Positions 1 through 64,000 of a stretch of 64,000 nucleotides of DNA are shown in pieces; positions within the stretch are counted from its first letter, which is position 1, and each line of letters starts with the position of its first letter. The translations under genes were made by a program, and so were the position numbers. The notes under the pieces were generated by a model. It was not told where the DNA came from. It worked only from the letters and a program-made list of their open reading frames with translations, and ran no database searches. Origin of the DNA: Pirellulimonas nuda (GTDB taxonomy: Bacteria > Planctomycetota > Planctomycetia > Pirellulales > Lacipirellulaceae); contig NZ_CP036291.1 in assembly GCF_007750855.1 (NCBI RefSeq), forward strand, positions 5,492,905 to 5,556,904. Reading direction: 5' to 3'.

Positions 1-1860
1 CCACGGGCGCTAGCGCGGCTCAAGCTGATCGGCCTGCATCGGTTCGCGGTGTGGCTGGCGATCGCTGCAGTAGCCCTAGCGTTGTTGATCGACCTGTTCG
101 GATACGGGCCCCAGCGGGCGGGCGCCTACCCGTGGTTGCCGCACTTGGCGTTGGGCGCGGTGTTTGCCAGCGCTGTCGCCTGTCTGTGGGACCGTCACGT
201 GCGTTGGCCGGTGGCGGCGTTCTACTTGATCGGCCTGGCGGGCATCGGACGCTATCTGGACGCGTTGCTCCTGCCGCCGGAACTACTGGTGTGGGCGTTC
301 ACGCTGGCCCTTTCGGCGTTCGTGCTAGCCACAAGCTACGTTTGGGGACGGCGCGAAGGCTTCGTCGTCGCGCTGCGTCGGCTGGGCGTCCCGATCCAAG
401 GCCCCGTTCTTACCGCCGGGCGGGTGTGGCTGATTGCCGCCAACAGCCTAGCGTCGGTGCTGGTCACGCTGCTGGTCTTCTACGTGCAGGTGACGGATGA
501 GGAGTTCAGCCACCGGCTGGTGGCCGCCTACGGGCTGCTTGCCTGCGCGTTGGGGCTGGCCTTCCTGGCGACCGGCCGTGGGCAGACCGGGCTTCGTTAC
601 GCCGCGCTGTGTCTGGGTGCGTTGTTCGCTATGGCGCTCGCTTGGGCATGGGCGCCTCCGTCGATTGCCGCACCGTTGCTGCACCGGCTGGTTGCGTCCG
701 CCGTTGGCTTGGCCGCCGTGACCCCGGTCTACGGCGTTGGACTCGTCAAGCTGCGGCGAGAGCCCAACGACTGGACCCGCGCCGCGCAGAAGCTGGCGCC
801 GGCGCTCGCTGCCTTAGCCGCGTGCCTGCTCGTAGCGACCCTCATCGTTGAGACGTCCTACCTGGTCCAGCAAGGCGCCGCGCCGCTAGAGTGGCCCGCC
901 GTGCTGGCGGTGGCCGCCGCGCTGGCCGGGCTGGCGGTGAGCGCCCTAGTGGCCGCGGTCGCTCCGGGACGCGACCCCTTCGGTCTGAGCGAACGCGGCC
1001 GCACCGTTTACGTCTACGCTGCCGAGGCGCTCTTGGGGCTGCTCTTCCTGCACCTTCGCGTGACGATGCCCTGGCTGTTCGGCGGATGGTTCGCCCAATT
1101 CTGGCCGTTTATCGTCATGGCGATCGCGTTCGCCGGGGCCGGCCTATCAGAATGGTTCCGCCGCCGGCGGCAGGGCGTGCTGGCCGAGCCGCTGGCGAAC
1201 ACGGGCGCGCTTCTGCCGTTGCTGCCGGTGATTGGCTTCTGGTCGTCCTCGACGGCCGGGTCGTACGCCTTGCTGCTGGTTGCGATTGGCTTGTTCTACA
1301 CATCGCTGAGCGTGGCTCGAAAGTCGCCCGGGTTCGCAGCACTGGCCGTGGCGGCGCTCAACGGCAGCCTTTGGACGATGCTCCACTCCGTCGAGGGCCT
1401 GGGGCTGCTGCAGCACCCTCAGTTCTGGCTGATCCCTCCGGCCCTGTGCCTGCTCGCAGGGGCCCAGCTCAACCGCAGTCGCCTCACGCCCGAGCAACTC
1501 GGCGCCGCGCGCTACGGCGCGATGATCGTTGTCTACGCCTCGAGCACGGCGGACATTTTTCTCAACGGCGTCGGCGCCGGGCTGTGGCAGCCAATGGCGC
1601 TCGCGGCCCTTTCGATCGCCGGCGTGATGCTCGGCATCCTTTTGCGGGTGCGGGCGTTCCTTTTCCTGGGGCTCGCCTTTCTGTGCGTCTCGCTGTTCTC
1701 GGTGATCTGGCACGCCGCGGTCGAGCTTGAGCGTACCTGGGTGTGGTGGATCGCCGGCATCGTGGCGGGGGTAGCGATCATCGTCCTATTCGGATTGTTC
1801 GAGAAGAAGCGCGACGAGGTGCTGGCCGTTGCCGAACGCCTCAAGAGCTGGGAGGCCTGA
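1..1860 (+). CDS. Very large polytopic membrane protein, 5' end outside the window
   Basis: The reading frame is open from base 1 (a GTG at 49 is the first possible start inside the window), so the gene very probably begins further left. It stops with TGA at 1858-1860. The roughly 620 visible residues are almost entirely hydrophobic, with about 20 likely membrane-spanning stretches joined by short loops. The protein ends in a charged soluble tail (FEKKRDEVLAVAERLKSWE). No catalytic motif is visible. The layout resembles the large multi-spanning DUF2157/DUF2339-type proteins, but I cannot assign it to either with confidence. The next stretch holds only a decayed gene on the other strand, so no operon partner is visible. 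Function unknown. Confidence 0.8.
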   Translation, partial: PRALARLKLIGLHRFAVWLAIAAVALALLIDLFGYGPQRAGAYPWLPHLALGAVFASAVACLWDRHVRWPVAAFYLIGLAGIGRYLDALLLPPELLVWAFTLALSAFVLATSYVWGRREGFVVALRRLGVPIQGPVLTAGRVWLIAANSLASVLVTLLVFYVQVTDEEFSHRLVAAYGLLACALGLAFLATGRGQTGLRYAALCLGALFAMALAWAWAPPSIAAPLLHRLVASAVGLAAVTPVYGVGLVKLRREPNDWTRAAQKLAPALAALAACLLVATLIVETSYLVQQGAAPLEWPAVLAVAAALAGLAVSALVAAVAPGRDPFGLSERGRTVYVYAAEALLGLLFLHLRVTMPWLFGGWFAQFWPFIVMAIAFAGAGLSEWFRRRRQGVLAEPLANTGALLPLLPVIGFWSSSTAGSYALLLVAIGLFYTSLSVARKSPGFAALAVAALNGSLWTMLHSVEGLGLLQHPQFWLIPPALCLLAGAQLNRSRLTPEQLGAARYGAMIVVYASSTADIFLNGVGAGLWQPMALAALSIAGVMLGILLRVRAFLFLGLAFLCVSLFSVIWHAAVELERTWVWWIAGIVAGVAIIVLFGLFEKKRDEVLAVAERLKSWEA

Positions 1861-2195
1861 CGCGCCCGGCAAACGTTCCGGTCAAGTCTTCCCGGGTGGC
1901 AAAGGCAACAGCACAAGCCAACACGCTGCACAGGCCTAAACCCGTCGGCTCTGGAACCGCAGACAGGTCGGCCCGCCAAGCCTCAATCTGGCCTGCTGGG
2001 TTAGCGCCGTAGCCGACGACCACCTTGCCGTTGGCAGAGACTCCCGTCGCTCGTTGCAGTCACCATCCTGTGAGGTCGACGCCGGCGCCCATCAGCACGT
2101 CCGCCAGGCTCCGCATCCCGCTGACGGCGTCCCAGACGAAGGCGCCCTGCCAGAGATCACAGCTCCTGAAGTTCGGTCGGGTCCGCAGAAGAGCC
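1841..2195 (-). pseudogene. Decayed C-terminal end of a HAF-repeat PEP-CTERM protein, copy 1
   Basis: Read on the minus strand, the sequence gives the usual end of a HAF-repeat exported protein: QGAFVWDAVSGMRSLADVL, then VDLTGW, an in-frame TGA, then ATGVSANGKVVVGYG, QIEAWRADL and a PEP-CTERM anchor starting AVPEPTGLGL. The TGA falls directly after the LTGW motif, where intact relatives read on, and no upstream gene body is present, so this is a remnant. A near-identical copy lies at 16814-17040 and also carries a premature stop at almost the same place. The two copies probably come from a duplicated, degraded locus. Identification rests on the characteristic HAF spacing and the PEP motif. 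Confidence 0.65.
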
Positions 2196-2262
2196 GGCCG
2201 AAGTGACCACCGCCCAAAGCGGTGCTAGTCGCCTTGTCCGAAAGGGGTAGGCTATCGCACGC

Positions 2263-3003
2263 TTGGCGCAGCTTCACGTTATTCTTGGCCGGGGGGGATC
2301 AGCCATCTGCTTCAACGCGACGTCCAGTTTGATGGCGGGGGGATGCGCGTACGGCGCGGCCGCCTATCTCTTGCGTCGCGATCACCCGCGACTCAGGTGG
2401 GGCGGGGTCGCGTTGATGGGGATCACGGCGATGCAGTGGGTCGAAGGCCTCCTGTGGCTCGATGGCCCCCGGCCCCACGGAACGCTCAATCACCTGCTTA
2501 CGGTCGGCCTGATCCCGCTGGCGCTCTTGGGGCAAGCGTGGGGGCCGTTGTTCGGGTCGATGTTCGCGCTGCCGCTGCGTGGACGGCGGTTGCTGTTTTT
2601 TCTCGTGCTTTCGGCGGGATTGCTGTTCGTCACGTTGGCGCGCGTCGCCTACCACCCGATGTTCACGCAGGTTACCCCCGGGGGGCACCTAAATTGGTGG
2701 TCCCCGCGCAACCCGCCCGTTTATGCCGCCTGGGCGTACTTTCTTTGGGCGTTGGTGATCGGCGCCCCGTTTCTGCTCTGGTGGCGCCCGTTTTGGCAGG
2801 GCCTGGTGATCGTTTCGTGGGGCTGGCTCTGGGCCACCGTGGGTTATCTGATTAGCGACAGCGCGGCCAGCTACTGGTGCTTCTTCGTGACGTTCTACGC
2901 GGCCTTTGTCCTGATCTACGCCTTCATGGTGAAGGATAGTCCCCCACCGCCGCCGCCGCCGCCGGGCCCACCGGCCGACCCGCCGTTGCAACGTGGTGGG
3001 TAA
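2263..3003 (+). CDS. DUF6629-like small membrane protein
   Basis: A hydrophobic protein with about six membrane segments and a proline-rich tail (eight consecutive prolines near the C-terminus). Its start matches the pattern of DUF6629 membrane proteins, which from memory begin MCFSATASF; here the equivalent reads ICFNATSSLMAGG, with ATC at 2305 where the family start would be ATG. The only in-frame alternatives are a TTG at 2263, used here, and an ATG at 2332 that would remove the conserved start. Other visible family-like features are MQWVEGLLWLDG and several tryptophan-rich membrane segments. Function of the family is unknown. The body is intact, so the gene may still be expressed from the TTG. 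It sits between repeat debris on both sides. Confidence 0.6.
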   Translation: MAQLHVILGRGGSAICFNATSSLMAGGCAYGAAAYLLRRDHPRLRWGGVALMGITAMQWVEGLLWLDGPRPHGTLNHLLTVGLIPLALLGQAWGPLFGSMFALPLRGRRLLFFLVLSAGLLFVTLARVAYHPMFTQVTPGGHLNWWSPRNPPVYAAWAYFLWALVIGAPFLLWWRPFWQGLVIVSWGWLWATVGYLISDSAASYWCFFVTFYAAFVLIYAFMVKDSPPPPPPPPGPPADPPLQRGG

Positions 3004-3293
3004 ACCGGTTCGAGCCTGCCCAGTGGCCCGGCCCCAAGGCGCAGCGACGCGCTGGCCCGCTGGGATACGCGTTGTGATTGATGGGCTGCTAGGCGTCTTC
3101 AACGCATACGGTAGCGGTCGTCGCAGCAGGCCGAAGATGGCCCTGGCTCCGGCACACCGTCGGCCGTATCGGGGCAAGGCCGCCGAAGGCGGTGATCGAG
3201 CAGCCGCGTCGTTGCGGGTTGGGCGGCTAGTTGGCGCCCGCAATCGCTCACGCTGAGCGTGGCCCGTCGCACCCCTGCCCCCCAGAGCCCCAC

Positions 3294-3399
3294 CAGGGGC
3301 CCCACGCGCCCGCTGTGGCGCAGTTGGGCCTTGGTGGGGCGGGGAAGGGCGCTAGGCCGCCCCGACGCGCCTATGCGCGCGCAGCGCGCTGTCGGCGCA
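3294..3399 (+). repeat. GC-rich about 105-bp direct repeat, copy 1 of 7
   Basis: The core starts AGGGGCCCCACGCGCC and ends in the palindrome-rich stretch GCGCGCGCAGCGCG followed by GGCGCA. Six more copies in the same orientation begin at about 17537, 47121, 51801, 55657, 57513 and 59991. This copy and the one at 17537 share extra flanking sequence on the left, so that about 3200-3399 aligns with 17441-17641. No copy lies inside an intact gene. Confidence 0.8.
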
Positions 3400-3424
3400 T
3401 TTGGCAGTTGGGAGGGCCATAGCA

Positions 3425-3672
3425 CGCGTCCCAACCAAGGCACCTTCACGGTTCCGGTCGGTCCCGTGAAGCACCCGCCCTGATCACGGCCTACCCCAAC
3501 TCTCGTCCAACGCCTGCCAGTGATAGACAGGAAGTGCGTGACTATCTCCACCGACTTCGGGTGCTTCTGGTCGCACGGGCCTCAGCTCGGAGCAGATGCG
3601 CAGGGGTAAGGCAGCTACCGCCCACCCCGCGGTCCGTCTTCTACACCACCGGGCGGCAAGGGCGGCGGCGAA
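3425..3672. repeat. Duplicated hairpin-containing segment, copy 1
   Basis: Starts with CCCAACCAAGGCACC and contains a perfect 8-bp inverted repeat, CTTCACGG at 3444-3451 and CCGTGAAG at 3464-3471. It continues with GTGCGTGAC and ends in ACCGGGCGGCAAGGGCGG, which on the minus strand matches the extreme tail of the PEP-CTERM remnant at 16814. The same order of pieces occurs at 16625-16875. The hairpin has no T-run, so it is not a standard intrinsic terminator. The rest of the gap up to 3813 shows no gene I can support. Confidence 0.6.
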
Positions 3673-3813
3673 AACAGGCGGTCGGAAGCCACTCCGTCGG
3701 CCGCGAGCATGGGACGAGTTCTGTCTTGCGTCGTCAACGCCGTTCCAATTGCCGACGAGCGATTCTTGAGAACTCAGCGAGTTCGATGTACGCGACCGGT
3801 TGACGTAGTGAGC

Positions 3814-6800
3814 TCAAGAATCCGCGGGCCCGAAGGCCAGACCCCAAGACGCCCTCACGCCGATCTCCAAGCCCTGGTCGATGTGCTCCCTGGCGTCTTT
3901 CGCTCCAGGCGAGCTGACCGCCGTGTGCCGCTCGTGCCCCGAGGCTTCTTCGGCCATTTCAGCTAGTGCGTTACGCCTCGCTGCATCGCTGGCGGCGCCC
4001 AGTTCTGCTGCCGTGTGCCCGGCGACGACCGAGGCAGACCGGAACGCGGAAGGTAGACCGGGCGCCGTACTCATCGAGGTGAGCGCGATCAAGTCGGCCT
4101 CACTCAATGCCGGCGCCGCATTCGGGAGGATCTTAACGAACTGGCCAGAGATGAACCGTTTGATCCACAGGTCGCTCCCGCTTCTATAGAACGCGTTCTG
4201 CGTTGCGGCGTTGAGCGCCGCCATGCTGCCAACCTCTTGGCCGCTGTTGGGGATCATCGTCTGACCGATGCCCACGTAACGGAAGGTGGCAGACCCGGTC
4301 GCCGGCGTCCCGCTCGCGACCTGGAGCCGGATCTGGAACCCGGCGGACGAGCTCCCCAGGCCGCTGGGGAAACGGACCGTGTAGTGCCCGTCGTCCAGCT
4401 TTGCCGAGATCCGGTTTCGCGTAGTGTTGCTGGCAGTCGTAGCGGTCTCGCCGGCGGGCGAAGTGTACTCCATAGCCGCCATGCCTAGCGAAGCGTTGTT
4501 GGGGTTCAGCGTGCTGATGAATAGCTCGGCGTAAAGGTTGTCCGTCACCCAGGCGTTCCACCCGGCCGGCTTGTAGTCGGAGCCGTCGTTGTCGTGCATG
4601 AATGGGACATTGGGAACGACGGTGCGGCCGGCCACCCCGGTAAGCGAACCATCCACATCCAGCAGAACAGCCGAGTAGGCAGCCGTGTTCGCGAGCCCAA
4701 AGTTGGGGCTGCCGTCGGCGTCCGAGATGCTGACATGACTGGCCGATCCGTCGTTCTCGAAGGAGACGCCGCTGACCATGTGATGGGTGCGCTTCTCAGT
4801 GCCGCCATTGGAGCGGAAGGTATGGGCGTTGGCCGCCGCGTATCCCGCGAAGTGGCTGCCGCTGAGCGTGCTTGCGCCGTCGTACAGCGAGTGGCCGGTG
4901 ACGGTCTTCGACGCGTCGGCGTTGCCTCGGCTGTGACCGACGAACAGGGAACTGGTTACCTCCTGATAGAAGGTGTTGAAAGAGCTTGTCCCGCTGTCGG
5001 CGTAGCGGTTCTCGTTGAAGACGCCGCGCGGCGCCCGGTGGTACAGCGCGGCGCCGGTGTGCTTGTACCCGGTGAAGAAGTTAACTACCGGCTCGGTCGG
5101 AGGATCGTAGCTGTTCGAGGCGCCCGGGTCGATGTCGGATCCCCGATCGAAGGTCAGCCCGACTGGGGACGAATGCGTCGTGTTGTAGTCGAACTGGCGG
5201 AGGTTGGTCTGTCGGGGGGTCAGGCCGTTGTACAGTCCGGTGTCTTTCGACAGCCCGAGCACGCCCGCCGGCAACACGAACCAGAAGCCGGTCCCCTCGG
5301 CACCGGCAGAAACGTTGCCGACCCAGGTGTTGTCAGGATTTGTGATCCAGAAGGCGGCCGAGTGGATGAAGCGGTTGTCGGTGTTCTCTCCGGTGTCGTG
5401 CGAGCTCTCGCCGTTGCCGCTACGGGGCGCCTCGCCGTTCACTTTGCCGTCTGGCCCTCGGGTAACGCCCGGCACTACGAACGGATCGTTCGACGACTCG
5501 CCCCCTCCCACCTGATGAATGCCGAAAGCAATGTTGGCTAAAAGCCGGTTGCCCGTCTCTGCGCCGTCCTCCATGAAGAAGCCGTGGCCGTGGATGTCGT
5601 GCAAGACGTTGTCCTGCAGCAGCACGTTCTGCGTGCCGTGGAGGGTGACGCCGCGGTTGTTCGAGTTCGTGACGCTGGAGTTTCGCAGCACGTCACCCGA
5701 CCGGTCGCCGGCGACGTGCCAGTGGACAGGGTAGCGTCCCAGGCGCCCCGTCTGCCCCATTCTGTCGAACTGGACCGCGTCGAGCGAGATCTGGCCCGCG
5801 GAACCCATCACCATGACGTGTCCGCCGACCCCGTCGGAGGCGCCGCTGTTCCATTTGGCCCGGTCGCCGAAGCTATTGTCGGTGTCGGCGTTCTCGTCCC
5901 CTTGAATCCGGATCGTGCGGTTCAACACGGCCACCTCGGCCCGCAGATCGAGGTCCCACGTGCGCTGGGGGTTGCTGTAGGTCTCGATCTCGCCGTAGTG
6001 GCGGCGGGCGAGCGGCTGGTTGAGGGTGAGGCGGGTCGTTCCGTCGCCCAGATCGGTAGCCGCCGCAATGACGCGGACCTCCTGATCCGCGTAGTCGTAG
6101 GAAGAGCTCGCGATGACGATCTGGTCGCCCACCTTCCAGTTGAGGGAGCCGTCCGAAGCGGCGCTCGTTACGCCATCAAAGTTGCGTTCGATCACGTTCT
6201 CGACTGGGATCGACGCAGCGCCAACTTCTGCGGTTGCGGCGAGCTTGGTGAACGACAGCTTCTCTTCGCCGAAAAACTGCAATCGGCCGCCGCCGGCAGC
6301 CATGAGGAAGGCGTTGTTGTCCGAAACTTGCAGGGCGCCCGTGGCGGTTTCAATGATAAAGTCGGCGTTGGGGTCGTCGCCCGTGAGCGTGAGGGTAAAC
6401 ACCCCGGCGTCGAAGCGGTCTGCCGCGGTCCCTACTTGGAACAGGCCGCCGCTGTTCACGTGGACCCAGTCGGCGGTGAGCGACTTGTCTGCCGTGGCAA
6501 CGCCGCTGTCGGCGTCGAGCACCAGCGCGACGTGGCGCCACGCGCCGGGCGTGACGCCCGTCTGCAGGATCCAATCGCCGGTCCAGCCGCTCTCGGAGGT
6601 CGTGGCGTTCCAGGCGCCGGCGTACAGTGTGTCCCCTTCCAGATAGATCGCGAGCCCGCGGCCCCCACCCCCTTGCTTGTAGAGGACCTGCCGCCCGACC
6701 GTATCGTCCGCGTTGAACCACAGCGAGATTGTCTTCTCAGGGAAGATGCCGTCGTTCAGGTCGACCGAGTTGCCGACTTGTAGCACGCTGGAGAGGCCAT

Positions 6801-7755
6801 CGAGTACTAGCGCGCCGCCGGCCAGCACAGCCCCGCCCGCAACCGTGCCGTTGTCGCTGACCGCGCCGCTGGCCGCCACATCGCGGGCCGACGGCGGCGC
6901 CGAAGTCGCGCCGACATAGTCTCGCCAGAGCGAGTAATCCGCAGCGTCAACAATGCCGTCGCCGTTCCCGTCGGCCCCGTCGAACGGGCTCGCGACCGTC
7001 GACCCGAAGGCGTTACGCCAGACGTTGTAGTCGTCTTGATCGATCGTCTCATTGCGGTCGTAGTCCCCAGCAAGCAAGTCGCCATCAAAGGTCCACCGCG
7101 CTACGGCGTCGTCCGAGGCCAGCGACGAACCATCGCTCCGCAAACTGCCGGCAATCTGCTGGACTTCCGCCGCGCTCAGGGCGCGGTTATAGCTGACGAC
7201 CGAATCGATCTGCCCGTCGAAGTAGGCGCCGCTGCTGATGACGCCGGTGTGCGTAAGCAATGCGCCGTTGGCGCCCCCGATGCCGATCGCCGTGAGGTGC
7301 GCCCAGAGCTGTGAACCCTGGACGGATCCGACCAACTGACCATCGTAGTACAGCTTCAAACGATCGGGGGCGACGACCGCGGGATTCGAAGAGACAGCGT
7401 TCAGGTTCTCAGAGGCCGCCAGCTTGCCGTGGACAACCAGCTCCTTCGCAACGTGGTCGATGCCCGTGAGGTCGACCGTGACGCCCGTTGATACGATCGC
7501 CCGCGTCGTGGCGTCGGGGATCCCGTTGTCCCAAGTTGCGAGGTCGTGCCAGGGGCCGCTCTGCACGGCCGTGGTCGCCGAGAGGGCGAGGCGAGGCTCC
7601 AGTGCGAGGAATAGTCGACGCCGGGGGGATCCCCGCCGGCGGTCGCAGCGCCGACGGCGCCAAAGGGACCGTCCGGCGTGCGTGATTAGGTCCCAGAACC
7701 GCTGCTGCGCTGCATGCATCCTGGAAGGGCGGTGCTGGCATCGTGTCGATCTCAA
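3814..7755 (-). CDS. Exported G8-domain, CEMIP-like beta-helix protein with LEPR-XLL leader, LamG and dockerin inserts
   Basis: A 1313-residue protein. After an arginine-rich leader comes LEPRLALSA (52-60), the LEPR-XLL motif of planctomycete surface proteins. A G8 domain begins at 66-113 (HDLATWDNGIP, ELVVHGKLAAS) and appears to resume at about 421 (DKSLTADWVHVNSGG). Between lie a LamG C-terminal half (117-205), a LamG N-terminal half (216-418) and two dockerin-like EF-hand repeats (229-287). From about 600 the chain looks like the parallel beta-helix of CEMIP/TMEM2-type proteins: RYPVHWHVAGD, RGVTLHGTQNVLLQDNVLHD, GHGFFMEDGAETGN. Relatives bind or cleave hyaluronan; activity here is inference. 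The start is TTG at 7755 with AAGGA upstream; ATG at 7719 is an alternative. No PEP-CTERM is visible. It lies downstream of the sulfatase at 7827. Confidence 0.8.
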   Translation of the reverse strand: MRSTRCQHRPSRMHAAQQRFWDLITHAGRSLWRRRRCDRRRGSPRRRLFLALEPRLALSATTAVQSGPWHDLATWDNGIPDATTRAIVSTGVTVDLTGIDHVAKELVVHGKLAASENLNAVSSNPAVVAPDRLKLYYDGQLVGSVQGSQLWAHLTAIGIGGANGALLTHTGVISSGAYFDGQIDSVVSYNRALSAAEVQQIAGSLRSDGSSLASDDAVARWTFDGDLLAGDYDRNETIDQDDYNVWRNAFGSTVASPFDGADGNGDGIVDAADYSLWRDYVGATSAPPSARDVAASGAVSDNGTVAGGAVLAGGALVLDGLSSVLQVGNSVDLNDGIFPEKTISLWFNADDTVGRQVLYKQGGGGRGLAIYLEGDTLYAGAWNATTSESGWTGDWILQTGVTPGAWRHVALVLDADSGVATADKSLTADWVHVNSGGLFQVGTAADRFDAGVFTLTLTGDDPNADFIIETATGALQVSDNNAFLMAAGGGRLQFFGEEKLSFTKLAATAEVGAASIPVENVIERNFDGVTSAASDGSLNWKVGDQIVIASSSYDYADQEVRVIAAATDLGDGTTRLTLNQPLARRHYGEIETYSNPQRTWDLDLRAEVAVLNRTIRIQGDENADTDNSFGDRAKWNSGASDGVGGHVMVMGSAGQISLDAVQFDRMGQTGRLGRYPVHWHVAGDRSGDVLRNSSVTNSNNRGVTLHGTQNVLLQDNVLHDIHGHGFFMEDGAETGNRLLANIAFGIHQVGGGESSNDPFVVPGVTRGPDGKVNGEAPRSGNGESSHDTGENTDNRFIHSAAFWITNPDNTWVGNVSAGAEGTGFWFVLPAGVLGLSKDTGLYNGLTPRQTNLRQFDYNTTHSSPVGLTFDRGSDIDPGASNSYDPPTEPVVNFFTGYKHTGAALYHRAPRGVFNENRYADSGTSSFNTFYQEVTSSLFVGHSRGNADASKTVTGHSLYDGASTLSGSHFAGYAAANAHTFRSNGGTEKRTHHMVSGVSFENDGSASHVSISDADGSPNFGLANTAAYSAVLLDVDGSLTGVAGRTVVPNVPFMHDNDGSDYKPAGWNAWVTDNLYAELFISTLNPNNASLGMAAMEYTSPAGETATTASNTTRNRISAKLDDGHYTVRFPSGLGSSSAGFQIRLQVASGTPATGSATFRYVGIGQTMIPNSGQEVGSMAALNAATQNAFYRSGSDLWIKRFISGQFVKILPNAAPALSEADLIALTSMSTAPGLPSAFRSASVVAGHTAAELGAASDAARRNALAEMAEEASGHERHTAVSSPGAKDAREHIDQGLEIGVRASWGLAFGPADS

Positions 7756-7826
7756 GTGCGAAGCGTTCCTTCTGTTCGATTGCGTCTTCTGCGCCAGACG
7801 CTGCTCTGCGCGCCAAGATCAACCTG

Positions 7827-9380
7827 CTAGCGAGAGTCTGCCTTGCGACCCGCGTTAGCCGCGGCGACTGGCCTTTCGCCCGCCTTGATCAGGGAGGTTA
7901 GTTTGGCCGGAGTAATCGCGGCGTCCGATGTGTCGGCCGCATGCTTGATCAGGGCCCTGAGCAACCGCGTCCGCACGCCGGCCGAGTCGGGGTCGTCGGC
8001 GAGATTGTTCACTTCGTAGGGGTCGGCCTGCACGTCGTAGAGCTCTAGCTCGGCCGGCTGGAACTCACCTAGTTCCGAGCAGGTCTCATCCAGCAAGCGG
8101 TACGCCTCGGGGTGCTCTTCGCGATTGGCGACGACACTGTCGAACGAGCGGTTGTGCCAGGGGGCGTTGCCGTCACCCGGCGTGACCCAGTACTGCAGGT
8201 CTGCATTGAAGTCGCGCCGGCCGTCTATATCGCTGCGGTAGATCAGCCGATACCGCCCGTCGTAAATTGCACGCTCTTCCATCACCACGGCGCCAGCATG
8301 AAGCCCGTGCGTCACTTCCCCGACAACTGTCTCACGGCCAGGTAGGCTTGTGCTCACCCCGTCCAGCAGCGGCAGCAGCGACTGGCCGTGCAGGCCATTG
8401 GGAACTTCGATGCCGGCGTACTGCAGGATGGTCGGCATCAGGTCGATCTCGCTGACCAGCTCGTCGGAGACCACTCCCTGTTGGACGCCCGGGCCACGCA
8501 CCGCCAGGGGCACGCGGAGGCCGAAGTCGTAGGGGGACATTTTGCCTCGGTGGAACGCCGGCCCGTGGTCCCCCATGAAGATCACGATCGTCTGCCCCGC
8601 TTGACCGCTTCGCTCGAGCCCGGCGAGCACGTCGCCGACGTGCTCGTCGGCGCGCTCGACGGCGTCGAGGTACTCTGCCCAGTCTTGCCGCACCTCGGGT
8701 GTGTCTGGCAGGAACGCCGGGACTTCGACCTTGGTACGTTCAACGGTCAGCTTGACTTCGTCGCCGTTGCGGAAGGGCCGGTGGGGCTGCTCGATGTTGC
8801 AGAAGTAGAACCAGGGCCGCCCCTCGGCGGTCGCCTCGCCGGCAAACTGCTCGACCTTATCGCCGGTGGCGACACGGTCCCAGCGGTCGTAGGGGAACTT
8901 GCTGTTCGGAGCGACGTGAAGCTTGTCGCTCACCCCCGTGAAGTACCCTTGTTTCTTCAGCAACTCCACCAGCGTCGGGGTGTCGTCCGGCACGCGCAGC
9001 CGTTGGTAGAACCCATTCGTACGCTGGTCTTCAGACAGCTCCGAGTCCGGCTTGAAGTAATTGACGGTATTGGTAGCGATGCCGTTGGCGTGTGAGTGTA
9101 AACCGGTGTAGATGTTCGCCTTCGACGCGGAGCAGACGGGGTAATTGACGAAAGCCTCGGCAAAGTAGACTCCCTGATTTGCGATGGAGTCCATGTGGGG
9201 CGTTTCGACGCCGGGCGTCCCGACGAAGCCGAGTTGGGCCCCCTGGTCCTCGGTCAGGATGAACAAGAAGTTGGGATGCGGCTGCGCGGCGTCCGTGGCG
9301 GACGTCGTTGCGAGCGCTCCAAGACAGACCGCTGCAACGACGTGTCTTGCTGCCGTGGTTCGGACTCGAGACGATTGCAT
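7827..9380 (-). CDS. Type I sulfatase, heparan N-sulfatase-like (S1_8 type)
   Basis: An alkaline-phosphatase-fold sulfatase of 517 residues. A signal peptide (AAVCLGALATTSATDA) is followed by PNFLFILTEDQG, the first metal-binding strand, and by VCSASKANIYTG, the formylglycine motif with Cys83 as the residue to be converted. A lysine stands where the classical C-x-[PA]-x-R motif has arginine. GDHGPAFHRGK supplies further active-site residues. The start is ATG at 9380, because it directly precedes the signal peptide; a TTG at 9422 is less likely. The gene follows the DUF1559 gene within 50 bases and likely shares its transcript. Probable substrate: an N- or O-sulfated polysaccharide (inference). 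Confidence 0.88.
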   Translation of the reverse strand: MQSSRVRTTAARHVVAAVCLGALATTSATDAAQPHPNFLFILTEDQGAQLGFVGTPGVETPHMDSIANQGVYFAEAFVNYPVCSASKANIYTGLHSHANGIATNTVNYFKPDSELSEDQRTNGFYQRLRVPDDTPTLVELLKKQGYFTGVSDKLHVAPNSKFPYDRWDRVATGDKVEQFAGEATAEGRPWFYFCNIEQPHRPFRNGDEVKLTVERTKVEVPAFLPDTPEVRQDWAEYLDAVERADEHVGDVLAGLERSGQAGQTIVIFMGDHGPAFHRGKMSPYDFGLRVPLAVRGPGVQQGVVSDELVSEIDLMPTILQYAGIEVPNGLHGQSLLPLLDGVSTSLPGRETVVGEVTHGLHAGAVVMEERAIYDGRYRLIYRSDIDGRRDFNADLQYWVTPGDGNAPWHNRSFDSVVANREEHPEAYRLLDETCSELGEFQPAELELYDVQADPYEVNNLADDPDSAGVRTRLLRALIKHAADTSDAAITPAKLTSLIKAGERPVAAANAGRKADSR

Positions 9381-9422
9381 TGTTAACCGTGTGGGAAATG
9401 CGGAGGGCGCTCGGCGGCGCAA

Positions 9423-10478
9423 TCAGTAACCGGATACGACTTGCTCGTCGTTCCGGATGCCCAGGCGTTGGTAAACCCCGAGTTCCGAGGGATTGATGAG
9501 CGTCATGATGTCGGGGTTCTCGATCGTCATCCCGCTGCTGCTGCCGTCGAAACCGTCGTTCGCGCCGGCGTCGCTGTAGTCGATGTCTTCGGTAATGAAG
9601 TGGACCGAACCGTCGCAGAAGGAGAACACGGCGCCGCCCGGGTGCAGGCTGGCGAAGCCTTCGCCGCACCCGTCGGTGATGGGGCAGGAGGTGTCGGTGC
9701 AGGGGATCGACAAGTTGAGGGGTTCACTCACGCGGCCGGTGCACATCGACGGCCCCGCCGCCGAGCGGCCACCCTGGTTGATGGTGCCGACCCACCAGCC
9801 GGAGTTGCAATTGTCGAGCCCGTGACGTTCGCCGATGGCGAACGTCTTGCTCGAGCCGTCGATCAGCTTGCGGAACGACACCCTGGGGGCGTTGGATGCG
9901 AAATAAATGCCGTTGTTGTCACGGTCGGCTCCGGCGTCGAGCCAGCCGCTGACTGCAATGTAATTGGCCGCGCCGGCCGGGTCGTCGTGACCCGCCTTGC
10001 CGATGTCGGTGCGCCGCCAGGGGTTGCCCGGCTTGCCGATGAGCGCTTCGCCGGTGTCGCTCGGGCAACGGAATGCGGGGAGCTCCTGTAGGAAGATCGG
10101 CCGCGTCGTCGGGTCCTTACGAGCCACCTCCATGAGTCGGGAGGTGACGCCGAGCGTATCGTGTAGCGGCGCCTGTTCGATGTCCGGCAAGATCAATGCC
10201 CCCCAGCCCCAACCCTCTCCCTGCGTGTTGGATCCCTTCACGCGGTTAACGTAGCCCGACGGGAACGATTCGGCCCGGTCGTGGTAGTTCAGGGTCGCCA
10301 GCGTCAACTGTTTTAGGTTATTCACGCACTGCGATCGCCGCGCGGCTTCGCGTGCGGCCTGAACCGCCGGCAGCAGCAGCGCCACAAGGATACCGATGAT
10401 GGCAATGACGACCAGCAACTCCACCAGGGTGAAGCCGCTCAAGCGCCGGGTCGGCCGGAAGTGGCTATGGGACATCAA
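9423..10478 (-). CDS. DUF1559 pseudopilin-like protein
   Basis: A 351-residue protein with a type IV prepilin leader: SGFTLVELLVVIAIIGIL, cleaved before Phe by a prepilin peptidase. It is followed by the hallmark LLPAVQAAREAARRSQC and NNLKQLTLA stretch of the DUF1559 family, which is hugely expanded in planctomycetes. The C-terminal HPGGAVFSFCDGSVHF is the family's second signature. The role is unknown; it is probably a minor pseudopilin at the inner membrane. It overlaps the end of the lipoprotein gene by 14 bases and lies between that gene and the sulfatase. The same pseudopilin plus lipoprotein pairing recurs at 29580-31017. Confidence 0.92.
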   Translation of the reverse strand: MMSHSHFRPTRRLSGFTLVELLVVIAIIGILVALLLPAVQAAREAARRSQCVNNLKQLTLATLNYHDRAESFPSGYVNRVKGSNTQGEGWGWGALILPDIEQAPLHDTLGVTSRLMEVARKDPTTRPIFLQELPAFRCPSDTGEALIGKPGNPWRRTDIGKAGHDDPAGAANYIAVSGWLDAGADRDNNGIYFASNAPRVSFRKLIDGSSKTFAIGERHGLDNCNSGWWVGTINQGGRSAAGPSMCTGRVSEPLNLSIPCTDTSCPITDGCGEGFASLHPGGAVFSFCDGSVHFITEDIDYSDAGANDGFDGSSSGMTIENPDIMTLINPSELGVYQRLGIRNDEQVVSGY

Positions 10479-10848
10479 TCACAAGCTCCGTGTTGGAATC
10501 GTTGATATCAATCTGCGTCTCGTACGTCGGGAACAGGGGCTTGCCGAAAGGCCGCATCTCGCTGGGGGGCGAACCATCGAACCCGTCCACCACCACGCGG
10601 TGCGGGCCGGCCACGGCGCCCTTGCCGCTGGGCGTCTTGAACTTGCCGTTTTGGATGACGCCGATCGTCGCCGGGCCGCTGTTGCCCAACGAGTGGTCCG
10701 GGCCCAGCATTACCGTGCCGCTAGGAACCGGCGCTCCGTTGTGCTTGACCTCGCCCTGGATGTCGAAGCGCTGGAGCCCACCCCCGCCGCATCCGGCGAT
10801 GGTTGCGCCAAGCACCGTCAGCACCGAGGCGCCAAGATACCGTTTCAT
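10465..10848 (-). CDS. Small lipoprotein with beta-sandwich-like fold, DUF1559 partner
   Basis: A 127-residue protein. Its N-terminus, LGASVLTVLGATIAGCGGGG, ends in a lipobox (IAGC), so it should be lipid-anchored. The body resembles the small carboxypeptidase-regulatory-like lipoproteins of planctomycetes: DIQGEVKHNGAPVPSGTVML, then GKFKTPSGKGAVAGPHRVVV, and an acidic C-terminal strand. It is a paralogue of 30574-31017, with the same order of strands and the GEV.xNG.PVP.G pattern. The start is ATG at 10848; upstream codons would lose the signal. It overlaps the downstream DUF1559 gene, which suggests coupled translation. Function unknown. Confidence 0.82.
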   Translation of the reverse strand: MKRYLGASVLTVLGATIAGCGGGGLQRFDIQGEVKHNGAPVPSGTVMLGPDHSLGNSGPATIGVIQNGKFKTPSGKGAVAGPHRVVVDGFDGSPPSEMRPFGKPLFPTYETQIDINDSNTELVIDVP

Positions 10849-10885
10849 TTCTGCTAGCTCCAAAGGATTGAACGTGCGATGAACG

Positions 10886-12841
10886 CTAGGCGCGGTGCGG
10901 CCGCACGGCCGTCGAACAAACCAAGAAGACCAGCACCCCGAGGGCAAGTGTGCCCGGCTCCGGCACAGCGCTCCCGGCAGCGATGGCCCCGCTGGCGGGC
11001 TGCCCAAAGTTGTTCTTCCACTGGTCGTAGTATGCGGACGTCACCGGCGCACCTAGGCCGCCGTCGTTCGGCAGTGCGTTGCTGGTGTTGAGGTTGTCCC
11101 GCCACACGGTGTAGTCGGCCGCGTCGACCACGCCGTCGTTATTATAGTCGCCCGGAGTGCCGGCGCTGACGGTCAGTCCGTCGAGCGTAATCTGCGTGCC
11201 AGAGACGGAGAGGCTGGCGCCGACCGGCAGGTCGATCACATTAGCGAACGCGTTGCCGACCAGGGAGCCGCCAGCAAAGTCTGCGACGACGTAGCTGGAC
11301 TGCGAAGGTGACGCGATGTTCAGATCGAGCGTCAAGCCGGTGATGTCGAGCGTGCCGTCCACCGTGATGAGGTCGGCGGTTGAGCCGCTGATATTGTAGG
11401 CCAGGGTTCCGCCCGTCCCCTTCATCAGCGCGTTGTCGGTGATGGTGATGTTGGAGTTGTCCAACGAGCCGCTCAGGTTAACGGTCAGCAGGTCGCTCCC
11501 TTGAAACTGTGCGCCATCGATCTGCGTCGAGTTGAGATAAGTGTTGGCGCCGGAGAGATTGACCTCGGCCGAGGAGCCCGCCTGCAGCGATCCGGCGGCG
11601 CCGGTCTGCTGACCGCCGACGAAACGGACCACCGAGGCGGCGTCGCCGCCGCTGATGTCGCCCCCTAGGTTGAGCGTGGCTCCCTGAGCGACGCCGGTGT
11701 TGATCTGAGCGATGACATCCACCTGCTCGGCCGACTTGATGGTGATATCACCATTAAAGTCTGCGCTGAAGCTGGCGATGGTGCTGGCGCCCTGCACGCC
11801 AAGGTTGCCGGCATAGAACTCGATCGGGTTGTCGATGACAATCGCCCCTCCGTCGACGTCGAGGAACGGACGGAGCACGCCGGTAGCGGTCGCCGCCACG
11901 TTGCCCAACTGCACAATGGTCGCGGTGTCCCCGAAGGCCTTGTTTGCCCGCACTTGCAACGCCGTGTTGCTGAGTATCGCACGCCCATTAAACGTACTGT
12001 CTAGGTTGGTGTTGTTCAGGATCTGCAGCCCGTCGGCGAAGGTCAGCTCGCCAGCGCCGGTTATCGGCCCGTTGTAGAATGCGTTGACATTGAAGCTGCG
12101 AAGGATGCGAGCGCCGTCGCCAGAGGTGACATTGATCTCATTCTTCACGATACGCTGGGCGACGGCTCCTGATGCAAGCCGTAGCTCCGACGCGGCAGTC
12201 GAGCCAGGCGTGCCCAGCGTGACGGCGCCAATGCCCAATGGGCCTCGCGTGAACGAAGCGTCAGTGGGGATCGTCGCGTTGACCACTAGCGACGAGTCAA
12301 CGATGGTCAGCCCGCCGGAGAAAGCGCTGTTAGGGGGTGAGCCCCCGTTCATCGCAAAGCCTCCGCCGCCGGTCAGCACTAGCTCGCTACCGCCGTTGTC
12401 GTCGATGCGTTGGTTCAACTGAAAGCGGACCGTGGCGTTGTTGGTCATCGTGGTCGAGGCCGACAACAGCTGCATCTGGCCGGCCAACATCAGGGTGCCC
12501 GCCGCGTCTGCTCCGACCGTCACTCCGCCGGCGCCCAGCTTCCAGGCCGGGTTCGCTGCGTTGACCGTGATGTTGGCGTCGGCGCCGTCGGTGAATGTGA
12601 TGGAGTTCACTGTAGCGGCTAGATCGGGCGTCGCGGTCCCGGTGGCCAGCGCGCCGAACACCACGTCATCGCCATCGGTGAAGCCCGCTACCTCATCGAC
12701 CCAGTTGGCGTTGGCCGAGAACAGGTTTCCGGCGTCTCCTCCGTCCCACTCGACCGTGACAGCAGAGGCCGAGCGCGGCGAGAGGCTAATGAGCAGAACG
12801 ATCCCAACACTCAACAACAGATTATGGCGACAAATTGACAT
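10886..12841 (-). CDS. PEP-CTERM exported protein with beta-strand repeats and dockerin-like domain
   Basis: A 651-residue surface protein. A signal peptide (SVGIVLLISLSPRSASA) is followed by about 500 residues of repetitive beta-strand sequence of the autotransporter-repeat kind, rich in G, N, T and V (for example GGGGFAMNGG, SGGLTIVDSSLVVNA). Near the end is one dockerin-like EF-hand, DGVVDAADYTVWRDN, with a second partly degenerate repeat (YYDQWKNNFGQ). The C-terminus is a PEP-CTERM anchor (SAVPEPGTLALGVLVFLVC plus a basic tail), normally processed by an exosortase. A GGAG ribosome site lies 9 bases before the ATG. It sits between the FecR-like gene and the lipoprotein/pseudopilin pair, so it is a likely client of that regulatory module. 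Confidence 0.87.
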   Translation of the reverse strand: MSICRHNLLLSVGIVLLISLSPRSASAVTVEWDGGDAGNLFSANANWVDEVAGFTDGDDVVFGALATGTATPDLAATVNSITFTDGADANITVNAANPAWKLGAGGVTVGADAAGTLMLAGQMQLLSASTTMTNNATVRFQLNQRIDDNGGSELVLTGGGGFAMNGGSPPNSAFSGGLTIVDSSLVVNATIPTDASFTRGPLGIGAVTLGTPGSTAASELRLASGAVAQRIVKNEINVTSGDGARILRSFNVNAFYNGPITGAGELTFADGLQILNNTNLDSTFNGRAILSNTALQVRANKAFGDTATIVQLGNVAATATGVLRPFLDVDGGAIVIDNPIEFYAGNLGVQGASTIASFSADFNGDITIKSAEQVDVIAQINTGVAQGATLNLGGDISGGDAASVVRFVGGQQTGAAGSLQAGSSAEVNLSGANTYLNSTQIDGAQFQGSDLLTVNLSGSLDNSNITITDNALMKGTGGTLAYNISGSTADLITVDGTLDITGLTLDLNIASPSQSSYVVADFAGGSLVGNAFANVIDLPVGASLSVSGTQITLDGLTVSAGTPGDYNNDGVVDAADYTVWRDNLNTSNALPNDGGLGAPVTSAYYDQWKNNFGQPASGAIAAGSAVPEPGTLALGVLVFLVCSTAVRPHRA

Positions 12842-12901
12842 CTCAACGTTCTCCGGATCGATAAGTGGAAGAGGTTACGGACATGGTGTCCGCAAGCTAG
12901 C

Positions 12902-14470
12902 TCACTCGGCGGGGGTTAGCTGGACAATAGAAAAATTCCAAGCGAACGAGTCGTAGCGGCTCGAACTGTTTGGCCCGATCGCGACGTAGATGGTGTCGCC
13001 CGATTCGAGGCCCGGCAGGTCTACGTCGAATGCGAGGTTGTTCGTGTCGTAGCCGGTTCCGCTGAACGCGGGGTCGTGGTGATCCACGTGCACCACCACG
13101 TCGATGCCGAACTCATTATCCCTGATAATCTCGTCAAAGCGGCGATCGTCCAGACGGCTCAGCCAGCTATCGACGATGGCGTAGTCGCCCGATTGGGGCA
13201 CCGTGAATGCCGCGACTGGCCCGTGGTCGTACCGATCGACTTCGGCGGTCTTCGCGTCAGGGCCTGGGTGACCGCCGGTCTCGCGGAGGCACAGCGACTT
13301 GGCCGGGGGGGGCGCCGGGAACGGGCCCGAGCCGGCCGTCGTGTAGCCCCACTCGCCGTTCCAGCGCAGGTCTTGATAGTGGTCGGGATTACCCAGCGGT
13401 CCCCGCGCGTTCCACAGAAAGCGCCATGATGGGGCCGGGGTCCGCTGGTCGAGCTGGGTGGAGCGGAAGTCGCGGCGGAAGTTGGCGACAAGACGCGCCC
13501 CCTGAGATGCGCCCTGGGTCGCGACCCGACGCGTGAAGCTGTCGGGGTTGAGCTCGTTGTCCGCCCGCACCAGCTCCGTAGCGCTGGCTCGCAGCGCGGC
13601 GCCGGCCAGCAGCCGTTGATTCTGACCCGGTCGACCACGCGGGGCGACGATCACCTCGCCGTCGAAGACCACCACATCGCAGCCGCCGCCGTGCCGGGCG
13701 ACCACGCCGAACTCCGTCCCGAGGTCGAGGATGCGGGCCTCCTCCGTGCGCACCGCAAAGCCGATCGCGTCGGGTGGAACCTTGGCGGACAGCCGGCCGG
13801 CGATCAGCAGCACCTCCATGTCGGAGACCAGCTCGAGCTCGGCCGGGCCCTCGATCACCAGTTGGGCTCCGCTGCGAAACGCCACGTCCGCCAACCCGGA
13901 CGCCAGATTCATCTTGGCGCCGGCGCCGAAAGTGGTGCCACGAGCTAGGTCCTGAGGGCCGTCGCTCCACACGGCGTGGTCGTGGTTGTAGAGCACCGCG
14001 ATGGTGTCGACCGTACGGGGCTCATCCGCCCGATCTTCGGAGGCAGTCGGCGACGCCTTTGGCGGATGCTCCCGCACGATCTGGGCCGCGACACGTTCAG
14101 AGGGCGCCCGCCATTGAGGGATCCAAACCGCCAACGTTAGCGCCGCGGCAAGCGCTGCAAGCCACACCCAGGGGCGAGACGCACGCGCAGCGGCTCTTTC
14201 CCAGGCCACCGGCTCCGCCCGCTCGACGGACGCTGTCGGCAGGCTCAGCAGGTCTCCAATCAACCGGCTGTTGGCCCGACGCGCCCGCATCGCGAAACGG
14301 ATGTCTTCATCGACACACACCCGCTCGATGAACTCGGCGCGTGCGTCGGGCCCGGACAGCAGCAGCGCCTCCAGATCGGTGACTTCGCGGGGGGTAGCTT
14401 CTCCGGACAGGAACCGATCGGCCAGCAGCAACAGACGGTCGGGGTCGTGATTGAGTGGGTCGTGGCTCAT
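12902..14470 (-). CDS. FecR-domain transmembrane regulator, probable anti-sigma partner
   Basis: A 522-residue protein starting one base after the sigma-factor stop codon, so the two are co-expressed. Residues 1-70 form a short cytoplasmic region with the planctomycete pattern LLLADRFLSGEATPREVTDL. A single membrane helix follows (WVWLAALAAALTLAVWIP). The periplasmic part contains a FecR domain (about 190-300), with GRLSAKVPPDAIGFAVRTE and ILDLGTEFGVVA as its typical strands. The remaining C-terminal 200 residues (LVANFRRDFRSTQL onward) look like a lectin- or jellyroll-like sensing domain but are not recognised. Known FecR proteins pass a cell-surface signal to an ECF sigma factor; that role here is inference from position and domain. 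Confidence 0.85.
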   Translation of the reverse strand: MSHDPLNHDPDRLLLLADRFLSGEATPREVTDLEALLLSGPDARAEFIERVCVDEDIRFAMRARRANSRLIGDLLSLPTASVERAEPVAWERAAARASRPWVWLAALAAALTLAVWIPQWRAPSERVAAQIVREHPPKASPTASEDRADEPRTVDTIAVLYNHDHAVWSDGPQDLARGTTFGAGAKMNLASGLADVAFRSGAQLVIEGPAELELVSDMEVLLIAGRLSAKVPPDAIGFAVRTEEARILDLGTEFGVVARHGGGCDVVVFDGEVIVAPRGRPGQNQRLLAGAALRASATELVRADNELNPDSFTRRVATQGASQGARLVANFRRDFRSTQLDQRTPAPSWRFLWNARGPLGNPDHYQDLRWNGEWGYTTAGSGPFPAPPPAKSLCLRETGGHPGPDAKTAEVDRYDHGPVAAFTVPQSGDYAIVDSWLSRLDDRRFDEIIRDNEFGIDVVVHVDHHDPAFSGTGYDTNNLAFDVDLPGLESGDTIYVAIGPNSSSRYDSFAWNFSIVQLTPAE

Positions 14471-14471
14471 G

Positions 14472-15032
14472 CTAAAAGGACTCCAACGAGAGCGAACGCC
14501 TGATGCAATCTTGGAGCAGGTCGCGGACCCGCTTGAGCGAGTTGTGAACGCTTTGTGGGCTGCGTTGGAGCGACCGGGCGATGTCCCGCACGGCGACGCT
14601 CTTGGAATAGCACTGCTCCAACAGTCCGCGGTCCATCTTCGACAGCTTGGCGACGCATCCCGCCAACGCCTCGCGGCGAGCGTCTCGATCGCCGTCGGAC
14701 ATTTGTTGCAGCGAAGCGACCATGAGCTCGTCCAGTTGATCGCTCAGCACCAGCCGATGCGTCCGGCGCTTCCGCAAGAAGTTTCGCGCTTCGAGCCGGG
14801 CGACGCCGCAGGCCCAACCGAAAAAATCCCGCGTGGCGTCGAACGCGTCGTACTTGCGCCACAAGACGATGCTGGTCTGCTGCAGCACGTCGTCCGCTTC
14901 GTCCATGTCCTGAACGATCATGTGGATGTAGCTGTAGAGGCGGACGTGGACTTGCTGCAAACGCTCGGCAAACTCGTGCTCCTTGCGGCCTTGGTTTTTT
15001 GAATGTTCTGGTTTCAGAGTGAAGACTCCCAT
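14472..15032 (-). CDS. ECF sigma factor, Rhodopirellula/Verrucomicrobium type
   Basis: A 186-residue RNA polymerase sigma-70-family factor. Region 2 is seen as LYSYIHMIVQDMDEADDVLQQTSIVLWRKYDAF, given here in outline: the DADDVLQ-type core and WRKYD box are present, followed by FFGWACGVARLEARNFLRK. Region 4 follows as LSKMDRGLLEQCYSKSV and the helix-turn-helix VRDIARSLQRSPQSVHNSL. The start is ATG at 15032, the first that leaves a normal ECF length. It lies directly upstream of the FecR-like gene with a one-base gap. It probably directs transcription of the downstream minus-strand genes and perhaps of other exported proteins. Confidence 0.9.
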   Translation of the reverse strand: MGVFTLKPEHSKNQGRKEHEFAERLQQVHVRLYSYIHMIVQDMDEADDVLQQTSIVLWRKYDAFDATRDFFGWACGVARLEARNFLRKRRTHRLVLSDQLDELMVASLQQMSDGDRDARREALAGCVAKLSKMDRGLLEQCYSKSVAVRDIARSLQRSPQSVHNSLKRVRDLLQDCIRRSLSLESF

Positions 15033-15081
15033 TGGCGTTGCAGCGGGTCTGCAACTCGGACTCGCTAGTTGCCGCCTGGCC

Positions 15082-15118
15082 GCGCCGCCGGCCCCACTGC
15101 CCCGGGGGCCGGCGGCGC
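15082..15118 (-). terminator. Perfect GC hairpin between the PEP-CTERM and sigma genes
   Basis: A perfect 14-bp inverted repeat, GCGCCGCCGGCCCC at 15082-15095 and its complement at 15105-15118, with a 9-base loop. It lies 31 bases after the stop of the minus-strand PEP-CTERM gene and before the sigma gene. It has no T-run, so it may stall or protect RNA ends rather than act as a classical intrinsic terminator. Confidence 0.55.
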
Positions 15119-15148
15119 TAGTGATGCCCCCAACCTTCCGACGCTTGT

Positions 15149-15883
15149 TCAGCGCAACCTGCGGCGCGCCAGCACCGCCCCCGCCAGCGACAAGCCCAGC
15201 AGGCACGCAGCCGTCGGCTCTGGAACGGCAGAAGAGGAGGTTCCGATGAATCGAATCGCGTCGACCTGAAAGTTGTCGTTGCCCGAAGCGGTCGCTTCGT
15301 AGAACCCCAACCGAAGCTTGCCGGTGCCGCTGGCGCTCCACGCGGTCGCGGAATCCGTCGCGGTCAGGTTCTCGGAGGTTACGTCAATCGAGTAGGTGGT
15401 GATCGGGTCCGCCCCCGACTGCACGGTGATGGCGCCCCCGGGGAGGATCGCGGTCGTGTTGTCTGGCTTGCGGTACATGAAATCCCAATTGGTTCCGGCG
15501 CTGTTCGATGCACGGACATCGATCTCTACGCTCGTGATCGTGTAGGTCGCTCCGGCGGCGGCAAAGGCTAGGTCAACATCGAACCGAGTAGGCGCCCCAA
15601 AAGTCGATGCCGTGTGAAGATCGGGATTCGCCGCGGCGGCGCCGGTGGCGTCGTAGACCCAGGTAGAAGTTCCGCTCGCCCCCCCAACCGCCGAGAACGC
15701 CGTGGCCCCGAACGTGACTGCCGGGTCAACTACGGTGAACTGTGCGTCGGACGACGCAATGACGCCAACCGCCGAGCCGCCGGCGCCAGAAAAATCGACC
15801 TCAACCAGGATCGGGGCCGCATGGACGGGCCGCATCACAACCACGCAGATAGCGGCAGCTAGACCACAGGACAGCAACTTCAT
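15149..15883 (-). CDS. PEP-CTERM exported protein, unknown body
   Basis: A 244-residue protein with a clear signal peptide (MKLLSCGLAAAICVVVMRPVHA) and a C-terminal PEP-CTERM anchor (SSAVPEPTAACLLGLSLAGAVLARRRLR). The body is a beta-rich single domain (VEIDVRASNSAGTNWDFMY, IRFIG near its end) of the kind that often binds carbohydrate in PEP-CTERM proteins. I recognise no family. The ribosome site GGGAG precedes the ATG by 8 bases. The hairpin at 15082-15118 separates it from the sigma gene, so it is probably its own transcription unit. Confidence 0.8.
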   Translation of the reverse strand: MKLLSCGLAAAICVVVMRPVHAAPILVEVDFSGAGGSAVGVIASSDAQFTVVDPAVTFGATAFSAVGGASGTSTWVYDATGAAAANPDLHTASTFGAPTRFDVDLAFAAAGATYTITSVEIDVRASNSAGTNWDFMYRKPDNTTAILPGGAITVQSGADPITTYSIDVTSENLTATDSATAWSASGTGKLRLGFYEATASGNDNFQVDAIRFIGTSSSAVPEPTAACLLGLSLAGAVLARRRLR

Positions 15884-15977
15884 TAGACAACTCCCAGATG
15901 AAAGACCGCAGACAAGCTTCGGAACCGACGCCGGCCGAGCAGAAGAGCGGCGTGCAGTTACAGGTCGTCTGAAATCC

Positions 15978-16695
15978 TCAAGGATTCATCTGAAAACTGT
16001 GAAAACCTTCAAGGAAGCCGAGATACTGCCCGGCTCTGCCCAACAAACGCCGGGTCCCAAGCAGCACCAACCCTAGTGCGGCAAGTCGCAAATCCGGCGA
16101 TTCTGGAACCGGGGCGCCGCCGACCGCGGCGAGAGAATCCCCATGGCGGAGCTTCTAGAACTCGTGGGCCTGCTGCTCAACCACCTCATTGGCGTCACCA
16201 TCGGCTCCAGCGCCGGCCAAGTTCGGAGCATCCCCCAGCGCGTCACGCCACGTCGGGTAGTCGGCCGCATCGACGCGCCAGTCCCCGTTGTAGTGGCCGG
16301 GCAGCGAGGTAGATGCGAGCAGTCGCACCTCGAAGTTATCGATCGGCGCAAAGAACTCCTTGCCGCTGTCCGCTGCCGATCCGCCTACATGAGTACGCAG
16401 GCTGAAAAAAAGTTCGTCGCTGCTGAATACAACTGCTTTATCGGTGAGCCTGGCGACGCCGTCGAGACGCTGTCTACTAGCCTTCGCTGACGGCAAGTAG
16501 CGCAAACGGGAATCCCGTTGGACGCAGGCTTTGACGACTTCTACGGATTCCTCGGCGGACAGATCAACTCTTGGCCTGGGGCCGGACGGGCGGCTCGCAG
16601 ACAACAGAGGTGTCCGCAACACTCGTCCCAACCAAGGCGCCTTCACGGTTCCGGTCGGTCCCGTGAAGCACCCGCATGGATCACGGCTCACCTCT
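15978..16695 (-). pseudogene. Frameshifted dockerin/PEP-CTERM gene
   Basis: The minus strand carries a recognisable end of an exported protein: FFAPIDNFEVRLLASTS, then a dockerin-like repeat, NGDWRVDAADYPTWRDALGD and GADGDANEV. The frame then breaks (a stop follows EQQAHEF). In another frame a PEP-CTERM-like tail continues: APVPESPDLRLAALGLVLLG and a basic end with a TGA at 15978-15980. The second EF-hand is lost at the break and the PEP motif reads PESP. The 5' end runs into the duplicated hairpin segment at 16625. Part of a cluster of decayed surface-protein genes. Confidence 0.6.
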
Positions 16696-16875
16696 ACGTC
16701 TCGACCTTCGACCGTCAGTGATAGCCCCTTGTAGTGCGTGACCTCTCGACCGACTCCGCACGTAGTATGCGACGGACGTGCCTCGCCTCTGGCCAGCTGC
16801 GCAGGGGAGGCGGCTACTGCTTGGCCGAGGAACGGATTCTACGCCACCGGGCGGCAAAGGCGGCGGCGCCAGCCA
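16625..16875. repeat. Duplicated hairpin-containing segment, copy 2
   Basis: Counterpart of 3425-3672. CCCAACCAAGGCGCC is followed by the same inverted repeat (CTTCACGG at 16641-16648, CCGTGAAG at 16661-16668), GTGCGTGACC and ACCGGGCGGCAAAGGCGG. Here the right part continues into the HAF/PEP-CTERM remnant, showing that both copies descend from one larger locus. Confidence 0.6.
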
Positions 16876-17040
16876 ACACGCTGCACAGGCCCAAGCCCCT
16901 CGGCTCTGGGACCGCAGACAGGTCGGCCCGCCAAGCCTCAACCTGGCCTGCTGGGTTAGCGCTGTAGCCGACGACCACCTTGCCGTTGGCAGAGACGCCC
17001 GTCGTTCGTTGCAGACGTCAATCTGGGAGGTCGACGCCTT
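16814..17040 (-). pseudogene. Decayed C-terminal end of a HAF-repeat PEP-CTERM protein, copy 2
   Basis: The minus strand reads GVDLPD, an in-frame TGA, then TTGVSANGKVVVGYS, QVEAWRADL and a complete PEP-CTERM anchor, AVPEPRGLGLCSVLAGAAAF with the basic end RWRRIRSSAKQ and a stop at 16814-16816. It is closely similar to copy 1 at 1841-2195, and both carry a stop just before the ATGVSANG-type block. The tail here is intact, while copy 1 has lost its native stop. No upstream gene body remains. Confidence 0.65.
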
Positions 17041-17440
17041 CTTGGTGTAGGGAAGCGGCCGGCCTTGGCAAGCTGTCGCCCGCGGTCGCTGCGGGTCCCA
17101 TCTTACTTGCAAGGAAGCGGCCTGCGCCCTCGGGTCTCGGCCGGAGGCCCTGTGGGCTGTCAAGACGCTCGTGCAGGGGTAGGTCCCCCGAGGGGTCTCC
17201 CACCAAGGGCCACACGGATCTGGGCCCAAGGCTCTTTCCATGGTCGCCAACGGCCAAGTTCCTGTACCCCAGACACGCCTTATCCCTCTACTTCTAACTA
17301 GTAGACTATTAATAAGAGGACCCGGCGTATGCGGCGTGCACGGTAGGCGTGCATGGCGTGAACGGTAGCTACCGCCGCAGCAGCCTGGGGAGGACTAGCT
17401 GCGGCACATCAGCGGGCAGGGTTGCCGCAAGCCACCATTC
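17041..17440. other. Non-coding gap with no gene seen
   Basis: No convincing gene on either strand. At about 17325-17380 there are short direct and inverted repeats (GGCGTGCACGGTAGGCGTGC, then GGTAGCTACCGCCGC). An AT-rich patch with TAGTAGACTATTAATAAG at about 17298-17320 stands out against the GC-rich surroundings and could hold a promoter, but no gene follows it. Confidence 0.4.
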
Positions 17441-17536
17441 GGCAGCCGCGTCGTTGCGGGTTGGGCGGCTAGTTGGCGCCCGCAATCACTCACGCTGAGC
17501 GTGGCCCGGCGCACCCCCGGCCCCCAGAGCCCCATC

Positions 17537-17641
17537 AGGGGCCCCCACGCGCCCTCTGTGGCGCAGTTGGGCCCTAGTGGGGCTGGGAGGGCGCTAGGCC
17601 GCCCCAACTCGCCTATGCGCGCGCAGCGCCCTCAGGGCGCA
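17537..17641 (+). repeat. GC-rich about 105-bp direct repeat, copy 2 of 7
   Basis: Core AGGGGCCCCCACGCGCCC through GCGCGCGCAGCGCC and GGGCGCA. The left flank from 17441 (CAGCCGCGTCGTTGCGGG onward) is shared only with copy 1, giving about 200 bp of close similarity. Confidence 0.8.
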
Positions 17642-17731
17642 CGTCCCATCGTCGGCCCCCGCTGTCCAGTCAGCGACGCCCCATTCAGGGAGACTGCTGC
17701 CTCGCGGCCCGCATCGCTGGTGGGTCGACCG

Positions 17732-17912
17732 CAGATCGGCAGCAAGGGAAGGGAGCTGCGGGCGTCGATTTTTTCTGTGGGTGAGGCTTCGTTGCGACAG
17801 CAACTCCAGAAGCCTCACTCTTCTGGATTCTGGAATATGGGTCACCGGTGGTACCTGGAAATGGACACTGGTGGTACTTGCTATTGCTCACTGGTGGTAC
17901 CTGGTCGCGACG
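17732..17912. repeat. Hairpin element with GGTGGTACCTGG repeats, copy 1
   Basis: CAGATCGGCAGCAAGGGAAG leads into a nested hairpin. The outer arms are GTGAGGCTTC (17781-17790) and GAAGCCTCAC (17809-17818); the inner arms are GTTGC and GCAAC around a four-base loop. It is followed by three spaced copies of CACYGGTGGTACYTG between about 17845 and 17905. The second copy is at 55921-56075. A change in the outer stem is compensated on the opposite arm between copies, so the folded form may matter. Confidence 0.65.
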
Positions 17913-18019
17913 CAGTTGAATGGCGTTAGCCGGCCTCATCACGCGATACGGCCTTCGGGCGCCTCCGCCGCGTAGAGCCCCCCCCCCGAGATCCTCGGCG
18001 GCGCCCGGGGCGTCGCCCC

Positions 18020-18193
18020 CTACTCTGACCCCTGGGCGGTCGCGTCTGCTAGGAACCGGTCGCACTCTTGGCGGGTCGCTTCCGCGGTCTGGTTGATCAG
18101 CAGCAGCACCTCGTCCATGCGGGCGAGCAGCCTAGCGTGCCTGCTGGGTCGGAAGAGGAGGAAGCGTCTGACGCGTTGTAGGAGCTGGGGCAT
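18020..18193 (-). CDS. Hypothetical small protein, 57 residues
   Basis: ATG at 18193 to TAG at 18020-18022. The peptide begins MPQLLQRVRRFLLFRPSRH, continues RLLARMDEVLLLINQTAEA and ends with TAQGSE. It is amphipathic and probably one or two helices, with a basic first third and acidic last third, which is more protein-like than the surrounding frames. I know of no family. It stands alone in a debris region; a strongly folded GC stretch lies just downstream of its stop. It could be a small real gene or a remnant. Confidence 0.35.
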   Translation of the reverse strand: MPQLLQRVRRFLLFRPSRHARLLARMDEVLLLINQTAEATRQECDRFLADATAQGSE

Positions 18194-18867
18194 GGGAGGG
18201 CTCTTGGAGAAGGGGCTGGAGACGTGCCTGATTGTGGCTCAGCTGGGGTCCCGGTCCGATAGGAGCTGCGGCGGATTCTGGCGGGTTTAGGGATAAGCCG
18301 TGCGGAGCAGCCGGCCCCTTGGGCAGCCCAACGACGCATCGCGTCTGGCGGCTGCTGGGGGGAGCTGGGGGGCGAGAGAGCATCCACGCAGCGGCACGCG
18401 CGTCGGCATGTGGCATTGCCAGCCATTAGTCGCTGGGCGGACCCGTGCGAGCCGCAGTCGGGGCCAAGTCGCAGAGGTGTCCTTCCAGAAACCACACCTC
18501 CTGCAGTTCGGCCGAGTCCGTAGCCGCCCGGGGTGTGGCGCCGTCGAGCTCAGGCGACCAGTCGGCACTCCTACGACGGAGAGCTGCACCTCCGCGCGTG
18601 TGAGCAGGCGAGGATGGCCCAACCTGGGCGGATGGTTCGGTCGGGGAACTAGCCCAGCATGACACCGCCTTTGCACTCACCATGCTTCATCTGAGTGGCC
18701 TGGAGTGATACACCGCCGGAGCAGAATCGGCGAGGCAAGCATCGCGAGGTCCGTCGCAGAAGTGAGTTCAGGAACGGCCACGCTCTTCGGCTGACCGGCC
18801 GAGGGAATCACGGCACCAAATCCCGCCCGACAAGTCTGGCGCCGGTCCGCACGGATCAAGACTCTGC
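18194..18867. other. Gap of about 670 bases with decayed sequence
   Basis: No intact gene. A 37-base stretch at about 18480-18520 (minus-strand GGCCGAACTGCAGGAGG core) resembles the sequence just upstream of the HAF/PEP-CTERM remnant at 2160-2195, suggesting a third scrap of the same decayed family. The rest gives only low-complexity frames. Confidence 0.35.
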
Positions 18868-19190
18868 CGACTTCGTTGGGGGGCCGAAGTGGCTAGCGAC
18901 CTACACCGGCGATGGCGTCATCTCGAAAGCGGCCTACCCCGAACTCGCTCGGGTCGTGAAGTCGCTGTGGGCGCCGGCGATTGATCTGAATGAACGGATC
19001 GGAGGTCGCTCTGCCGCCCCTTTCTACCGTGTGTCCCGACGCGTTCGGCATGGGCTATCGAGCCGCCCAAACGCTCGATCGGCTCATGAAGGGGTTGTCC
19101 ATCGAGCAGGAGACCGTCCTGGGGCCCTGATTGAGGACATCGCAAGGCATTCGACAGAAGCCATTGCTATCAGCGACGCGGACCGGTCGG
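18868..19190 (+). pseudogene. Remnant of a XylR/LacI-type transcriptional regulator
   Basis: Three pieces in the right order but in different frames. First, GDGVISKAAYPELARVV followed by APAIDLNERI, like the start of the sugar-binding domain of planctomycete XylR-type regulators (DGVIARV..ELA...PVIDL). Second, after a frame change, LPPLSTVCPDAFGMGYRAAQ, TLDRLMKGLSIEQETVLGP and a TGA, like the PPLSSV..D...GYEAA..LDRLM block at the end of that domain. Third, IARHSTEAIAISDADRSA, like the RRSTD.IAIEDPD start of the AraC-type DNA-binding part. The middle of the domain and the whole helix-turn-helix are missing. It faces the sulfatase at 19192. Confidence 0.6.
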
Positions 19191-19191
19191 C

Positions 19192-20718
19192 TCACCGGCT
19201 TGGCGGATCTCGGTCGGCTCCGCTCGGCCGGGCAAGCCGCGCACCCACCGAGTGTAGGTGGTCCATCAGCGTCTGCTTCATGGCACGCGCACGCTCTGGT
19301 TGTTGCGGGGTCAAGTCGGATTGCTCGCTCGGGTCGTCGCGCAGGTTGTAAAGCTCGGTGTTCTGATTCTCGTAGAAGTACAGCAGCTTAGTGTCGCCGA
19401 CGCGGATCGCCGAGTGCGGAGGGTTCACGGTGCGCATGCTGTTGGTGTCGACGCCGATCCCACGCACCAGCCCGTCGGCCCATTGCTCGGGGACATAGTA
19501 GGGGAAGTGCCAGTATAGTGGACGCTCGTGGAAGCTTTCGCCAGACTCTCCGCGTAGCAGCGGTACGATGCTGCGGCCATCGAGCGGCGTCCGGTCGTCG
19601 GTCTCTGCATCCGCGATCTCACACAGCGTCGGCAGCAGGTCGTAATTGATCACCGGGGCGTCGCACACCCCGCCGGGCTTGGTTACCCCCGGCCAACGCA
19701 CCAGCATCGGCACGCGGATGCCCCCTTCATAGAGGTTCCACTTGCAGCCGCGCAGCGGCGCCATCGTGGAGAAATCTGGGTGCCCTCCGTTATCGGACGT
19801 GAGGAGCACCAGCGTGTTGTCGGACAACCCGCACGCATCGAGCGTGTCGAGCACTTGCCCCACGTAGTGGTCCGCAAGCTCGACAAACGCGGCGTAGCGC
19901 ACGTGCGCATCGCTGGCGTCCGGGCCTAGCTTCTTTCGGTGCTTGCCGATCATCCACGCCGCGGACACGCGGACCGGGTCGTGCACGTAGTAGTGCGACA
20001 GGAACAAGAAAAACGGCTCGGCGCCGCTGCGTTGGCGTCGCAGGTATCCGACCGCCTCCTCCGTGAGTTGGTCGCGCGGGTACTCGCCGGCGGCGTACTC
20101 GGCGCCAGCCGCGGGGGGCCCCGCGTAGGGGTGCGAGCCTTGCTCGTCGATCGCCTCGTCGAACCCCTGCTGCGCCGGCCCGTGTGTCGGGCTCCAGCCC
20201 AGGTACCGCACGTGGTGCTGGTTCAGGTGCCATTTGCCCACCATCGCGGTGCGGTATCCGGCGCCTTGCAGGAGTTCCGCTACCGTTGTTGTTTCCAGCG
20301 GCAGGTTGCCCGGGAACGGCGGGGGCGTGAGCGGCCACGACGTCGAGACGCGGTCGTGCGGCCACTTGGTGACAAACTCGAACCGCGCGCGCGCCGGAGA
20401 TTGCCCCGTCAACAACCCAACACGCGACGCGGAGCAGATCGCCGCGGACGCGTAGGCCCGGGTGAAGCACATCGAGCTGTTGCGGAGCCGATCGATGTTC
20501 GGGGTCTCGGCCCGCTCGCCAGCGGCGTAGCCCACGTCTTTCCACCCCATGTCGTCCATGAGGATCAGCACGATGTTGGGGCGGGCGATGTCCGCGGCAG
20601 CGGCCCGCAAAGCCGGCATGCTCACGCTCGCCGCGAGCGCCAAAGGGCAAAGCAGCCGCGCCCCCTGCGCCCATGGGCGGCCAGGGCGTGCGCGGCCAGA
20701 TCGAGGGTTTATTTCCAC
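19192..20718 (-). CDS. Type I sulfatase (arylsulfatase)
   Basis: A 508-residue sulfatase. After a leader with a hydrophobic stretch (LLCPLALAASVSMPAL) come the metal-binding strand PNIVLILMDDMGW and the formylglycine motif AICSASRVGLLTG, where Cys95 is converted to formylglycine. TAMVGKWHLN carries the conserved GKWHL motif, and LVLLTSDNGGHPDF the second metal site. The start is GTG at 20718; the true start is uncertain because no strong ribosome site is visible. It is divergent from the GntR gene, with 211 bases between the starts, so that regulator could control both. A XylR-like remnant abuts its 3' end. Confidence 0.88.
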   Translation of the reverse strand: MEINPRSGRARPGRPWAQGARLLCPLALAASVSMPALRAAAADIARPNIVLILMDDMGWKDVGYAAGERAETPNIDRLRNSSMCFTRAYASAAICSASRVGLLTGQSPARARFEFVTKWPHDRVSTSWPLTPPPFPGNLPLETTTVAELLQGAGYRTAMVGKWHLNQHHVRYLGWSPTHGPAQQGFDEAIDEQGSHPYAGPPAAGAEYAAGEYPRDQLTEEAVGYLRRQRSGAEPFFLFLSHYYVHDPVRVSAAWMIGKHRKKLGPDASDAHVRYAAFVELADHYVGQVLDTLDACGLSDNTLVLLTSDNGGHPDFSTMAPLRGCKWNLYEGGIRVPMLVRWPGVTKPGGVCDAPVINYDLLPTLCEIADAETDDRTPLDGRSIVPLLRGESGESFHERPLYWHFPYYVPEQWADGLVRGIGVDTNSMRTVNPPHSAIRVGDTKLLYFYENQNTELYNLRDDPSEQSDLTPQQPERARAMKQTLMDHLHSVGARLARPSGADRDPPSR

Positions 20719-20845
20719 GTGTATTGAACCTTACTCGATTGCTGGAAAAGACGCGGGTGGCCCGCGCGTGGCCGAGCCGAGACGCGGCTTATCCGCCGCG
20801 CGACCGGCCTCAAGACCGAACTTTCCGAATTCTTCGTTAAAGTTG

Positions 20846-20874
20846 TTGACATCGGAACTGTGCCAACCTAGATT
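20846..20874 (+). promoter_or_regulatory. Sigma-70-type promoter candidate for the GntR gene
   Basis: TTGACA at 20846-20851 and TAGATT at 20869-20874, separated by exactly 17 bases, 56 bases before the GntR start codon. It is one of the few near-consensus promoters in this GC-rich window and lies between the divergent sulfatase and regulator genes. Confidence 0.55.
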
Positions 20875-20929
20875 GGATTCTACTGGAATTCCAGCTCCTT
20901 TGTCGGAAAATCTCTTCGAGGCGTGGCTC

Positions 20930-21706
20930 ATGGCGACGGCCGATCTGACATCTCAAGCCTATCGTCATCTCCACCGTCGGTTGGTGTCGGGAGAACTCCC
21001 CGCCGGCACGGTGCTGTCGGAGAACAAGCTTGCTGCGGAGATGGGGATCAGCAGGACTCCGGTAGGGGACGCGGTTCGGCGGCTGGCCGCCGAGGGGCTT
21101 GTGGAGCAGGTGCCTCGCTACGGGACGATTGTGAAAACCATCTCCCTGCAAGACATCGAAGACGTGTACGAGCTGCGCGAGGCGATCGAACCTTACGCCG
21201 CACGCAAGGCGGCGAGCCGCGTCTCCGCGACGCAGCTCCAGCAGCTCGAGGTGCTGTGCAAAGCGATCGACGGGCTCTCGGCCCAGGTGGACGCGGGCGA
21301 GTGCGAGGAGCTAACTGGCGAGATGCTGAGGCGGTTCCTGGCCGCGGACCTGGCGTTCCACATGTTGATAGTCCACGCCGCCGCGAATACCCGAATCTTG
21401 TCAGTGGTGGAGAGTACACGCGTGGTGTCCCAAGTGTTTCGGATACGGCGGACACGCCACGATTCGGCGGTAGTGCACGCGGCGTGTAGCCACCACAGGA
21501 AGATACTGGCCGCCTTAGCGGACGGGGACGGCGACCGGGCCGCAGAGTGGATGCTCAAGCACATCAGCCGTTCGAAAGAAGAGACGCTGGCGTTCCACCA
21601 GCAGGCCACGGGGGAGCGGGTCCCGGTGAAGTCGGAGTTTTCACTGGAGCTCGGCGACGACATCCGAGCGGAGCTCGAGTGGCTTGAGCGAGACGACGCG
21701 GAGTAG
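20930..21706 (+). CDS. GntR-family transcriptional regulator with FCD-type ligand domain
   Basis: A 258-residue regulator. The N-terminal winged helix-turn-helix has the GntR signature: LHRRLVSGELPAGTVLSENK, LAAEMGISRTPVGDAVRRL, EGLVEQVPRYGTIV. It is followed by the linker DIEDVYELREAIEPYAARKA and an all-helical FCD domain, with AADLAFHMLIVHAAAN and a HHRKILAALADGD histidine region that binds a metal or organic acid in relatives. Such proteins usually repress sugar-acid catabolic operons. The start is ATG at 20930; upstream in-frame codons belong to non-coding sequence. It precedes the glycan gene train and is the natural candidate for its control. Confidence 0.9.
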   Translation: MATADLTSQAYRHLHRRLVSGELPAGTVLSENKLAAEMGISRTPVGDAVRRLAAEGLVEQVPRYGTIVKTISLQDIEDVYELREAIEPYAARKAASRVSATQLQQLEVLCKAIDGLSAQVDAGECEELTGEMLRRFLAADLAFHMLIVHAAANTRILSVVESTRVVSQVFRIRRTRHDSAVVHAACSHHRKILAALADGDGDRAAEWMLKHISRSKEETLAFHQQATGERVPVKSEFSLELGDDIRAELEWLERDDAE

Positions 21707-21821
21707 GCGGAAGCGATCCGCCGGCGACGCGCCGAGATAGCGTAGGGCGTTGCAGCGGCTGCGGCCGCCACGCCTCTTGAGTGCACCTTGTTACTTATCT
21801 ACTCGAACTGGAGGGCTAGTG

Positions 21822-22655
21822 ATGCGATTCGACCTGTCTTCGTGTGCGCGACTGGGGAGGGGAGTCCTCGTGGCGTCTTCCCTAATCTGCGTTGCGACTG
21901 CTGGCGCCGAGGCGGCCCTGATCCGGCACTGGGCTCTGGACGAGGCGAACCTCACCGACCCAGGAAACAACACGTACGCCGGGATCATCGATTCCACCGG
22001 AAACAGCACCGGCGCTACATTGTTCGGCTACAACGCCGGCAAGGATATGGCCGCGCTCGGGGTGGTTAATGTCCCTGGTCCGACGGGCTTTGGAACGGCT
22101 TACAACTTTACCGAAGTGCCTGGCGAGAACGCCGGGATCTCCGGCGTGTTCACGAACAGCCTCGACGCGATCCCGGCGACGGGCGACTTCTCGCTGCAGG
22201 TCGTGATGAACTCTACGAACGTTGCGGGCAACTCGAACCTTTTCTCCAACAATAATGGCCAAGGGGGTCGCGCAGGGCTGCAGACCGATGCGAGTGGGAA
22301 TCTATTCTGGTTCCACAACGGCGGCGTCAATATCACTACTACCGCGAACGTAACCGACGGCGCCTGGCACATGGTAGGGATCGCCAGGGAGGGGACTCGG
22401 TTCGACCTTTTCGTCGACGGCGTGATTGTCGGCACCGGCGATTCGGCCGGGGCGATCTCCACGGCTCAATCGTGGATGATCGGTCGTCAACGCAGCTCCG
22501 GCGGCGGATACAACGGCCTGGTCGCCGACGTGAAGATTTATGACAGCTACCAACTCCCCGGGGCGCTGGTGCCCGAGCCCGCAGGAATCGCGCTGCTCGG
22601 CTTGGCGGCAGCCGCGATGGCGGCTGGCTCCAGGCGGGGCCGCATGGTGAGCTAG
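21822..22655 (+). CDS. PEP-CTERM LamG-domain protein
   Basis: A 277-residue exported protein. A signal peptide (GVLVASSLICVATAGAEA) is followed by a single LamG/concanavalin-like jellyroll covering almost the whole chain: IRHWALDEANLTDP at the start, WHMVGIAREGTRFDLFVDGV in the middle and YNGLVADVKIYDS at the end. It closes with a short PEP-CTERM anchor (LVPEPAGIALLGLAAAAMAA). Its FWFHNGG stretch and overall order match the LamG half of the protein at 24701. The start is ATG at 21822, with GGAGGG upstream. A carbohydrate-binding role is likely but inferred. Confidence 0.85.
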   Translation: MRFDLSSCARLGRGVLVASSLICVATAGAEAALIRHWALDEANLTDPGNNTYAGIIDSTGNSTGATLFGYNAGKDMAALGVVNVPGPTGFGTAYNFTEVPGENAGISGVFTNSLDAIPATGDFSLQVVMNSTNVAGNSNLFSNNNGQGGRAGLQTDASGNLFWFHNGGVNITTTANVTDGAWHMVGIAREGTRFDLFVDGVIVGTGDSAGAISTAQSWMIGRQRSSGGGYNGLVADVKIYDSYQLPGALVPEPAGIALLGLAAAAMAAGSRRGRMVS

Positions 22656-22950
22656 AGCGACAGTTTGCATCGTGCGGGGCGTCCGGCAGCGGGCGTCGGC
22701 GGGCGTCTCCGCCGGTGCGAAGCGTTGGATATCGCGTCTGACTTCTAGTGTAGTGCGTCACTTTTACCCGATCATATCGATCGCCTTTTTTGGCACTCAG
22801 TTTCAGCCGCAGTCGCAAAGCTGTCCCGAAGAGACCTCCGCGGAAAAGGTCACGTCTGATTGATGCAGTACACTAGTTCGTTTCTTTTCAACACTCGGTT
22901 TCACAAGTTCATGTCAGCGTCGGCCCAAAAGCGGCTGAGGGAGAATTTCC

Positions 22951-24615
22951 ATGTCGAGTAATCCATGCGCCGTATTGCGTATGCTGCATCGGGCGGTAGG
23001 GACAAGTTATTGGGACCAACTACGCTCGGCCGCGTTGGCGGCGGCGGTCGTGACGTACTGCGTCCCCTTCACCCACGCGCAGACGACCGTCCTCGTGGCG
23101 GATTCGCTCAACAGCCGGGTCGTAAGCTACAACGTCAACGCCAGCAACAACTGGTCCGTCAACGGCATCTTCGCCCAGGCAAGCGACGGATCGGGTCTGA
23201 ACTCGCCGGGGCCGATCGTTTACGACAGCGCCACCAGCACGGTCTACATCGGCGAGGTCAACCAGGGTGGCGCCGCCCGAATTTTGAAGTATAGCGCGGC
23301 GGGCGTGTTTCAGGGGGTGCTTACCACCTTTGGCGGGGAGATCCCCGACAGCCTAGCGATCGCGCCGGACGGCAATTTGTTCGCCTCGAACCCGTTCGGC
23401 ACCAACGGCTTCGAGAAGGACAACATCTACAAGGTGAACATCTCCACCGGCGGTTTCAGCGAGTTCATCGCCGAGCCTGACCCGCTCTTCTTCCCGAACC
23501 CGACGTACCGGCTGATCAACCCGCGCGGACTTGCTGTAGCGGGTAACACGCTTTACGTGGCCAACCGCGACAGCATGGGCACCAGCACCGGCTCGATCCT
23601 GCGGTTCGACGCCACGACCGGCGCCTACCTCGACGCTGGGATCGGCGCCGACCCGCTGACAATCAACGACGACGTGTTTGGCAATTTCGACAACCCCATG
23701 GCGCTGCACTTCAACGCGTCGACCAACACGCTCACGGCCGGTGTATTCGGAGGTGGGCAGGACCTTTTCGAGATCGATCTAGCGGGCTCTGCGGCGTTTG
23801 CGCCCCCGGTATCCCCGACGAATACACCCGCCGAGGGAGTGACGAAGATCTACAATCCCAGCGACACCGGTTCGATCCTCAGCATCGACGTGATCGGCGG
23901 CCAGACCTATTGGAGCAGTTTCAACACGGGCTCGGTCTACCGCCTCGACGCGGTAGACACGAAAACGACAGTAGCCTCGGGGCTCGGCAACGCGCAAGGG
24001 ATCGAAGCGATCCCCTTCCAGGGCATCGGCTCTGCGGAGCAGGAGTGGCAAGTCGATGACTTCGGGAACTGGGACGTCGGCGCCAACTGGCTGTTTGGCT
24101 CGCCTGACAGCGATGTCGCCCGGGCTCTGCTGGGGGGCGTGATTCAGGCGCCCGCCACGGTTTACATGGATGCCGCCAACACCGTGAAGTCACTGCGGTT
24201 CGACAACGCCAACAAGTACGCGGTCGCTGGCGCAGGGTCGTTGACGCTAGAGGCTGACACCGGAAGCGCCTTGATCACGGTCACCAGCGGGTCGCACGAA
24301 TTGCAGTTGCCCGTGGAGCTCGGCAGCAACACCACTGTCAACGTTGCCGCCGGAACGACGCTCGCGTTCAACAACCTGCTGGTCCAAAACGGTTTCACGC
24401 TCACGATCCTCGGCTCCGGCACGGTCAACTTTAACAACGCCAGGGTCCTAGGCGGGAACCCCGGCAGCATCATCGCCGCACCGGGCGTGACGCTGTTGGG
24501 GGCCGCGGGGCTGGGCGCGCTCGTGGGGACCGCGGTCCCCGAGCCGGGCGCCGCGGCGTTGCTGCTGGCTGGCTGCCTGGCGGGGATTATCGCGCGGCGG
24601 CGGCGGGTCTGGTAG
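22951..24615 (+). CDS. PEP-CTERM protein with NHL-type propeller
   Basis: A 554-residue exported protein. After the signal region (AALAAAVVTYCVPFTHAQ) come about 330 residues of NHL/SMP-30-like propeller repeats: VLVADSLNSRVVSYN, DSLAIAPDGNLFASNP, PRGLAVAGNTLYVANRD, LRFDATTGAYL. A shorter beta-strand module follows (EWQVDDFGNWDVGANWLFG onward), ending in SGTVNFNNARVLGG. The chain ends with TAVPEPGAAALLLAGC, a PEP-CTERM anchor with tail ARRRRVW. The propeller is closely related to residues 410-680 of the protein at 26578. GGGAG precedes the ATG. No enzymatic residues are recognised. Confidence 0.85.
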   Translation: MSSNPCAVLRMLHRAVGTSYWDQLRSAALAAAVVTYCVPFTHAQTTVLVADSLNSRVVSYNVNASNNWSVNGIFAQASDGSGLNSPGPIVYDSATSTVYIGEVNQGGAARILKYSAAGVFQGVLTTFGGEIPDSLAIAPDGNLFASNPFGTNGFEKDNIYKVNISTGGFSEFIAEPDPLFFPNPTYRLINPRGLAVAGNTLYVANRDSMGTSTGSILRFDATTGAYLDAGIGADPLTINDDVFGNFDNPMALHFNASTNTLTAGVFGGGQDLFEIDLAGSAAFAPPVSPTNTPAEGVTKIYNPSDTGSILSIDVIGGQTYWSSFNTGSVYRLDAVDTKTTVASGLGNAQGIEAIPFQGIGSAEQEWQVDDFGNWDVGANWLFGSPDSDVARALLGGVIQAPATVYMDAANTVKSLRFDNANKYAVAGAGSLTLEADTGSALITVTSGSHELQLPVELGSNTTVNVAAGTTLAFNNLLVQNGFTLTILGSGTVNFNNARVLGGNPGSIIAAPGVTLLGAAGLGALVGTAVPEPGAAALLLAGCLAGIIARRRRVW

Positions 24616-24700
24616 GCCAGGGTTTATGTACCAACTGATCACGTTCATTTGACAAGGCACTCATCACACACCGGCTGGTCCCGGGCTGGAGATCTTAACC

Positions 24701-26581
24701 ATGTTTCGCAACACCTTGATTTGGACGGCAGCGACCGCGCTGGCGGCCACGCTGGGGAGTGAGGCGCTCGCCCAGGACATCACCACGGGCCTGTTGGGCC
24801 ACTGGAAACTCGACGAGGGGGGGGGCGCCACTGTGGCTGCCGACTCCGTGGGCGCCAACCCCGGCGCCGTGCAGGGCGCCGTGACCACCGGGCTCTCGGG
24901 CCGCGTTGACAACGGCTACGTCTTCGCCGGCACGAACGCCAACCGCGTGCTGACCACCGCCACCGCGCCGCTGCTCGGGATCGACACCGGCCCGATGAGC
25001 ATGTTCGGGTTCGTCAAGACGGCCGACATCGGGACGATTCAGCAGCACATCTTCTCTGGGAACAACGGCGCCGCGGGGCGCTGGAACCTGGGCATTATCG
25101 ACAACAGCATGGGATCCACCATCCCGGGCGAGCCGCCGGGTGGGGACGGTGTGGGCGAACTGTTTTGGTTCCACAACGGCGGGCTGGGGTTTGTGCACAC
25201 CGACCTCGTCCTGTCCGACAACACCTTCCACTTGGTCGGCATCTCGCGTAGTGCGACCAACGACTGGACCGCTTACGTCGACAACACCACGTTCGCGCTG
25301 GGGAATAGCGCCGGGGCGCTGGGCGGTTCGGCGATCTCGTTCGGCGAACGCCCCAACGCGGGGCAGTTCCCCCTGGAAGGGACCCTCGACGACATGCGGA
25401 TCTACAACCGGGTGCTGTCTGCTGCGGACATCGCCGCGTTGCTCGCCCAGCCGTCGCCGCCGCCGACCCCCAACCAGTGGACGGCCAACGCCTCGGGGAG
25501 CTGGCTGGGCGCGGGCAACTGGCTCAACGCAGTGCCCAATGGCACGGCGGATATTGCACGGTTCGGCGCCATCCCCAGCGCCGCGAACATCACCGTGGTG
25601 GTCGACTCGGCCGTCACCGCGAAGGGGGTCGCCTTCAATAGCGCCACGACAAGCTACATCGTCGCCGGCACGCAGACGTTGACGCTCGATTCCGACACCG
25701 GGTCGATCAGCCTCGGTGTGGAGCAGGCCGGTTCCCACGAGTTCCAAGCGGCAGTGAGCGTCAACGACGGCGTGACCGCGAACATCGCGGCCGGCGGCCG
25801 GCTCGATTTCAACAACGCGCTCCGCCTCAACGGTCAGACGCTCACCAAGAGCGGGGACGGCACGCTGAACATCAACAACCAGCTCGGCAGCCTCACCGGC
25901 ACGGTGAACGTAACCGCTGGTGCCTTGGGGGGGACCGGCAAACTAGGGGGCGCCCTCAACAATCAAGCGGGGGGCACGGTCGCCCCGGGCGCCAGCGCCG
26001 GCAAGCTCAGCGTCAGCGGCGCCTACACCCAGGCTGCTGGGGCGACGCTCGCGATCGAGCTGGGGGGCACGGCGGCCGGCCTGTTCGATCAATTGGCGGT
26101 TGCGGGAACGGCCGGACTGTCCGGCGTCGTCGACATCTCGCTGATCAACGGCTTCACCCCCGCCAACGGGGACAGCTTCGAGATTGTCTCCGCGGCATCC
26201 ACGCTGACCATGACCGGCCTGACGCTCGCGGGTGACTCCAGCGGCTTCAGCCTGGTGAAGACTGGCAACAGCCTGTTCTTGAACTTCGCCGGCGGCGGCG
26301 GGGTCGCGGGCGACTTTAACGCGGACGGGTTCGTCGACGCGGCGGACTACACGGCATGGCGCGACCGCCTTGGCTCGAACACTCCCCTGCCGAACGACAA
26401 CGGCCTCGGCGTGCCGATCGGCGCTCAGCACTACACGCTCTGGAAAGGCAGCTTCGGCAACCCGGGCGTCGGCGCCTTGGCCGCCGGGTCCAGCCCGGTG
26501 CCAGAGCCCTCCGCGGCGTTGCTGTTGGCGGCGGTCGCGGGAGTGTCAATCCTGGTGACCCGTCGGGGAGGCGTCCGTTGA
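24701..26581 (+). CDS. PEP-CTERM LamG protein with beta-strand module and dockerin
   Basis: A 626-residue exported protein built from four parts: a signal peptide (TALAATLGSEALAQ); an N-terminal LamG domain (LLGHWKLDEGGGATV to LDDMRIYNRVLSAADIAAL); a beta-strand module of about 280 residues (NQWTANASGSWLGAGNW through GGTVAPGASAGKLSVSGAY); and two dockerin-like EF-hands (DGFVDAADYTAWRD, HYTLWKGSFGN) before the PEP-CTERM anchor (SPVPEPSAALLLAAVAG). The beta-strand module is shared with 22951, 26578 and 35533. The last codons overlap the TTG start of the next gene (TTGA), so translation is probably coupled. Confidence 0.88.
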   Translation: MFRNTLIWTAATALAATLGSEALAQDITTGLLGHWKLDEGGGATVAADSVGANPGAVQGAVTTGLSGRVDNGYVFAGTNANRVLTTATAPLLGIDTGPMSMFGFVKTADIGTIQQHIFSGNNGAAGRWNLGIIDNSMGSTIPGEPPGGDGVGELFWFHNGGLGFVHTDLVLSDNTFHLVGISRSATNDWTAYVDNTTFALGNSAGALGGSAISFGERPNAGQFPLEGTLDDMRIYNRVLSAADIAALLAQPSPPPTPNQWTANASGSWLGAGNWLNAVPNGTADIARFGAIPSAANITVVVDSAVTAKGVAFNSATTSYIVAGTQTLTLDSDTGSISLGVEQAGSHEFQAAVSVNDGVTANIAAGGRLDFNNALRLNGQTLTKSGDGTLNINNQLGSLTGTVNVTAGALGGTGKLGGALNNQAGGTVAPGASAGKLSVSGAYTQAAGATLAIELGGTAAGLFDQLAVAGTAGLSGVVDISLINGFTPANGDSFEIVSAASTLTMTGLTLAGDSSGFSLVKTGNSLFLNFAGGGGVAGDFNADGFVDAADYTAWRDRLGSNTPLPNDNGLGVPIGAQHYTLWKGSFGNPGVGALAAGSSPVPEPSAALLLAAVAGVSILVTRRGGVR

Positions 26582-29500
26582 TTAGCTTCTGCTTTCGCCC
26601 GATACGCGCCGCGCGAGCGGCGGCATGCGCGGTGAACCCGCGCCTCGCAACGGTGCTCTGCGTCTGCGCCCTGGCCGTACTCACGCCCGCGGCCCAGGGC
26701 GTGGCGCAGGACTTCTCGCAGGTGCCGGGCACGGTGGTCAACCACTTTCCAAGGTCCTCGGGAGAATACGTCGGTTCGCCGTCGATTGTGATTCTCCCGA
26801 ACGGGGACTACGTGGCGTCGCACGACCGGTTCGGTCCGAGCTCGTCGTTCAACACGTCGTCCAAAACCGAGGTGTTCCGGTCGACCGACCAGGGGCTCAC
26901 CTGGTCTCCGTCGGCAACGCTGCAGGGCCAGGCCTGGTCGAACTTGTTCACCCAAGGGAACGACCTCTACATCATGGGGGTCGACAAGCTGTACGGCAGG
27001 ATCGTCGTGCGGAAATCAATCGACGGCGGATCGAGCTGGACCAACCCCACCAACGCCGCGAACGGCTTTCTGACGTCCGCCAACGGCTACCACACCGCGC
27101 CGATGCCGATGGTAGAGCACAACGGACGGATCTGGCGGGGCTTTGAAGACACGTCCAACGGCGGGGGCTGGCCGCGGCACTTCCGCTCGCTGGTGATGTC
27201 CGCCCCGATCGGCTCCGACCTGCTGGTTGCGTCCAATTGGACCCTCAGCAACGCGCTTGCCAGCAACACCTCGTGGATCAACGGCGAGGTGAACGGCTGG
27301 CTGGAAGGGGGCGTCGTGGTCGACCGCGACGACAACCTCGTCAATCTCCTGCGGGTCGACAACCTGTCGGTTGCCGCTGTGGTGCGGGTCGACGAGCAGA
27401 ACCATTCCGTATCGTTCAACCCCGATCAGGATTTTGTCGACTTCCCCGGCGGGGCCACCAAGTTCGCGGTCCGCTACGACGCCGCGTCGGACCGCTACTG
27501 GACACTCTCCAACCCAGTGCTGCCGCAGTTCCAGGGGAGTTCTCCAGGGAGCACACGCAACGCGCTTGCGCTTATGTCCTCCAGCGACTTGAGCGATTGG
27601 GAGGTCGAGTCGGTCCTGCTCTACCACCCCGACCGATCGAAGCACGGTTTCCAGTACGTCGATTGGCAGTTCGATGGGCAGGACCTCATCGCCGCGTCGC
27701 GGACCGCGTACGACGACGGGCTGGGGGGCGCCGCAAACTACCACGACGCCAACTTCCTCACCTTCCACCGGGCCGACGACTTCCGCACGCTCTCCCCGTC
27801 GCACGCGCTGGTGGCCGACACGGGCGCGGATCGCATCTTGCGGTACCAAGCCAATGCCGCAGGGGAGTGGGTCCCGCTGGGTAACTTCATCAACAGCAAC
27901 GCCCCCGGCGCGGCGCTCGACGCCCCCATAGGCCTGCTGCAAGACTCGCAAGGGTTTGTCTACGTCGGCGAGCAAAAAGACGGCGGACGCATCATCAGGT
28001 TCGACGCCGGCGGCAATTTTATCGATGTCGTGGCGACCGAAGGGGTAGATTTCAGCGGACGCCCGGAGGCCCTAGCGCTCGGCCCCGACGGCAACCTAAT
28101 CCTTTCGACCGCTTTCGGAGCCGATTCGGACCGGATCTTCTCGATCGACACGGCGAGCCGTGCGGTCGCAACGCTGGTGGATACTGCCTTCGCGGGGGGG
28201 AGCCTCGACAACCCCCGAGGGATCGCCGTGGACGACGCAGGAACGCTGTACGTGGCCAACCGCGAAGGGGACAAAGTGCAGAAGTTCAACGCCACGACCG
28301 GCGCCTTTCTCGGCGATTTGTGGAGCATCGACAGCCCGCAAGGCTTGGCCTGGGACACCAGCGGCCAACGGCTGATCGCCTCGGCGTTGTCGAGCACCGA
28401 CCTGTATGAGGTGAGCCCAGACGGCGTTGCGAACAAGCTGTACGACCCCAGCGACATCGGCTCGGCGTTGGGGATTCAGGTGATCGATGGCGAGGCGTTC
28501 TGGACGGACTTCCAGAACGGCCGAGTCTACAGACTCACTGCCCAGGACCAGAAAGAAACCGTCGTCAGCGGGCTCAGCGGCCCGGGGCACGTGCTCGGCG
28601 TTGCGGCCCCGCAAGAACGGACCTGGCTAAGCGATGGCATCGGCGTGTGGCGCGACCCGACGAACTGGTCGAGCTACTGGGGGGTCGCCAACACCGCGGA
28701 AGAGATCGCGGTGTTCGGGCCGGGGATGACCGCGGATCGCACCGTGGTGCTCGACCAAGACGTCAGCGTGGGGGGGGTGCGACTAATCGGCGAGAATTCG
28801 GTCGCCATCGCCGGGCCCGGCGTGCTGCGGCTGGCCGGAGTGCCGGTGCAGGTGTTTGGCGGCGACCATCAGTTGCAGGTCGCGGTGAGCCTGCTTAACG
28901 AAGTTCGGGCGGATATCTCGGCCGGCGCCAGCCTCGCGGTCAACAACCAACTGAGGTTGGGGGGCCACGACCTGCGCAAGACGGGCGAGGGAGAACTGAC
29001 GCTCAATGGCGAGGTAGTCGCAGACGGGGGCGAGGTTCTCCTTGAACAGGGAACCCTCAACGGCAGCGGCGCGGTCCTGGGAGGGCTCTCCAACACCGGC
29101 GGCACGCTCTCGCCCGGCAACAGCCCGGGGCGGCTCTCCATTAGCGGCGACTACACCCAGGGCCAGCGAGGCGCCTTGGTGATGGAGCTCGGGGGAACCG
29201 ACGCCAACCGCTACGACCAGCTTTTGGTTCAAGGCTTATTCACCGCGGGAGGGCTGCTGTCGGTCGAGCTGATCGACGGCTACACCCCCGCCCTGGGAGA
29301 CTTTTTCGAACTAGTGTCCTTCCGCGAGAGCCGATCGAACTTCTCTTCCATCGACCTGCCGCGGCTCGACAACGGGCTCGCGTGGCGGCTTTCGCTCCAT
29401 AGTCAGCCCGGCGTGCTTCAGCTTTCCGTGGTCGCCGTACCCGAGCCCTCCGCCTACGCCCTCAGCGCGGCGTTGCTGGGCGCCCTGTTCTATCCCACGC

Positions 29501-29583
29501 AGCACATTCCGACGCTGCGGCGACTTACTTTCCCCCGTGGCAAGATCCCGGGGCGCACCATCTTCTCAGGAGGCCGACGATGA
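26578..29583 (+). CDS. Sialidase-like / NHL propeller / PEP-CTERM multidomain protein
   Basis: A 1001-residue exported protein. Residues 45-405 are a BNR/sialidase-like six-bladed propeller with Asp-box-like repeats (VFRSTDQGLTWSP, RKSIDGGSSWTNP). Residues 410-680 are an NHL propeller (LALGPDGNLILSTAFG, PRGIAVDDAGTLYVANRE). Residues 682-950 are the beta-strand module (GGTLSPGNSPGRLSISGDY). VAVPEPSAYALSAALLGA near 954 is the PEP-CTERM segment, followed by an unusually long basic tail of about 30 residues. TTG at 26578 is taken as start because it overlaps the previous stop (TTGA) and has GGGGAGG about 10 bases upstream. Its sialidase-like part is paralogous to that of 40535. The gene ends in ATGA with the DUF1559 gene. 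Confidence 0.82.
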   Translation: MISFCFRPIRAARAAACAVNPRLATVLCVCALAVLTPAAQGVAQDFSQVPGTVVNHFPRSSGEYVGSPSIVILPNGDYVASHDRFGPSSSFNTSSKTEVFRSTDQGLTWSPSATLQGQAWSNLFTQGNDLYIMGVDKLYGRIVVRKSIDGGSSWTNPTNAANGFLTSANGYHTAPMPMVEHNGRIWRGFEDTSNGGGWPRHFRSLVMSAPIGSDLLVASNWTLSNALASNTSWINGEVNGWLEGGVVVDRDDNLVNLLRVDNLSVAAVVRVDEQNHSVSFNPDQDFVDFPGGATKFAVRYDAASDRYWTLSNPVLPQFQGSSPGSTRNALALMSSSDLSDWEVESVLLYHPDRSKHGFQYVDWQFDGQDLIAASRTAYDDGLGGAANYHDANFLTFHRADDFRTLSPSHALVADTGADRILRYQANAAGEWVPLGNFINSNAPGAALDAPIGLLQDSQGFVYVGEQKDGGRIIRFDAGGNFIDVVATEGVDFSGRPEALALGPDGNLILSTAFGADSDRIFSIDTASRAVATLVDTAFAGGSLDNPRGIAVDDAGTLYVANREGDKVQKFNATTGAFLGDLWSIDSPQGLAWDTSGQRLIASALSSTDLYEVSPDGVANKLYDPSDIGSALGIQVIDGEAFWTDFQNGRVYRLTAQDQKETVVSGLSGPGHVLGVAAPQERTWLSDGIGVWRDPTNWSSYWGVANTAEEIAVFGPGMTADRTVVLDQDVSVGGVRLIGENSVAIAGPGVLRLAGVPVQVFGGDHQLQVAVSLLNEVRADISAGASLAVNNQLRLGGHDLRKTGEGELTLNGEVVADGGEVLLEQGTLNGSGAVLGGLSNTGGTLSPGNSPGRLSISGDYTQGQRGALVMELGGTDANRYDQLLVQGLFTAGGLLSVELIDGYTPALGDFFELVSFRESRSNFSSIDLPRLDNGLAWRLSLHSQPGVLQLSVVAVPEPSAYALSAALLGALFYPTQHIPTLRRLTFPRGKIPGRTIFSGGRR

Positions 29584-30569
29584 AGAGGCACGCTTTTACC
29601 CTCGTTGAGTTGCTGGTGGTGATCGCCATTATCGGCATCTTGGTGGCGCTTCTGCTGCCCGCCGTTCAGTCGGCCCGTGAGGCCGCACGTCGCAGTCAGT
29701 GCGCGAACCAGATGCGCCAGATCGTGCTCGCCATGCTGAACTACGAGAGCAGCTACAAGGCGTTCCCCCCCGGCGCGGAGTTCGCGGTCGGACGGCCAAG
29801 GACCGACCCCGCCAACGACGGCGCCATGATCAGCTGGCACGCACGCATCCTCCCGCAGATGGAGGAGAACGCCATCTACGAGCAGATCAACTGGGACCTC
29901 GGCTACGAAGAGAACAAGGCCGTGTCGCTCAACGCCATCCAAGGCTTCTTCTGCCCCAGTGTTGGAGCGGAAGCGCAGAAGAGCATCTTCATTTCGGGCG
30001 TGGTGAACGGTCAGACCACTTACACTCAGCACTACAGCGGGGTCGCAGGCCCCCTCCGCAATCCCGCGGTGGGGATCAACGAGTACAGCCAAACCACCGG
30101 GTCGCCCCCCAACAACATTACCATGGCGGCGTGGGCCAACGGCGCCTGCACCAGTAGGTTCGGCGACCGCCGGGGCTTCGCGCAGCTCGGCGTGTTGTAC
30201 GCGAACAGTAAGATCCGGATGGCTAAGATCACCGACGGCACTTCCAACACCTTCTGCATCGGCGAACGCCACATGGGCGAGACCGCCTGGATCGCCGGGC
30301 TCAGCGGCTTGTTTGCAGAACCGTGCGACACCGCGGGTTTTCGCAACGTGGAGTTCGGCATCAACCACTGCATCGACATCGAGGGGCAGAACAACCAGGG
30401 CCCCTGCCAAGAGTTCGGCAACTCCAGGCCGTTCGGCAGCCTGCACCCCGGGGGGTGCCAGTTCGCCCACTGCGACGGGTCGGTTCAGTTCGTGACTGAG
30501 GACGTCGACCTGGCGATCATCCAAGCCAAGTCGAGCAGAAACTTCGGTGAAATCATCAATGGAGGCTAG
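29580..30569 (+). CDS. DUF1559 pseudopilin-like protein
   Basis: A 329-residue protein. It begins MKRHAFTLVELLVVIAIIG, a prepilin leader with a very short basic part, then LLPAVQSAREAARRSQCANQ, the DUF1559 hallmark. The end has HPGGCQFAHCDGSVQFV, the second family signature. It overlaps the preceding gene by ATGA and is followed after four bases by a lipoprotein gene. This mirrors the minus-strand pair at 9423-10848, but with the two genes in the opposite order. Role at the membrane unknown. Confidence 0.92.
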   Translation: MKRHAFTLVELLVVIAIIGILVALLLPAVQSAREAARRSQCANQMRQIVLAMLNYESSYKAFPPGAEFAVGRPRTDPANDGAMISWHARILPQMEENAIYEQINWDLGYEENKAVSLNAIQGFFCPSVGAEAQKSIFISGVVNGQTTYTQHYSGVAGPLRNPAVGINEYSQTTGSPPNNITMAAWANGACTSRFGDRRGFAQLGVLYANSKIRMAKITDGTSNTFCIGERHMGETAWIAGLSGLFAEPCDTAGFRNVEFGINHCIDIEGQNNQGPCQEFGNSRPFGSLHPGGCQFAHCDGSVQFVTEDVDLAIIQAKSSRNFGEIINGG

Positions 30570-30573
30570 GTGC

Positions 30574-31017
30574 ATGGACAGCAATCGGCGTTATCATCCA
30601 ACCGGAGCCTTGCTCGCGCTTTCCATGGCGGCGGCGATTGCCGGCTGCGACTCGGGGCCGCCGCGCTACTCCGTCACCGGACGCGTGCTGTGCAACGGCG
30701 AGCCCGTGCCGCAAGGAAAGCTGATCTTCACCCCGGACAGGACCGCCAACAACTCCGGCGGGCAGGGGGTCGCGATCATCGAGAACGGCAGGATTCGCAC
30801 GCAGAGCGATCGCCGGCTGGTCGGGGGACCCCACTGGGTGCAGATCATCGCCACCGACGGTAAGGCGTACGACGGCCCCGAGGGCCCCGTTTCGGCCGGC
30901 AAGGCGCTCTTTCCGATCGTCGACGCCCAGGCGCCGCTGCCTCAGGCCGACGCCGAGATCGAGATCAATGTCACCACCGGTCGGGGCGATCCGAAGGCCG
31001 AAGTCACCGTGAAGTAA
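30574..31017 (+). CDS. Small lipoprotein, DUF1559 partner
   Basis: A 147-residue protein with a lipoprotein signal (ALLALSMAAAIAGC, lipobox IAGC). The body begins YSVTGRVLCNGEPVPQGKL, followed by GGPHWVQIIATDGKAYDGP and a C-terminal strand, EIEINVTTGRGDPKAEVTV. Strand order and the TGRV..NGEPVP.G pattern match the lipoprotein at 10465. ATG at 30574 is chosen because it starts the lipoprotein signal; an ATG at 30547 would overlap the pseudopilin gene. Expected to sit at the inner or outer membrane facing the periplasm. Function unknown. Confidence 0.82.
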   Translation: MDSNRRYHPTGALLALSMAAAIAGCDSGPPRYSVTGRVLCNGEPVPQGKLIFTPDRTANNSGGQGVAIIENGRIRTQSDRRLVGGPHWVQIIATDGKAYDGPEGPVSAGKALFPIVDAQAPLPQADAEIEINVTTGRGDPKAEVTVK

Positions 31018-31080
31018 ATCGACACGTAGGTCGATCGCAACCACGCATCACCGCCCGTCCTTCTGTTCTCCCGCTGCGCT

Positions 31081-33171
31081 ATGTCTCGTCGTTGGCACCT
31101 GCTGGTCGCTCCGCTCTGGACGTCCATTTGCATCCCGTCGCTCAGCGCCCCCTCGGCCGCTGGCGCGGCCGAGGCGCAGCCGGGCGCGCAGGCGATCAGT
31201 ACGGTCGCGATTGAGCCGGGCGAGTTCATCCAAGGTGACGACCAAGGCGAGTTCCACGAGCGTCCGGCCCACCGGGTGCGAATCACCCGCCCATATCACA
31301 TCGCCACATCCTCGGTCACCAACGCGCAGTACGAGCGGTTCGATCCAACGCACGTCGATCTCCGCGGCCGCGACGAGGTGAGCCGCGGCGACGACGAGGC
31401 GGTAGTGCACGTCTCCTGGGAGCAGGCTGGCGCTTTCTGCCGTTGGTTGTCGGACCAGGAGGGCCGCAATTACCGCCTTCCCACCGAAGCGGAGTGGGAA
31501 TACGCTGCCCGCGCCGGAACGACCACGCCCTACCACACCGGCGCGTCACTCGACGCGTCGTTCCACCGCAATCAAGGCGAGCACTCGAATCCCGTCGCGG
31601 TCGACCTGACCGTCGGCCAAACTCCCGCCAACGCCTGGGGGCTGCGCGACGTGCACGGCCTGGTCGAGGAATGGTGTGCGGACTGGTACGGGCCGTATCC
31701 GCGCGGCGCCGTGGTGGACCCGGTGGGGCCAGTGGCGGGAGATTTCCGCGTGAGCCGCGGCGGCAGTCACTCGACGCCGTTGGCCTTCCTGCGCTCTGCG
31801 GCGCGGATGGGGACGCTCCCGGAGGACAGCCACGCGATGATCGGCTTCCGCGTGGTACAGGCCGAACCGGTGACGACCCAACCCTCGCGCGTCGTCAGCC
31901 CCACGCCTGCCTGGGCTAGTGGAGTTGATCCCTCGCCCCGCGATTGGACCAAGCCACGGGTCGACGACACGCCGCGATTCGCCGTGCCGACCTCGTCTGT
32001 GAACATTCCTGCGGGCTCCGACGGCCCGTTGTACTCCCACCACAACCACTGCCCGGCGATCACCGTCTGCCCCAACGGCGACCTCTTCGCTATTTGGTAC
32101 ACCACGCGGCGGGAGCCGGGCCGCGAACTGGCCGTGGCTGCTTCGCGGCTCCGCTTCGGTGAGACGGAGTGGAGTCCCGCCGCCCCGTTCTGGGACGCCC
32201 CGGGCCGAAACGACCACGGCGATGCGTTGTGGTGGGACGGCCGGCAGACGCTCTACCACTTCAACGGCCTCGGCGCCGTCGGAACCTGGGCGAACCTCGC
32301 CCTGGTCATGCGAACCAGCACCGACAACGGCGTCACTTGGTCGCCCGCGAAGCTCATCAACACTGAGCACGGTCTTCGCAACATGCCGATCGCCAACGTT
32401 GTTCGCACGCGCACCGGGAAGATGGTGCTCTGTTGCGACGCAGTCACCGGCGGCGACGGCGGCACGGCCGTGCACGTTAGCGTCGATGGCGGCCGCACCT
32501 GGAACGACCCCGGCCGCGGCCGTCCGGCGCCCGTGTTCGCAGAGGGTGAAACCGGCGCCTGGATCGCCGGAATCCACGCGGGGCTGGTCGAGCTGAACGA
32601 CGGCCGCTGGCTGGCGCTGGGGCGCGGCGACGCCATCAACGGGCAGATGCCGAAGAGCGTCTCGGCCGACGAAGGAGAAACGTGGCGTTATTCGGCCAGC
32701 GGCCTGCCGGCCATCGCCGGCGGGCAGCGGTTAACGCTGTTGCGCTTGAACGAAGGACCGCTGCTGCTGGTTTCCTTCACCAACCCACGCCCGAAGCCGG
32801 ACGCGGCGTCGACCGGCGGGATGGAGTTCACCGGGGCTGATGGGAAGCGGTTCACCAGCTACGGCATGTTTGCCGCGCTGTCGTACGACGAGGGCCAGAC
32901 GTGGCCGGCCCGCAGGCTCGTCAGCATGGGGGGCGAGCCCCGCACGCTGGACGGCGGCGCCTGGACCGGGAGGTTCGAGATGGACGCGTCGCACGCCGAA
33001 CCCGCCGGCTACCTCGACGCCAAGCAGTCGCCCGATGGCCTGATCCATTTGGTGAGCTCGAAGTTGTCCTACCGGTTCAATCTCGCTTGGCTCCAGCAGC
33101 CGACCGACGCGCCGGCCGGCCAGTCCCACCGCGCCGAGCCCCACCCACCTACCCTAGGAGCAGAAACATGA
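31081..33171 (+). CDS. FGE-like domain fused to sialidase-like (BNR) domain
   Basis: A 696-residue exported protein. Residues about 40-260 form a formylglycine-generating-enzyme (SUMF1) fold: IEPGEFIQGDDQGEFHERP, VTNAQYERF, VSWEQAGAFCRWLSDQEGR, YRLPTEAEWEYAARAGT and VEEWCADWYGPYPRGA are standard. The segment that carries the paired copper-binding cysteines in working FGEs here reads RVSRGGSHSTPLAFLRSAAR, without cysteine, so catalysis of formylglycine formation is unlikely. Residues about 300-680 are a BNR/sialidase-like propeller (STDNGVTWSPAKL, SVDGGRTWNDP). The end overlaps the PhyH gene by ATGA. It could act as an exo-glycosidase with a non-catalytic partner domain (inference). Confidence 0.82.
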   Translation: MSRRWHLLVAPLWTSICIPSLSAPSAAGAAEAQPGAQAISTVAIEPGEFIQGDDQGEFHERPAHRVRITRPYHIATSSVTNAQYERFDPTHVDLRGRDEVSRGDDEAVVHVSWEQAGAFCRWLSDQEGRNYRLPTEAEWEYAARAGTTTPYHTGASLDASFHRNQGEHSNPVAVDLTVGQTPANAWGLRDVHGLVEEWCADWYGPYPRGAVVDPVGPVAGDFRVSRGGSHSTPLAFLRSAARMGTLPEDSHAMIGFRVVQAEPVTTQPSRVVSPTPAWASGVDPSPRDWTKPRVDDTPRFAVPTSSVNIPAGSDGPLYSHHNHCPAITVCPNGDLFAIWYTTRREPGRELAVAASRLRFGETEWSPAAPFWDAPGRNDHGDALWWDGRQTLYHFNGLGAVGTWANLALVMRTSTDNGVTWSPAKLINTEHGLRNMPIANVVRTRTGKMVLCCDAVTGGDGGTAVHVSVDGGRTWNDPGRGRPAPVFAEGETGAWIAGIHAGLVELNDGRWLALGRGDAINGQMPKSVSADEGETWRYSASGLPAIAGGQRLTLLRLNEGPLLLVSFTNPRPKPDAASTGGMEFTGADGKRFTSYGMFAALSYDEGQTWPARRLVSMGGEPRTLDGGAWTGRFEMDASHAEPAGYLDAKQSPDGLIHLVSSKLSYRFNLAWLQQPTDAPAGQSHRAEPHPPTLGAET

Positions 33172-34076
33172 GCACTTCGTACGCTATAGGCGACCGATGC
33201 TTCGAGGCGGACGGCAAGTACCTCGCCCTCGAACTGCCCGACAGCAGCCCGCTGCTGGGCGACCCGGCGGCCCTCCGGCAGCGCCTGAGCGACGACGGTT
33301 TCTTGTTCATCCGCGGCTTCCACGACCCCGATGCGGTGCTTGCTGCACGCCGCGACATGCTCCATCGGCTTGCCGAGCGCGGCATGCTCGACCCCAACCA
33401 GCCCGAGTCAGATGGCGTGGTCGCGGCGGACAAGCGGGCGGGGGCCACCTCGTCGGTCCGGGGCAACGACTACTTGAAAACCCCGTCGGTGCGCGACGTG
33501 CTGTACGGCCCGCGGACGATGAAGTTCTTCGACGAATTGTTCGGTCAGGCCGCGACCCACTTCAACTTCGAATGGCTGCGGGCGGCGCCACCCGGCGCCG
33601 GCTCCCCCATCCACTGCGACATGGTCTACATGGGCCGGGGGTCGCAACGCCTGCTGACGCTGTGGACCCCCTTCGGCCACATCACGCCGGAGATGGGCCC
33701 GCTGGCGGTCTGCCTCAACTCGCACCGCTGGGACGACGTGATCGCTACCTACGGCCGCGACGACGTCGACCGCAATCGCACCCGCGGCGTCTTCTCCGAC
33801 GATCCCGCCGAGCTGGTCGACCGCTTCGGGGGCCGGTGGGCGACCACCACCTTCGAGCCGGGCGACGCGGTGGTGCTGTGCATGTACAACCTCCACGCGT
33901 CGTTGAAGAACCAATCGGACCGCTTCCGCATTAGTTGCGACACCCGTTACCAACCCGCCAGCGAACCGCTGGACGACCGCTGGGGGGGCGACCCGCCCCG
34001 CGGGCACGAGGTGTTGTGGAGCGACGGCGTCGAACTGGAGTCGGTTGCTCAGTCGCGCGTCCGGTGGGGGATCTAA
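33168..34076 (+). CDS. Phytanoyl-CoA dioxygenase (PhyH)-family protein
   Basis: A 302-residue cytoplasmic protein of the Fe(II)/2-oxoglutarate oxygenase superfamily. The iron-binding facial triad is visible as HCD (His149, Asp151) and a distal histidine in YNLHASLKNQSDRFRIS (His243), with the downstream arginine expected to hold 2-oxoglutarate. DDGFLFIRGFHDPDAV is the usual PhyH opening. The start is ATG at 33168, with GGAG upstream and ATGA overlap with the previous gene. The substrate is unknown; position in the train suggests a step that modifies a sugar or other small product of glycan breakdown. Confidence 0.85.
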   Translation: MSTSYAIGDRCFEADGKYLALELPDSSPLLGDPAALRQRLSDDGFLFIRGFHDPDAVLAARRDMLHRLAERGMLDPNQPESDGVVAADKRAGATSSVRGNDYLKTPSVRDVLYGPRTMKFFDELFGQAATHFNFEWLRAAPPGAGSPIHCDMVYMGRGSQRLLTLWTPFGHITPEMGPLAVCLNSHRWDDVIATYGRDDVDRNRTRGVFSDDPAELVDRFGGRWATTTFEPGDAVVLCMYNLHASLKNQSDRFRISCDTRYQPASEPLDDRWGGDPPRGHEVLWSDGVELESVAQSRVRWGI

Positions 34077-34081
34077 CCCCG

Positions 34082-35524
34082 ATGTACACTCAGACGTATC
34101 GGGCTACGGCGCCGCAGGCCGGGGGGGCGCTCGCGCACGTCAGCCTCGCGTTGCTGGCGCTTGGCCTAGCGCCCACTACGTCGCGCGTCGAGGCCGAAAC
34201 AGTGCAAACCGAGCGCCAGATCACAACCGCCCCGGGCAATCACCTGCTCACCAACACGGGTGTGTGGTCTCCCGACGGAGAGTGGATCTACTACGACATG
34301 CGCAGCGACGCGGCCGGCAGCGTTTTTGACGGGCAGAGGATCGAGCGTGTAAGGGTCGCGACCGGAGAGGTCGAGGTCGTTTTCGTGTCGCGGGCGGGCG
34401 CCTGTTGCGGCGTGGTGACCGCCAGCCCCGTGGATGACCGCGTCGTCTTCATCCACGGCCCAGAGAACCCGACGGATGACTGGTCGTACACGGCGTGGCA
34501 TCGACGAGGGGTGGTCGTCCACGCAGACGGCGGCGCTCCGGCCGCGACCCTCGATGCGCGGGACATAACGCCCCCGTTCACGCCGGGCGCCCTGCGTGGC
34601 GGCACACACGTCCACGTGTTCAGCGGCGACGGCCATTGGGTGAGCTTCACCTACGAGGACCACGTCCTAGCGTCCGCGGATGACCCGCACGCCGAGAAGC
34701 ACCAGCGGAACGTCGGCGTCGCGGCGCCGCTGGGCCACGTGAGCCCCCCTAAGTCGCACCCCCGCAATCACGATGGGATCGCCTTCTGCGTGCTGGTCAC
34801 CGAGACCGTTGACTCCCCGCGGCCCGGGACCGACCAGATCAATCGCGCCTACAGCGACGCCTGGGTCGGCGCCCACGGCTACGTTCGGCCCGACGGAACC
34901 CGGCAAGCGCGGGCGCTCGCCTTCCTGGGCGACGTGGCCTCGCCAGATGGCTCGCCAGTGGCCGAACTGTTCGTCGTCGATATCCCCAACGACGTAACCA
35001 AGCCGGGCGCTAGGCCGCTGGAAGGGACCGCGACGACCTGGCCGGCGCCGCCGCTGGACGCTTCGCAGCGGCGGCTTACCTTTACCACGTCGCGCAGCTT
35101 CCCCGGCCTGGGCCCCGTGCGCCACTGGCCACGCAGCAGCCCCGATGGCGACCGGATCGCCTTCCTGATGCGTGACCGCTCGAGCGTCGAACAGCTCTGG
35201 CTCATCTCACCCAACGGCGGCGAGCCGACCCAGCTCACGCACAACGCCTTCCCGATTGAGTCCGCGTTCACATGGCGCGCCGACGGCGGCGCTATCGCCT
35301 GCGTCGCCGGCGGCAGCGTCTGCGAGGTAGACACTACGACCGGCGAAACCACCCGGCTTACCGGCCCCCGCGAGTCCGCGGGCCCCCCCAGGCCCGAGGC
35401 GTGTGTTTATTCACCAGACGGGCGCCGCATCGCCTACGTCCGCGAGGTCGCGAACGGCGCGGGCGTTGCCAATCAGGTTTTCGTCGCCACGACCAGACCG
35501 GACGGGGCGCAGAAGCTCCCTTGA
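34082..35524 (+). CDS. DUF3748 (YidR-like) propeller protein
   Basis: A 480-residue protein with a signal region (LALLALGLAPTTSRVEA) and TolB-like propeller repeats. It matches the DUF3748 family, which includes E. coli YidR, in several blocks: TNTGVWSPDGEWIYYDMRS, VVFIHGPENPTDDW, FTPGALRGGTHVHVFSGDG, LVSFTYEDHVL-type, RNVGVAAPLG, HPRNHDG, FLMRDRSSVEQLWLISPNGG. The family's function is unknown, though it is repeatedly found beside sugar- or sialic-acid-related genes. Five bases after the PhyH gene and eight before the GH16 gene, it is clearly inside the same transcription unit. Confidence 0.85.
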   Translation: MYTQTYRATAPQAGGALAHVSLALLALGLAPTTSRVEAETVQTERQITTAPGNHLLTNTGVWSPDGEWIYYDMRSDAAGSVFDGQRIERVRVATGEVEVVFVSRAGACCGVVTASPVDDRVVFIHGPENPTDDWSYTAWHRRGVVVHADGGAPAATLDARDITPPFTPGALRGGTHVHVFSGDGHWVSFTYEDHVLASADDPHAEKHQRNVGVAAPLGHVSPPKSHPRNHDGIAFCVLVTETVDSPRPGTDQINRAYSDAWVGAHGYVRPDGTRQARALAFLGDVASPDGSPVAELFVVDIPNDVTKPGARPLEGTATTWPAPPLDASQRRLTFTTSRSFPGLGPVRHWPRSSPDGDRIAFLMRDRSSVEQLWLISPNGGEPTQLTHNAFPIESAFTWRADGGAIACVAGGSVCEVDTTTGETTRLTGPRESAGPPRPEACVYSPDGRRIAYVREVANGAGVANQVFVATTRPDGAQKLP

Positions 35525-35532
35525 TCTTCCGC

Positions 35533-37980
35533 ATGCACAGCCGCAACGCCGCAACCCTTCTGATCCTGCTTGGCGGGCTTTCCGCTACGTCCGGCCACGC
35601 GTTGGCCGCGCCGCCGGCCGGCTACCAGTTGTTGTTCGCGGACGAGTTCAACGCAACGACCACGCTCGACTCGATGAAGTGGCTCGACAGGTACCCGTGG
35701 GGACGCACCCACAACCACGACGCGTACGCCGCCCCCGAGAACGTCGTGCTCGGCGACGGCACATTGACGCTGCTGGCGGAGCGCCTGGCCCAGGGAGGAG
35801 AACCGTTCACTTCGGGGACGATCTCAACCGGCTACTCCAAATTCACGTTCACTGAGGGGTACGCGGAAGCGCGGATCCTGCTGCCGAGCACCCCCGGTTC
35901 GTGGCCCGCGTTCTGGGGGCTGTACACCGGCTGGCCACCCGAGTCGGACATCATGGAGTTCCCGATCTTCACCAGCGGCGACACCAAGACCGACTACCAC
36001 GTCTCCTGGCACTACAAGGCCCCCAACGGCAGCAACGCCTCTTCCGGAGGCTTTAAGGACCCCTCAGGCGTGGGCGACCTCACCACCGCCTACCACACTT
36101 TCGGCATGGAGTGGAAGAAGAACGACTTTGTGAAGTACTTCTTCGACGGCCAGTTGGTGCACACCTTCGACAACGACGCGGAGATCGCCGAGATGCAGCA
36201 CATGTATCTCATCCTCAACTACGCGGTAGGCGGCTGGCCCGGCACGCCCTCCACCAGCCAGTGGCCCGTTGGCCACACGGACGAAACCAAGATCGACTGG
36301 GTCCGCGTCTGGCAGAAAACCGACCCCAACACGCTGCACGAATGGACCCGCGCGTCCAACGGAAACTGGGGCGACAACGGCAACTGGAGCGGCGCCGCCC
36401 CGTCATTAGGAACGCAGATCGCCAGATTCGGCCAGGTCAATGCGGCGACCGTCAGGGTCGATTGGGCCAACCTACGCACCGTGGGCTCCCTGCTGCTGGA
36501 GGGCTCAACCCGCTACACCATCGGCACGGGCGACGAATCGCTGAAGTTCGCCGGGGCGGACCAGAACGCGTTGTCGCAGATCTTTCTCACAAACGGCCCG
36601 GGGGCGACCGATCACGTCATCAATTCTCGAATCGACCTCTGGAGCCAGCTTGCCATCCGCAACAGCGCGCCGGCGGCTACGCTGACCATCAATGGCGACG
36701 TGGTGGGCTACGGCGCCATGAGCCTCAACGGCCCGGGCCTGATCCGCATGAACGGCCGGGTCTACAACAACGCGTCGATCACCCTGAACAGCGGCGCCAA
36801 CGCCGAAGTGAACGGGGGGCTCTACCGCGACAGCCCCCCACCCGCTGACACCCGGCTCGCGGTGGGCGGCGGCGGAACCGTCGCCACGCTCACCATCGCC
36901 AACCTGAACTACGCCAGCGCGCTGGGGTTCCTGCCAAACGACCCGGCCCGCTTCGTTCTCAACGCCGGCCGCGTCAGGCTGACCGGCTCGTCGACGATGA
37001 CGCGGGGGTTCACCATCGACGCGGGCGGCGCCACCTTTGAGACAGCCGCCAACGCGGTCGTCAACATCGCCGACGACCCGCAGAACGCCGGCATGGAAGT
37101 GGTCACCAACGCAGCCGGCACGCTCACACTCGACGGGGCCGGGATCGGCGTGTGGGGGAAGGAGCTCCACGGGCAGGGCGCCCTGACCAAGGCGGGCGCC
37201 GGCTCGTGGAACATCACGTCCGCCAACTACTACGCCGGCACCACCGCGGTTGCGCAGGGCGAGCTGGTGGTCAGCGGCAGCACCGGGTTCGGCGCCGCGA
37301 CGGTTGCGGCCGGCAGTCGGTTGTCGGGTGCCGGGCTGGTGCGGGGCGACCTGGCCTCGGCCGGCGTCGTCGCCCCGGGGGCGCCGAGCGGGCAACTCAC
37401 CGTGGGGGGCGCCTACCAACAGCACGCGACCGGTGAACTGGAGATCGTCTTGAGCCCTGCCTCGGTCGACTCCCTCAAGGTGCTGGGCGAGGCCAACCTC
37501 GCGGGCGCCCTCAAGGTAGTCACCAGCGGTGGGTACCTACCGCAACAAGGCGCCTCGTTCGAACTGATTTCCGCCGCGGGCGTGACCGGCGAGTTCCAGT
37601 CGGTGCTGTTGCCGGCGCTTGAGGGCGGGTTTTCTTGGTCGCTGCAATACTCGACGGACTCCGTTGTGCTGCGGGTCCTATCGGCCTTGCCGGGAGACTA
37701 CAACCAGGACGGCCTGGTGGACGCCGCCGATTACACCGTGTGGCGCGATCAGCTCGAGAGCGTCGGGGCGTCGCTGACGGCCGACGGCGATGGCGACGGC
37801 AGCGTCGGCACCTCCGACTACCACCTCTGGAAAGAACACTTCGGCCAGTCGCTGGCTTCGGGATCGCCCGCTGAGGCCGCCGCGGTTCCCGAGCCTACCG
37901 GCCTGTGCCTGATCGTGGCGGCGGGGGTGGGCCTGGGCCTGCGCCGCCGATGGAGCCTCCGGACGGGTCGCCATGCCTGA
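35533..37980 (+). CDS. GH16-family glycoside hydrolase with PEP-CTERM anchor
   Basis: An 815-residue exported enzyme. A signal peptide (LLILLGGLSATSGHALA) precedes a GH16 catalytic domain (about 28-270) with the active-site motif E137-S-D139-I-M-E142 in PPESDIMEFPIF; the two glutamates are nucleophile and acid/base in this family. Flanking strands include AFWGLYTGWPP and FGMEWKKNDFVKYFFDG. A long beta-strand module follows (EWTRASNGNWGDNGNW onward). Two dockerin-like repeats come next (DGLVDAADYTVWRD, DGSVGTSDYHLWKEHFGQ). The chain ends in AVPEPTGLCLIVAAGVGLGL, a PEP-CTERM anchor. GH16 enzymes cut laminarin, agar, carrageenan or similar beta-glycans; which one applies here is not clear. It overlaps the symporter start by 8 bases. 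Confidence 0.9.
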   Translation: MHSRNAATLLILLGGLSATSGHALAAPPAGYQLLFADEFNATTTLDSMKWLDRYPWGRTHNHDAYAAPENVVLGDGTLTLLAERLAQGGEPFTSGTISTGYSKFTFTEGYAEARILLPSTPGSWPAFWGLYTGWPPESDIMEFPIFTSGDTKTDYHVSWHYKAPNGSNASSGGFKDPSGVGDLTTAYHTFGMEWKKNDFVKYFFDGQLVHTFDNDAEIAEMQHMYLILNYAVGGWPGTPSTSQWPVGHTDETKIDWVRVWQKTDPNTLHEWTRASNGNWGDNGNWSGAAPSLGTQIARFGQVNAATVRVDWANLRTVGSLLLEGSTRYTIGTGDESLKFAGADQNALSQIFLTNGPGATDHVINSRIDLWSQLAIRNSAPAATLTINGDVVGYGAMSLNGPGLIRMNGRVYNNASITLNSGANAEVNGGLYRDSPPPADTRLAVGGGGTVATLTIANLNYASALGFLPNDPARFVLNAGRVRLTGSSTMTRGFTIDAGGATFETAANAVVNIADDPQNAGMEVVTNAAGTLTLDGAGIGVWGKELHGQGALTKAGAGSWNITSANYYAGTTAVAQGELVVSGSTGFGAATVAAGSRLSGAGLVRGDLASAGVVAPGAPSGQLTVGGAYQQHATGELEIVLSPASVDSLKVLGEANLAGALKVVTSGGYLPQQGASFELISAAGVTGEFQSVLLPALEGGFSWSLQYSTDSVVLRVLSALPGDYNQDGLVDAADYTVWRDQLESVGASLTADGDGDGSVGTSDYHLWKEHFGQSLASGSPAEAAAVPEPTGLCLIVAAGVGLGLRRRWSLRTGRHA

Positions 37981-39499
37981 AGGCCTACCGGTCCTCGACC
38001 TGTGCGTGCTCGTCGCCTACGTGGCCGGCGTGGTGGGGTTGGGCTGCGCCATGATGCGCAAGAGCGGCAGCACTGACGAGTTCATGGCGGCGGGCAGGTC
38101 GCTCCCCGGTTGGGCGGTCGGGCTGTCGATCTTCGGCACCTACGTCAGCAGCATCAGCTTCCTTGCCAACCCCGGCAAGAGCTACGCCAGCAACTGGAAC
38201 CCCTTCGTGTTCAGCCTGTCGTTGCCGCTGGCGGCGTGGATCGCGACCCGGTACTTCGTGCCGTTCTTCCGCAGCAGCGGCGAGGTCTCGGCGTATACCC
38301 ACCTGGAGCATCGCTTCGGGGCCTGGGCGCGGACCTACGCGGTGATCTGCTTCTTGCTGATGCAGCTTGCTCGCGTGGCCACCATCCTCTACCTGGTCGC
38401 GCTGGCGCTCGCACCCATGTTGGGGTGGAGCATCCCGATGATCATCGTGGTGACGGGCGTGCTTGTGACCCTCTATACGCTGATGGGGGGCATCGAGGCA
38501 GTGATCTGGACCGACGCCCTACAGAGCGTGGTGCTGACGCTCGGCATGGGGGCGGCCGTGGGGGTAGTCATGTGGCAGATGCCCGGAGGGCCGACCCAAG
38601 TGTTCGAGATTGCCGTGCGGGACCACAAGTTCAGCCTGGGGAGTTTTGGCGCGTCGCTGACCGAGTCGACCTTCTGGGTCGTGCTGCTGTATGGCTTGTT
38701 CATCAACCTCCAGAACTTCGCCGTCGATCAGACCTACGTTCAGCGCTACGTCACCGCCAAGAGCGACGCCGCGGCAAACCAGAGCGTGTGGATGGGCGCG
38801 CTGCTCTACCTGGTGGTCTCAGCGCTGCTGTTCTTGGTCGGCACGTCGCTGTACGCGTTCTACCAAGTGCAGCCGGGGCTGCTGACGGACGCCTCGGGCG
38901 GCACGATCGCCGCGGACGCCGTGTTCCCCCACTTCATCGCGTCGGGCCTCCCCGCCGGGCTTTCTGGGCTGCTGATCGCCGCGGTGCTGGCCGCCGCGAT
39001 GAGCAGCGTCGACTCTAGCTTGAACAGCGCCGCCACGCTGTTCCTGTGCGACATCTACAAGCGTTACCTCCGCCCAGACGCCGGCGAACGCGAGTCGATG
39101 CGTGTGCTGTACGCCACCACGCTGGTATGCGGCGTCGGCGGCACGGGGGCGGGGCTGTGGATGATGAACGCAGAGCAGGTGCTCGACGTCTGGTGGCAAC
39201 TGGCCGGCGTCGCCGGCGGGGGTCTGTTGGGGCTGTTCCTGCTGGGGCGGATGTCCCCCAGGGTCCGCGGTCCGCACGCCGCCGCCGCCGTGGTGGTTGG
39301 GGTGTTGGTCATCCTGTGGATGACGTTCTCGCCGATGAAGCTATGGCCTGCCGAACTCGCGGACATAAAGTCGCCGCTCCACGGTTTCTTGACCATTGTC
39401 TTCGGAACGACTTCGATACTGATCGTGGGCGCTGTGTCCGCCCTGATCTGGCCCGGCACGCCGGGCCCCCTCCACCAACCCGAGCCATCGCCGCGATGA
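37973..39499 (+). CDS. Sodium:solute symporter (SSS family)
   Basis: A 508-residue inner-membrane transporter with about 13 membrane segments. Typical SSS features are the N-terminal segment followed by GSTDEFMAAGRSLPGW, the SSISFLANPGKSYASNW region of the sodium-binding helix, LYTLMGGIEAVIWTDALQ and NFAVDQTYVQRYVTAKSDA. AAAMSSVDSSLNSAATL forms part of the second half of the sodium site. Many sugar and sialic-acid transporters belong to this family. The start overlaps the GH16 gene by 8 bases, and the end overlaps the aldolase start by ATGA, so it is tightly coupled to glycan breakdown. Confidence 0.92.
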   Translation: MPEGLPVLDLCVLVAYVAGVVGLGCAMMRKSGSTDEFMAAGRSLPGWAVGLSIFGTYVSSISFLANPGKSYASNWNPFVFSLSLPLAAWIATRYFVPFFRSSGEVSAYTHLEHRFGAWARTYAVICFLLMQLARVATILYLVALALAPMLGWSIPMIIVVTGVLVTLYTLMGGIEAVIWTDALQSVVLTLGMGAAVGVVMWQMPGGPTQVFEIAVRDHKFSLGSFGASLTESTFWVVLLYGLFINLQNFAVDQTYVQRYVTAKSDAAANQSVWMGALLYLVVSALLFLVGTSLYAFYQVQPGLLTDASGGTIAADAVFPHFIASGLPAGLSGLLIAAVLAAAMSSVDSSLNSAATLFLCDIYKRYLRPDAGERESMRVLYATTLVCGVGGTGAGLWMMNAEQVLDVWWQLAGVAGGGLLGLFLLGRMSPRVRGPHAAAAVVVGVLVILWMTFSPMKLWPAELADIKSPLHGFLTIVFGTTSILIVGAVSALIWPGTPGPLHQPEPSPR

Positions 39500-40467
39500 A
39501 GCCCCTCTGCCCCACGCTCCCCGCGCCCCTCTGCGGGATCGTCCCGCCGCTGCTGACTCCGCTGGCCGGTCGTGACACGATCGACGTCGCCGGCCTCGAG
39601 CGGCTCATCGAACACACGCTTGCCGGCGGCGTGGACGGGCTGTTCCTGCTCGGCACGACCGGCGAGGCCGTGTCGCTTACCCCCGACTCGCGGCGGGAGC
39701 TGGTCCGGCTGGCGGCCGGCTTTGTCGCGGGAAGGGCGCCGGTGCTCGTAGGAGTGACCGATAACTCGGTCGCGGAGACGCTCGCGATGGCCGACTACGC
39801 GGCAGACGCCGGCGCCAACGCGGTCGTGGCCACCTCGCCGTTCTACGTCCCGCTGGAGCAGCACGAGCTGGTGTCGTACATCCGCACACTCGCCGATGCA
39901 AGCACGCTGCCGGTCTTCCTCTACAACATGCCGCGCCTGACGAAGACCTGGTTCGACGTCGCCACGGTCGAGCGGCTGATGGAGATCGACTCGGTCGTGG
40001 GGCTCAAGGACAGCTCGGGCGACCTGGAGTACCTGGCCGCCGTGTGCGCGCTCGCCCGCAAGCGTGCGGGGTGGTCGGTGCTGGTGGGGCCCGAGGACCT
40101 GCTGGTCCAAGCGGTCGGTCTGGGCGCCGACGGCTGCGTCGGCGGGGGGGGCAACGTCTGGCCACGGCTGCTGGTCGATCTCTACCAGGCCGCCGTCGCG
40201 GGCGATGGGCCAACGGTCGATAAGCTGCAAAGTCGCCACGCAGAGCTGAGCCGAGTCTTCGCCTACGGCGGCTACGCGGCCAGCGCCATCCGCGGCTTGA
40301 AGTGCTCCGCCGAGCTGATGGGGCTTTGTTCCGGCTTGATGGCCGAGCCGTTCGAACCCTGCACTGCGCCCCAGCGGGAGGCGATCGAGCGGGTGCTGCG
40401 CGGCTCGGGGCTGTTGGCCGCGGGCGACAGGCGTCCGCACGCGATGTCGCAGGACGCCGCCAAGTAA
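39496..40467 (+). CDS. DHDPS / N-acetylneuraminate lyase-family aldolase
   Basis: A 323-residue class I aldolase of the DapA/NanA superfamily. It has the opening GIVPPLLTPL, GGVDGLFLLGTTGE as the phosphate/carboxylate-binding loop, FLYNMPRLTK with the catalytic tyrosine (Tyr143) and GLKDSSGD with the Schiff-base lysine (Lys171). YNMPRLT is closer to the lyase (YNIPALT) than to the DHDPS (YNVPGRT) version, so a 2-keto-sugar-acid lyase is more likely than lysine biosynthesis. It starts within the stop of the symporter gene (ATGA). In this locus it may cleave an imported sialic acid or similar keto-acid. Confidence 0.87.
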   Translation: MKPLCPTLPAPLCGIVPPLLTPLAGRDTIDVAGLERLIEHTLAGGVDGLFLLGTTGEAVSLTPDSRRELVRLAAGFVAGRAPVLVGVTDNSVAETLAMADYAADAGANAVVATSPFYVPLEQHELVSYIRTLADASTLPVFLYNMPRLTKTWFDVATVERLMEIDSVVGLKDSSGDLEYLAAVCALARKRAGWSVLVGPEDLLVQAVGLGADGCVGGGGNVWPRLLVDLYQAAVAGDGPTVDKLQSRHAELSRVFAYGGYAASAIRGLKCSAELMGLCSGLMAEPFEPCTAPQREAIERVLRGSGLLAAGDRRPHAMSQDAAK

Positions 40468-40534
40468 ACCTGCGTCCCCACAACTGAGACTCCGCGCCGC
40501 TTGGATTCCCCATGAGCTAGAACAGGAGCCTGCC

Positions 40535-43264
40535 TTGATCGAGACACGCTACACCAGCCTACTGAGCCCCCATCGCCCGACCGCACGTTGCTTGGGCGTC
40601 GTGCTCTTGCTTTCTGCCTGCGCATCGGCGAACGCCAAGGAGCCCGCGCGAGCCGACTTCTCCAAGGCGCCCGGGGTGGTGATCGACCACGTCCCGGCCA
40701 GCGCAGGGGTCTACATCGGCTCGCCCAGCCTCGTGGTGCTCCCCAGCGGCGAGTACATCGCCTCGCACGATGAATTCGGTCCGAAGTCGTCCGAGCACAG
40801 CCGGGCGGTCACGCGTATATTCCGCTCGACCGATCGCGGCGAAACCTGGGCGCCCATCGGCAAGGTGGACGGCCAGTTCTGGTCGACGCTGTTCTACAAC
40901 CAAAAGGCGCTCTACCTGGGAGGGGCGTGGAAGCACCACGGCAACCTCATCATCCGCCGCTCCGACGACGGCGGCGTCACCTGGACCGAGCCGACCGACG
41001 CCGCCACCGGCCTGCTGGCCGAGGGGCAGTACCACTGCGCGCCTCAACCGGTGGTGGTGCACGAGGGGCGCATCTGGCGCGGGATGGAAGACGCCGGCGG
41101 CAGCAACACCTGGGGCGAGCGGTACCGACCCTTCATGATGTCGGCCCCGATCGACGCCGATCTGCTCAGCCGCCAGAGCTGGACCTTCTCCAACTACTTG
41201 CCGATCGACAAGGGCTGGATCGACGGCAAGATGCGGGGCTGGCTAGAAGGGAACGCGGTGGTGGCCCCCAACGGTCAGATCGTCAACATCCTCCGCGTGG
41301 CCGCGACAGGGGTCGGAGGAGTCGGGGCGCTCATGCGTGTATCCGACGACGGCAAGACGATCTCGTTCGACCCCCAGGAGGGGTTCATCGAGTTCCCCGG
41401 CGGCGCCAAGAAGTTCACCATCCGCCACGACCCCGTTTCGGGCCGCTACTGGTCTCTAGTGAATTGGGTGGCGCCGGAGGACGAAGGCAAACGCGAGCCG
41501 GGCGGCATCCGCAACACACTGGCGCTCACCAGTTCGGTCGACCTGCTGGACTGGAAGATCGAGCGCGTGGTCGTGCGCGACCCCGACCTCGAGCACGGCT
41601 ACCAGTATCCGGACTGGCAGTTCGACGGCGACGACCTGATCGCGGTGGTGCGGACCGCCACCGACGACGGGCTGGGGGGCGCGCACAACTACCACGACGC
41701 CAACTTCCTGACGTTCCACCGCTTGGAAGGATTTCGAGACCCGCCGGTCGACAACCGCCCGCAGGGGCAGCCACCGCAAGAACAGGGGGCTGACGCACGC
41801 CTCCGACCGCGGACGGGGGGCGCGACGCCCCGCAATGTGCTGTTTATCATTGCGGACGACCTCTCGTGCGAGCTGGGGTGCTACGGCGCCGCCGGTGTAT
41901 TAACGCCCAATCTCGACCGCCTCGCAGCACGCGGACGCACGTTCTTGAACGCCTATTGCCAATCGGCCCTTTGCAACCCGTCGCGCGCTTCGCTGATGAC
42001 CGGACTACGTCCCCACGAGCTGGGGGTCTGGACCAACTCCCCCCACTTCCGCGAAACCTCGCCCGGAGTCGTCACGCTTCCGCAGTGCTTTCAATCGCAT
42101 GGGCGGCACGCGGTGGGCATCGGCAAGGTGTACCACAACTACGGCCAACGCCTCCACGGCGACGCCGCTTCGTGGTCGGAGCCTCAGGTGAACCATTGGG
42201 GCGCCCACTTCCACGACTGGTTTGTCCCCGGGCGCGGCTCCGTGCTGCACGGCGATTGGGCCAAGGCCGAAGCTGTGCAGCGCGCCGACGTTCCGGACGA
42301 CGCCTACATCGACGGCCGCAGCGCCTCCCTGGCGACGCAGAAACTCCGGGAGCTCAAGCAGGTCGGCCAGCCGTTCTTCATGGCCGTGGGCTTCTGGAAG
42401 CCGCATCTGCCTTTCAATGCCCCCAAGAAGTACTGGGATTTGTACGACCAAAACAACCTGCCCCCGCCTCCTTCCGACGGCCCGCCGTCCGCGGCGCCCG
42501 CCATCGCGTTGCACAATTCTCAGGAAGCCCGCAGCTACACCGATGTCCCCGATCGGGGGCCGATCCCCGCGGGCAAGCAACGCGAGCTGCGGCACGCCTA
42601 CCTGGCCGCCATAAGCTACGTCGACGCCCAGGTGGGGCGGGTGCTGGATGAGCTGGACCGCCTCGGGATAGCGGAGGATACGGTTGTCGCGTTTTGCTCC
42701 GACCACGGCTATCACGCTGGAGACATGGGGCTCTACGGGAAACTTACCAACTTCGAATCGGGGACGCGCACGCCCCTGATTATCGCGGCGCCCGGCATGG
42801 CGGCGCCGGCGTCTAAGACTTCGGCAATCTGCGAACTGCTCGACCTCTACCCGACGCTCGTGGAAGTCTGTGGGCTCCCCGTTCCTGCTGGGCTCTCGGG
42901 GCGGTCGTTGTGCCCGGTGCTCGACGACCCCGAGGCGACGGTGAAGCCGTACGCGTTGAGCCAGATCACGCGGCCCGTTTACGTTGAGAAGGCAGTCGAC
43001 GCCATTGGGTCGTCGCTGCGAACGACGCGGTACCGCTACACCCGCTGGAGCCAGGGCGCCGATGGGTCGGCCCGAGTCCCAGGGCCGGTGATCGACGAGG
43101 AACTGTACGACGTTCGGCGAGACCCCGGCTTCGCCCAGAACGTCGCCGGGCAAGCGGCCTACGCCGAAATGCTTGGCGAGGCCCGATCGCGGCTTGCGGG
43201 GTGCTTCGCCGGGGGGGCGGCTCCCCGGGCGCCGGCGGTCAACGGGGCTGGCGTCTCAAACTAG
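40535..43264 (+). CDS. Sialidase-like domain fused to iduronate-2-sulfatase-like sulfatase
   Basis: A 909-residue exported protein. A signal peptide with LGVVLLLSACASANA precedes a BNR/sialidase-like propeller (about 40-405) with IFRSTDRGETWAP and RRSDDGGVTWTEP Asp-box-like repeats; it is the closest paralogue of the N-terminal part of 26578. A short proline-rich linker joins a complete type I sulfatase from about residue 432: NVLFIIADDLSCELGCYGA, the formylglycine motif ALCNPSRASLMTG with Cys480, FMAVGFWKPHLPFNAPKKY and VVAFCSDHGYHAGDMG. The HLPFNAPKKY block is of the iduronate-2-sulfatase type. The start is TTG at 40535 with AGGAG upstream. One chain would carry two activities against a sulfated glycan (inference). 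Confidence 0.85.
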   Translation: MIETRYTSLLSPHRPTARCLGVVLLLSACASANAKEPARADFSKAPGVVIDHVPASAGVYIGSPSLVVLPSGEYIASHDEFGPKSSEHSRAVTRIFRSTDRGETWAPIGKVDGQFWSTLFYNQKALYLGGAWKHHGNLIIRRSDDGGVTWTEPTDAATGLLAEGQYHCAPQPVVVHEGRIWRGMEDAGGSNTWGERYRPFMMSAPIDADLLSRQSWTFSNYLPIDKGWIDGKMRGWLEGNAVVAPNGQIVNILRVAATGVGGVGALMRVSDDGKTISFDPQEGFIEFPGGAKKFTIRHDPVSGRYWSLVNWVAPEDEGKREPGGIRNTLALTSSVDLLDWKIERVVVRDPDLEHGYQYPDWQFDGDDLIAVVRTATDDGLGGAHNYHDANFLTFHRLEGFRDPPVDNRPQGQPPQEQGADARLRPRTGGATPRNVLFIIADDLSCELGCYGAAGVLTPNLDRLAARGRTFLNAYCQSALCNPSRASLMTGLRPHELGVWTNSPHFRETSPGVVTLPQCFQSHGRHAVGIGKVYHNYGQRLHGDAASWSEPQVNHWGAHFHDWFVPGRGSVLHGDWAKAEAVQRADVPDDAYIDGRSASLATQKLRELKQVGQPFFMAVGFWKPHLPFNAPKKYWDLYDQNNLPPPPSDGPPSAAPAIALHNSQEARSYTDVPDRGPIPAGKQRELRHAYLAAISYVDAQVGRVLDELDRLGIAEDTVVAFCSDHGYHAGDMGLYGKLTNFESGTRTPLIIAAPGMAAPASKTSAICELLDLYPTLVEVCGLPVPAGLSGRSLCPVLDDPEATVKPYALSQITRPVYVEKAVDAIGSSLRTTRYRYTRWSQGADGSARVPGPVIDEELYDVRRDPGFAQNVAGQAAYAEMLGEARSRLAGCFAGGAAPRAPAVNGAGVSN

Positions 43265-43397
43265 CGGGGGCTCGGGCTTGCCGCTGCATCGCGGCCCGCT
43301 CCGCGTGCGGCCAGACCCGCACGGCATGGCTCTCCGGAAGCGATGAGCCAACCACCAACGGGCAAGACCCTGAGTCGCCCTCCGAGCCACCATCAGA

Positions 43398-44483
43398 ATG
43401 ATCAACAGCATGCGCATGATTCTCCCACGAATGCTAGTCGGGCATCTAACGGCCGTCGTTTGCCTGTCGGGCATCGCGACCATCGAGTCGAGGGCCGAAG
43501 CCCCCCCCTCGATGGGCTTCGCCACGGCGCCGGCCGGGGCGTTCGATATCGAGCACGCCCCGGCGCCGCTGTTCCGCGACCCCATGTTCGACGGCGCTGC
43601 CGACCCGTCGATCGTGTTCAACCCGGAGGACGGCAGCTGGCTCATCTACTACACCCAGCGCCGCGCGGGGTTGATCTGCCCGGGGGTGGCGTGGTGCTAC
43701 GGCACCAAGATCGGCATCGCGAAGTCGACCGATCAAGGCCGGAACTGGAAGTACGTCGGCGCAGCGCGGGGCCTCGACAGGGGGACGGACATCGACACCT
43801 TCTGGGCGCCGCATGTGTTTCTCCACGAAGGGGTCTATCACATGTTCGTGACCTACATCGCGAATGTCAGCGAGGACTGGAGCGGCCGGCCCTACTTGTT
43901 GCACTACACCAGCCCGGACGGGTTGTCGTGGACGTTGGCCGACGACGTCGACACCGGCTCCGACAACATGATCGACGCCGCGGTGGTTCGCCTCCCCGAC
44001 AAGCGATGGCTGCTCGTCTTCCGCGACGACACGGTGGGCGTGAAAACCGCGAAGTGCGTTAGCGAAGACCTGCGGACCTGGCGGCGGCTCGACGACGTCA
44101 CCGGCGACAAGCCGCACGAGGGGCCCGTAATGCTGGTCTGGAAAGACAAGTACTGGCTGCTGACCGACGACTGGCAGGGGTTGGGCGTTTACGTGTCGGA
44201 CGACGGCATCCACTACCAGCGAAACACCACCATCCTCAGCGGCACGGGGGTGCGTCGCGACGACTTCGGAGACGGCAAGCACCCCGGCGTAATGACCGTC
44301 GGCGACCGGGCCTTCGTCGTCTACTTCACCCACCCGGGCCGCAAGCCGGGCGTGGCCGAGTGGGAGGCAGACAATGTCGCCTCCTTCGACTTCAAACGCT
44401 CGAGCCTGCAAGTCGCGGAGCTGGGCGTCGACGACCAAGGGCGGCTGACTTGCGACCGCGACAAATTCGCGCAGCGGCCGTAG
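43398..44483 (+). CDS. GH43/GH117-like glycosidase
   Basis: A 361-residue exported protein, probably a five-bladed propeller enzyme. A signal peptide (LVGHLTAVVCLSGIATIES) precedes RDPMFDGAADPSIVFNPEDG, which has the aspartate of the catalytic base region, then FWAPHVFLHEGVYHMFVTY, NMIDAAVVRLPDKRWLLVF, and HEGPVMLVWKDKYWLLTDD, whose glutamate would be the general acid. These blocks fit glycoside hydrolase family 43 and its GH117-like relatives; the exact family cannot be told. It is the last gene of the plus-strand train, 133 bases after the fusion gene. Confidence 0.8.
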   Translation: MINSMRMILPRMLVGHLTAVVCLSGIATIESRAEAPPSMGFATAPAGAFDIEHAPAPLFRDPMFDGAADPSIVFNPEDGSWLIYYTQRRAGLICPGVAWCYGTKIGIAKSTDQGRNWKYVGAARGLDRGTDIDTFWAPHVFLHEGVYHMFVTYIANVSEDWSGRPYLLHYTSPDGLSWTLADDVDTGSDNMIDAAVVRLPDKRWLLVFRDDTVGVKTAKCVSEDLRTWRRLDDVTGDKPHEGPVMLVWKDKYWLLTDDWQGLGVYVSDDGIHYQRNTTILSGTGVRRDDFGDGKHPGVMTVGDRAFVVYFTHPGRKPGVAEWEADNVASFDFKRSSLQVAELGVDDQGRLTCDRDKFAQRP

Positions 44484-45425
44484 CGCACCGGCGATCGCAC
44501 GCGTCGTAGACAGCGCCCGACGGTTGCCGCGTGCGTCTGACTCGCGGCACGCCTCCCCGTTGAGCCGTTCTCGAAACGCCCGTGTCAACAGTTGCACGGG
44601 CCTCCGACCGACGTTTCACGACAAGCAGGGCGGCGATCGCTGGACCCGCACGGGCTAATCTCTTCGGCATCGGCTCTACTTCCTATGCGTTCGGTCAGCT
44701 CGGGTCCGTGTGGATCGCACCCCAGTTGGCGCCACGCGCTGCAGTTTTTAGCAGACCCCGTTCACATAACTGGTCGGAACTTGGGCCGCTCTACGAGAAA
44801 GCCTTGGCAGGTGGTATTTCTCGATGCAGGTAACCGGCACGCCCGCCGTGTCTAGCGCGTGGTGATTCCCCGGCACTTTGTCGTGCTTTGCAAGGGACCG
44901 AGCGGTAGGATCGCCAAGCGTGCCATTTGTCAGGGGGCGCTTTCAGGCCCGATACGGATGGGCGCGTCAAGATCGCCATGAATGTCGATCAATTCTTCGT
45001 GCTGGCGGCTGCATCAGCCGCGGCGGCCGAGGGGCTAGGCTAAGTCCCCGCGGTGGACATCACCTCCCTCAGATCCGGCGCCCGCGACGTTCCCCGAGTC
45101 GGACCATCCGGTTGGGGGGGTGCTTCCGACCAGAAGCCGCAGCGGTGCTGGAGACCTCTGTAGTTGCGCCGACGCACCGAGGAGGGGCGGCGGGGCCGTT
45201 CAAGGCCGTGCTGGCCACTCGTCCCGCCCGAGGATGTGGCTCAGTGACCGCCGGGTCTCTTTGGGGTGGCAAGGCGATGGCGTTTCCCGGGCCCCACCGG
45301 GGGCCGCTGAGCACCGCGGGTCTGCCCGGGGCAGCGACCCCAGGGCCCAAGGGGCCCAATCCAGCCCACAGACGCGTAGCGTCAAGCGGCTGGCGAGGGC
45401 CGGGCGGGCCCGGTCCCGGACCTCC
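44484..45425. other. Gene-free gap of about 950 bases
   Basis: No convincing coding frame on either strand. From 45180 onward the sequence is extremely GC-rich with runs such as GGGCCCCACCGGGGGCC. Longer open frames here are low-complexity and not protein-like. It includes the left part of the IS66-like scrap described separately. Confidence 0.5.
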
Positions 45426-45506
45426 GCCCCGCCCCAACGGCAGCGGCGAGTTCCACGGCGGCTTGCCGAGCCGCGACTTCAGCTCGAAGATCGTCGCCTC
45501 CAGTTC
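45426..45506 (-). pseudogene. Scrap of an IS66-family transposase N-terminus
   Basis: On the minus strand the frame gives ELEATIFELKSRLGKPPW and NSPLPLGRGGG. This matches the conserved coiled-coil and NSS-P-P region that opens IS66-type transposases (LEARIAELEARLGQ..NSSLPPS). No catalytic DDE part follows and no terminal repeats can be seen, so it is an old fragment. The match is short, hence moderate confidence. Confidence 0.45.
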
Positions 45507-45677
45507 CGCCGGTCCTCGCCGGGGTGCGAACGGCAGCCGCGCAAGAGATGGCGTGAATCCGAAGCCGCTAACCGCTAAAACCACCTCACGCCGATTGCCC
45601 CCCGCGCTGGGCCGCACTCCCGCCGTCTACTGGCCATAGGCGGAGCCTTCTTAGAACCAAGCTAGACGGCCCGGATC

Positions 45678-46502
45678 ATGGTGAAGCTAATCGCTTGGAA
45701 CATCGCTCGCCGGGCCGAAGCATGGCGGTACCTTCTGGACACCGACGCCGACGTCGCCCTGCTCCAAGAGGCCGCGGCGCCTCCGGCTGACGTTGCGCGG
45801 CGGCTCGATATCGATCCAGCCCCCTGGCAGACAGCTGGCGCTGGAGTGAACCGGACCTGGCGGGCGGCGACGGTCAGACTCTCCAGCCGAGTAGAAGTAC
45901 AGTGGGTGGAGTCGAAGCCGGTGGCAGACGCCTCACCCGGCGAACTGGCGGTAAGCCGACCGGGCACTTTGTCCGCAGCGATCGTGACGCCCCCAAACGG
46001 CAGGCCCTTTGTGGTCGCTTCGATGTACGCTCCTTGGGAGAGGCCGCACGCCACAACCGAAAGCAGATAGATCTACGCAGACGCGTCGGCCCATCGCGTC
46101 ATCTCCGACCTTTCAGCATTAGTGGGCCAGCAAGAGGGCCATCGGATAATCGCGGCGGGCGATCTCAACCTCCTGAACGGGTACGGCGAGCATGGGAACG
46201 CGTACTGGGCAGACCGGTACGCGAGCGTCTTCGCGAGGATGGAGGCGCTGGGCCTGCCCTTCGTGGGTCCGCAGGCGCCGGCGGGCCGACTCGCCGAACC
46301 TTGGCCGAAAGAATTGCCCCGGGAGAGCAGGAACGTCCCTACGTACTATACGACCCGCCACACCCCGGCCACCGCCACACGGCAGCTCGACTTTGTGTTC
46401 GCTTCGAGGGGCTTTGCGTAGCACGTGCGCGTGCGTGCGCTGAACGAGGTTGAACGGTGGGGCCCCAGTGACCATTGCCGCGTCGAGATCGAGGTTTCAT
46501 GA
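45678..46502 (+). pseudogene. Endonuclease/exonuclease/phosphatase-family gene with two internal amber codons
   Basis: One continuous frame from ATG 45678 to TGA 46500-46502 would encode 274 codons with a normal family layout. It has KLIAWNIARR at the start, DADVALLQEA with the catalytic glutamate, IIAAGDLNLLNGYGEHGN with the GDLN motif, TTRHTPATATRQLDFVFAS and finally WGPSDHCRVEIEV with the SDH motif. The frame is interrupted by TAG at 46068-46070 and TAG at 46419-46421, with no frameshift between. Several neighbouring genes end in TAG, so recoding is unlikely. Best read as a recent pseudogene, since little other damage is visible. Catalytic residues are all present apart from the stops. Confidence 0.7.
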
Positions 46503-46601
46503 TCATGGCGGCACGACGACCGTGTACCAATGGTTTCTGCCGGCCGTCGGCTGCGCGGCCCGCCGCTGGACTGGAGTGTTCGGCCCAAATGGCTGGTGGC
46601 G

Positions 46602-46904
46602 ATGCGGATGGTGACGTTCGATCAACTGATGGCGATGTGGGCGTGGGACGCGATCCCCAACTGCCCGGGCAGGTTCAAGCTCAGCGGCGGGCCTACGGCC
46701 CTGCTCGTCAGTGACCTAGTCGGGTGTGACGTTGAACTGCGTACCTATTCGGCGCCACCGGCCAGAGACACCATTTTCGTCGCGGTGCTCGGCGACTTCG
46801 GGATCATCAGCTACAGGCGTGCTGACGGCCTGTTTGTCCATACCCTGAACACGCCGGCCGGCCTCCAGCGTAAGCTGCTGAGCCTTGGCATCACGAACCA
46901 GTAG
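46602..46904 (+). CDS. Hypothetical protein of 100 residues
   Basis: Starts MRMVTFDQLMAMWAWDAI and continues NCPGRFKLSGGPTAL, RDTIFVAVLGDFGIISYRR, LFVHTLNTPAGLQRKLLSLG. It has a balanced composition and a defined secondary structure pattern, unlike the noise around it. It resembles a small uncharacterised protein type that I recall from planctomycetes, with the C-terminal HTLNTPxGxxRKLxxLGI ending, but no function is known to me. ATG at 46602 is chosen; a longer frame from 46530 adds an unlikely basic leader. It follows the amber-broken gene by 100 bases. Confidence 0.55.
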   Translation: MRMVTFDQLMAMWAWDAIPNCPGRFKLSGGPTALLVSDLVGCDVELRTYSAPPARDTIFVAVLGDFGIISYRRADGLFVHTLNTPAGLQRKLLSLGITNQ

Positions 46905-47120
46905 CCATGGGCTATTCCTGTTGCCGCCGAAGTGCGTCTTCAAGCCGACCAAGCGGGCGCTGGCCGAAGTGGAGCGTCGGCGCAAGTGGGTGACGGCCGC
47001 TCGGCCGCGGGTTGACTTGAGTCAGGCGTTTGCCGCACAAGGAGCGTGCCCTTGCTAGTAGCAGGTGCCGCGTTGCCAATCTATAGCGAGCGCAAGGTGG
47101 TAGACCCGGAGGCCGATCTG

Positions 47121-47223
47121 AGGCCCCCACGCGCCCACTGGGGCGCGGCTGGGCCCTTGCGCGGCTTGGAGAGCGCCCCCGCGGCTCGACGCGCCTGGGC
47201 GCGCGCAGCGCGCTGTGGGCGCA
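47121..47223 (+). repeat. GC-rich about 105-bp direct repeat, copy 3 of 7
   Basis: Core AGGCCCCCACGCGCCC through GCGCGCAGCGCG and GGGCGCA. The left flank GAGGCCGATCTG is shared with copy 4 (GAGGCCGACCTG), while the right flank is shared with copy 6, as part of the longer duplication at 47225-47545. Confidence 0.78.
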
Positions 47224-47224
47224 G

Positions 47225-47545
47225 GTGACCGAAGCGGCGCCCACAAGATCCTGGTGTCATCGAGCAGCTCTTCGCAGCCCAGGTCCACTCACCGCGACCG
47301 GCAGGCCCCGCCCGTCAGGGCCCCCGCCGACTGCATCGGCTGGAGCCCAGCATGATGTCTCTACTGCTCAACTCCCTGTCCTGGATTCTTAGGCAGCGAA
47401 GGAACTACCGGGGCCCTCGGAGCGTCTGTCGCAGAGGCGACCACTTCCTCGGCTCATCGAACCACTTCCCGCGACAACTCGGATGACGCGAGCCATCACG
47501 CTGACGCTTCTGTTGCTGCTCTATGCGTTCTTGCCCCGCCCGGCG
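47225..47545 (+). repeat. Diverged duplicate of the DUF4139 gene's 5' region
   Basis: GTGTCATCGAGCAGCTCTTC, CCACTCACCGCGACCGGCA, CTGGATTCTTAGGCAGCG, GGAACTAC, GGAGCGTCTG and CGGCTCATCGA occur here in the same order and spacing as at 57620-57905 upstream of the DUF4139 gene. The match continues into the signal peptide. Together with repeat copy 3 versus copy 6, the similar segment spans over 400 bp. Confidence 0.7.
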
Positions 47546-47569
47546 GCCACTACGCCAGGATCGGCGTGA
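47483..47569 (+). pseudogene. Truncated duplicate of a DUF4139 gene start
   Basis: A 28-codon frame, MTRAITLTLLLLLYAFLPR and a short tail ending in TGA at 47567-47569. It is almost the same signal peptide as the DUF4139 protein at 57863 (MTRTLTLTLLLLYAF). Similarity ends after about 20 codons, at the edge of the minus-strand DUF1501 gene, whose last bases it overlaps. It is the start of a lost gene copy rather than a functional peptide. Confidence 0.55.
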
Positions 47570-48956
47570 TGACCTCGCCTGACACGTCGGTCAGGCGGAA
47601 ATTGCGTCCGCTGTGGTGGTAGGTCAGGCGTTCGTGCTGGATCCCCATCAGGTGTAAGACCGTGGCGTGCAGGTCGGGGACGCTGACCGGGTGCTGGGCG
47701 ACGTGGTAGCCGAAGTCGTCGGTCTCCCCCACGCTGGTCCCCCCAAGGACGCCGCCGCCGGCCATCCAGACCAGGAACCCGTACGGGTTGTGGTCGCGAC
47801 CGACCCCTTTTTGAGAAACGGGCAGCCGGCCGAACTCTCCCCCCCAAACCACCAGCGTTGTTTCGAGTAGGCCTCGCTGCTTGAGGTCCTTCAGCAGCGC
47901 CGCGACCGGCTTGTCCGTCATCCGCGCCAGCTCGTCGTGGTTCTTTTTGAGATTGTCGTGGGCGTCCCAGTGGTCCGCAGGGTAGGCCTGCACGAACCGC
48001 ACGCCACGCTCCACCAGCCGGCGGGCCAGCAGCAGCTTCTGGCCGTAGTCGCGGGTCGGTTCTTCTTCCATACCGTACATCTGCTTGGTGGCCGTGGTCT
48101 CCTCGCTCAGATCAACGGCGCGGGCCGCCTCGAACTGCATACGGTACGCCAGCTCGAAGCTGGCGATGCGGGCCTCGAGGTCGCGCTCCGCCGGGTGGGC
48201 TTCCAGGTGCTGCTGGTTGAGCCGCAGCGCCAAATCGAGTTGGGCGCGTTGCTGAGCGTCGGAAAGATCGGCGGGGCGGCGGAGGTTAAGGATTGGTTGG
48301 TCCCCGCCCCGGAAGGTAGTCCCCTGAAACGCGCTCGGGAGGAACCCGGCGCCCCAGTTCAGCGCGCCCCCCTTCGAGCCAACTTGCTTGGGTAGTACCA
48401 CAAAGCCGGGCAGGTCTGTGTTCTCCGAGCCCAGCCCGTAGGTGACCCAGGCGCCCGCGCTCGGGAACCCGGGACGGGCGTACCCGGTGTTCATCTGGTA
48501 CATCGCCGGGGCGTGGCTGTTCGACTCACAGTGCATGCTCTTAATAAACGCAATGTCATCGACGCAAGCCGTGATCTCCGGCATCACGTCGGAGACCCAC
48601 GCCCCCGATTCTCCGTACTGCGCGAACTTGTAGGGCGACTTCATCAGCGGCCCGGGGCTGCCGAAGAAGGGATCGACCCCCGGCAGTTGCTGGCCGGCGC
48701 GGCGAGTGAGCATGGGCTTGGGGTCGAACAGGTCGAACGCGCTCGGCCCCCCTTCCTGGAAGAGCCAGATGATCGACTTCGCCTTGGGAGCGGTGCGGGT
48801 CGGCTTGGCCCGAGCGGGGTTAGCGACGGTCGAAGCAGACGCCCCTCCCCCCATCAAGTCGGCCAGCGCGAGCGCCCCCAGCCCCATGCCGGCGCCGCGC
48901 AGCATGTCGCGCCGCGATAGGAACGAAGATTGGCCAGAGTTGCAGAGGTTGGGCAT
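47550..48956 (-). CDS. DUF1501 protein with Tat signal
   Basis: A 468-residue DUF1501 protein. The N-terminus has a twin-arginine export signal (LSRRDMLRGAGMGLGALAL), so it is probably folded and loaded in the cytoplasm. Family blocks include AKSIIWLFQEGGPSAFDLF, FIKSMHCESNSHAPAM, GFPSAGAWVTYGLGSE, LPGFVVL and VVWGGEFGRLPVSQKGVGRD. The fold belongs to the alkaline-phosphatase/sulfatase superfamily, but no formylglycine motif is seen. It is encoded downstream of a DUF1549/DUF1553 gene in the usual planctomycete order, separated by 119 bases. Start ATG at 48956. Role unknown; it often accompanies carbohydrate-degradation loci. Confidence 0.9.
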   Translation of the reverse strand: MPNLCNSGQSSFLSRRDMLRGAGMGLGALALADLMGGGASASTVANPARAKPTRTAPKAKSIIWLFQEGGPSAFDLFDPKPMLTRRAGQQLPGVDPFFGSPGPLMKSPYKFAQYGESGAWVSDVMPEITACVDDIAFIKSMHCESNSHAPAMYQMNTGYARPGFPSAGAWVTYGLGSENTDLPGFVVLPKQVGSKGGALNWGAGFLPSAFQGTTFRGGDQPILNLRRPADLSDAQQRAQLDLALRLNQQHLEAHPAERDLEARIASFELAYRMQFEAARAVDLSEETTATKQMYGMEEEPTRDYGQKLLLARRLVERGVRFVQAYPADHWDAHDNLKKNHDELARMTDKPVAALLKDLKQRGLLETTLVVWGGEFGRLPVSQKGVGRDHNPYGFLVWMAGGGVLGGTSVGETDDFGYHVAQHPVSVPDLHATVLHLMGIQHERLTYHHSGRNFRLTDVSGEVITPILA

Positions 48957-49075
48957 GATTGAAATCGTCAGAGAAAGGTAGGCAAACCACCAAGGACGCC
49001 ACGGCGCACGGAGGACGCACTGGTGCTTCCTTTTCCTTCGTGCTTCTTGGCGTCCTTTTTGGTTGGGTTTTCTTC

Positions 49076-51352
49076 CTAGTCGATGTAGTGAAACTCGTTC
49101 AGCGCGAACAGCAATTGACACATATCTGCCAGCGCCGCCTGCTGCTTTCCCTCCCGCAAACCGGCCTGTTGCTCGAGGAACGCCAAGCACTCGGCCCGCT
49201 CATCCACGGTCGGTGGGCGGTTGAGGGCTAGCTCGTAGGCGCGGTCGAGCTGTGCTGTCGGGTCTGCGCCCACTTCGTTTACCACGCGCTCGGCGAGTCG
49301 GGCGCCGCAGTCGCGGACGAACTCGTTGTTCATCAGCAACAGCGCCTGGGGCGCCACGGTGGTCTGAATGCGGCAGCCGCAGCTCGCGCTGGGGTCGGCG
49401 CCGTCGAAGGTTTGCGTCAGCGGGTTGGGGACGGTCCGTTTCACGAACGCGTAGACCGTGCGGCGGTAGAGCTGCAGGCTCTCGGTCGCCGTGCTGGGGT
49501 AGGGTTTGGCGACCATCGAGAGCTGCATTACCTTGGGGATCGGCAGCCGGACGGGGGGGCCGTACATCTCGTCGTTCAGCTTGCCCACGATGAGCAGCAT
49601 GGCGTCGCGGAGCGCCTCGGACTCCAGCCGCACCGCGGGCTTGCGGCTCCAGAGGCGGTTCTCGGGGTCAGATCGGGCGGCCTCGGGCGATTGTTGGCCG
49701 GTCTGGCGGTAGACCGCGCTCTGCATGATGAGCCGGTGCATCGCCTTGAGCGACCAGTGCCGTCGGACCAGCTCGCCGGCGAGCCAGTCGAGCAGCTCGG
49801 GCGCAGCGGGCGTATCGCCAGCGATGCCGAAGTCGCTCGGGGTGCGCACCAGTCCCTCGCCGAAATGGTAGTGCCACAGCCGGTTGGCCATCACGCGGGC
49901 CAGCAACGCGCCGCCGCCCGCATCGACGTCGGTCATCCAGTGCGCGAGTGCGGCACGCTGGTGGGTGGTCTTCGCCTCGGCGGGTCGCTGCAACGATACG
50001 AACTGCGTGCCGGTAAGGGCGTGCAGGAAGGCGTTTGTCGGGACCGGCGCCTCGGGGTTCTCGATGCTGCCGCGCGCCATCAGCGGGCTCGGGGTCGGCT
50101 GGGCAGACTGATCGACGTACACCAACGCCTTCGGCGGGGCCGGGGGCTGTGCGGCAATCACCCCCCGGTGTTCGGCCAGCAGCCCGTCGAGCCGCTCACG
50201 CATTGCAACGGGCGCCGCGTCGCGGAGCGGGCCGGCCAGGCTCACAAGCAGCGCCCGCCCTCCGCCCAGCAAAGCGTCGATCTCCAAATACCGCCGCTGG
50301 GCCTGCTTGCTGAGCAGCTTGTCGCCGCGGTTGATCATGATCTGGCGGAGACGCGCCTCGGTCAGACTCTTGCCTGCCGGCCCCTTCGGCCGAATCTGTT
50401 CCAGCAGCGCGAGCGACTCCTGCTCGATTAACCTCCGCTGCTCGGCGACGAGCCGGGCCGCTTCGGGGCCACTCATTTCCACCCACTCGGCCAGCGCGTG
50501 GTCCAGCTCCGCGCTGCGTGTCCGCCAAGTGGCGAGCTGCTTTGCTGCGTCGCGGTCTGTCAGCTCTCTTTCGCCCCGCGCGCCGCTCAGGAAGACGCCA
50601 ACCAGGCCGTAGTACTCCGCCTGCGTGACCGGGTCGTTCTTGTGGTCGTGGCAGCGGGCGCAGCCGACGGTCAGGCCGAGCATCCCCGAGCCGACGGTCG
50701 AGACAATGTCGTCTAGCTCGTCGTAGCGCGTGATGAGGCGGTTGGTCTTGGTCCCCTCGATGCGTTCCTTGGGGCCAACCGCGGCCAGGCCCGTGGCTGC
50801 CAGCGCGTCGGGGTCGCCCGGCGCCAGCTCGTCGCCGGCGATCTGCCAGCCGACGAACCGGTCGTAGGGCATGTCGGCGTTGAGGGCGCGGATCACGAAG
50901 TCGCGGTAGTGGTAAGCGCCGGGTGTGTCGTCGTCGTAGCGGTAGCCCATGCTGTCGCCGTAGCGGGCGAGGTCGAGCCAGTGCCGACCCCACCGCTCGC
51001 CGTATCGCGGGCTAGCGAGCAAGCGATCGATGAGCCGGTCGTAGGCGTCGGTCGCCGGGTCGGAGACGAACGCCTCGACCTCTTTGGGCGTAGGAGGCAG
51101 CCCGTGCAGGTCGTAGGTTGCGCGGCGGATCAGCGTGCGGCGATCGGCCTCGGGGTTGGGCGTCAGCCCCGCCGCCAGCTGGCGGGCGCGGAGGAAGCGG
51201 TCGACTTCCGTCCGCGACCAAGCGTCTCCCGAGGTGATCGGCGGCGCAGGGTCGCGAAGGGGCTCAAACGCCCAATGCTTGGCGTCGTCTGCGCCCCGCA
51301 AGAGAGCTGCGGGCAGCAGCACGAAAACGGCAGCCGATCGAAGCATGGGCAT
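49076..51352 (-). CDS. DUF1549/DUF1553 protein (PSD1-type)
   Basis: A 758-residue exported protein with a signal peptide (MLRSAAVFVLLPAALLRG). DUF1549 occupies roughly 45-260: RTEVDRFLRARQLAAGLTP, RRATYDLHGLPPTP, YGERWGRHWLDLARYGDS and a CARCHDHKNDP motif, which contains CxxCH and could bind heme. DUF1553 follows at about 440-720: RVMANRLWHYHFGEGLVRTP, RLESEALRDAMLLIVGKLND, PQALLLMNNEFVRD. The separate N-terminal cytochrome domain found in many relatives is missing. It is always paired with a DUF1501 gene, as here; the pair's biochemical role is unknown. Confidence 0.9.
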   Translation of the reverse strand: MPMLRSAAVFVLLPAALLRGADDAKHWAFEPLRDPAPPITSGDAWSRTEVDRFLRARQLAAGLTPNPEADRRTLIRRATYDLHGLPPTPKEVEAFVSDPATDAYDRLIDRLLASPRYGERWGRHWLDLARYGDSMGYRYDDDTPGAYHYRDFVIRALNADMPYDRFVGWQIAGDELAPGDPDALAATGLAAVGPKERIEGTKTNRLITRYDELDDIVSTVGSGMLGLTVGCARCHDHKNDPVTQAEYYGLVGVFLSGARGERELTDRDAAKQLATWRTRSAELDHALAEWVEMSGPEAARLVAEQRRLIEQESLALLEQIRPKGPAGKSLTEARLRQIMINRGDKLLSKQAQRRYLEIDALLGGGRALLVSLAGPLRDAAPVAMRERLDGLLAEHRGVIAAQPPAPPKALVYVDQSAQPTPSPLMARGSIENPEAPVPTNAFLHALTGTQFVSLQRPAEAKTTHQRAALAHWMTDVDAGGGALLARVMANRLWHYHFGEGLVRTPSDFGIAGDTPAAPELLDWLAGELVRRHWSLKAMHRLIMQSAVYRQTGQQSPEAARSDPENRLWSRKPAVRLESEALRDAMLLIVGKLNDEMYGPPVRLPIPKVMQLSMVAKPYPSTATESLQLYRRTVYAFVKRTVPNPLTQTFDGADPSASCGCRIQTTVAPQALLLMNNEFVRDCGARLAERVVNEVGADPTAQLDRAYELALNRPPTVDERAECLAFLEQQAGLREGKQQAALADMCQLLFALNEFHYID

Positions 51353-51800
51353 CGCAATTGCACCGCGGGAGAAGAGGAGACCGCGTCTGACCTCGATTCT
51401 AGCGACGTGGCGCCTCGTTTGTCACGTCCACATGGCGCTTGAGGCATCGGAAATGCGCCACTCCACGTGGGGGTTGCCCACCCCGCGGGGGGAGTCATGT
51501 TGCACGTTCTGAACCGAATATACTCGAAGGGAACGGCTTGGTCGCTTCGGTGGATGCCGAGTAGCCCCAACCAATCCAATCCAAGAGAGGCCGCCCCTGA
51601 TGAAAGGCGCTACATTCACCACGCCCAAGGGCGAGATCCGCGTCAGGAGCCGCGGGATGAACCAATCAAATTGGGCGCTGGCCGCAACAGCGGTGCGCTC
51701 GAGCCGGTCCCGCGTGGTGGCATGCCGGCGCTAGCGAGAGTCGGTCGCCGCATCGCGAACCTCTGGCCAGCCGAAGGCGGCAGATCTGGAGGCCGACCTG
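51353..51800. other. Gap without a supported gene
   Basis: Upstream region of the DUF1553 gene. At about 51600 an ATG opens a frame of 44 codons (MKGATFTTPKGEIRVRSRG) on the plus strand that ends in TAG; it is too short and isolated to call. The remainder leads into repeat copy 4. Confidence 0.35.
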
Positions 51801-51903
51801 AGGCCCCCACGCGTGCAAGGCGGCGCACCCGGGCCCTTGTGCGGCAGGAAGGGCGGCAGGGCGGCCCAACGCGCCTAGGCGCGCGCAGCGCGCTGTGGGC
51901 GCA
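51801..51903 (+). repeat. GC-rich about 105-bp direct repeat, copy 4 of 7
   Basis: AGGCCCCCACGCGTGC through GGCGCGCGCAGCGCGCTG and GGGCGCA. The most diverged in its left third (GCAAGGCGGCGCACCC in place of CCGCTGGGGCGCAGTT), the same in the GC-palindromic right third. Confidence 0.75.
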
Positions 51904-52109
51904 GGTGGCCGGCCTAGCTCGCGTTGATGCACCAGGCAACAAGTCCTTCACGATACGGGCGGGGTCCTATGGCGCCCAGAGCAGGAGGAAGGCCAGAGCC
52001 TTGAGGTCCACCACAGACCAGAGCGCCGGCTCAAACCCGCCTCTTCCTTTGCGTGGCGTCGTGATCGCCATGACGCGTCGGGGCGCCCCCAACGACACCG
52101 TTGCGTGCG

Positions 52110-54755
52110 TTAGCCCACGATATTCGGCCACCGGCGAGCGGCAGCCACCGCCGCAAGCCCCACCCCCAACACCAGCAGCCACCCCGCCGGCTCAGGGACC
52201 CCTGTCGCGCCGCCGACCGCCGGCGCCACCATGCCGAAGTTGATCCTCCACAGCAGGTAGTCGATCTGGTTGACGGTTCGATCGTGGTTGGCGTCGGCGG
52301 CCAGGTTGACGCCGGTCAGCAGGAACGAGTCGCGCCAAACAGTGTAGTCCGCTGAATCGACGACGCCGTCCGCGTTGTAGTCGCCCGTCAACGAAGGGAC
52401 CACGACCAGCGTTAGCGCGGTTGGCAAGTAGTCCAGATGCCAGTCGAGCAGTCGCCCCAGGCTCGGCAGCGTGCTGTGGGTCAGCAGGCTGGCCACGCCG
52501 CTCGCCGGGATGAAGCCCGCCTGCACGAACTCAATGGTGTCGCTCAGGCTGGGGGCGTAGCCGCCGAGGAAGTTGATTTCAAGCTCGCCTAGGGTGGCGG
52601 ATCCGCCGACGGTCAGCCGGTCGTACGCCCCCGGGGCGGCGCCGGCGACGTCGATGGCGAGCTTGCCGCCGGGCTGATCGTAGCTCAGCGTGATGTCGGT
52701 GTCCCCCACCTGAGCAATGCCCCCGGGCGCGAGCACCCCACCTTGATTGACGAGCTCGCCGTCGAACTGGTTGACGTGCAGGACGCCTCCCTGGAACCGC
52801 AGCCCGTAAGGCGACCCGGCGCCCGGCGCGACCGACTGAATCCTGTCGGCCATGAGCGTCCCGTCGATCAGATTTGCCGTGCCCTGCGCCCAGAGGTTGA
52901 GCGTCGAGACGACGCTCAGCCGAGAGTTGTTGTCGATGGTGATCGACCCAACCCCGCCGGCGGCGCCCGGGAGCATCCCCGCAATCGGGTTCCCCTGGCT
53001 CCCGATCTGCATGGTTTGGACTCCCCATTGCGCGTTGTCTAGCAGCACGCTCCCCTGGGTGGTGTCCCCGGGCGCGATTGCGCCAACGACAGAGGTCAGG
53101 TTCCCGTTGCGGATAGTTGCGTGTGGGGTCCCTCCATGAGGCGCGACCTCGAAGTGCAGCGCCACGTCCCAACCATTCCCACCGAGGTCGAATACCGTGC
53201 CCCCCTGACGGACGCTGACGGCTTTGTTCGCGTACGCCCCCGCGGGCGCGGGCGGGAAGTTGACCGTGTACGACGCGCCCGGGGTCGTGGCGCGGCTGAA
53301 GATGAGGTCCTCCGACGGGAGGGGGGTCGCGCCATGCAGGGTCTGCCACATCGTAGCGTCGTCGATGTTTCCACTGTTAGCGTCCGCCCAGCGGGCGTCG
53401 TCGGGGAGCGGGACAATCAATTCGGTGACCTGAGTCGCCCACTGGGTCGAGTTCTTGGCAAACTCCTGGGCCGTCCAAAAAATGTTGGGGTCGGCCGGGT
53501 CGAGGGTCGTGGCGCTGTAGTCGCCCCAGCGGTTCTGCCCCGCCCCGCTGAGCCGGACGTAGTTGTCGAGGCCCGCCCGCAGCAGCATCGGTGGGTTAAA
53601 CGTGGTCACGCCCGCTGCGGTCTTCCCCACGATGGCGTAGCTGCCGGCGAACTCCGACGTGCTTGTGCCGGTGACGCCGATCACCACCTCGCCCGTAGGG
53701 CTCACTGCGATCGACGGGAACGTCAACGCCCGCGAGGCGGGATCGACAATCACTTGGCTCTCTAACACGCTGTTGTTCGCCAGGTCGATCCGCAGGAACC
53801 GCACCGCGGCCAAACCCGCGTCCTCGATCGACTGCACGGCGTACAACTCGTTGCCTCTGAGCACCAGGTTCGCGCTGAACCGCGAATCGTTTGCTTCCAG
53901 GTTTGGCACGCCGGGCGCGCCGGGTTGGACGACCGACGGCGGCTGCGAGGCGCCCGCCACCGCGACCTGCCCTCCAGGGACGAGCTGCGGCACGCCCGGC
54001 GGCCCGTGGATGAGCGTGCGCTGCAACGTCCCCGCAGCGGTGTTGAACACGGAGAGCAGCTCCAGGTCGCGGCCGAACGTGTTGCTGTCGTCGATAGCCA
54101 CTTGCGGGGTGAAGCCGGTCACGGCCCCCGCCACGTCCTGGAACAACGCCATGTTCGCGATGCTCGGCGAGGGCAGCAGCAGGTCGGCCTTGGGGAACGC
54201 GGCGAGCGCGGTGCGGGTCTGCGGCGCCGAGAGGGGCGGCATGTTCGACGAGATGAACACGGCGTCGGCGTTGTAGGCCAACATTGGGAAGTCGGCCCAG
54301 TTGCTGTCGTCTGTGTCCGAGTCGATTGAAAATCCCGTCCAAGACTGCGTAGGGTCGGACGAGTCGGAGACGGCGAACAGAAAGTTGTTTGCGGCCAAGC
54401 GGGCGTCCACCGCCACGGCGTACCACCGCCGTGCGTGCGGATCGTAGACGACCCGCGGATCGAACGGGGTCGAGATCGGCGTGACCCCGGCGTCGATCCA
54501 GAACTGCCGGATCCCCTTGTTCTGGACGGCGAGCCCGTCACTCTTGTTGTAGATCTTGAACTTGTCGTTGTTTAACTCGACGAAGTGGTCCACACCCGCC
54601 GCGCCCATCGTGTCCGCCGGTATCGGCTGGGTTAGCAGGGAGTACGTCCCCTCGAAGTTTCGGCCGACCATGACCGGAACGGGCTGGGCCGCCAACCGGG
54701 CCGCCGCCGAAAGAAGCAGCCCAAAGGCTGCGCCAAGTAGCACCGACCTGTGCAT
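52110..54755 (-). CDS. PEP-CTERM exported protein with propeller-like N-terminus and dockerin
   Basis: An 881-residue protein. A signal peptide (LLGAAFGLLLSAAARLAAQ) leads into about 450 residues that look like a propeller (STPFDPRVVYDPHARRWYA, FPMLAYNADAVFISSN, FPSIAVSPTGEVVIGVTG). A beta-strand module follows (DARWADANSGNIDDATMW, GGVLAPGGIAQVGDTDITL). Two dockerin-like EF-hands (DGVVDSADYTVWRD, TVNQIDYLLWRINFG) precede GVPEPAGWLLVLGVGLAAV, the PEP-CTERM anchor. ATG at 54755 is preferred because GGGAGGG lies 8 bases upstream. A LamG or hydrolase motif is not seen. It stands alone between repeat-rich stretches. Confidence 0.83.
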   Translation of the reverse strand: MHRSVLLGAAFGLLLSAAARLAAQPVPVMVGRNFEGTYSLLTQPIPADTMGAAGVDHFVELNNDKFKIYNKSDGLAVQNKGIRQFWIDAGVTPISTPFDPRVVYDPHARRWYAVAVDARLAANNFLFAVSDSSDPTQSWTGFSIDSDTDDSNWADFPMLAYNADAVFISSNMPPLSAPQTRTALAAFPKADLLLPSPSIANMALFQDVAGAVTGFTPQVAIDDSNTFGRDLELLSVFNTAAGTLQRTLIHGPPGVPQLVPGGQVAVAGASQPPSVVQPGAPGVPNLEANDSRFSANLVLRGNELYAVQSIEDAGLAAVRFLRIDLANNSVLESQVIVDPASRALTFPSIAVSPTGEVVIGVTGTSTSEFAGSYAIVGKTAAGVTTFNPPMLLRAGLDNYVRLSGAGQNRWGDYSATTLDPADPNIFWTAQEFAKNSTQWATQVTELIVPLPDDARWADANSGNIDDATMWQTLHGATPLPSEDLIFSRATTPGASYTVNFPPAPAGAYANKAVSVRQGGTVFDLGGNGWDVALHFEVAPHGGTPHATIRNGNLTSVVGAIAPGDTTQGSVLLDNAQWGVQTMQIGSQGNPIAGMLPGAAGGVGSITIDNNSRLSVVSTLNLWAQGTANLIDGTLMADRIQSVAPGAGSPYGLRFQGGVLHVNQFDGELVNQGGVLAPGGIAQVGDTDITLSYDQPGGKLAIDVAGAAPGAYDRLTVGGSATLGELEINFLGGYAPSLSDTIEFVQAGFIPASGVASLLTHSTLPSLGRLLDWHLDYLPTALTLVVVPSLTGDYNADGVVDSADYTVWRDSFLLTGVNLAADANHDRTVNQIDYLLWRINFGMVAPAVGGATGVPEPAGWLLVLGVGLAAVAAARRWPNIVG

Positions 54756-54927
54756 GAGAGGCCCTCCCACGTTGAGCGCAGGACGCCGGTATTGGGCGCC
54801 GCAGCGCGACGGCGTCGGCCCCGCCTAAATCGACTTGCGTTCAATCAACACGAAGGCGGGGGCGGCCAGCCGCAAGCAAGCTACCGCGCGCCGCCCCGCC
54901 GCGTCAACGAGGCGACGGGTCCGGCGA

Positions 54928-55392
54928 TTAGCCGGTTAGCGCACGACCCTCGGATTGAGCTCTTCGGCAATACCCGCTGGTCCTGGCTCTCACGGTCGAG
55001 CCAGGTCTTGAACTGGCAGGGGATCGGCGACGCGTCGAAGCAACGCTCCCCTTGCAGATTCTGCCGCGGGTTGGCTTCGCGTAGCCGCCTTTCGAACTAC
55101 GACAACCGGGCGATAAAGGACAACGCCGTGTTGGCGCAGACCGGGTCGCTGTCGCACGCCTGATGCCACTCACTGTATCCACTTCAACCCTGGATGACGG
55201 CTCAATTCTAGCCCGTGTCCCACGCCCGTCTTCCTCAGTGCATCGCGACTCTACCACCAGCTCGCTGCTTCCCAACGCCTCAATGGCCTGGTCGATCAGC
55301 TTGAACAGTTTCGCGATGCGGGCGTCCAGTCGTGCAAATCGCACAGGCGGTTGGTTCCAGTAGTGGGTCATGGAGCAGAGTAAACGCGACAT
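54928..55392 (-). pseudogene. Degraded gene of unknown family
   Basis: The frame starting at ATG 55392 opens MSRLLCSMTHYWNQPPVRF, RLDARIAKLFKLIDQAIEA and soon turns into noise. In another frame, protein-like sequence continues after an in-frame TAG: ANTALSFIARLS, stop, FERRLREANPRQNLQGER, CQFKTWLDRE. The opening is shared with 57306-57454, so a conserved gene start was copied in both places. I cannot name the family. Confidence 0.4.
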
Positions 55393-55656
55393 CAGTGTTT
55401 CATGGCTGGCTGGTTCGAGGGACGCCCCAGTGTTTCATAGCTTCTGAGACCGACCAACAGCGGCTCGTGACGCGTTGAAAATCTAGAGCACTCGTCGGCA
55501 GACTATTGCATTCCGGACGTGACTGACGCCAAATCCAGAAGGCTTCTCCGGTATCCCCGGAATCGCAGTCACACGAAGCGATGCATCAATCAGCGGCGAG
55601 TGGCGTCGTACTGGAAGTGCTCCGCGGCTCTCGGCCCCGGCGCCAGAACGCCCGCC

Positions 55657-55762
55657 AGGGGCCCCCGACACGCCCGCTGTGGCGCAGCCGGGCCCTGGTG
55701 GGGCTGGGAGGGCGCTAGGGTGGCCCAACGCGCCTATGCGCGCGCAGCGCGTTCTGGGCGCA
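55657..55762 (+). repeat. GC-rich about 105-bp direct repeat, copy 5 of 7
   Basis: AGGGGCCCCCGACACGCC through TATGCGCGCGCAGCGCG and GGGCGCA. CACATCTCATCGT follows, resembling the ACGTCCCATCGTCGG flank of copy 2; after both of these copies the hairpin element with GGTGGTACC repeats appears within about 200 bases. Confidence 0.8.
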
Positions 55763-55920
55763 CATCTCATCGTTGCCCTCCCCTGTTGAGTCAGCGTCGC
55801 CCTATTCGGCGAGACTGCCGCCACGCAGCCACCGCGCCCGGTACCGCCATCCTCGCAGCCATCGTCATGCTCATCGGCACGGCCAGCTCCATCGCTACGC
55901 CGCCCGCCGATGGCACTCGC

Positions 55921-56075
55921 AGATCGGCAGCAAGGGAAGGGAGCTGCGGGCGTCGATTTTTCTGTGAGGGAGGCTTCGTTGCGTCAGCAACTTTAGAAGC
56001 CTCCCTCTTCTGGTTTCGGGGGTATGGGTCACCGGTGGTACCTGGAACGGGACACTGGTGGTAATTGGTCGCAAT
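55921..56075. repeat. Hairpin element with GGTGGTACCTGG repeats, copy 2
   Basis: AGATCGGCAGCAAGGGAAGG and the same hairpin as at 17732. The outer arms are GGGAGGCTTC (55968-55977) and GAAGCCTCCC (55996-56005); the inner arms are GTTGC/GCAAC. Only two GGTGGTA-type repeats follow (56033 and 56055 region), one fewer than in copy 1. The gap to 56352 shows no gene. Confidence 0.65.
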
Positions 56076-56352
56076 GCCATTGGGGGGCGCCAGACTGCCC
56101 CGTCACCGCGCCATGGGTGGGAAGGTTCTGGAGCCGTTGTGACCAGCCGCGGGGGATCGAATACGATGTCGGCTAGAGGACCGAGGGAAAGCGATGATCG
56201 CCGCCAATGGCCTTACGACCCAGGGGGGGGGCCTTTCGGCTTCCGCTGGCCGCCTAGCTGGCGTCACGGCCCGACATCGACGATCCTAGGACCTTGATCT
56301 TCGCACAGTGTTACGCCACGCCAACGCTAGGCGTATGGACAGAAGGCACACT

Positions 56353-57381
56353 ATGGTCGCCGCCGCGAGATGTCGCCGAGTCTCGAGTGTAGTCGCCTGG
56401 GTCGTTGCGTCCGCCGGATACGCCATCGGGGCGCCTCTTCCGATCGTCAACGCCGGCTTTGAGGACACGACCGGCTCCGCAGTCCACTTCAACGAGTTCA
56501 GCTTTGGCGCCCTGCCTGGCTGGGAGCTCTACGATGACCCCGCGGGGCTGATCGGCGCCGGCGCCAGTGACCCGTTCTATGTCGGAACGCTCGAGCCACA
56601 GCCGGCGCCGGGGATGCCGGGCCAGTTCATCAACTTTCCAGCGGGCGCGCCCGAGGGGGTCCGCGTGGCGATCGCCTACAACCGCGCCGGCAGCGACGGG
56701 CAGGGCGGGTACGGACTCCAGCAGACACTCGTCGGCACGCCGCTGCAGCCGTATCGGACGTACACCCTGCGCGTCGAGGTCGGCAACATCGCCTCGGGAC
56801 AGGCCTTGAGCGGAGAGTTCTTCGACCTCAGCGGTTTCCCCGGATACCGTATCGACCTGCTTGCCGGGGGCGCGCCCATCGCGAGCGATATGTCGTTGTT
56901 GTCGGGCTCGATTCCCGAGGGGGAGTTCGCCACGAGTACCGTGGTATTCTCTGCGGCGCCGAGCGACCCACGCCTTGGGCTGGATCTGGGGCTCCGCTTG
57001 GTGAACCTCAACCAGGTCGATCCGCTGGCCCCCACGGCAGATCTAGAGGTCGACTTCGACAACGTCCGGCTGAGCTTCGCCCCGTCGCTCGACGGCGACT
57101 TCAACGTCGATGGCGCCGTGAACGCGGCCGACTACACCGTGTGGCGTGACACACTGGGAAGCGGGTTGATCCTCGCTGCGGATGCGAACGACAACGGCGT
57201 CGTGGACATTGAGGACTACTCGGTATGGGCGAGTAACTACGGGATGCCGACCGGCGTGGATTACGTGCAGCTAGACTCGATCGCAACGCCAGAGCCAACC
57301 ACCGCGTGGCTAGCGGCTGCGGTCTTCGCAGCGGCGTACGCTCGATGGCCTCGTCGATCTGCCCGGACAGCTCCGCGATAG
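56353..57381 (+). CDS. PEP-CTERM exported protein with dockerin-like domain
   Basis: A 342-residue protein. A signal peptide (SSVVAWVVASAGYAIG) leads into PLPIVNAGFEDTTG and PGWELYDDPAGLIG, the opening of a galactose-binding-like jellyroll common in PEP-CTERM proteins, ending in DLEVDFDNVRLSF. Dockerin-like repeats follow: DGAVNAADYTVWRDTLG and NGVVDIEDYSVWASNYG. The C-terminus, IATPEPTTAWLAAAVFAAAY and a basic tail, is a variant PEP-CTERM with TPEP. ATG at 56353 is chosen because AGAAGG lies just upstream. The last 75 bases lie opposite a segment related to 55240-55392, suggesting its end was rebuilt by recombination. Confidence 0.82.
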   Translation: MVAAARCRRVSSVVAWVVASAGYAIGAPLPIVNAGFEDTTGSAVHFNEFSFGALPGWELYDDPAGLIGAGASDPFYVGTLEPQPAPGMPGQFINFPAGAPEGVRVAIAYNRAGSDGQGGYGLQQTLVGTPLQPYRTYTLRVEVGNIASGQALSGEFFDLSGFPGYRIDLLAGGAPIASDMSLLSGSIPEGEFATSTVVFSAAPSDPRLGLDLGLRLVNLNQVDPLAPTADLEVDFDNVRLSFAPSLDGDFNVDGAVNAADYTVWRDTLGSGLILAADANDNGVVDIEDYSVWASNYGMPTGVDYVQLDSIATPEPTTAWLAAAVFAAAYARWPRRSARTAPR

Positions 57382-57454
57382 GCGTGTCCCATCTAGCGTG
57401 TCGCACCAGCGCCTCGTCCCAGAACGTGACTAGGGAGCAGAGTCGCCGCTGCAA
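57306..57454 (-). pseudogene. Fragment related to the start of the degraded gene at 55392
   Basis: The minus strand reads RRLCSLVTFWDEALVRHARW, DTPIAELSGQIDEAIE. Aligned with the start at 55392, the pattern R.LCS.....W....VR.AR.D..IA.L...ID.AIE is kept. After this the similarity stops and the frame runs through the reverse of the PEP-CTERM gene. The first codon here is TTG rather than ATG. It is taken as a fragment. Confidence 0.45.
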
Positions 57455-57512
57455 CTGTGTTCCTTCGCTAGGTGGTGGTGATTCCGCAGCCGCATGGCAG
57501 GACGCCCGCCAC

Positions 57513-57616
57513 AGGCCCCCACGCGCCCGCTGGGGCGCAGTTGGGCCCGTGCGCGACTGGGGAGAGCCCTAAGCCGGCCCAAGGCGCCTACGCGCGCGCA
57601 GCGCGTTCTGGGCGCA
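57513..57616 (+). repeat. GC-rich about 105-bp direct repeat, copy 6 of 7
   Basis: AGGCCCCCACGCGCCC through TACGCGCGCGCAGCGCG and GGGCGCA. It lies 250 bases upstream of the DUF4139 gene. With its right flank it is the parent or sister of the duplicate at 47121-47545. Confidence 0.8.
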
Positions 57617-57862
57617 CGTGGCCGAAACGACGCCCACAAGAGCGTGGTGTCATCGAGCAGCTCCTCGCTGCCCTGGTCCACTCACCGCGACCGGCAAGCC
57701 CTCGCCGACGACACCGCCTGTAGCCCAGCACGAGGGCTCTGGCTGGTCAGCTCCTTCTCCTGGATTCTTAGGCAGCGGGGGAACTACGATGACCCCCGGA
57801 GCGTCTGACGCTGGGGCGACCACTCTACTCGGCTCATCGATTCACTTCCGGAGACTACTTGG

Positions 57863-59884
57863 ATGACGCGAACCCTCACGCTGACCCTGCTGCTGCTCTA
57901 CGCGTTCGCGCCGAATTGTGCGACCGCCCAGGACGACGAAAAAGTCGACGCCGACCGCCTCACCGACGGAGACGTGACCGAGGTCACCGTCTACCAGGGG
58001 CAGGCGCTGGTCACGCGCTCGGTGACGCTGCCGGGGGACCAGACAGGGCTGCAGGAGGTGGTGGTGACCAACCTGCCGGCGTTGATCCTGCCCGAAAGCC
58101 TGTACGCCGAGCCGGGCGAGGGCCTGGAGATCCGCTCGGTCCGCTACCGCACCCGGCCAGTGGAGCAGGACGTGCGTGCGGAGGTCCGCGAGCTGGACGA
58201 GCAGCTCCAGGAGCTGCGGGACGAGCTCTCGGCGGTCGAGCGGGAGCAGAAGCTGCTGGCCGATCGCACCAAGTACCTGAACAGCCTCGAGGGCTTCACG
58301 GCTGGGACCGCCAAGAACGAGCTGGAGCACGGCGTGCTGAACGCCGAGACGCTGACCAGCCTGACCGAGCTGATCTTCTCGCGGCGAGAGCAGGTAGCGG
58401 CCGAAGAGTTGGAGCTCGCCAAGTCGCAACGGGGGCTGAACGAAGAGATCAACCTGGCGACCCGCAAACGCCAGAACATCACCAGCGGCTCCGCGACCAC
58501 GGTCCGCGAGGCGGTGGTGTTTGTCGACGCCCAGGAGGCGGGCGCCTCGCTGCGGCTGCGTTACTTGGTGGCGGGCGCCGGCTGGAGCCCGTCCTACAAC
58601 CTGCGGGCGGGGGCCGACCGCAAGCAGGTGACGGTGGAGTACAACGCCCAGGTGCAGCAGATGAGCGGCGAGGACTGGACCGACGTCGCGATGACCCTGT
58701 CGACCGCCACGCCGTCGCTGGTTGCCGAGCCCCCCAAGCTCGACCCGCTGGCGATCCGCCTGGGAGACAGCCCCGCGAGCGGCGGCCCAAAGGTCGCCGT
58801 TGGCGCCGAGGAATACAGCCGCCTCAAGCGGCAGCTCGACGCGAGCCGCGACAGGCTGTCCGATGTTCGCAACCGGCTGGGCGAGTTGAACGCCGCGGTG
58901 GAGCAGGCGGCGGAGCCGTCGACAGCGGCGTCGGATGGGTTTGAGGCGCCTGCCTTTGCTGCCGACCTTGATTTGCCGTTTCGACAAGGCTCATTCGACA
59001 GGTCTGTCCCACAGCTCGCGCAGTCGTACGGCGGTATGGCTGGGGGCGCCGGCGGCAACGGACAAGGCCCTGGCCAGCAAGCCGCTGGCCGTCCGTTAGA
59101 CCGATTCGGGTACGGCGCCAACGGCGACGCCGGCCTCAACTACTTCGCCAACGAGTCGCAGATCCTCGACTTCAACGCCCGGGGCATTGTTGGCAAAGCC
59201 CAGGGCAGCAGCAGCGTCTCGCAGCCTCCCGCCGAAGGGGTGAGCGTCAGCTACAAGCTAGCGGGACGCACTTCGCTCCCCAGCCGCAGCGACCGGCAGC
59301 TGATCCAAATCGCCCGGCTGCCCCTCCAGGGGGACTTCTACCGCCTGGCGACGCCAGTGCTTACCGGCTACGTCTATGAAGAAGCCAAGCTCACCAACAC
59401 GGGCGACGTGGTGCTGCTTGCCGGCCCCGCCTCGACCTTTTTGGGAGACGAGTTCGTGGGCCGCGGCGCGGTGCCGACCGTGGCCGCGGGAGAGTCGTTC
59501 ACCGTGGGGCTGGGGATCGACGCCTCGCTCCGCGCCGGCCGCGAGCTGGTGAGCAAGGAAGAAACCATCCAGGGGGGGAACCGGATCGTCGACTTCGTTT
59601 ACCGCCTCTCCGTCGAAAACTTTGCCGGCGAGGCCGCGGAAGTGCGGCTGGTCGACCGCATCCCCACCGTCGCAGAAGACGACATCAAGATCACCCTGGT
59701 CGACCCCGGCAAGAAGCTGGCCGACTACCCCGACCAAGCCGCCGAGCGCAAGCTGGGCCTGCTGCGGTGGGACCTCGAAGCCCCGGCCGGCTCAACCGGC
59801 GCCGACAGCGCCGCGGTGGAGTACACGCTGCGGGTGGAGTACGACAAGGAGCTGTCGATCGTCGGGATGCCCGCCAAACGCTAG
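57863..59884 (+). CDS. DUF4139 protein (with DUF4140-like N-terminus)
   Basis: A 673-residue exported protein. A signal peptide (MTRTLTLTLLLLYAFAPNC) is followed by the DUF4140-like opening VTEVTVYQGQALVTRSVTLP and TNLPALILPESLYAEPGEG. A coiled coil of about 110 residues follows (EVRELDEQLQELRDELSAVE and on). DUF4139 covers the rest: YLVAGAGWSPSYNLRA, VTVEYNAQVQQMSGEDWTDV, TLSTATPSLVA, then after a glycine-rich linker LPSRSDRQLIQIARL, DEFVGRGAVPTVAAGESFTV and LRWDLEAPAG. Relatives include MuiA-type mucoidy inhibitor proteins; their mechanism is unknown. It is monocistronic. A truncated copy of its promoter and first codons lies at 47225-47569. Confidence 0.9.
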   Translation: MTRTLTLTLLLLYAFAPNCATAQDDEKVDADRLTDGDVTEVTVYQGQALVTRSVTLPGDQTGLQEVVVTNLPALILPESLYAEPGEGLEIRSVRYRTRPVEQDVRAEVRELDEQLQELRDELSAVEREQKLLADRTKYLNSLEGFTAGTAKNELEHGVLNAETLTSLTELIFSRREQVAAEELELAKSQRGLNEEINLATRKRQNITSGSATTVREAVVFVDAQEAGASLRLRYLVAGAGWSPSYNLRAGADRKQVTVEYNAQVQQMSGEDWTDVAMTLSTATPSLVAEPPKLDPLAIRLGDSPASGGPKVAVGAEEYSRLKRQLDASRDRLSDVRNRLGELNAAVEQAAEPSTAASDGFEAPAFAADLDLPFRQGSFDRSVPQLAQSYGGMAGGAGGNGQGPGQQAAGRPLDRFGYGANGDAGLNYFANESQILDFNARGIVGKAQGSSSVSQPPAEGVSVSYKLAGRTSLPSRSDRQLIQIARLPLQGDFYRLATPVLTGYVYEEAKLTNTGDVVLLAGPASTFLGDEFVGRGAVPTVAAGESFTVGLGIDASLRAGRELVSKEETIQGGNRIVDFVYRLSVENFAGEAAEVRLVDRIPTVAEDDIKITLVDPGKKLADYPDQAAERKLGLLRWDLEAPAGSTGADSAAVEYTLRVEYDKELSIVGMPAKR

Positions 59885-59990
59885 GCGCCCGCGGCGAGTG
59901 CCGCCCATAGGCGCCACCCGAGGCATGCCGGCGTCCATCAGCGAGTGGCGCCGAGTGGCGAGCGGGTTGTGGACTCAACAAGAGGCCGCC

Positions 59991-60095
59991 AGGGGCCCCC
60001 ACGCGCCCGCTGGGGCGCACTTGGGCCCAAGGGCGGCTGGGAGGGCGCCTCCGCGGCCCAACGCGCCTACGCGCGCGCAGCGCGTTCAGGGCGCA
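59991..60095 (+). repeat. GC-rich about 105-bp direct repeat, copy 7 of 7
   Basis: AGGGGCCCCCACGCGCCC through TACGCGCGCGCAGCGCG and GGGCGCA, followed by CGTGGCCG as after copy 6. It is about 110 bases after the DUF4139 stop, so copies 6 and 7 flank that gene on both sides in direct orientation. Confidence 0.8.
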
Positions 60096-60252
60096 CGTGG
60101 CCGCCTCTTGCGTGTAGACGCCAGCAGGGCGCCCCGGTCGCCGACACGCAGTCGCGAAAGCAGGCCGCCCCCTGCGCGGGCGCCCGCACTGCGGACGGTC
60201 ATCGGATCCAGCCAGTACAGTCGTTGGCGCCACGCACGAAGAACCGAGGGAT

Positions 60253-60292
60253 AAAAAAAGGCCCCCGGCGCCGCCGCGGACCCAGGGGGGCC
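60253..60292 (-). terminator. Intrinsic terminator, minus strand
   Basis: On the minus strand a hairpin with GGCCCCC / GGGGGCC arms (60286-60292 and 60260-60266) is followed at once by seven Ts (60253-60259). It is the clearest intrinsic terminator in the window and would end transcripts coming from the phage-like minus-strand genes at 60775 onward. Confidence 0.55.
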
Positions 60293-60774
60293 GTTGGCGG
60301 CGGGTAGGGGGCCAGGCGGGTGACGGGGGCGGTGGTAGAGGCTCTGGACGCATGCGGCCCTAGCGGCGGCTTGCCTAGACCCGATGGCGGTCGAGGACTC
60401 TGGCGCCCCGCATCTCAGCGACATCTACCTCCTGGGGTCTGAGGCCGCGTTGGGCGCCCTTGTCTGCAGCGGCGGAGTGGAGAGGTTTGCGGGGCAGGGA
60501 TGGATTGCTTCGGGCGCTGCTGCGGCGCTCCAGGAGGGGCGGGTGGGCGGCTCCACCAAGCCTGCGGACGAAGGCGCCGGCGGGCGTGCAAGCCTCCTGG
60601 CAGAAGGAGAGCCGAGCCGACGCGACGAGCCATGGGGGGGGGGCGACGGAGGCTCCCCGTTCACAGCCGCTGAGACCTTCTTCCGCGGTCCATCGCGGGG
60701 AGGGTCGGGCCTTAGCAGTCACCCCCCAGCCGTGGCTACAGAGGGATAGCGATACGGGAGGTCCCGTAGCTCCA
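60293..60774. other. Gap between terminator and phage-like genes
   Basis: Only low-complexity, GC-biased frames on both strands, none with recognisable motifs or a usable ribosome site. I see no gene here. Confidence 0.4.
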
Positions 60775-61788
60775 TCAGCGACGGCGGTATTGGCCGGACG
60801 CCATTCTCCAGCGGCTGTAACCCACCGACGAGCGTCTTAGCGCGTAGCTCACCCGCTCCTTGCTGAACTTCTCGGGGTCGTAATCGGGCGGGCAGCGCCA
60901 GTTTGAGGGCCGCTGTTCGATGGGGAGACGCCAAACCCTCATGAACTCGGCATGGGCGCCGATGTCCTCGTAGCGCCCATGGGGAGCGTCGAGTTCACCG
61001 GCCACACACCGGGGGTAGACCGCCCTCCGGTCAATGGTGGTTGTCCCCCCGAACCACACATCATGGCGTGCCGTACGGAAGGGCCCCGGCGAAAAGAACC
61101 ATTCCTTAGCGTGGGGCGAGAGCCGGACGAGCTGGCCAATCTTTACCTGCGACTCGTCCCGATAGCCCTGGTAGAAACGCAGGTCGTAGCCCCAGCTATC
61201 AAACCGACAATCCTCTACGTAGGTTTGGCCATCGACCTCGATCTGATGGCCGGATAGGTGACAACGGAAGATCGCCTCCGCGAAGAACTCGGCGAGCTTC
61301 CCCAGGGTGCAATCCTTCACCTGGATCCGGCGCCAGATCGTAGGGAAATCGCCCCGCAACATGATCGTGAACTGGTAGATTTTTTCCCGCTCCCACTCGG
61401 CGTCCAACTTCGAGACAGCCGCCCGGTCTCCACGTTCTTGCGCATCACTGAGCGAGATCAGATCCTCCAACGTGTTGATGACCGCGGACAGGACGCCTGA
61501 GGGCCTCGCCCGCCATTGATCGGGGACTCCACGCTCCTCCTCCTCCGGGTTAGTGGCGATCTCATACGACAGTTCATAAAGATGCTCGAGTTCATCGCGG
61601 GTGATGCCCGTCGTGTGCAGACCCTCTCCTTCCACCATCAGGCGGCGAGCGAGGCGGGGGTCGAGGGACGGGTAAGTTAGGAGGGTCTCCCTGTGCCGGC
61701 CCGGTAGACGCAGCGGGAGGATCAGCTGACCGCGCCTCTTCGCCTGGGGAGGGTGGAAAGGTTCCTTCGTGCGGGTCTTGCGTGGCAT
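60775..61788 (-). CDS. Plasmid pRiA4b ORF-3-like protein
   Basis: A 337-residue protein with a basic N-terminus (MPRKTRTKEPFHPPQAKRR). From about residue 160 it carries the pRiA4b ORF-3 domain: IYQFTIMLRGDFPTIWRRIQ, KDCTLGKLAEFFAEAIF, HLSGHQIEVDGQTYVED. The fold is frequent on plasmids and mobile elements; its function is not known. The N-terminal part (LARRLMVEGEGLHTTGI) is not recognised. ATG at 61788 has AGGAGG eight bases upstream. Lying beside a phage-type DNA polymerase, it supports a mobile origin for this end of the window. Confidence 0.8.
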   Translation of the reverse strand: MPRKTRTKEPFHPPQAKRRGQLILPLRLPGRHRETLLTYPSLDPRLARRLMVEGEGLHTTGITRDELEHLYELSYEIATNPEEEERGVPDQWRARPSGVLSAVINTLEDLISLSDAQERGDRAAVSKLDAEWEREKIYQFTIMLRGDFPTIWRRIQVKDCTLGKLAEFFAEAIFRCHLSGHQIEVDGQTYVEDCRFDSWGYDLRFYQGYRDESQVKIGQLVRLSPHAKEWFFSPGPFRTARHDVWFGGTTTIDRRAVYPRCVAGELDAPHGRYEDIGAHAEFMRVWRLPIEQRPSNWRCPPDYDPEKFSKERVSYALRRSSVGYSRWRMASGQYRRR

Positions 61789-62139
61789 GGTTTTTGGCCT
61801 CCTATCTGACACCTGGGTACTAAGAAACTGAAACAAGGACGGCGAGAGACTGGAGACGCTGCCTGCGGCGCCCCCGCCGACACGGTCCCGTTGAACAGAC
61901 GTGGGCCCCGCTTAACCGCCTACGACACCGCCAACGCGTGGCGCCCGCCGCTGGGCTGGAGGGCTGGGTCACGGTCCAGCCGGACGCAGATCGGACGTGT
62001 GCAGGCGCACCGCAATCGTCAACGCTTGGGAGAGGAGAACGGCGAGCGGTACTTGTCCCCGCCCGCCGTTCCTCAACCCCCTCACACCCCCGGTTGTCGG
62101 TTGGGCCGCGTCCCGGGGGAGATCCACCTCACTCCGGCC
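61789..62139. other. Gap without a supported gene
   Basis: About 350 bases upstream of the pRiA4b-like gene. No coding frame is convincing and no repeat copy is present. It probably holds the promoter of the minus-strand gene at 60775, but no clear -35/-10 pair was found. Confidence 0.35.
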
Positions 62140-62580
62140 CTACGCGTCGCTGGCCGACGCGAACACCTCGTCACACACGCCTTCGAGGGCGCTCGCCAGC
62201 TCGTTCATCTCGTCCTCCCGGTCAGGCGAGGTCAGCTCGTCGAGCCACCCCTCCTCGCAGGTGAAGACCAGCACCACTGCGGCCTCCCGGTCGGGAACGT
62301 CGTTCGGGTAGACGCCGCGCCCCACCTGAACAAGGGCCTCCCACCGGGCCTCCTCCACGACCGTGCGGAGCTTCTCGTCGCGGTCCTCGGCCGGGTCCTC
62401 GCAGTAGAGGTAGACGAGCTTCTCCTCCAGGTGGGCCCCCACGAACCACGAGCGCTTGGAGCCCATCCGGAAGAAAACCCCCGCGAGAACCGCCGCGACG
62501 ACGTTGAGGATGGTTACCGGCGGCTTGTTCCGTTCCTCTTCCAAGCGGGCGAGGCGACGGTCTTTTTGTTGTTGGATCAC
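62140..62580 (-). CDS. Hypothetical protein with one membrane segment
   Basis: 146 residues from GTG at 62580. A charged N-terminal helix (QQQKDRRLARLEEERNK) is followed by a hydrophobic stretch (PVTILNVVAAVLAGVFFRMG), then an acidic soluble domain (HLEEKLVYLYCEDPAEDRD, LVQVGRGVYPNDVP, AAVVLVFTCEEGWLDEL). No family recognised. Its even composition and good frame statistics make it a probable gene. It lies downstream of the DNA polymerase in the same direction, so it likely belongs to the same mobile element. Confidence 0.6.
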   Translation of the reverse strand: MIQQQKDRRLARLEEERNKPPVTILNVVAAVLAGVFFRMGSKRSWFVGAHLEEKLVYLYCEDPAEDRDEKLRTVVEEARWEALVQVGRGVYPNDVPDREAAVVLVFTCEEGWLDELTSPDREDEMNELASALEGVCDEVFASASDA

Positions 62581-62605
62581 TTTACACCTTTGAAGTAGTT
62601 TGAAA

Positions 62606-62746
62606 TCAAATAGGTAAACACATCACACGCGACAACCACGTCGCGGCCACTCGCCTCAGTGCGCGTCGGCACGGCGGCGGGCGGGCCCTGTAGGCAGGGG
62701 GGGGCACGATGCGTGCCCTCTCATGCGTGGTCAGTGCACGAGCCAT
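62606..62746 (-). CDS. Small ORF coupled to the DNA polymerase stop
   Basis: 46 residues. The start ATG (62744-62746) overlaps the polymerase TAA by one base (TAATG), the classical arrangement for translational coupling. The peptide starts MARALTTHERARIVPPPAY, is very basic and proline-rich, and ends VMCLPI. No family recognised. Such short coupled ORFs are common in phage replication modules, but it may also be chance. Confidence 0.35.
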   Translation of the reverse strand: MARALTTHERARIVPPPAYRARPPPCRRALRRVAATWLSRVMCLPI

Positions 62747-64000
62747 TACGCGGCCTCCTCTGTGGGCGGACTCCAGGCCACACGGCGTCCCTGGGCGTCC
62801 AGGATCGGCTTGGCCTCCTTGTGCCAGCACGTCGAGACCGCGGACTCCACGCCGATGCGAACCCCGGGCACAACCTCTGACATCGCGTCGATCATCTGCG
62901 TGCGGACGATCGCCTCGTGCCACGCGAGGTTGGAGTCTTCGGGGACTTCGACGATGATCTCGTCGTGGATGAAGTTCGCGATCCGGTACCCCGCCCGCCA
63001 CAGCCGCCACAGGGCCTGCTTGGCCCCGTCGGCGGCGAGGCCTTGGAAGATCGTGTTGTGGCGTGCCGTGAAGTTCGAATTCGCACGCAGGCGACCGGTG
63101 AGGGTGAAAACACCCAAGCGGTCGAACGCGTGCATGACGGCCTTCTGGAGCTGGGGAGAGGGGCGACGCAGCCGCACGTCCTGGTGAAACTTGGCGGGGA
63201 GGTGGTCGATCCCAGACTGCAGTCGCGACCAGAGGTAGTCGCACGCCTGCTCCGAGTAGGGTTCTCCGTTTCCCTTTGCCGGCTCGGGTACCTTGATCGC
63301 CTTGAGCAGCATGCGAGACACCGTAGGCTCGGGGCGGTAGGGGTCCGAGCCGTCGATCGGCCTCCGCGGCTGCCGCCCCAGAGCCTCGTTGTAAGCCCCC
63401 CAGCTAAGCCCCAGCTTCTCGGCCATACACCGGATGGCGTGGTCCTCACGCGCAAGGAACGTTTTCATCTCCGGGAACTGCTCAAACCAATCCTCCCGCA
63501 TCGCGTCCGCTTCCTCCTCGGTGAGCGACGCTCCGAACGAAGCAGCGGCGTAGCCCCGCAGCCCACGGGCGCCCATGCCGCCCGGGACGCCGAAGTTGAT
63601 CGCTTTGGCCTTACCCCGCTCCTCCCCGGAGACCTGTTCTGCAGGCTTGCCGTAGAATGTCGCAGCCATCGTGCGGTGCAAATCGACCCCCGCGTTGATC
63701 AGCCGCTTCATCTCGGACGTCTCACCAAACTGGGCCTCGACAGCGAGGGCAAGCGTCCCCAATTCGATCGTCGAGTAGTCCGCGTCGATGAACACGTTTC
63801 CGGGGTGCGGCGTGAAGCAGGAACGCACACGGGGGTCGCGGGGCAGGTTCTGCGCGTTGAGCTCGCCGAAGGAGCTGGTGCGCCCTGTGGTGAGCAGCGG
63901 CTGGAAGCTGGGGTGGACGTCCTCGCGGAAGAGCTTGTCTACAAACGATCCCAGCAGCTTTTCGCACTGCTTGAACCCCAGCAGGTCGTCCACAAAGGGC
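62746..64000 (-). CDS. Phage-type family A DNA polymerase, 5' end outside the window
   Basis: The last about 418 residues of a DNA polymerase I-like enzyme; the frame is open to the right edge. Motif A is seen as NVFIDADYSTIELGTLA (usual form DYSQIELR), motif B as RGKAKAINFGVPGGMG and motif C as ANFIHDEIIVEVPED with the HDE carboxylates. The template-binding LLTTGRTSSFGELNAQNLPR is also typical. In motif B the position of the usual O-helix tyrosine is proline, a pattern I associate with phage and plasmid polymerases. Any 3'-5' exonuclease domain would lie beyond the window. The stop overlaps a short ORF (TAATG). Confidence 0.85.
   Translation of the reverse strand, partial: PFVDDLLGFKQCEKLLGSFVDKLFREDVHPSFQPLLTTGRTSSFGELNAQNLPRDPRVRSCFTPHPGNVFIDADYSTIELGTLALAVEAQFGETSEMKRLINAGVDLHRTMAATFYGKPAEQVSGEERGKAKAINFGVPGGMGARGLRGYAAASFGASLTEEEADAMREDWFEQFPEMKTFLAREDHAIRCMAEKLGLSWGAYNEALGRQPRRPIDGSDPYRPEPTVSRMLLKAIKVPEPAKGNGEPYSEQACDYLWSRLQSGIDHLPAKFHQDVRLRRPSPQLQKAVMHAFDRLGVFTLTGRLRANSNFTARHNTIFQGLAADGAKQALWRLWRAGYRIANFIHDEIIVEVPEDSNLAWHEAIVRTQMIDAMSEVVPGVRIGVESAVSTCWHKEAKPILDAQGRRVAWSPPTEEAA

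Follow-up and report, generated by a model that had tools for sequence, protein, structure and literature searches.

The gene at positions 3814–7755 of the window, the 64,000-nucleotide stretch of Pirellulimonas nuda DNA analysed here, encodes a secreted CEMIP/TMEM2-like right-handed β-helix protein. By sequence, its G8 region is broken by a single, complete LamG domain that is circularly permuted, the C-terminal half (residues 117–205) standing ahead of the N-terminal half (residues 216–418). We assign a probability of about 0.85 to the whole account, according to which a β-helix host bears a complete permuted LamG in a loop of its first coils, a dockerin is seated on the LamG, and the LamG acts as a sugar-binding graft. 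The anatomy, the permuted order, its conservation in a second genome, the re-use of the loop in relatives and the mosaics among paralogues of a related genome are read from profiles and alignments.

The frame of 1313 codons has no internal stop and lies in a 6.6 Mb genome assembled as one contig. The family assignment rests on the CEMIP β-helix (PF24606) with a G8 region ahead of it, here in two pieces (Table 1). This is the only CEMIP-like gene in the source genome, and the relatives found include those of Bythopirellula polymerisocia and Botrimarina hoheduenensis (Lacipirellulaceae). A BslA-like hydrophobin considered for residues 1082–1160 (4276–4512, minus strand) was rejected: the single-sequence matches were weak (E ~1e-3), and a profile of relatives gave no support. 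On the same strand, 71 bp upstream, stands a sulfatase gene, itself preceded by a DUF1559 gene. The sulfatase and the 3814–7755 gene are possibly co-transcribed partners. An adjacent sulfatase would suit a sulfated substrate; sulfatases are found near several homologues as well, in inconsistent positions, and the pairing is not constant among relatives.

Table 1. Features of the 3814–7755 gene and its neighbour; residues are numbered from the start of the longest frame, positions are those of the window
Feature	Residues	Positions	Strand	Basis or remark
Whole gene, longest frame		3814..7755	-	start TTG at 7755; likelier ATG at 7719 (residue 13)
G8 first half, first β-helix strands	60-116	7408..7578	-	own HMM 1-58, 67 bits; AlphaFold pLDDT 92-97
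LamG C-terminal half and linker, placed first	117-215	7111..7407	-	Laminin_G_3 89-151 at 129-199; rotation scan
LamG N-terminal edge strand VARWTFDGD, before dockerin	216-226	7078..7110	-	alignment with L096 and ordinary LamGs
Dockerin type I, two EF-hand loops	227-290	6886..7077	-	Dockerin_1 229-277; alignment
LamG N-terminal half, remainder, ending in WRHVALVLDADS	291-417	6505..6885	-	Laminin_G_3 12-93; PDB 4qvs 36-149, E 7.4e-5
G8 second half	418-520	6196..6504	-	Pfam G8 47-124 at 422-506; AlphaFold pLDDT 92-98
CEMIP β-helix	643-863	5167..5829	-	Pfam PF24606, E 1.6e-59
Sulfatase gene		7827..9422	-	Pfam Sulfatase and SGSH_C

The G8 region is broken by the insert at residues 114–420. Pfam reports its second half only; the first half (residues 61–118) was detected by our own HMM, built on uninterrupted homologues, and the two parts jointly cover the region once (own HMM 1–58 plus Pfam G8 47–124). 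In uninterrupted homologues Pfam G8 1–124 aligns in one piece, at residues 62–194 of L021 and 110–238 of L024. The earlier note had G8 halting at about residue 113 and resuming at about 421, and its residue numbers proved correct to within about three residues; Pfam, our own HMM and the uninterrupted homologues alike rule out a G8 that is already complete ahead of residue 117. The insertion into G8 that it proposed thus stands on the HMM evidence, but its picture of a split domain needs revision. In the crystal structure of TMEM2, G8 forms the first coils of the β-helix and has no separate fold (PMC10206443), so the insert is a graft onto a solenoid loop and not a globular domain split in two. 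An AlphaFold model of residues 58–996 reaches a pLDDT of 92–98 in both G8 halves and across most of the flanking helix despite the insert, and it supports a predicted G8/helix rejoined around the insert.

Whether the LamG is permuted, as had been proposed, was examined on the unaltered protein and by reordering. In the Pfam alignment of the unaltered protein, Laminin_G_3 positions 89–151 (residues 129–199) precede positions 12–93, which lie farther downstream. When set in the conventional order, with their sequence unaltered, the halves can be aligned over their full length to ordinary LamGs of the source genome and other Pirellulales (E ~1e-30 to 1e-47), among them L079 (41% identity over 239 aa, E 1e-47) and L171 (E 1e-36), and the main surplus in the alignment falls at the point at which the chain enters and leaves the LamG. 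We also rotated the insert, freed of the dockerin, by four-residue steps and scored each rotation with an HMM of natural LamGs only. The native order scored 149.5 bits over profile positions 1–149, and the score peaked at 196.9 bits, over positions 1–227 of 227, with the cut in the linker LRSDGSSLASDDAV. The natural LamGs of this HMM were collected by the reordered query, which makes the scan somewhat circular; Pfam independently yields the same order. For the homologue L096, described below, the score rose from 137 to 190 bits. Both proteins thus hold the complete set of profile positions in an order other than the conventional strand order, and the permutation claimed in the earlier note is confirmed by Pfam and by the scan. 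Two separate complete LamGs are excluded at the profile level, since the halves match different portions of a single LamG profile.

The reordered insert aligns over the whole domain with LamG/concanavalin A-like proteins (Laminin_G_3; PDB 4qvs, an S-layer domain-containing protein), and profile A3, two rows of which are reordered sequences, matches 4qvs residues 9–220 with E 3.6e-14. It differs from an ordinary LamG in that its new termini lie in a β-hairpin, between WRHVALVLDADSG and DRLKLYYDGQ, in that a linker of some 15 residues connects the old termini, and in that a dockerin follows the first strand. GC and GC3 of the insert resemble those of the rest of the gene. A search of viral contigs for LamG relatives returned one distant locus only.

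The order of C-terminal half, linker and N-terminal half matches the middle of a tandem LamG pair, and LamGs are common in the source genome, often in tandem. The insert might accordingly be the remnant of a former tandem, made of the first domain's C-terminal half and the second domain's N-terminal half and decayed, so that it no longer forms one fold. Such a reading would agree with the low confidence of the LamG models: the insert alone gave a pTM of 0.68 and a mean pLDDT of 58, pLDDT over the LamG was low in the model of residues 58–996 too, and Foldseek of the insert model with mean pLDDT 58 found no significant match. At most five alignment rows cover the LamG, and we attribute the poor modelling to this shortage of related rows. 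Between them the halves account for each position of one LamG profile a single time, with neither loss nor overlap, and the insert has been kept open and is 47% identical at full length in a second genome, as expected of a folded domain. We therefore regard a decayed remnant as quite improbable and retain a complete permuted LamG, a putative β-sandwich.

The second genome is that of an uncultured Pirellulales (G037), an independent metagenome assembly, in which the homologue L096 (L023/L096) carries the permuted LamG in the same loop, in an arrangement internal to its contig. This bears on the chance that the arrangement is an artefact of assembly or rearrangement, since misassembly at repeats can swap halves and LamGs and dockerins are repeated in the source genome. 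The presence of the same permuted LamG in a second, independent assembly rules out an assembly artefact; the source genome is a single contig, the frame is uninterrupted, and no near-identical copies occur among the fetched loci of that genome, so that we leave an artefact of either kind only a vanishingly small chance. No convincing target-site duplications or flanking direct repeats were seen around the insert. Recent copying from the other dockerins or LamGs of the genome was considered and dropped, as the best DNA matches among the fetched loci were short and only ~73–86% identical.

The dockerin lies within the LamG N-terminal half, where the earlier note had located it, flanked by the LamG sequences VARWTFDGDLL and RDVAASGAVSDNGT, that is, after the first LamG strand. 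Its Pfam match scores 17.5 bits, under the curated cut-off of 22.9 bits. The dockerin (residues 229–283) retains DYDRNETIDQDD and DGNGDGIVDAAD as intact EF-hand loops, each calcium loop is followed by a helix as in type I dockerins, and many similar dockerins occur in the genome, at least 64 of them above the Pfam cut-off. No match to the Pfam cohesin family PF00963 was found in the source genome, so a cohesin partner of the cellulosome type is absent at that level. At the dockerin site L096 reads FDRGNL-NDIARGDSIDDNGT and has no dockerin. The nest of three modules claimed at the outset is thus real, but it is layered and not the product of a single event: either the dockerin joined a LamG already in place, in the lineage of the 3814–7755 protein, or it was lost in that of L096.

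The descent of the insert was addressed with a tree of the G8/helix sequences without inserts. The 3814–7755 protein falls into a clade of eight rows (support 100/99) whose other seven members have no LamG insert and from which L096 is absent. A sister relationship between the 3814–7755 protein and L096 was weakly rejected (AU p 0.029), and since the two are not sisters, it is not established that both simply inherited the insert from a shared ancestor. These results would suit a permuted LamG that entered the loop twice independently, or moved ready-made between lineages, in place of one inherited once and then lost. We nevertheless consider such double entry or transfer unlikely, because there is no rejection (p 0.30) of a clade of nine that unites the 3814–7755 protein with L096 and the seven LamG-free proteins, so that a single gain and a single loss suffice, and because recombination between paralogues could also explain the tree. 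The LamG insert may have been gained once and lost once, gained twice, or transferred.

To survey inserts at this site, we built an HMM of G8 and helix free of interruptions and used it to read the loop in some 90 homologous frames. The comparison with insert-free homologues that had been suggested was informative: in most of the frames the loop (HMM 58–61) is short and empty, as it is in the Bythopirellula homologue. Elsewhere it contains a dockerin alone (L022 and L030, two paralogues of G006), a 182-residue module (the second copy in L088, a Fuerstiella metagenome protein), or two tandem copies of a ~140-residue module (L105, Flavobacteriaceae, minus strand). Neither of the last two kinds of module has a convincing Pfam match. 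L088 is a 2401-aa frame with two complete G8 plus β-helix copies, and only the second has the loop insert. Thus the insert does occupy a G8 loop, but the site is not unique to the 3814–7755 protein, given the three other kinds of module found there in relatives. From this variety we conclude that modules have landed in the loop repeatedly and that it is a natural grafting site. A second insertion site, at HMM 230, holds dockerins in L024, L025, L031 and L108.

Two pairs of paralogues bear on how such inserts travel. In G025, L024 and L031 are 93% identical in DNA along a 1668-bp stretch that takes in G8, the dockerin insert and the first part of the helix; beyond it their protein identity falls to ~50%. 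In G006, the protein identity of L022 and L030 reaches its maximum, 82–85%, around the inserted dockerin, a weaker peak than that of G025. These mosaics suggest that inserts spread by recombination, and recombination between paralogues is a plausible carrier. For the source genome we can only infer it, because that genome has one CEMIP-like gene and the mosaics lie in a related genome. Tentatively, and with more doubt than conviction, the first-coil loop may be viewed as a general docking bay in which unrelated modules have been placed repeatedly and exchanged between paralogues, and which gained the permuted LamG more than once or received it ready-made.

A working model can be drawn from these observations. 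The β-helix would be a polysaccharide-degrading enzyme, judging by family and fold. The permuted LamG occupies an inter-strand loop among the first coils and would be a sugar-binding graft held fixed beside the helix. The dockerin, probably a later addition where the first LamG strand gives way to a loop, may serve as a calcium-dependent docking module or as a spacer. Duplication followed by trimming, the usual route, probably produced the permutation, a tandem LamG pair having been cut down to C1–N2, and the loop of the helix would gain and lose modules with the aid of recombination between paralogous genes. What results is a natural case of layered domain grafting, with living relatives in which the loop is empty, holds a dockerin only, holds the permuted LamG only, or holds LamG and dockerin. 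These matched states offer tests of three points: the tolerance of a solenoid loop for an additional 50 to 300 residues, a possible benefit of permutation for insertion, and the effect that grafting a glycan-binding module may have on the target of a TMEM2-like β-helix.

Among known systems, TMEM2 (CEMIP2) has the same G8 plus β-helix host. The 3814–7755 protein matches it with E 8e-34 in phmmer and 2.7e-101 with the family profile, and the TMEM2 ectodomain (PDB 8c6i) is the best PDB match of the AlphaFold model (E 9.5e-28). TMEM2, too, bears an inserted domain among its first helix coils, in its case a lectin-like one (PMC10206443). That domain, of the POMGNT1-stem type, comes after three turns and lies at chain positions 171–330; the insert described here comes earlier, within G8, and consists of a permuted LamG and a dockerin. 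After the third turn the 3814–7755 protein has no lectin-like (GG) domain, and 8c6i 171–330 corresponds to only 7 residues (517–525). Mutation of TMEM2 Arg265, which lies in the lectin-like domain, lowers hyaluronan degradation, and the location of the TMEM2 active site has been described as an open question (PMC10206443). Because the lectin-like domain with Arg265 is absent here, the hyaluronidase function cannot be transferred to the 3814–7755 protein.

Nested and permuted insertions as such are already known: an inserted domain of RNA polymerase is likewise circularly permuted, and nesting has been reported to six levels (PMC13114784). In our literature search, G8 and LamG were not found in combination, and circular permutation and LamG co-occurred in a single paper, on the immunoglobulin fold. 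The present case differs from that of RNA polymerase in host and in module, and its loop holds unrelated modules in relatives of the protein.

Follow-up and report, generated by a model that had tools for sequence, protein, structure and literature searches.

Organisation of the locus

The stretch analysed here, referred to as the window, covers 64,000 nucleotides of the Pirellulimonas nuda genome. In it a GntR gene (20930-21706) heads 14 further plus-strand genes with intact reading frames (21822-44483), as a first, sequence-only reading had described, so that 15 genes in all lie on the same strand. The features are the following.

19192-20718, minus strand: S1-type sulfatase with a CSASR motif, divergent from GntR (Pfam Sulfatase, 2.7e-54)
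20846-20874, plus strand: promoter-like TTGACA-17-TAGATT upstream of GntR (consensus scan, 10/12; alone no evidence of function)
20883-20894, plus strand: predicted GntR operator CTGGAATTCCAG, just 3' of the promoter-like site (exact match to the GntR intergenic motif of relatives)
20930-21706, plus strand: GntR-family regulator with FCD ligand domain (Pfam FCD 7.9e-24, GntR 4.8e-17)
21822-22655, plus strand: LamG-like (ConA-like) PEP-CTERM exported protein (Pfam Laminin_G_3 3.8e-15; C-terminus)
22951-24615, plus strand: NHL-propeller-like PEP-CTERM protein (TIGR02595; similar to the NHL part of 26578-29583)
24701-26581, plus strand: LamG-like PEP-CTERM protein with dockerin-like repeat (Pfam Laminin_G_3 2.9e-08)
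26578-29583, plus strand: putative sialidase-superfamily propeller (26707-27789), NHL/SGL propeller (Pfam SGL/NHL) and PEP-CTERM
29580-30569, plus strand: DUF1559 pseudopilin-like protein (Pfam SBP_bac_10 6.4e-47, N_methyl)
30574-31017, plus strand: small lipoprotein-like protein, a recurrent DUF1559 partner (35-38% matches adjoining DUF1559 in loci L041 and L047)
31081-33171, plus strand: fusion of an FGE-like domain, without catalytic Cys, and a BNR_2 propeller (Pfam 2.3e-41 and 1.2e-19; Cys positions)
33168-34076, plus strand: PhyH-like Fe(II)/2OG oxygenase, HCD motif at 149 (NCBIfam NF045813 4.5e-17, under its cut-off)
34082-35524, plus strand: YidR-like DUF3748 propeller, probably exported (Pfam DUF3748 6.2e-54)
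35533-37980, plus strand: GH16 laminarinase-like protein with ESDIMEF motif, dockerin-like repeat and PEP-CTERM (Pfam 5.6e-13; best PDB matches)
37973-39499, plus strand: SSS-family sodium:solute symporter (Pfam SSF 3.2e-45; 48-61% to aldolase-linked SSS; tree)
39496-40467, plus strand: DHDPS-family class I aldolase of a 'GPE' clade (Pfam 2.8e-58; active-site residues; tree)
40535-43264, plus strand: fusion of a putative sialidase-superfamily propeller (40640-41788; BNR_2 under cut-off, Foldseek to GH33 with a low-confidence model) and an S1 sulfatase, CNPSR (Pfam Sulfatase 7.2e-45)
43398-44483, plus strand: GH159 exo-furanosidase, beta-D-Galf or alpha-L-Araf (7zei Ch_Gaf159A 5.3e-74; D19/D142/E190 kept)

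If each gene is given its most probable start, eight junctions fall between -8 and +8 bases (-4, -4, +4, -4, +5, +8, -8 and -4); the tight spacing noted at first is thus upheld, with eight junctions in place of seven. Five of them join the BNR_2 fusion, PhyH, YidR, GH16, SSS and aldolase genes without a break, three gaps in the run exceed 100 bases, and GC3 is high in every gene (0.78-0.90). Two terminator-like hairpins were noted, such hairpins being no more frequent than chance would predict: one at 22769 separates genes 2 and 3 of the run (GntR being gene 1), the other at 44727 follows the final gene. The run is therefore to be regarded as a same-strand gene order and not as one established transcript from GntR to its end.

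Hydrolases and propellers

The gene identities proposed earlier stand for the sulfatase, GH16, SSS, aldolase, YidR-like and PhyH-like genes; the exception is the last gene, which is GH159 and not sialidase-like. It matches Ch_Gaf159A over its whole length with the catalytic Asp19, Asp142 and Glu190 conserved, though the window enzyme, differently from Ch_Gaf159A, appears to be exported; the family acts on furanosides. The GH16 protein is over the Pfam cut-off, has the ExDxxE motif and finds its best PDB matches among laminarinases/endo-1,3-beta-glucanases, and the S1 assignment in 40535-43264 is given by the Pfam match together with the CxPxR motif, here CNPSR. The C-terminal catalytic Cys pair of FGE is absent from 31081-33171, RGGSHSTPLAFLRSAAR containing no Cys.

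The propellers 26707-27789 and 40640-41788 are 53% identical, and the top Foldseek matches of the propeller model, of low confidence (pLDDT 51), are GH33 sialidases; the two may thus share the six-bladed sialidase-superfamily fold. In a sequence alignment read by eye, the RIP arginine gives way to GSP in five of six homologues and to SSP in that of locus L100, with no Arg in any. Of the three sialidase-like propellers claimed at first, two may retain the superfamily fold, without the RIP Arg. A fold model of YidR (AlphaFold with two sequences, pLDDT 51) was set aside; the search with this poor model returned generic propellers, with an oligogalacturonate lyase only at rank 47.

Co-located hydrolases, sulfatases, a transporter and a regulator recall the polysaccharide utilisation loci (PUL) of Bacteroidetes, from which the run differs by having PEP-CTERM proteins and SSS uptake instead of SusC/SusD, a pair for which the scanned proteins of the run gave no Pfam match.

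An aldolase that is neither DapA nor NanA

The aldolase keeps the Schiff-base Lys165 and Tyr137, features common to the whole superfamily. It has Leu at the position of DapA Arg138, and scores 160.4 bits against TIGR00674 (DapA), whose cut-off is 206. NAL proteins are recognised by a sugar-binding block G[F/Y/P/V]DE and a cleavage block [I/V][G/S][S/G]T (PMC4016182), whereas the window enzyme reads GPED and VGGG. In the tree it belongs to a separate clade with the Bacteroides protein of PDB 4xky, outside the E. coli NanA branch; the genome's own DapA lies at 4205 kb, and a NanA-like copy at 4953 kb, carrying NanA-like residues, groups with NanA (support 99/96). Judged by sequence, the enzyme is therefore neither DapA nor NanA and is a member of a distinct clade, set apart from what is commonly annotated as 'DapA/NanA'. 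The sequence-only reading had allowed that it might turn out to be lysine-biosynthetic DapA, with which it does not group, and had called it a NAL-like lyase, a label that finds no support, as both signature blocks fail and the NanA branch is that of the 4953-kb copy instead.

The 4xky protein shares with the window aldolase the clade, the GPE sugar block and the lack of the DapA Arg, yet it comes from another phylum (source organism Bacteroides thetaiotaomicron) and was named dihydrodipicolinate synthase by its depositors; no functional test of it was found in the literature searched. A search of genome contigs with the aldolase returned one distant Opitutae locus only.

These data bear on whether the locus serves the use of sialic acid (Neu5Ac/Kdn), by means of sialidase propellers, a SiaT-type SSS, a divergent N-acetylneuraminate lyase and a NanR-like GntR. 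The gene types are like those of a nan locus, E. coli nanATEK/NanR also combining a GntR/FCD regulator, a transporter and a DHDPS-superfamily lyase; in addition, the GntR/FCD protein matches NanR weakly, the low-confidence propeller model has the sialidase-superfamily fold, and NanA homologues have been reported in Planctomycetes (PMC2693436). Nevertheless, the run is without NanE/NanK, its transporter is not of the NanT family, its aldolase lacks the NAL signatures and leaves the NanA branch to the 4953-kb copy, its two related propellers lack the RIP Arg, and NanE (ManNAc-6-P epimerase) is over cut-off in none of the 118 genomes of the order. Sialic acid use is for these reasons decidedly improbable.

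Regulator and operator

The window GntR falls within a 17-member tree group of aldolase-linked GntRs (support 100/100), its closest paralogue in the genome being only 29% identical, and both orthology and a shared operator identify it as a GntR/FCD regulator of the aldolase module. Beside the orthologous gene of relatives the motif CTGGNATNCCAG is exact in 14/16 cases and variant in 2/16; out of 128 loci, 15 show the pattern, including 14 aldolase loci. The window site 20883-20894 is the only exact copy in the 1.40 Mb scanned (21% of the genome) and, under a matrix whose training left the window out, ranks highest at 17.8 bits. All 16 loci with the orthologous GntR score at least 15.4, versus at most 12.8 in the 17 aldolase loci without it, the matrix being trained partly on loci from which the motif was found (held out: the window, L054 and L071 only). 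The same range is reached by L113 (16.3) and L116 (15.4), loci without aldolase, and by a site at 5205 kb of the P. nuda genome (16.1). Site 20883-20894 is thus a predicted GntR operator.

The divergent sulfatase 19192-20718, located outside the coordinates of the first reading, possibly belongs to the same regulon, for it shares the intergenic region that bears the operator. No second operator was found within the gene run; second CTGGNATNCCAG sites adjoin FG-GAP and sulfatase genes in f15 relatives. Control of BNR_2 in trans is unsupported, as no site was found around the native BNR_2 locus of the same genome (L060).

A recurring module in Pirellulales

Within about 10 kb of the aldolase, the 35 aldolase loci of the order contain SSS (16), an MFS transporter (4), GntR (18), BNR_2 propellers (15, chance ~1e-31; genome co-occurrence p = 6e-6) and FG-GAP propellers (12). 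From these neighbourhoods, GntR, SSS and aldolase form a recurring Pirellulales module. The window gene combination as a whole was matched in none of the order relatives compared. The trees of GntR, SSS and aldolase all place the window outside the family groups; replacement from another lineage therefore fits better than a simple transfer of the module out of the family locus, an idea that was rejected.

It is quite unlikely that the run is a loose one devoid of common function, with the module standing beside PEP-CTERM/DUF1559 structural genes and miscellaneous hydrolases. Such a view would account for the hairpin at 22769, the three longer gaps and the finding that 35 other loci have no GH16, GH159, PhyH or SIA-propeller gene in the neighbourhood of their aldolase, but it is at odds with the eight near-zero junctions, five of them unbroken from the BNR_2 fusion through the aldolase, and with the fusion of SIA-propeller genes to BNR_2, NHL or sulfatase domains, here or elsewhere.

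The pentulose kinase TIGR01315 occurs in 8/118 genomes, always directly after aldolase-FucI and nowhere else; a ribulokinase-type kinase replaces it in two family members. The FucI-like family, assigned by a sub-threshold Pfam match only, is common in the absence of the aldolase (80/118 genomes). P. nuda has its FucI-like gene at 2981 kb, away from the run, in which no isomerase or kinase gene was found.

Likely substrate

The regulated glycan-degradation locus proposed at first is supported, here together with sugar-acid catabolism. With a probability of roughly 0.55, the locus serves glycan use under GntR control and has the Pirellulales sugar-acid module at its core, the likeliest substrate class being a 3-deoxy-2-ulosonic acid other than Neu5Ac. 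As for the sulfated sialic-acid or keto-sugar-acid polymer suggested earlier, the keto-sugar acid is the best reading of what is imported, sialic acid is not retained, and 'sulfated' derives from the sulfatases alone. Judging from their families, the exported or surface enzymes (GH16, the two related propeller proteins, one with a sulfatase, GH159 and the BNR_2 fusion) would take apart a heterogeneous algal-type glycan by depolymerisation, desulfation and trimming; the SSS symporter would import the freed sugar acid, and the aldolase, through its Schiff-base Lys/Tyr, would cleave a 2-keto-3-deoxy sugar acid to pyruvate plus an aldose. The GntR/FCD protein would bind the conserved CTGGNATNCCAG by its own promoter and be released by the sugar acid or a product.

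Kdo or a Kdo-like acid is the leading candidate by analogy with related operons, in which a FucI-like isomerase and a pentulose kinase accompany the aldolase; the presence of both in eight relatives' operons suggests an eight-carbon acid such as Kdo. The aldolase, acting as a Kdo aldolase (EC 4.1.2.23), would then yield pyruvate and D-arabinose, the FucI-like enzyme D-ribulose, and the kinase D-ribulose 5-phosphate. The FucI-like isomerase was rejected as proof of Kdo, the family being widespread without the aldolase, and the GH16 and GH159 of the run do not point to Kdo. Kdo- and heptulosaric-type 2-keto sugar acids are prominent in prasinophyte scales and the Tetraselmis theca (PMC10762512). 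More tentatively, the module may be a bacterial route for the Kdo (or 5-O-methyl-Kdo) of algal scales and walls; in the window this route would be combined with genes of the laminarinase-like, sulfatase and furanosidase types, and the operator would define its regulon. If so, gene candidates are named for Kdo-type sugar-acid catabolism, for which no bacterial gene cluster was found described in the literature searched. Even if Kdo is wrong, operator and clade make the substrate directly testable, and CTGGNATNCCAG offers a testable regulon marker in a planctomycete glycan system that is still little understood.

Sugar acids are frequent ligands of FCD regulators, a trait that would also suit a uronate-lyase route, in which uronate polymers would be the target of the propellers and YidR, and the aldolase would be of 2-keto-3-deoxy-gluconate type (pyruvate + glyceraldehyde). 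Consistent with it, the MFS partner found in relatives comes closest to a D-galactonate transporter model, the KDG aldolase YagE ranks second among the PDB relatives, and in E. coli yidR mutation impairs growth on both gluconate and galacturonate (PMC5293155). This route is unlikely, since the genes recognised in the run include neither a uronate lyase nor KduI/KduD nor a sugar-acid dehydratase, the isomerase and pentulose kinase of eight relatives are left unexplained, and YidR and the aldolase do not co-occur significantly (p = 0.28), for which reason YidR was also discarded as a module marker. In other loci, YidR adjoins MFS-BNR_2 (L059), lies near the aldolase (L072) or adjoins MFS/FucI (L123).

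Gene train and hydrolases

In the complete 6.6-Mb Pirellulales-type host genome, 14 plus-strand genes run up to position 44483 downstream of the GntR/FCD gene (20930-21706), and eight junctions of the train, with the most likely starts, measure -8 to +8 bases; the long GntR-headed glycan-gene train proposed by the sequence-only reading is therefore real. With families assigned across it from Pfam, NCBIfam and PDB matches, the train would be a locus for glycan use, built on a conserved core of regulator, transporter and aldolase, its function and substrate being putative. The BNR fusion, PhyH, YidR, GH16, SSS and aldolase genes form a single unbroken stretch (31081-40467), and GC3 is high in every gene. 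A promoter-like TTGACA-17-TAGATT lies upstream of the GntR gene, terminator-like hairpins occur at 22769 and 44727 (hairpin numbers do not exceed chance expectation), and a single transcript from 22951 onward is plausible. A DUF1559 gene and the small lipoprotein-like gene after it (29580-31017) recur as a pair in two relatives' loci (L041, L047).

The last gene (43398-44483), previously taken as sialidase-like, is instead a GH159 furanosidase, in which the three catalytic residues of Ch_Gaf159A are conserved (alignment read by eye); the GH16 enzyme is likewise corrected, its nearest relatives being laminarinases and endo-1,3-beta-glucanases. The FGE-like domain in 31081-33171 lacks the catalytic cysteines, which makes it an unlikely sulfatase activator.

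The propellers at 26707-27789 and 40640-41788 form one family, here called SIA-type (53% identity), rare in the order (9/118 genomes) and elsewhere joined to an NHL region (L100) or to a BNR_2 propeller:

L099:9138-11213, SIA-type and BNR_2 propellers in one ORF

In a further locus, L075, BNR_2 is fused to FG-GAP. The first structural matches of a two-sequence AlphaFold propeller model (pLDDT 51, pTM 0.61) are GH33 sialidases. By sequence alignment, none of six homologues has arginine at the expected RIP position (GSP in five, SSP in L100), so assignment of these propellers to the sialidases is not upheld.

Aldolase and recurring module

The genome holds five DHDPS-family genes. In a tree of 49 rows, with long branches flagged, the window aldolase (39496-40467) and its paralogue fall inside a 41-row clade with 4xky (support 95/91); of the other copies, the one at 4205 kb joins E. 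coli DapA (100/99) and the one at 4953 kb joins NanA (99/96).

G000:C1:4070530-4071447 (L006, same genome), another aldolase of the GPE clade, sharing 75% identity with that in the window

Neither SSS nor GntR lies near this paralogue. The window enzyme retains Lys165 and Tyr137, has Leu at DapA's Arg138, and carries GPED and VGGG where the NAL signature as published has G[F/Y/P/V]DE and [I/V][G/S][S/G]T; NanE is above cut-off in 0/118 genomes of the order. The enzyme therefore belongs to an uncharacterised clade of class I aldolases, and Neu5Ac is disfavoured as its substrate. Contrary to the NAL-like reading given earlier, it does not group with NanA; it does not group with DapA either.

Within about 10 kb of the aldolase at 35 relatives' loci are found a similar SSS (16), an MFS transporter (4), GntR (18), BNR_2 (15) and FG-GAP (12). 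The BNR_2 count is far above chance (about 1e-31), and aldolase and BNR_2 presence are correlated across genomes (p = 6e-6). The window's hydrolase combination occurs at none of these 35 loci. At L072:3539-10330, YidR, UPF0261 and PEP-hydrolase-like genes are consecutive near an aldolase.

The usual order in family f1 is fucosidase, DUF1559, AraC, GntR, BNR_2, (SSS), aldolase and DUF1559, with further genes after it. In the host's own f1 fucosidase/BNR_2 locus (L060, G000:C1:4850001-4870000), the genes missing are precisely GntR, SSS and aldolase; the window has them instead, in non-f1 versions. The window module appears to have come from a different lineage as a replacement, since trees place all three genes outside the supported f1 groups and an f1-type SSS is present at 4148 kb.

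Possible substrate

Eight f15 relatives carry an SSS-aldolase-FucI-like-pentulose kinase operon; this kinase (TIGR01315) occurs in 8/118 genomes, always in the aldolase operon (L040-L044, L047, L048, L050). Two f1 relatives have FucI-like and ribulokinase-type kinase genes beside the aldolase. An aldolase giving pyruvate and a pentose would take a C8 ulosonic acid; cleavage of Kdo yields D-arabinose, a known FucI substrate. From this operon context, Kdo is a possible, rather doubtful, substrate of the module. FucI-like genes are common in the order also without the aldolase, and that of the host (2981 kb) is unlinked to the train. Both prasinophyte scales and the theca of Tetraselmis contain Kdo-type acids (PMC10762512).

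Predicted operator

Palindromes 5' of GntR genes gave the candidate motif CTGGNATNCCAG, present in 15/128 loci in a location-blind search, 14 of them aldolase loci.

20883-20894, predicted operator CTGGAATTCCAG, 35 bases upstream of GntR, just past the promoter-like site
G000:C1:5205653 (L143:2653), second-best operator-like site in the scanned stretch, CACGCTGGGATTCGAGAAGG, 16.1 bits

With the 14 loci as training set, a matrix gives 15.4 bits or more in 16/16 loci with an orthologous GntR, including the untrained variant sites of L054 and L071, and at most 12.8 bits in 17 aldolase loci without GntR. The window site (17.8 bits) is the best and only exact one in 1.40 Mb of this genome. The matrix by itself is not specific, because L113 (16.3) and L116 (15.4), both FucI loci without aldolase, and the 5205-kb site score in the operator range without the module.

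The window site is flanked on one side by GntR and on the other by a divergent sulfatase (19192-20718), possibly under common control. Several f15 relatives have a second site next to FG-GAP and sulfatase genes. A weak operator-like site (11.3 bits) occurs at about 12053 of locus L129, some 115 bases upstream of the f1-type SSS paralogue.
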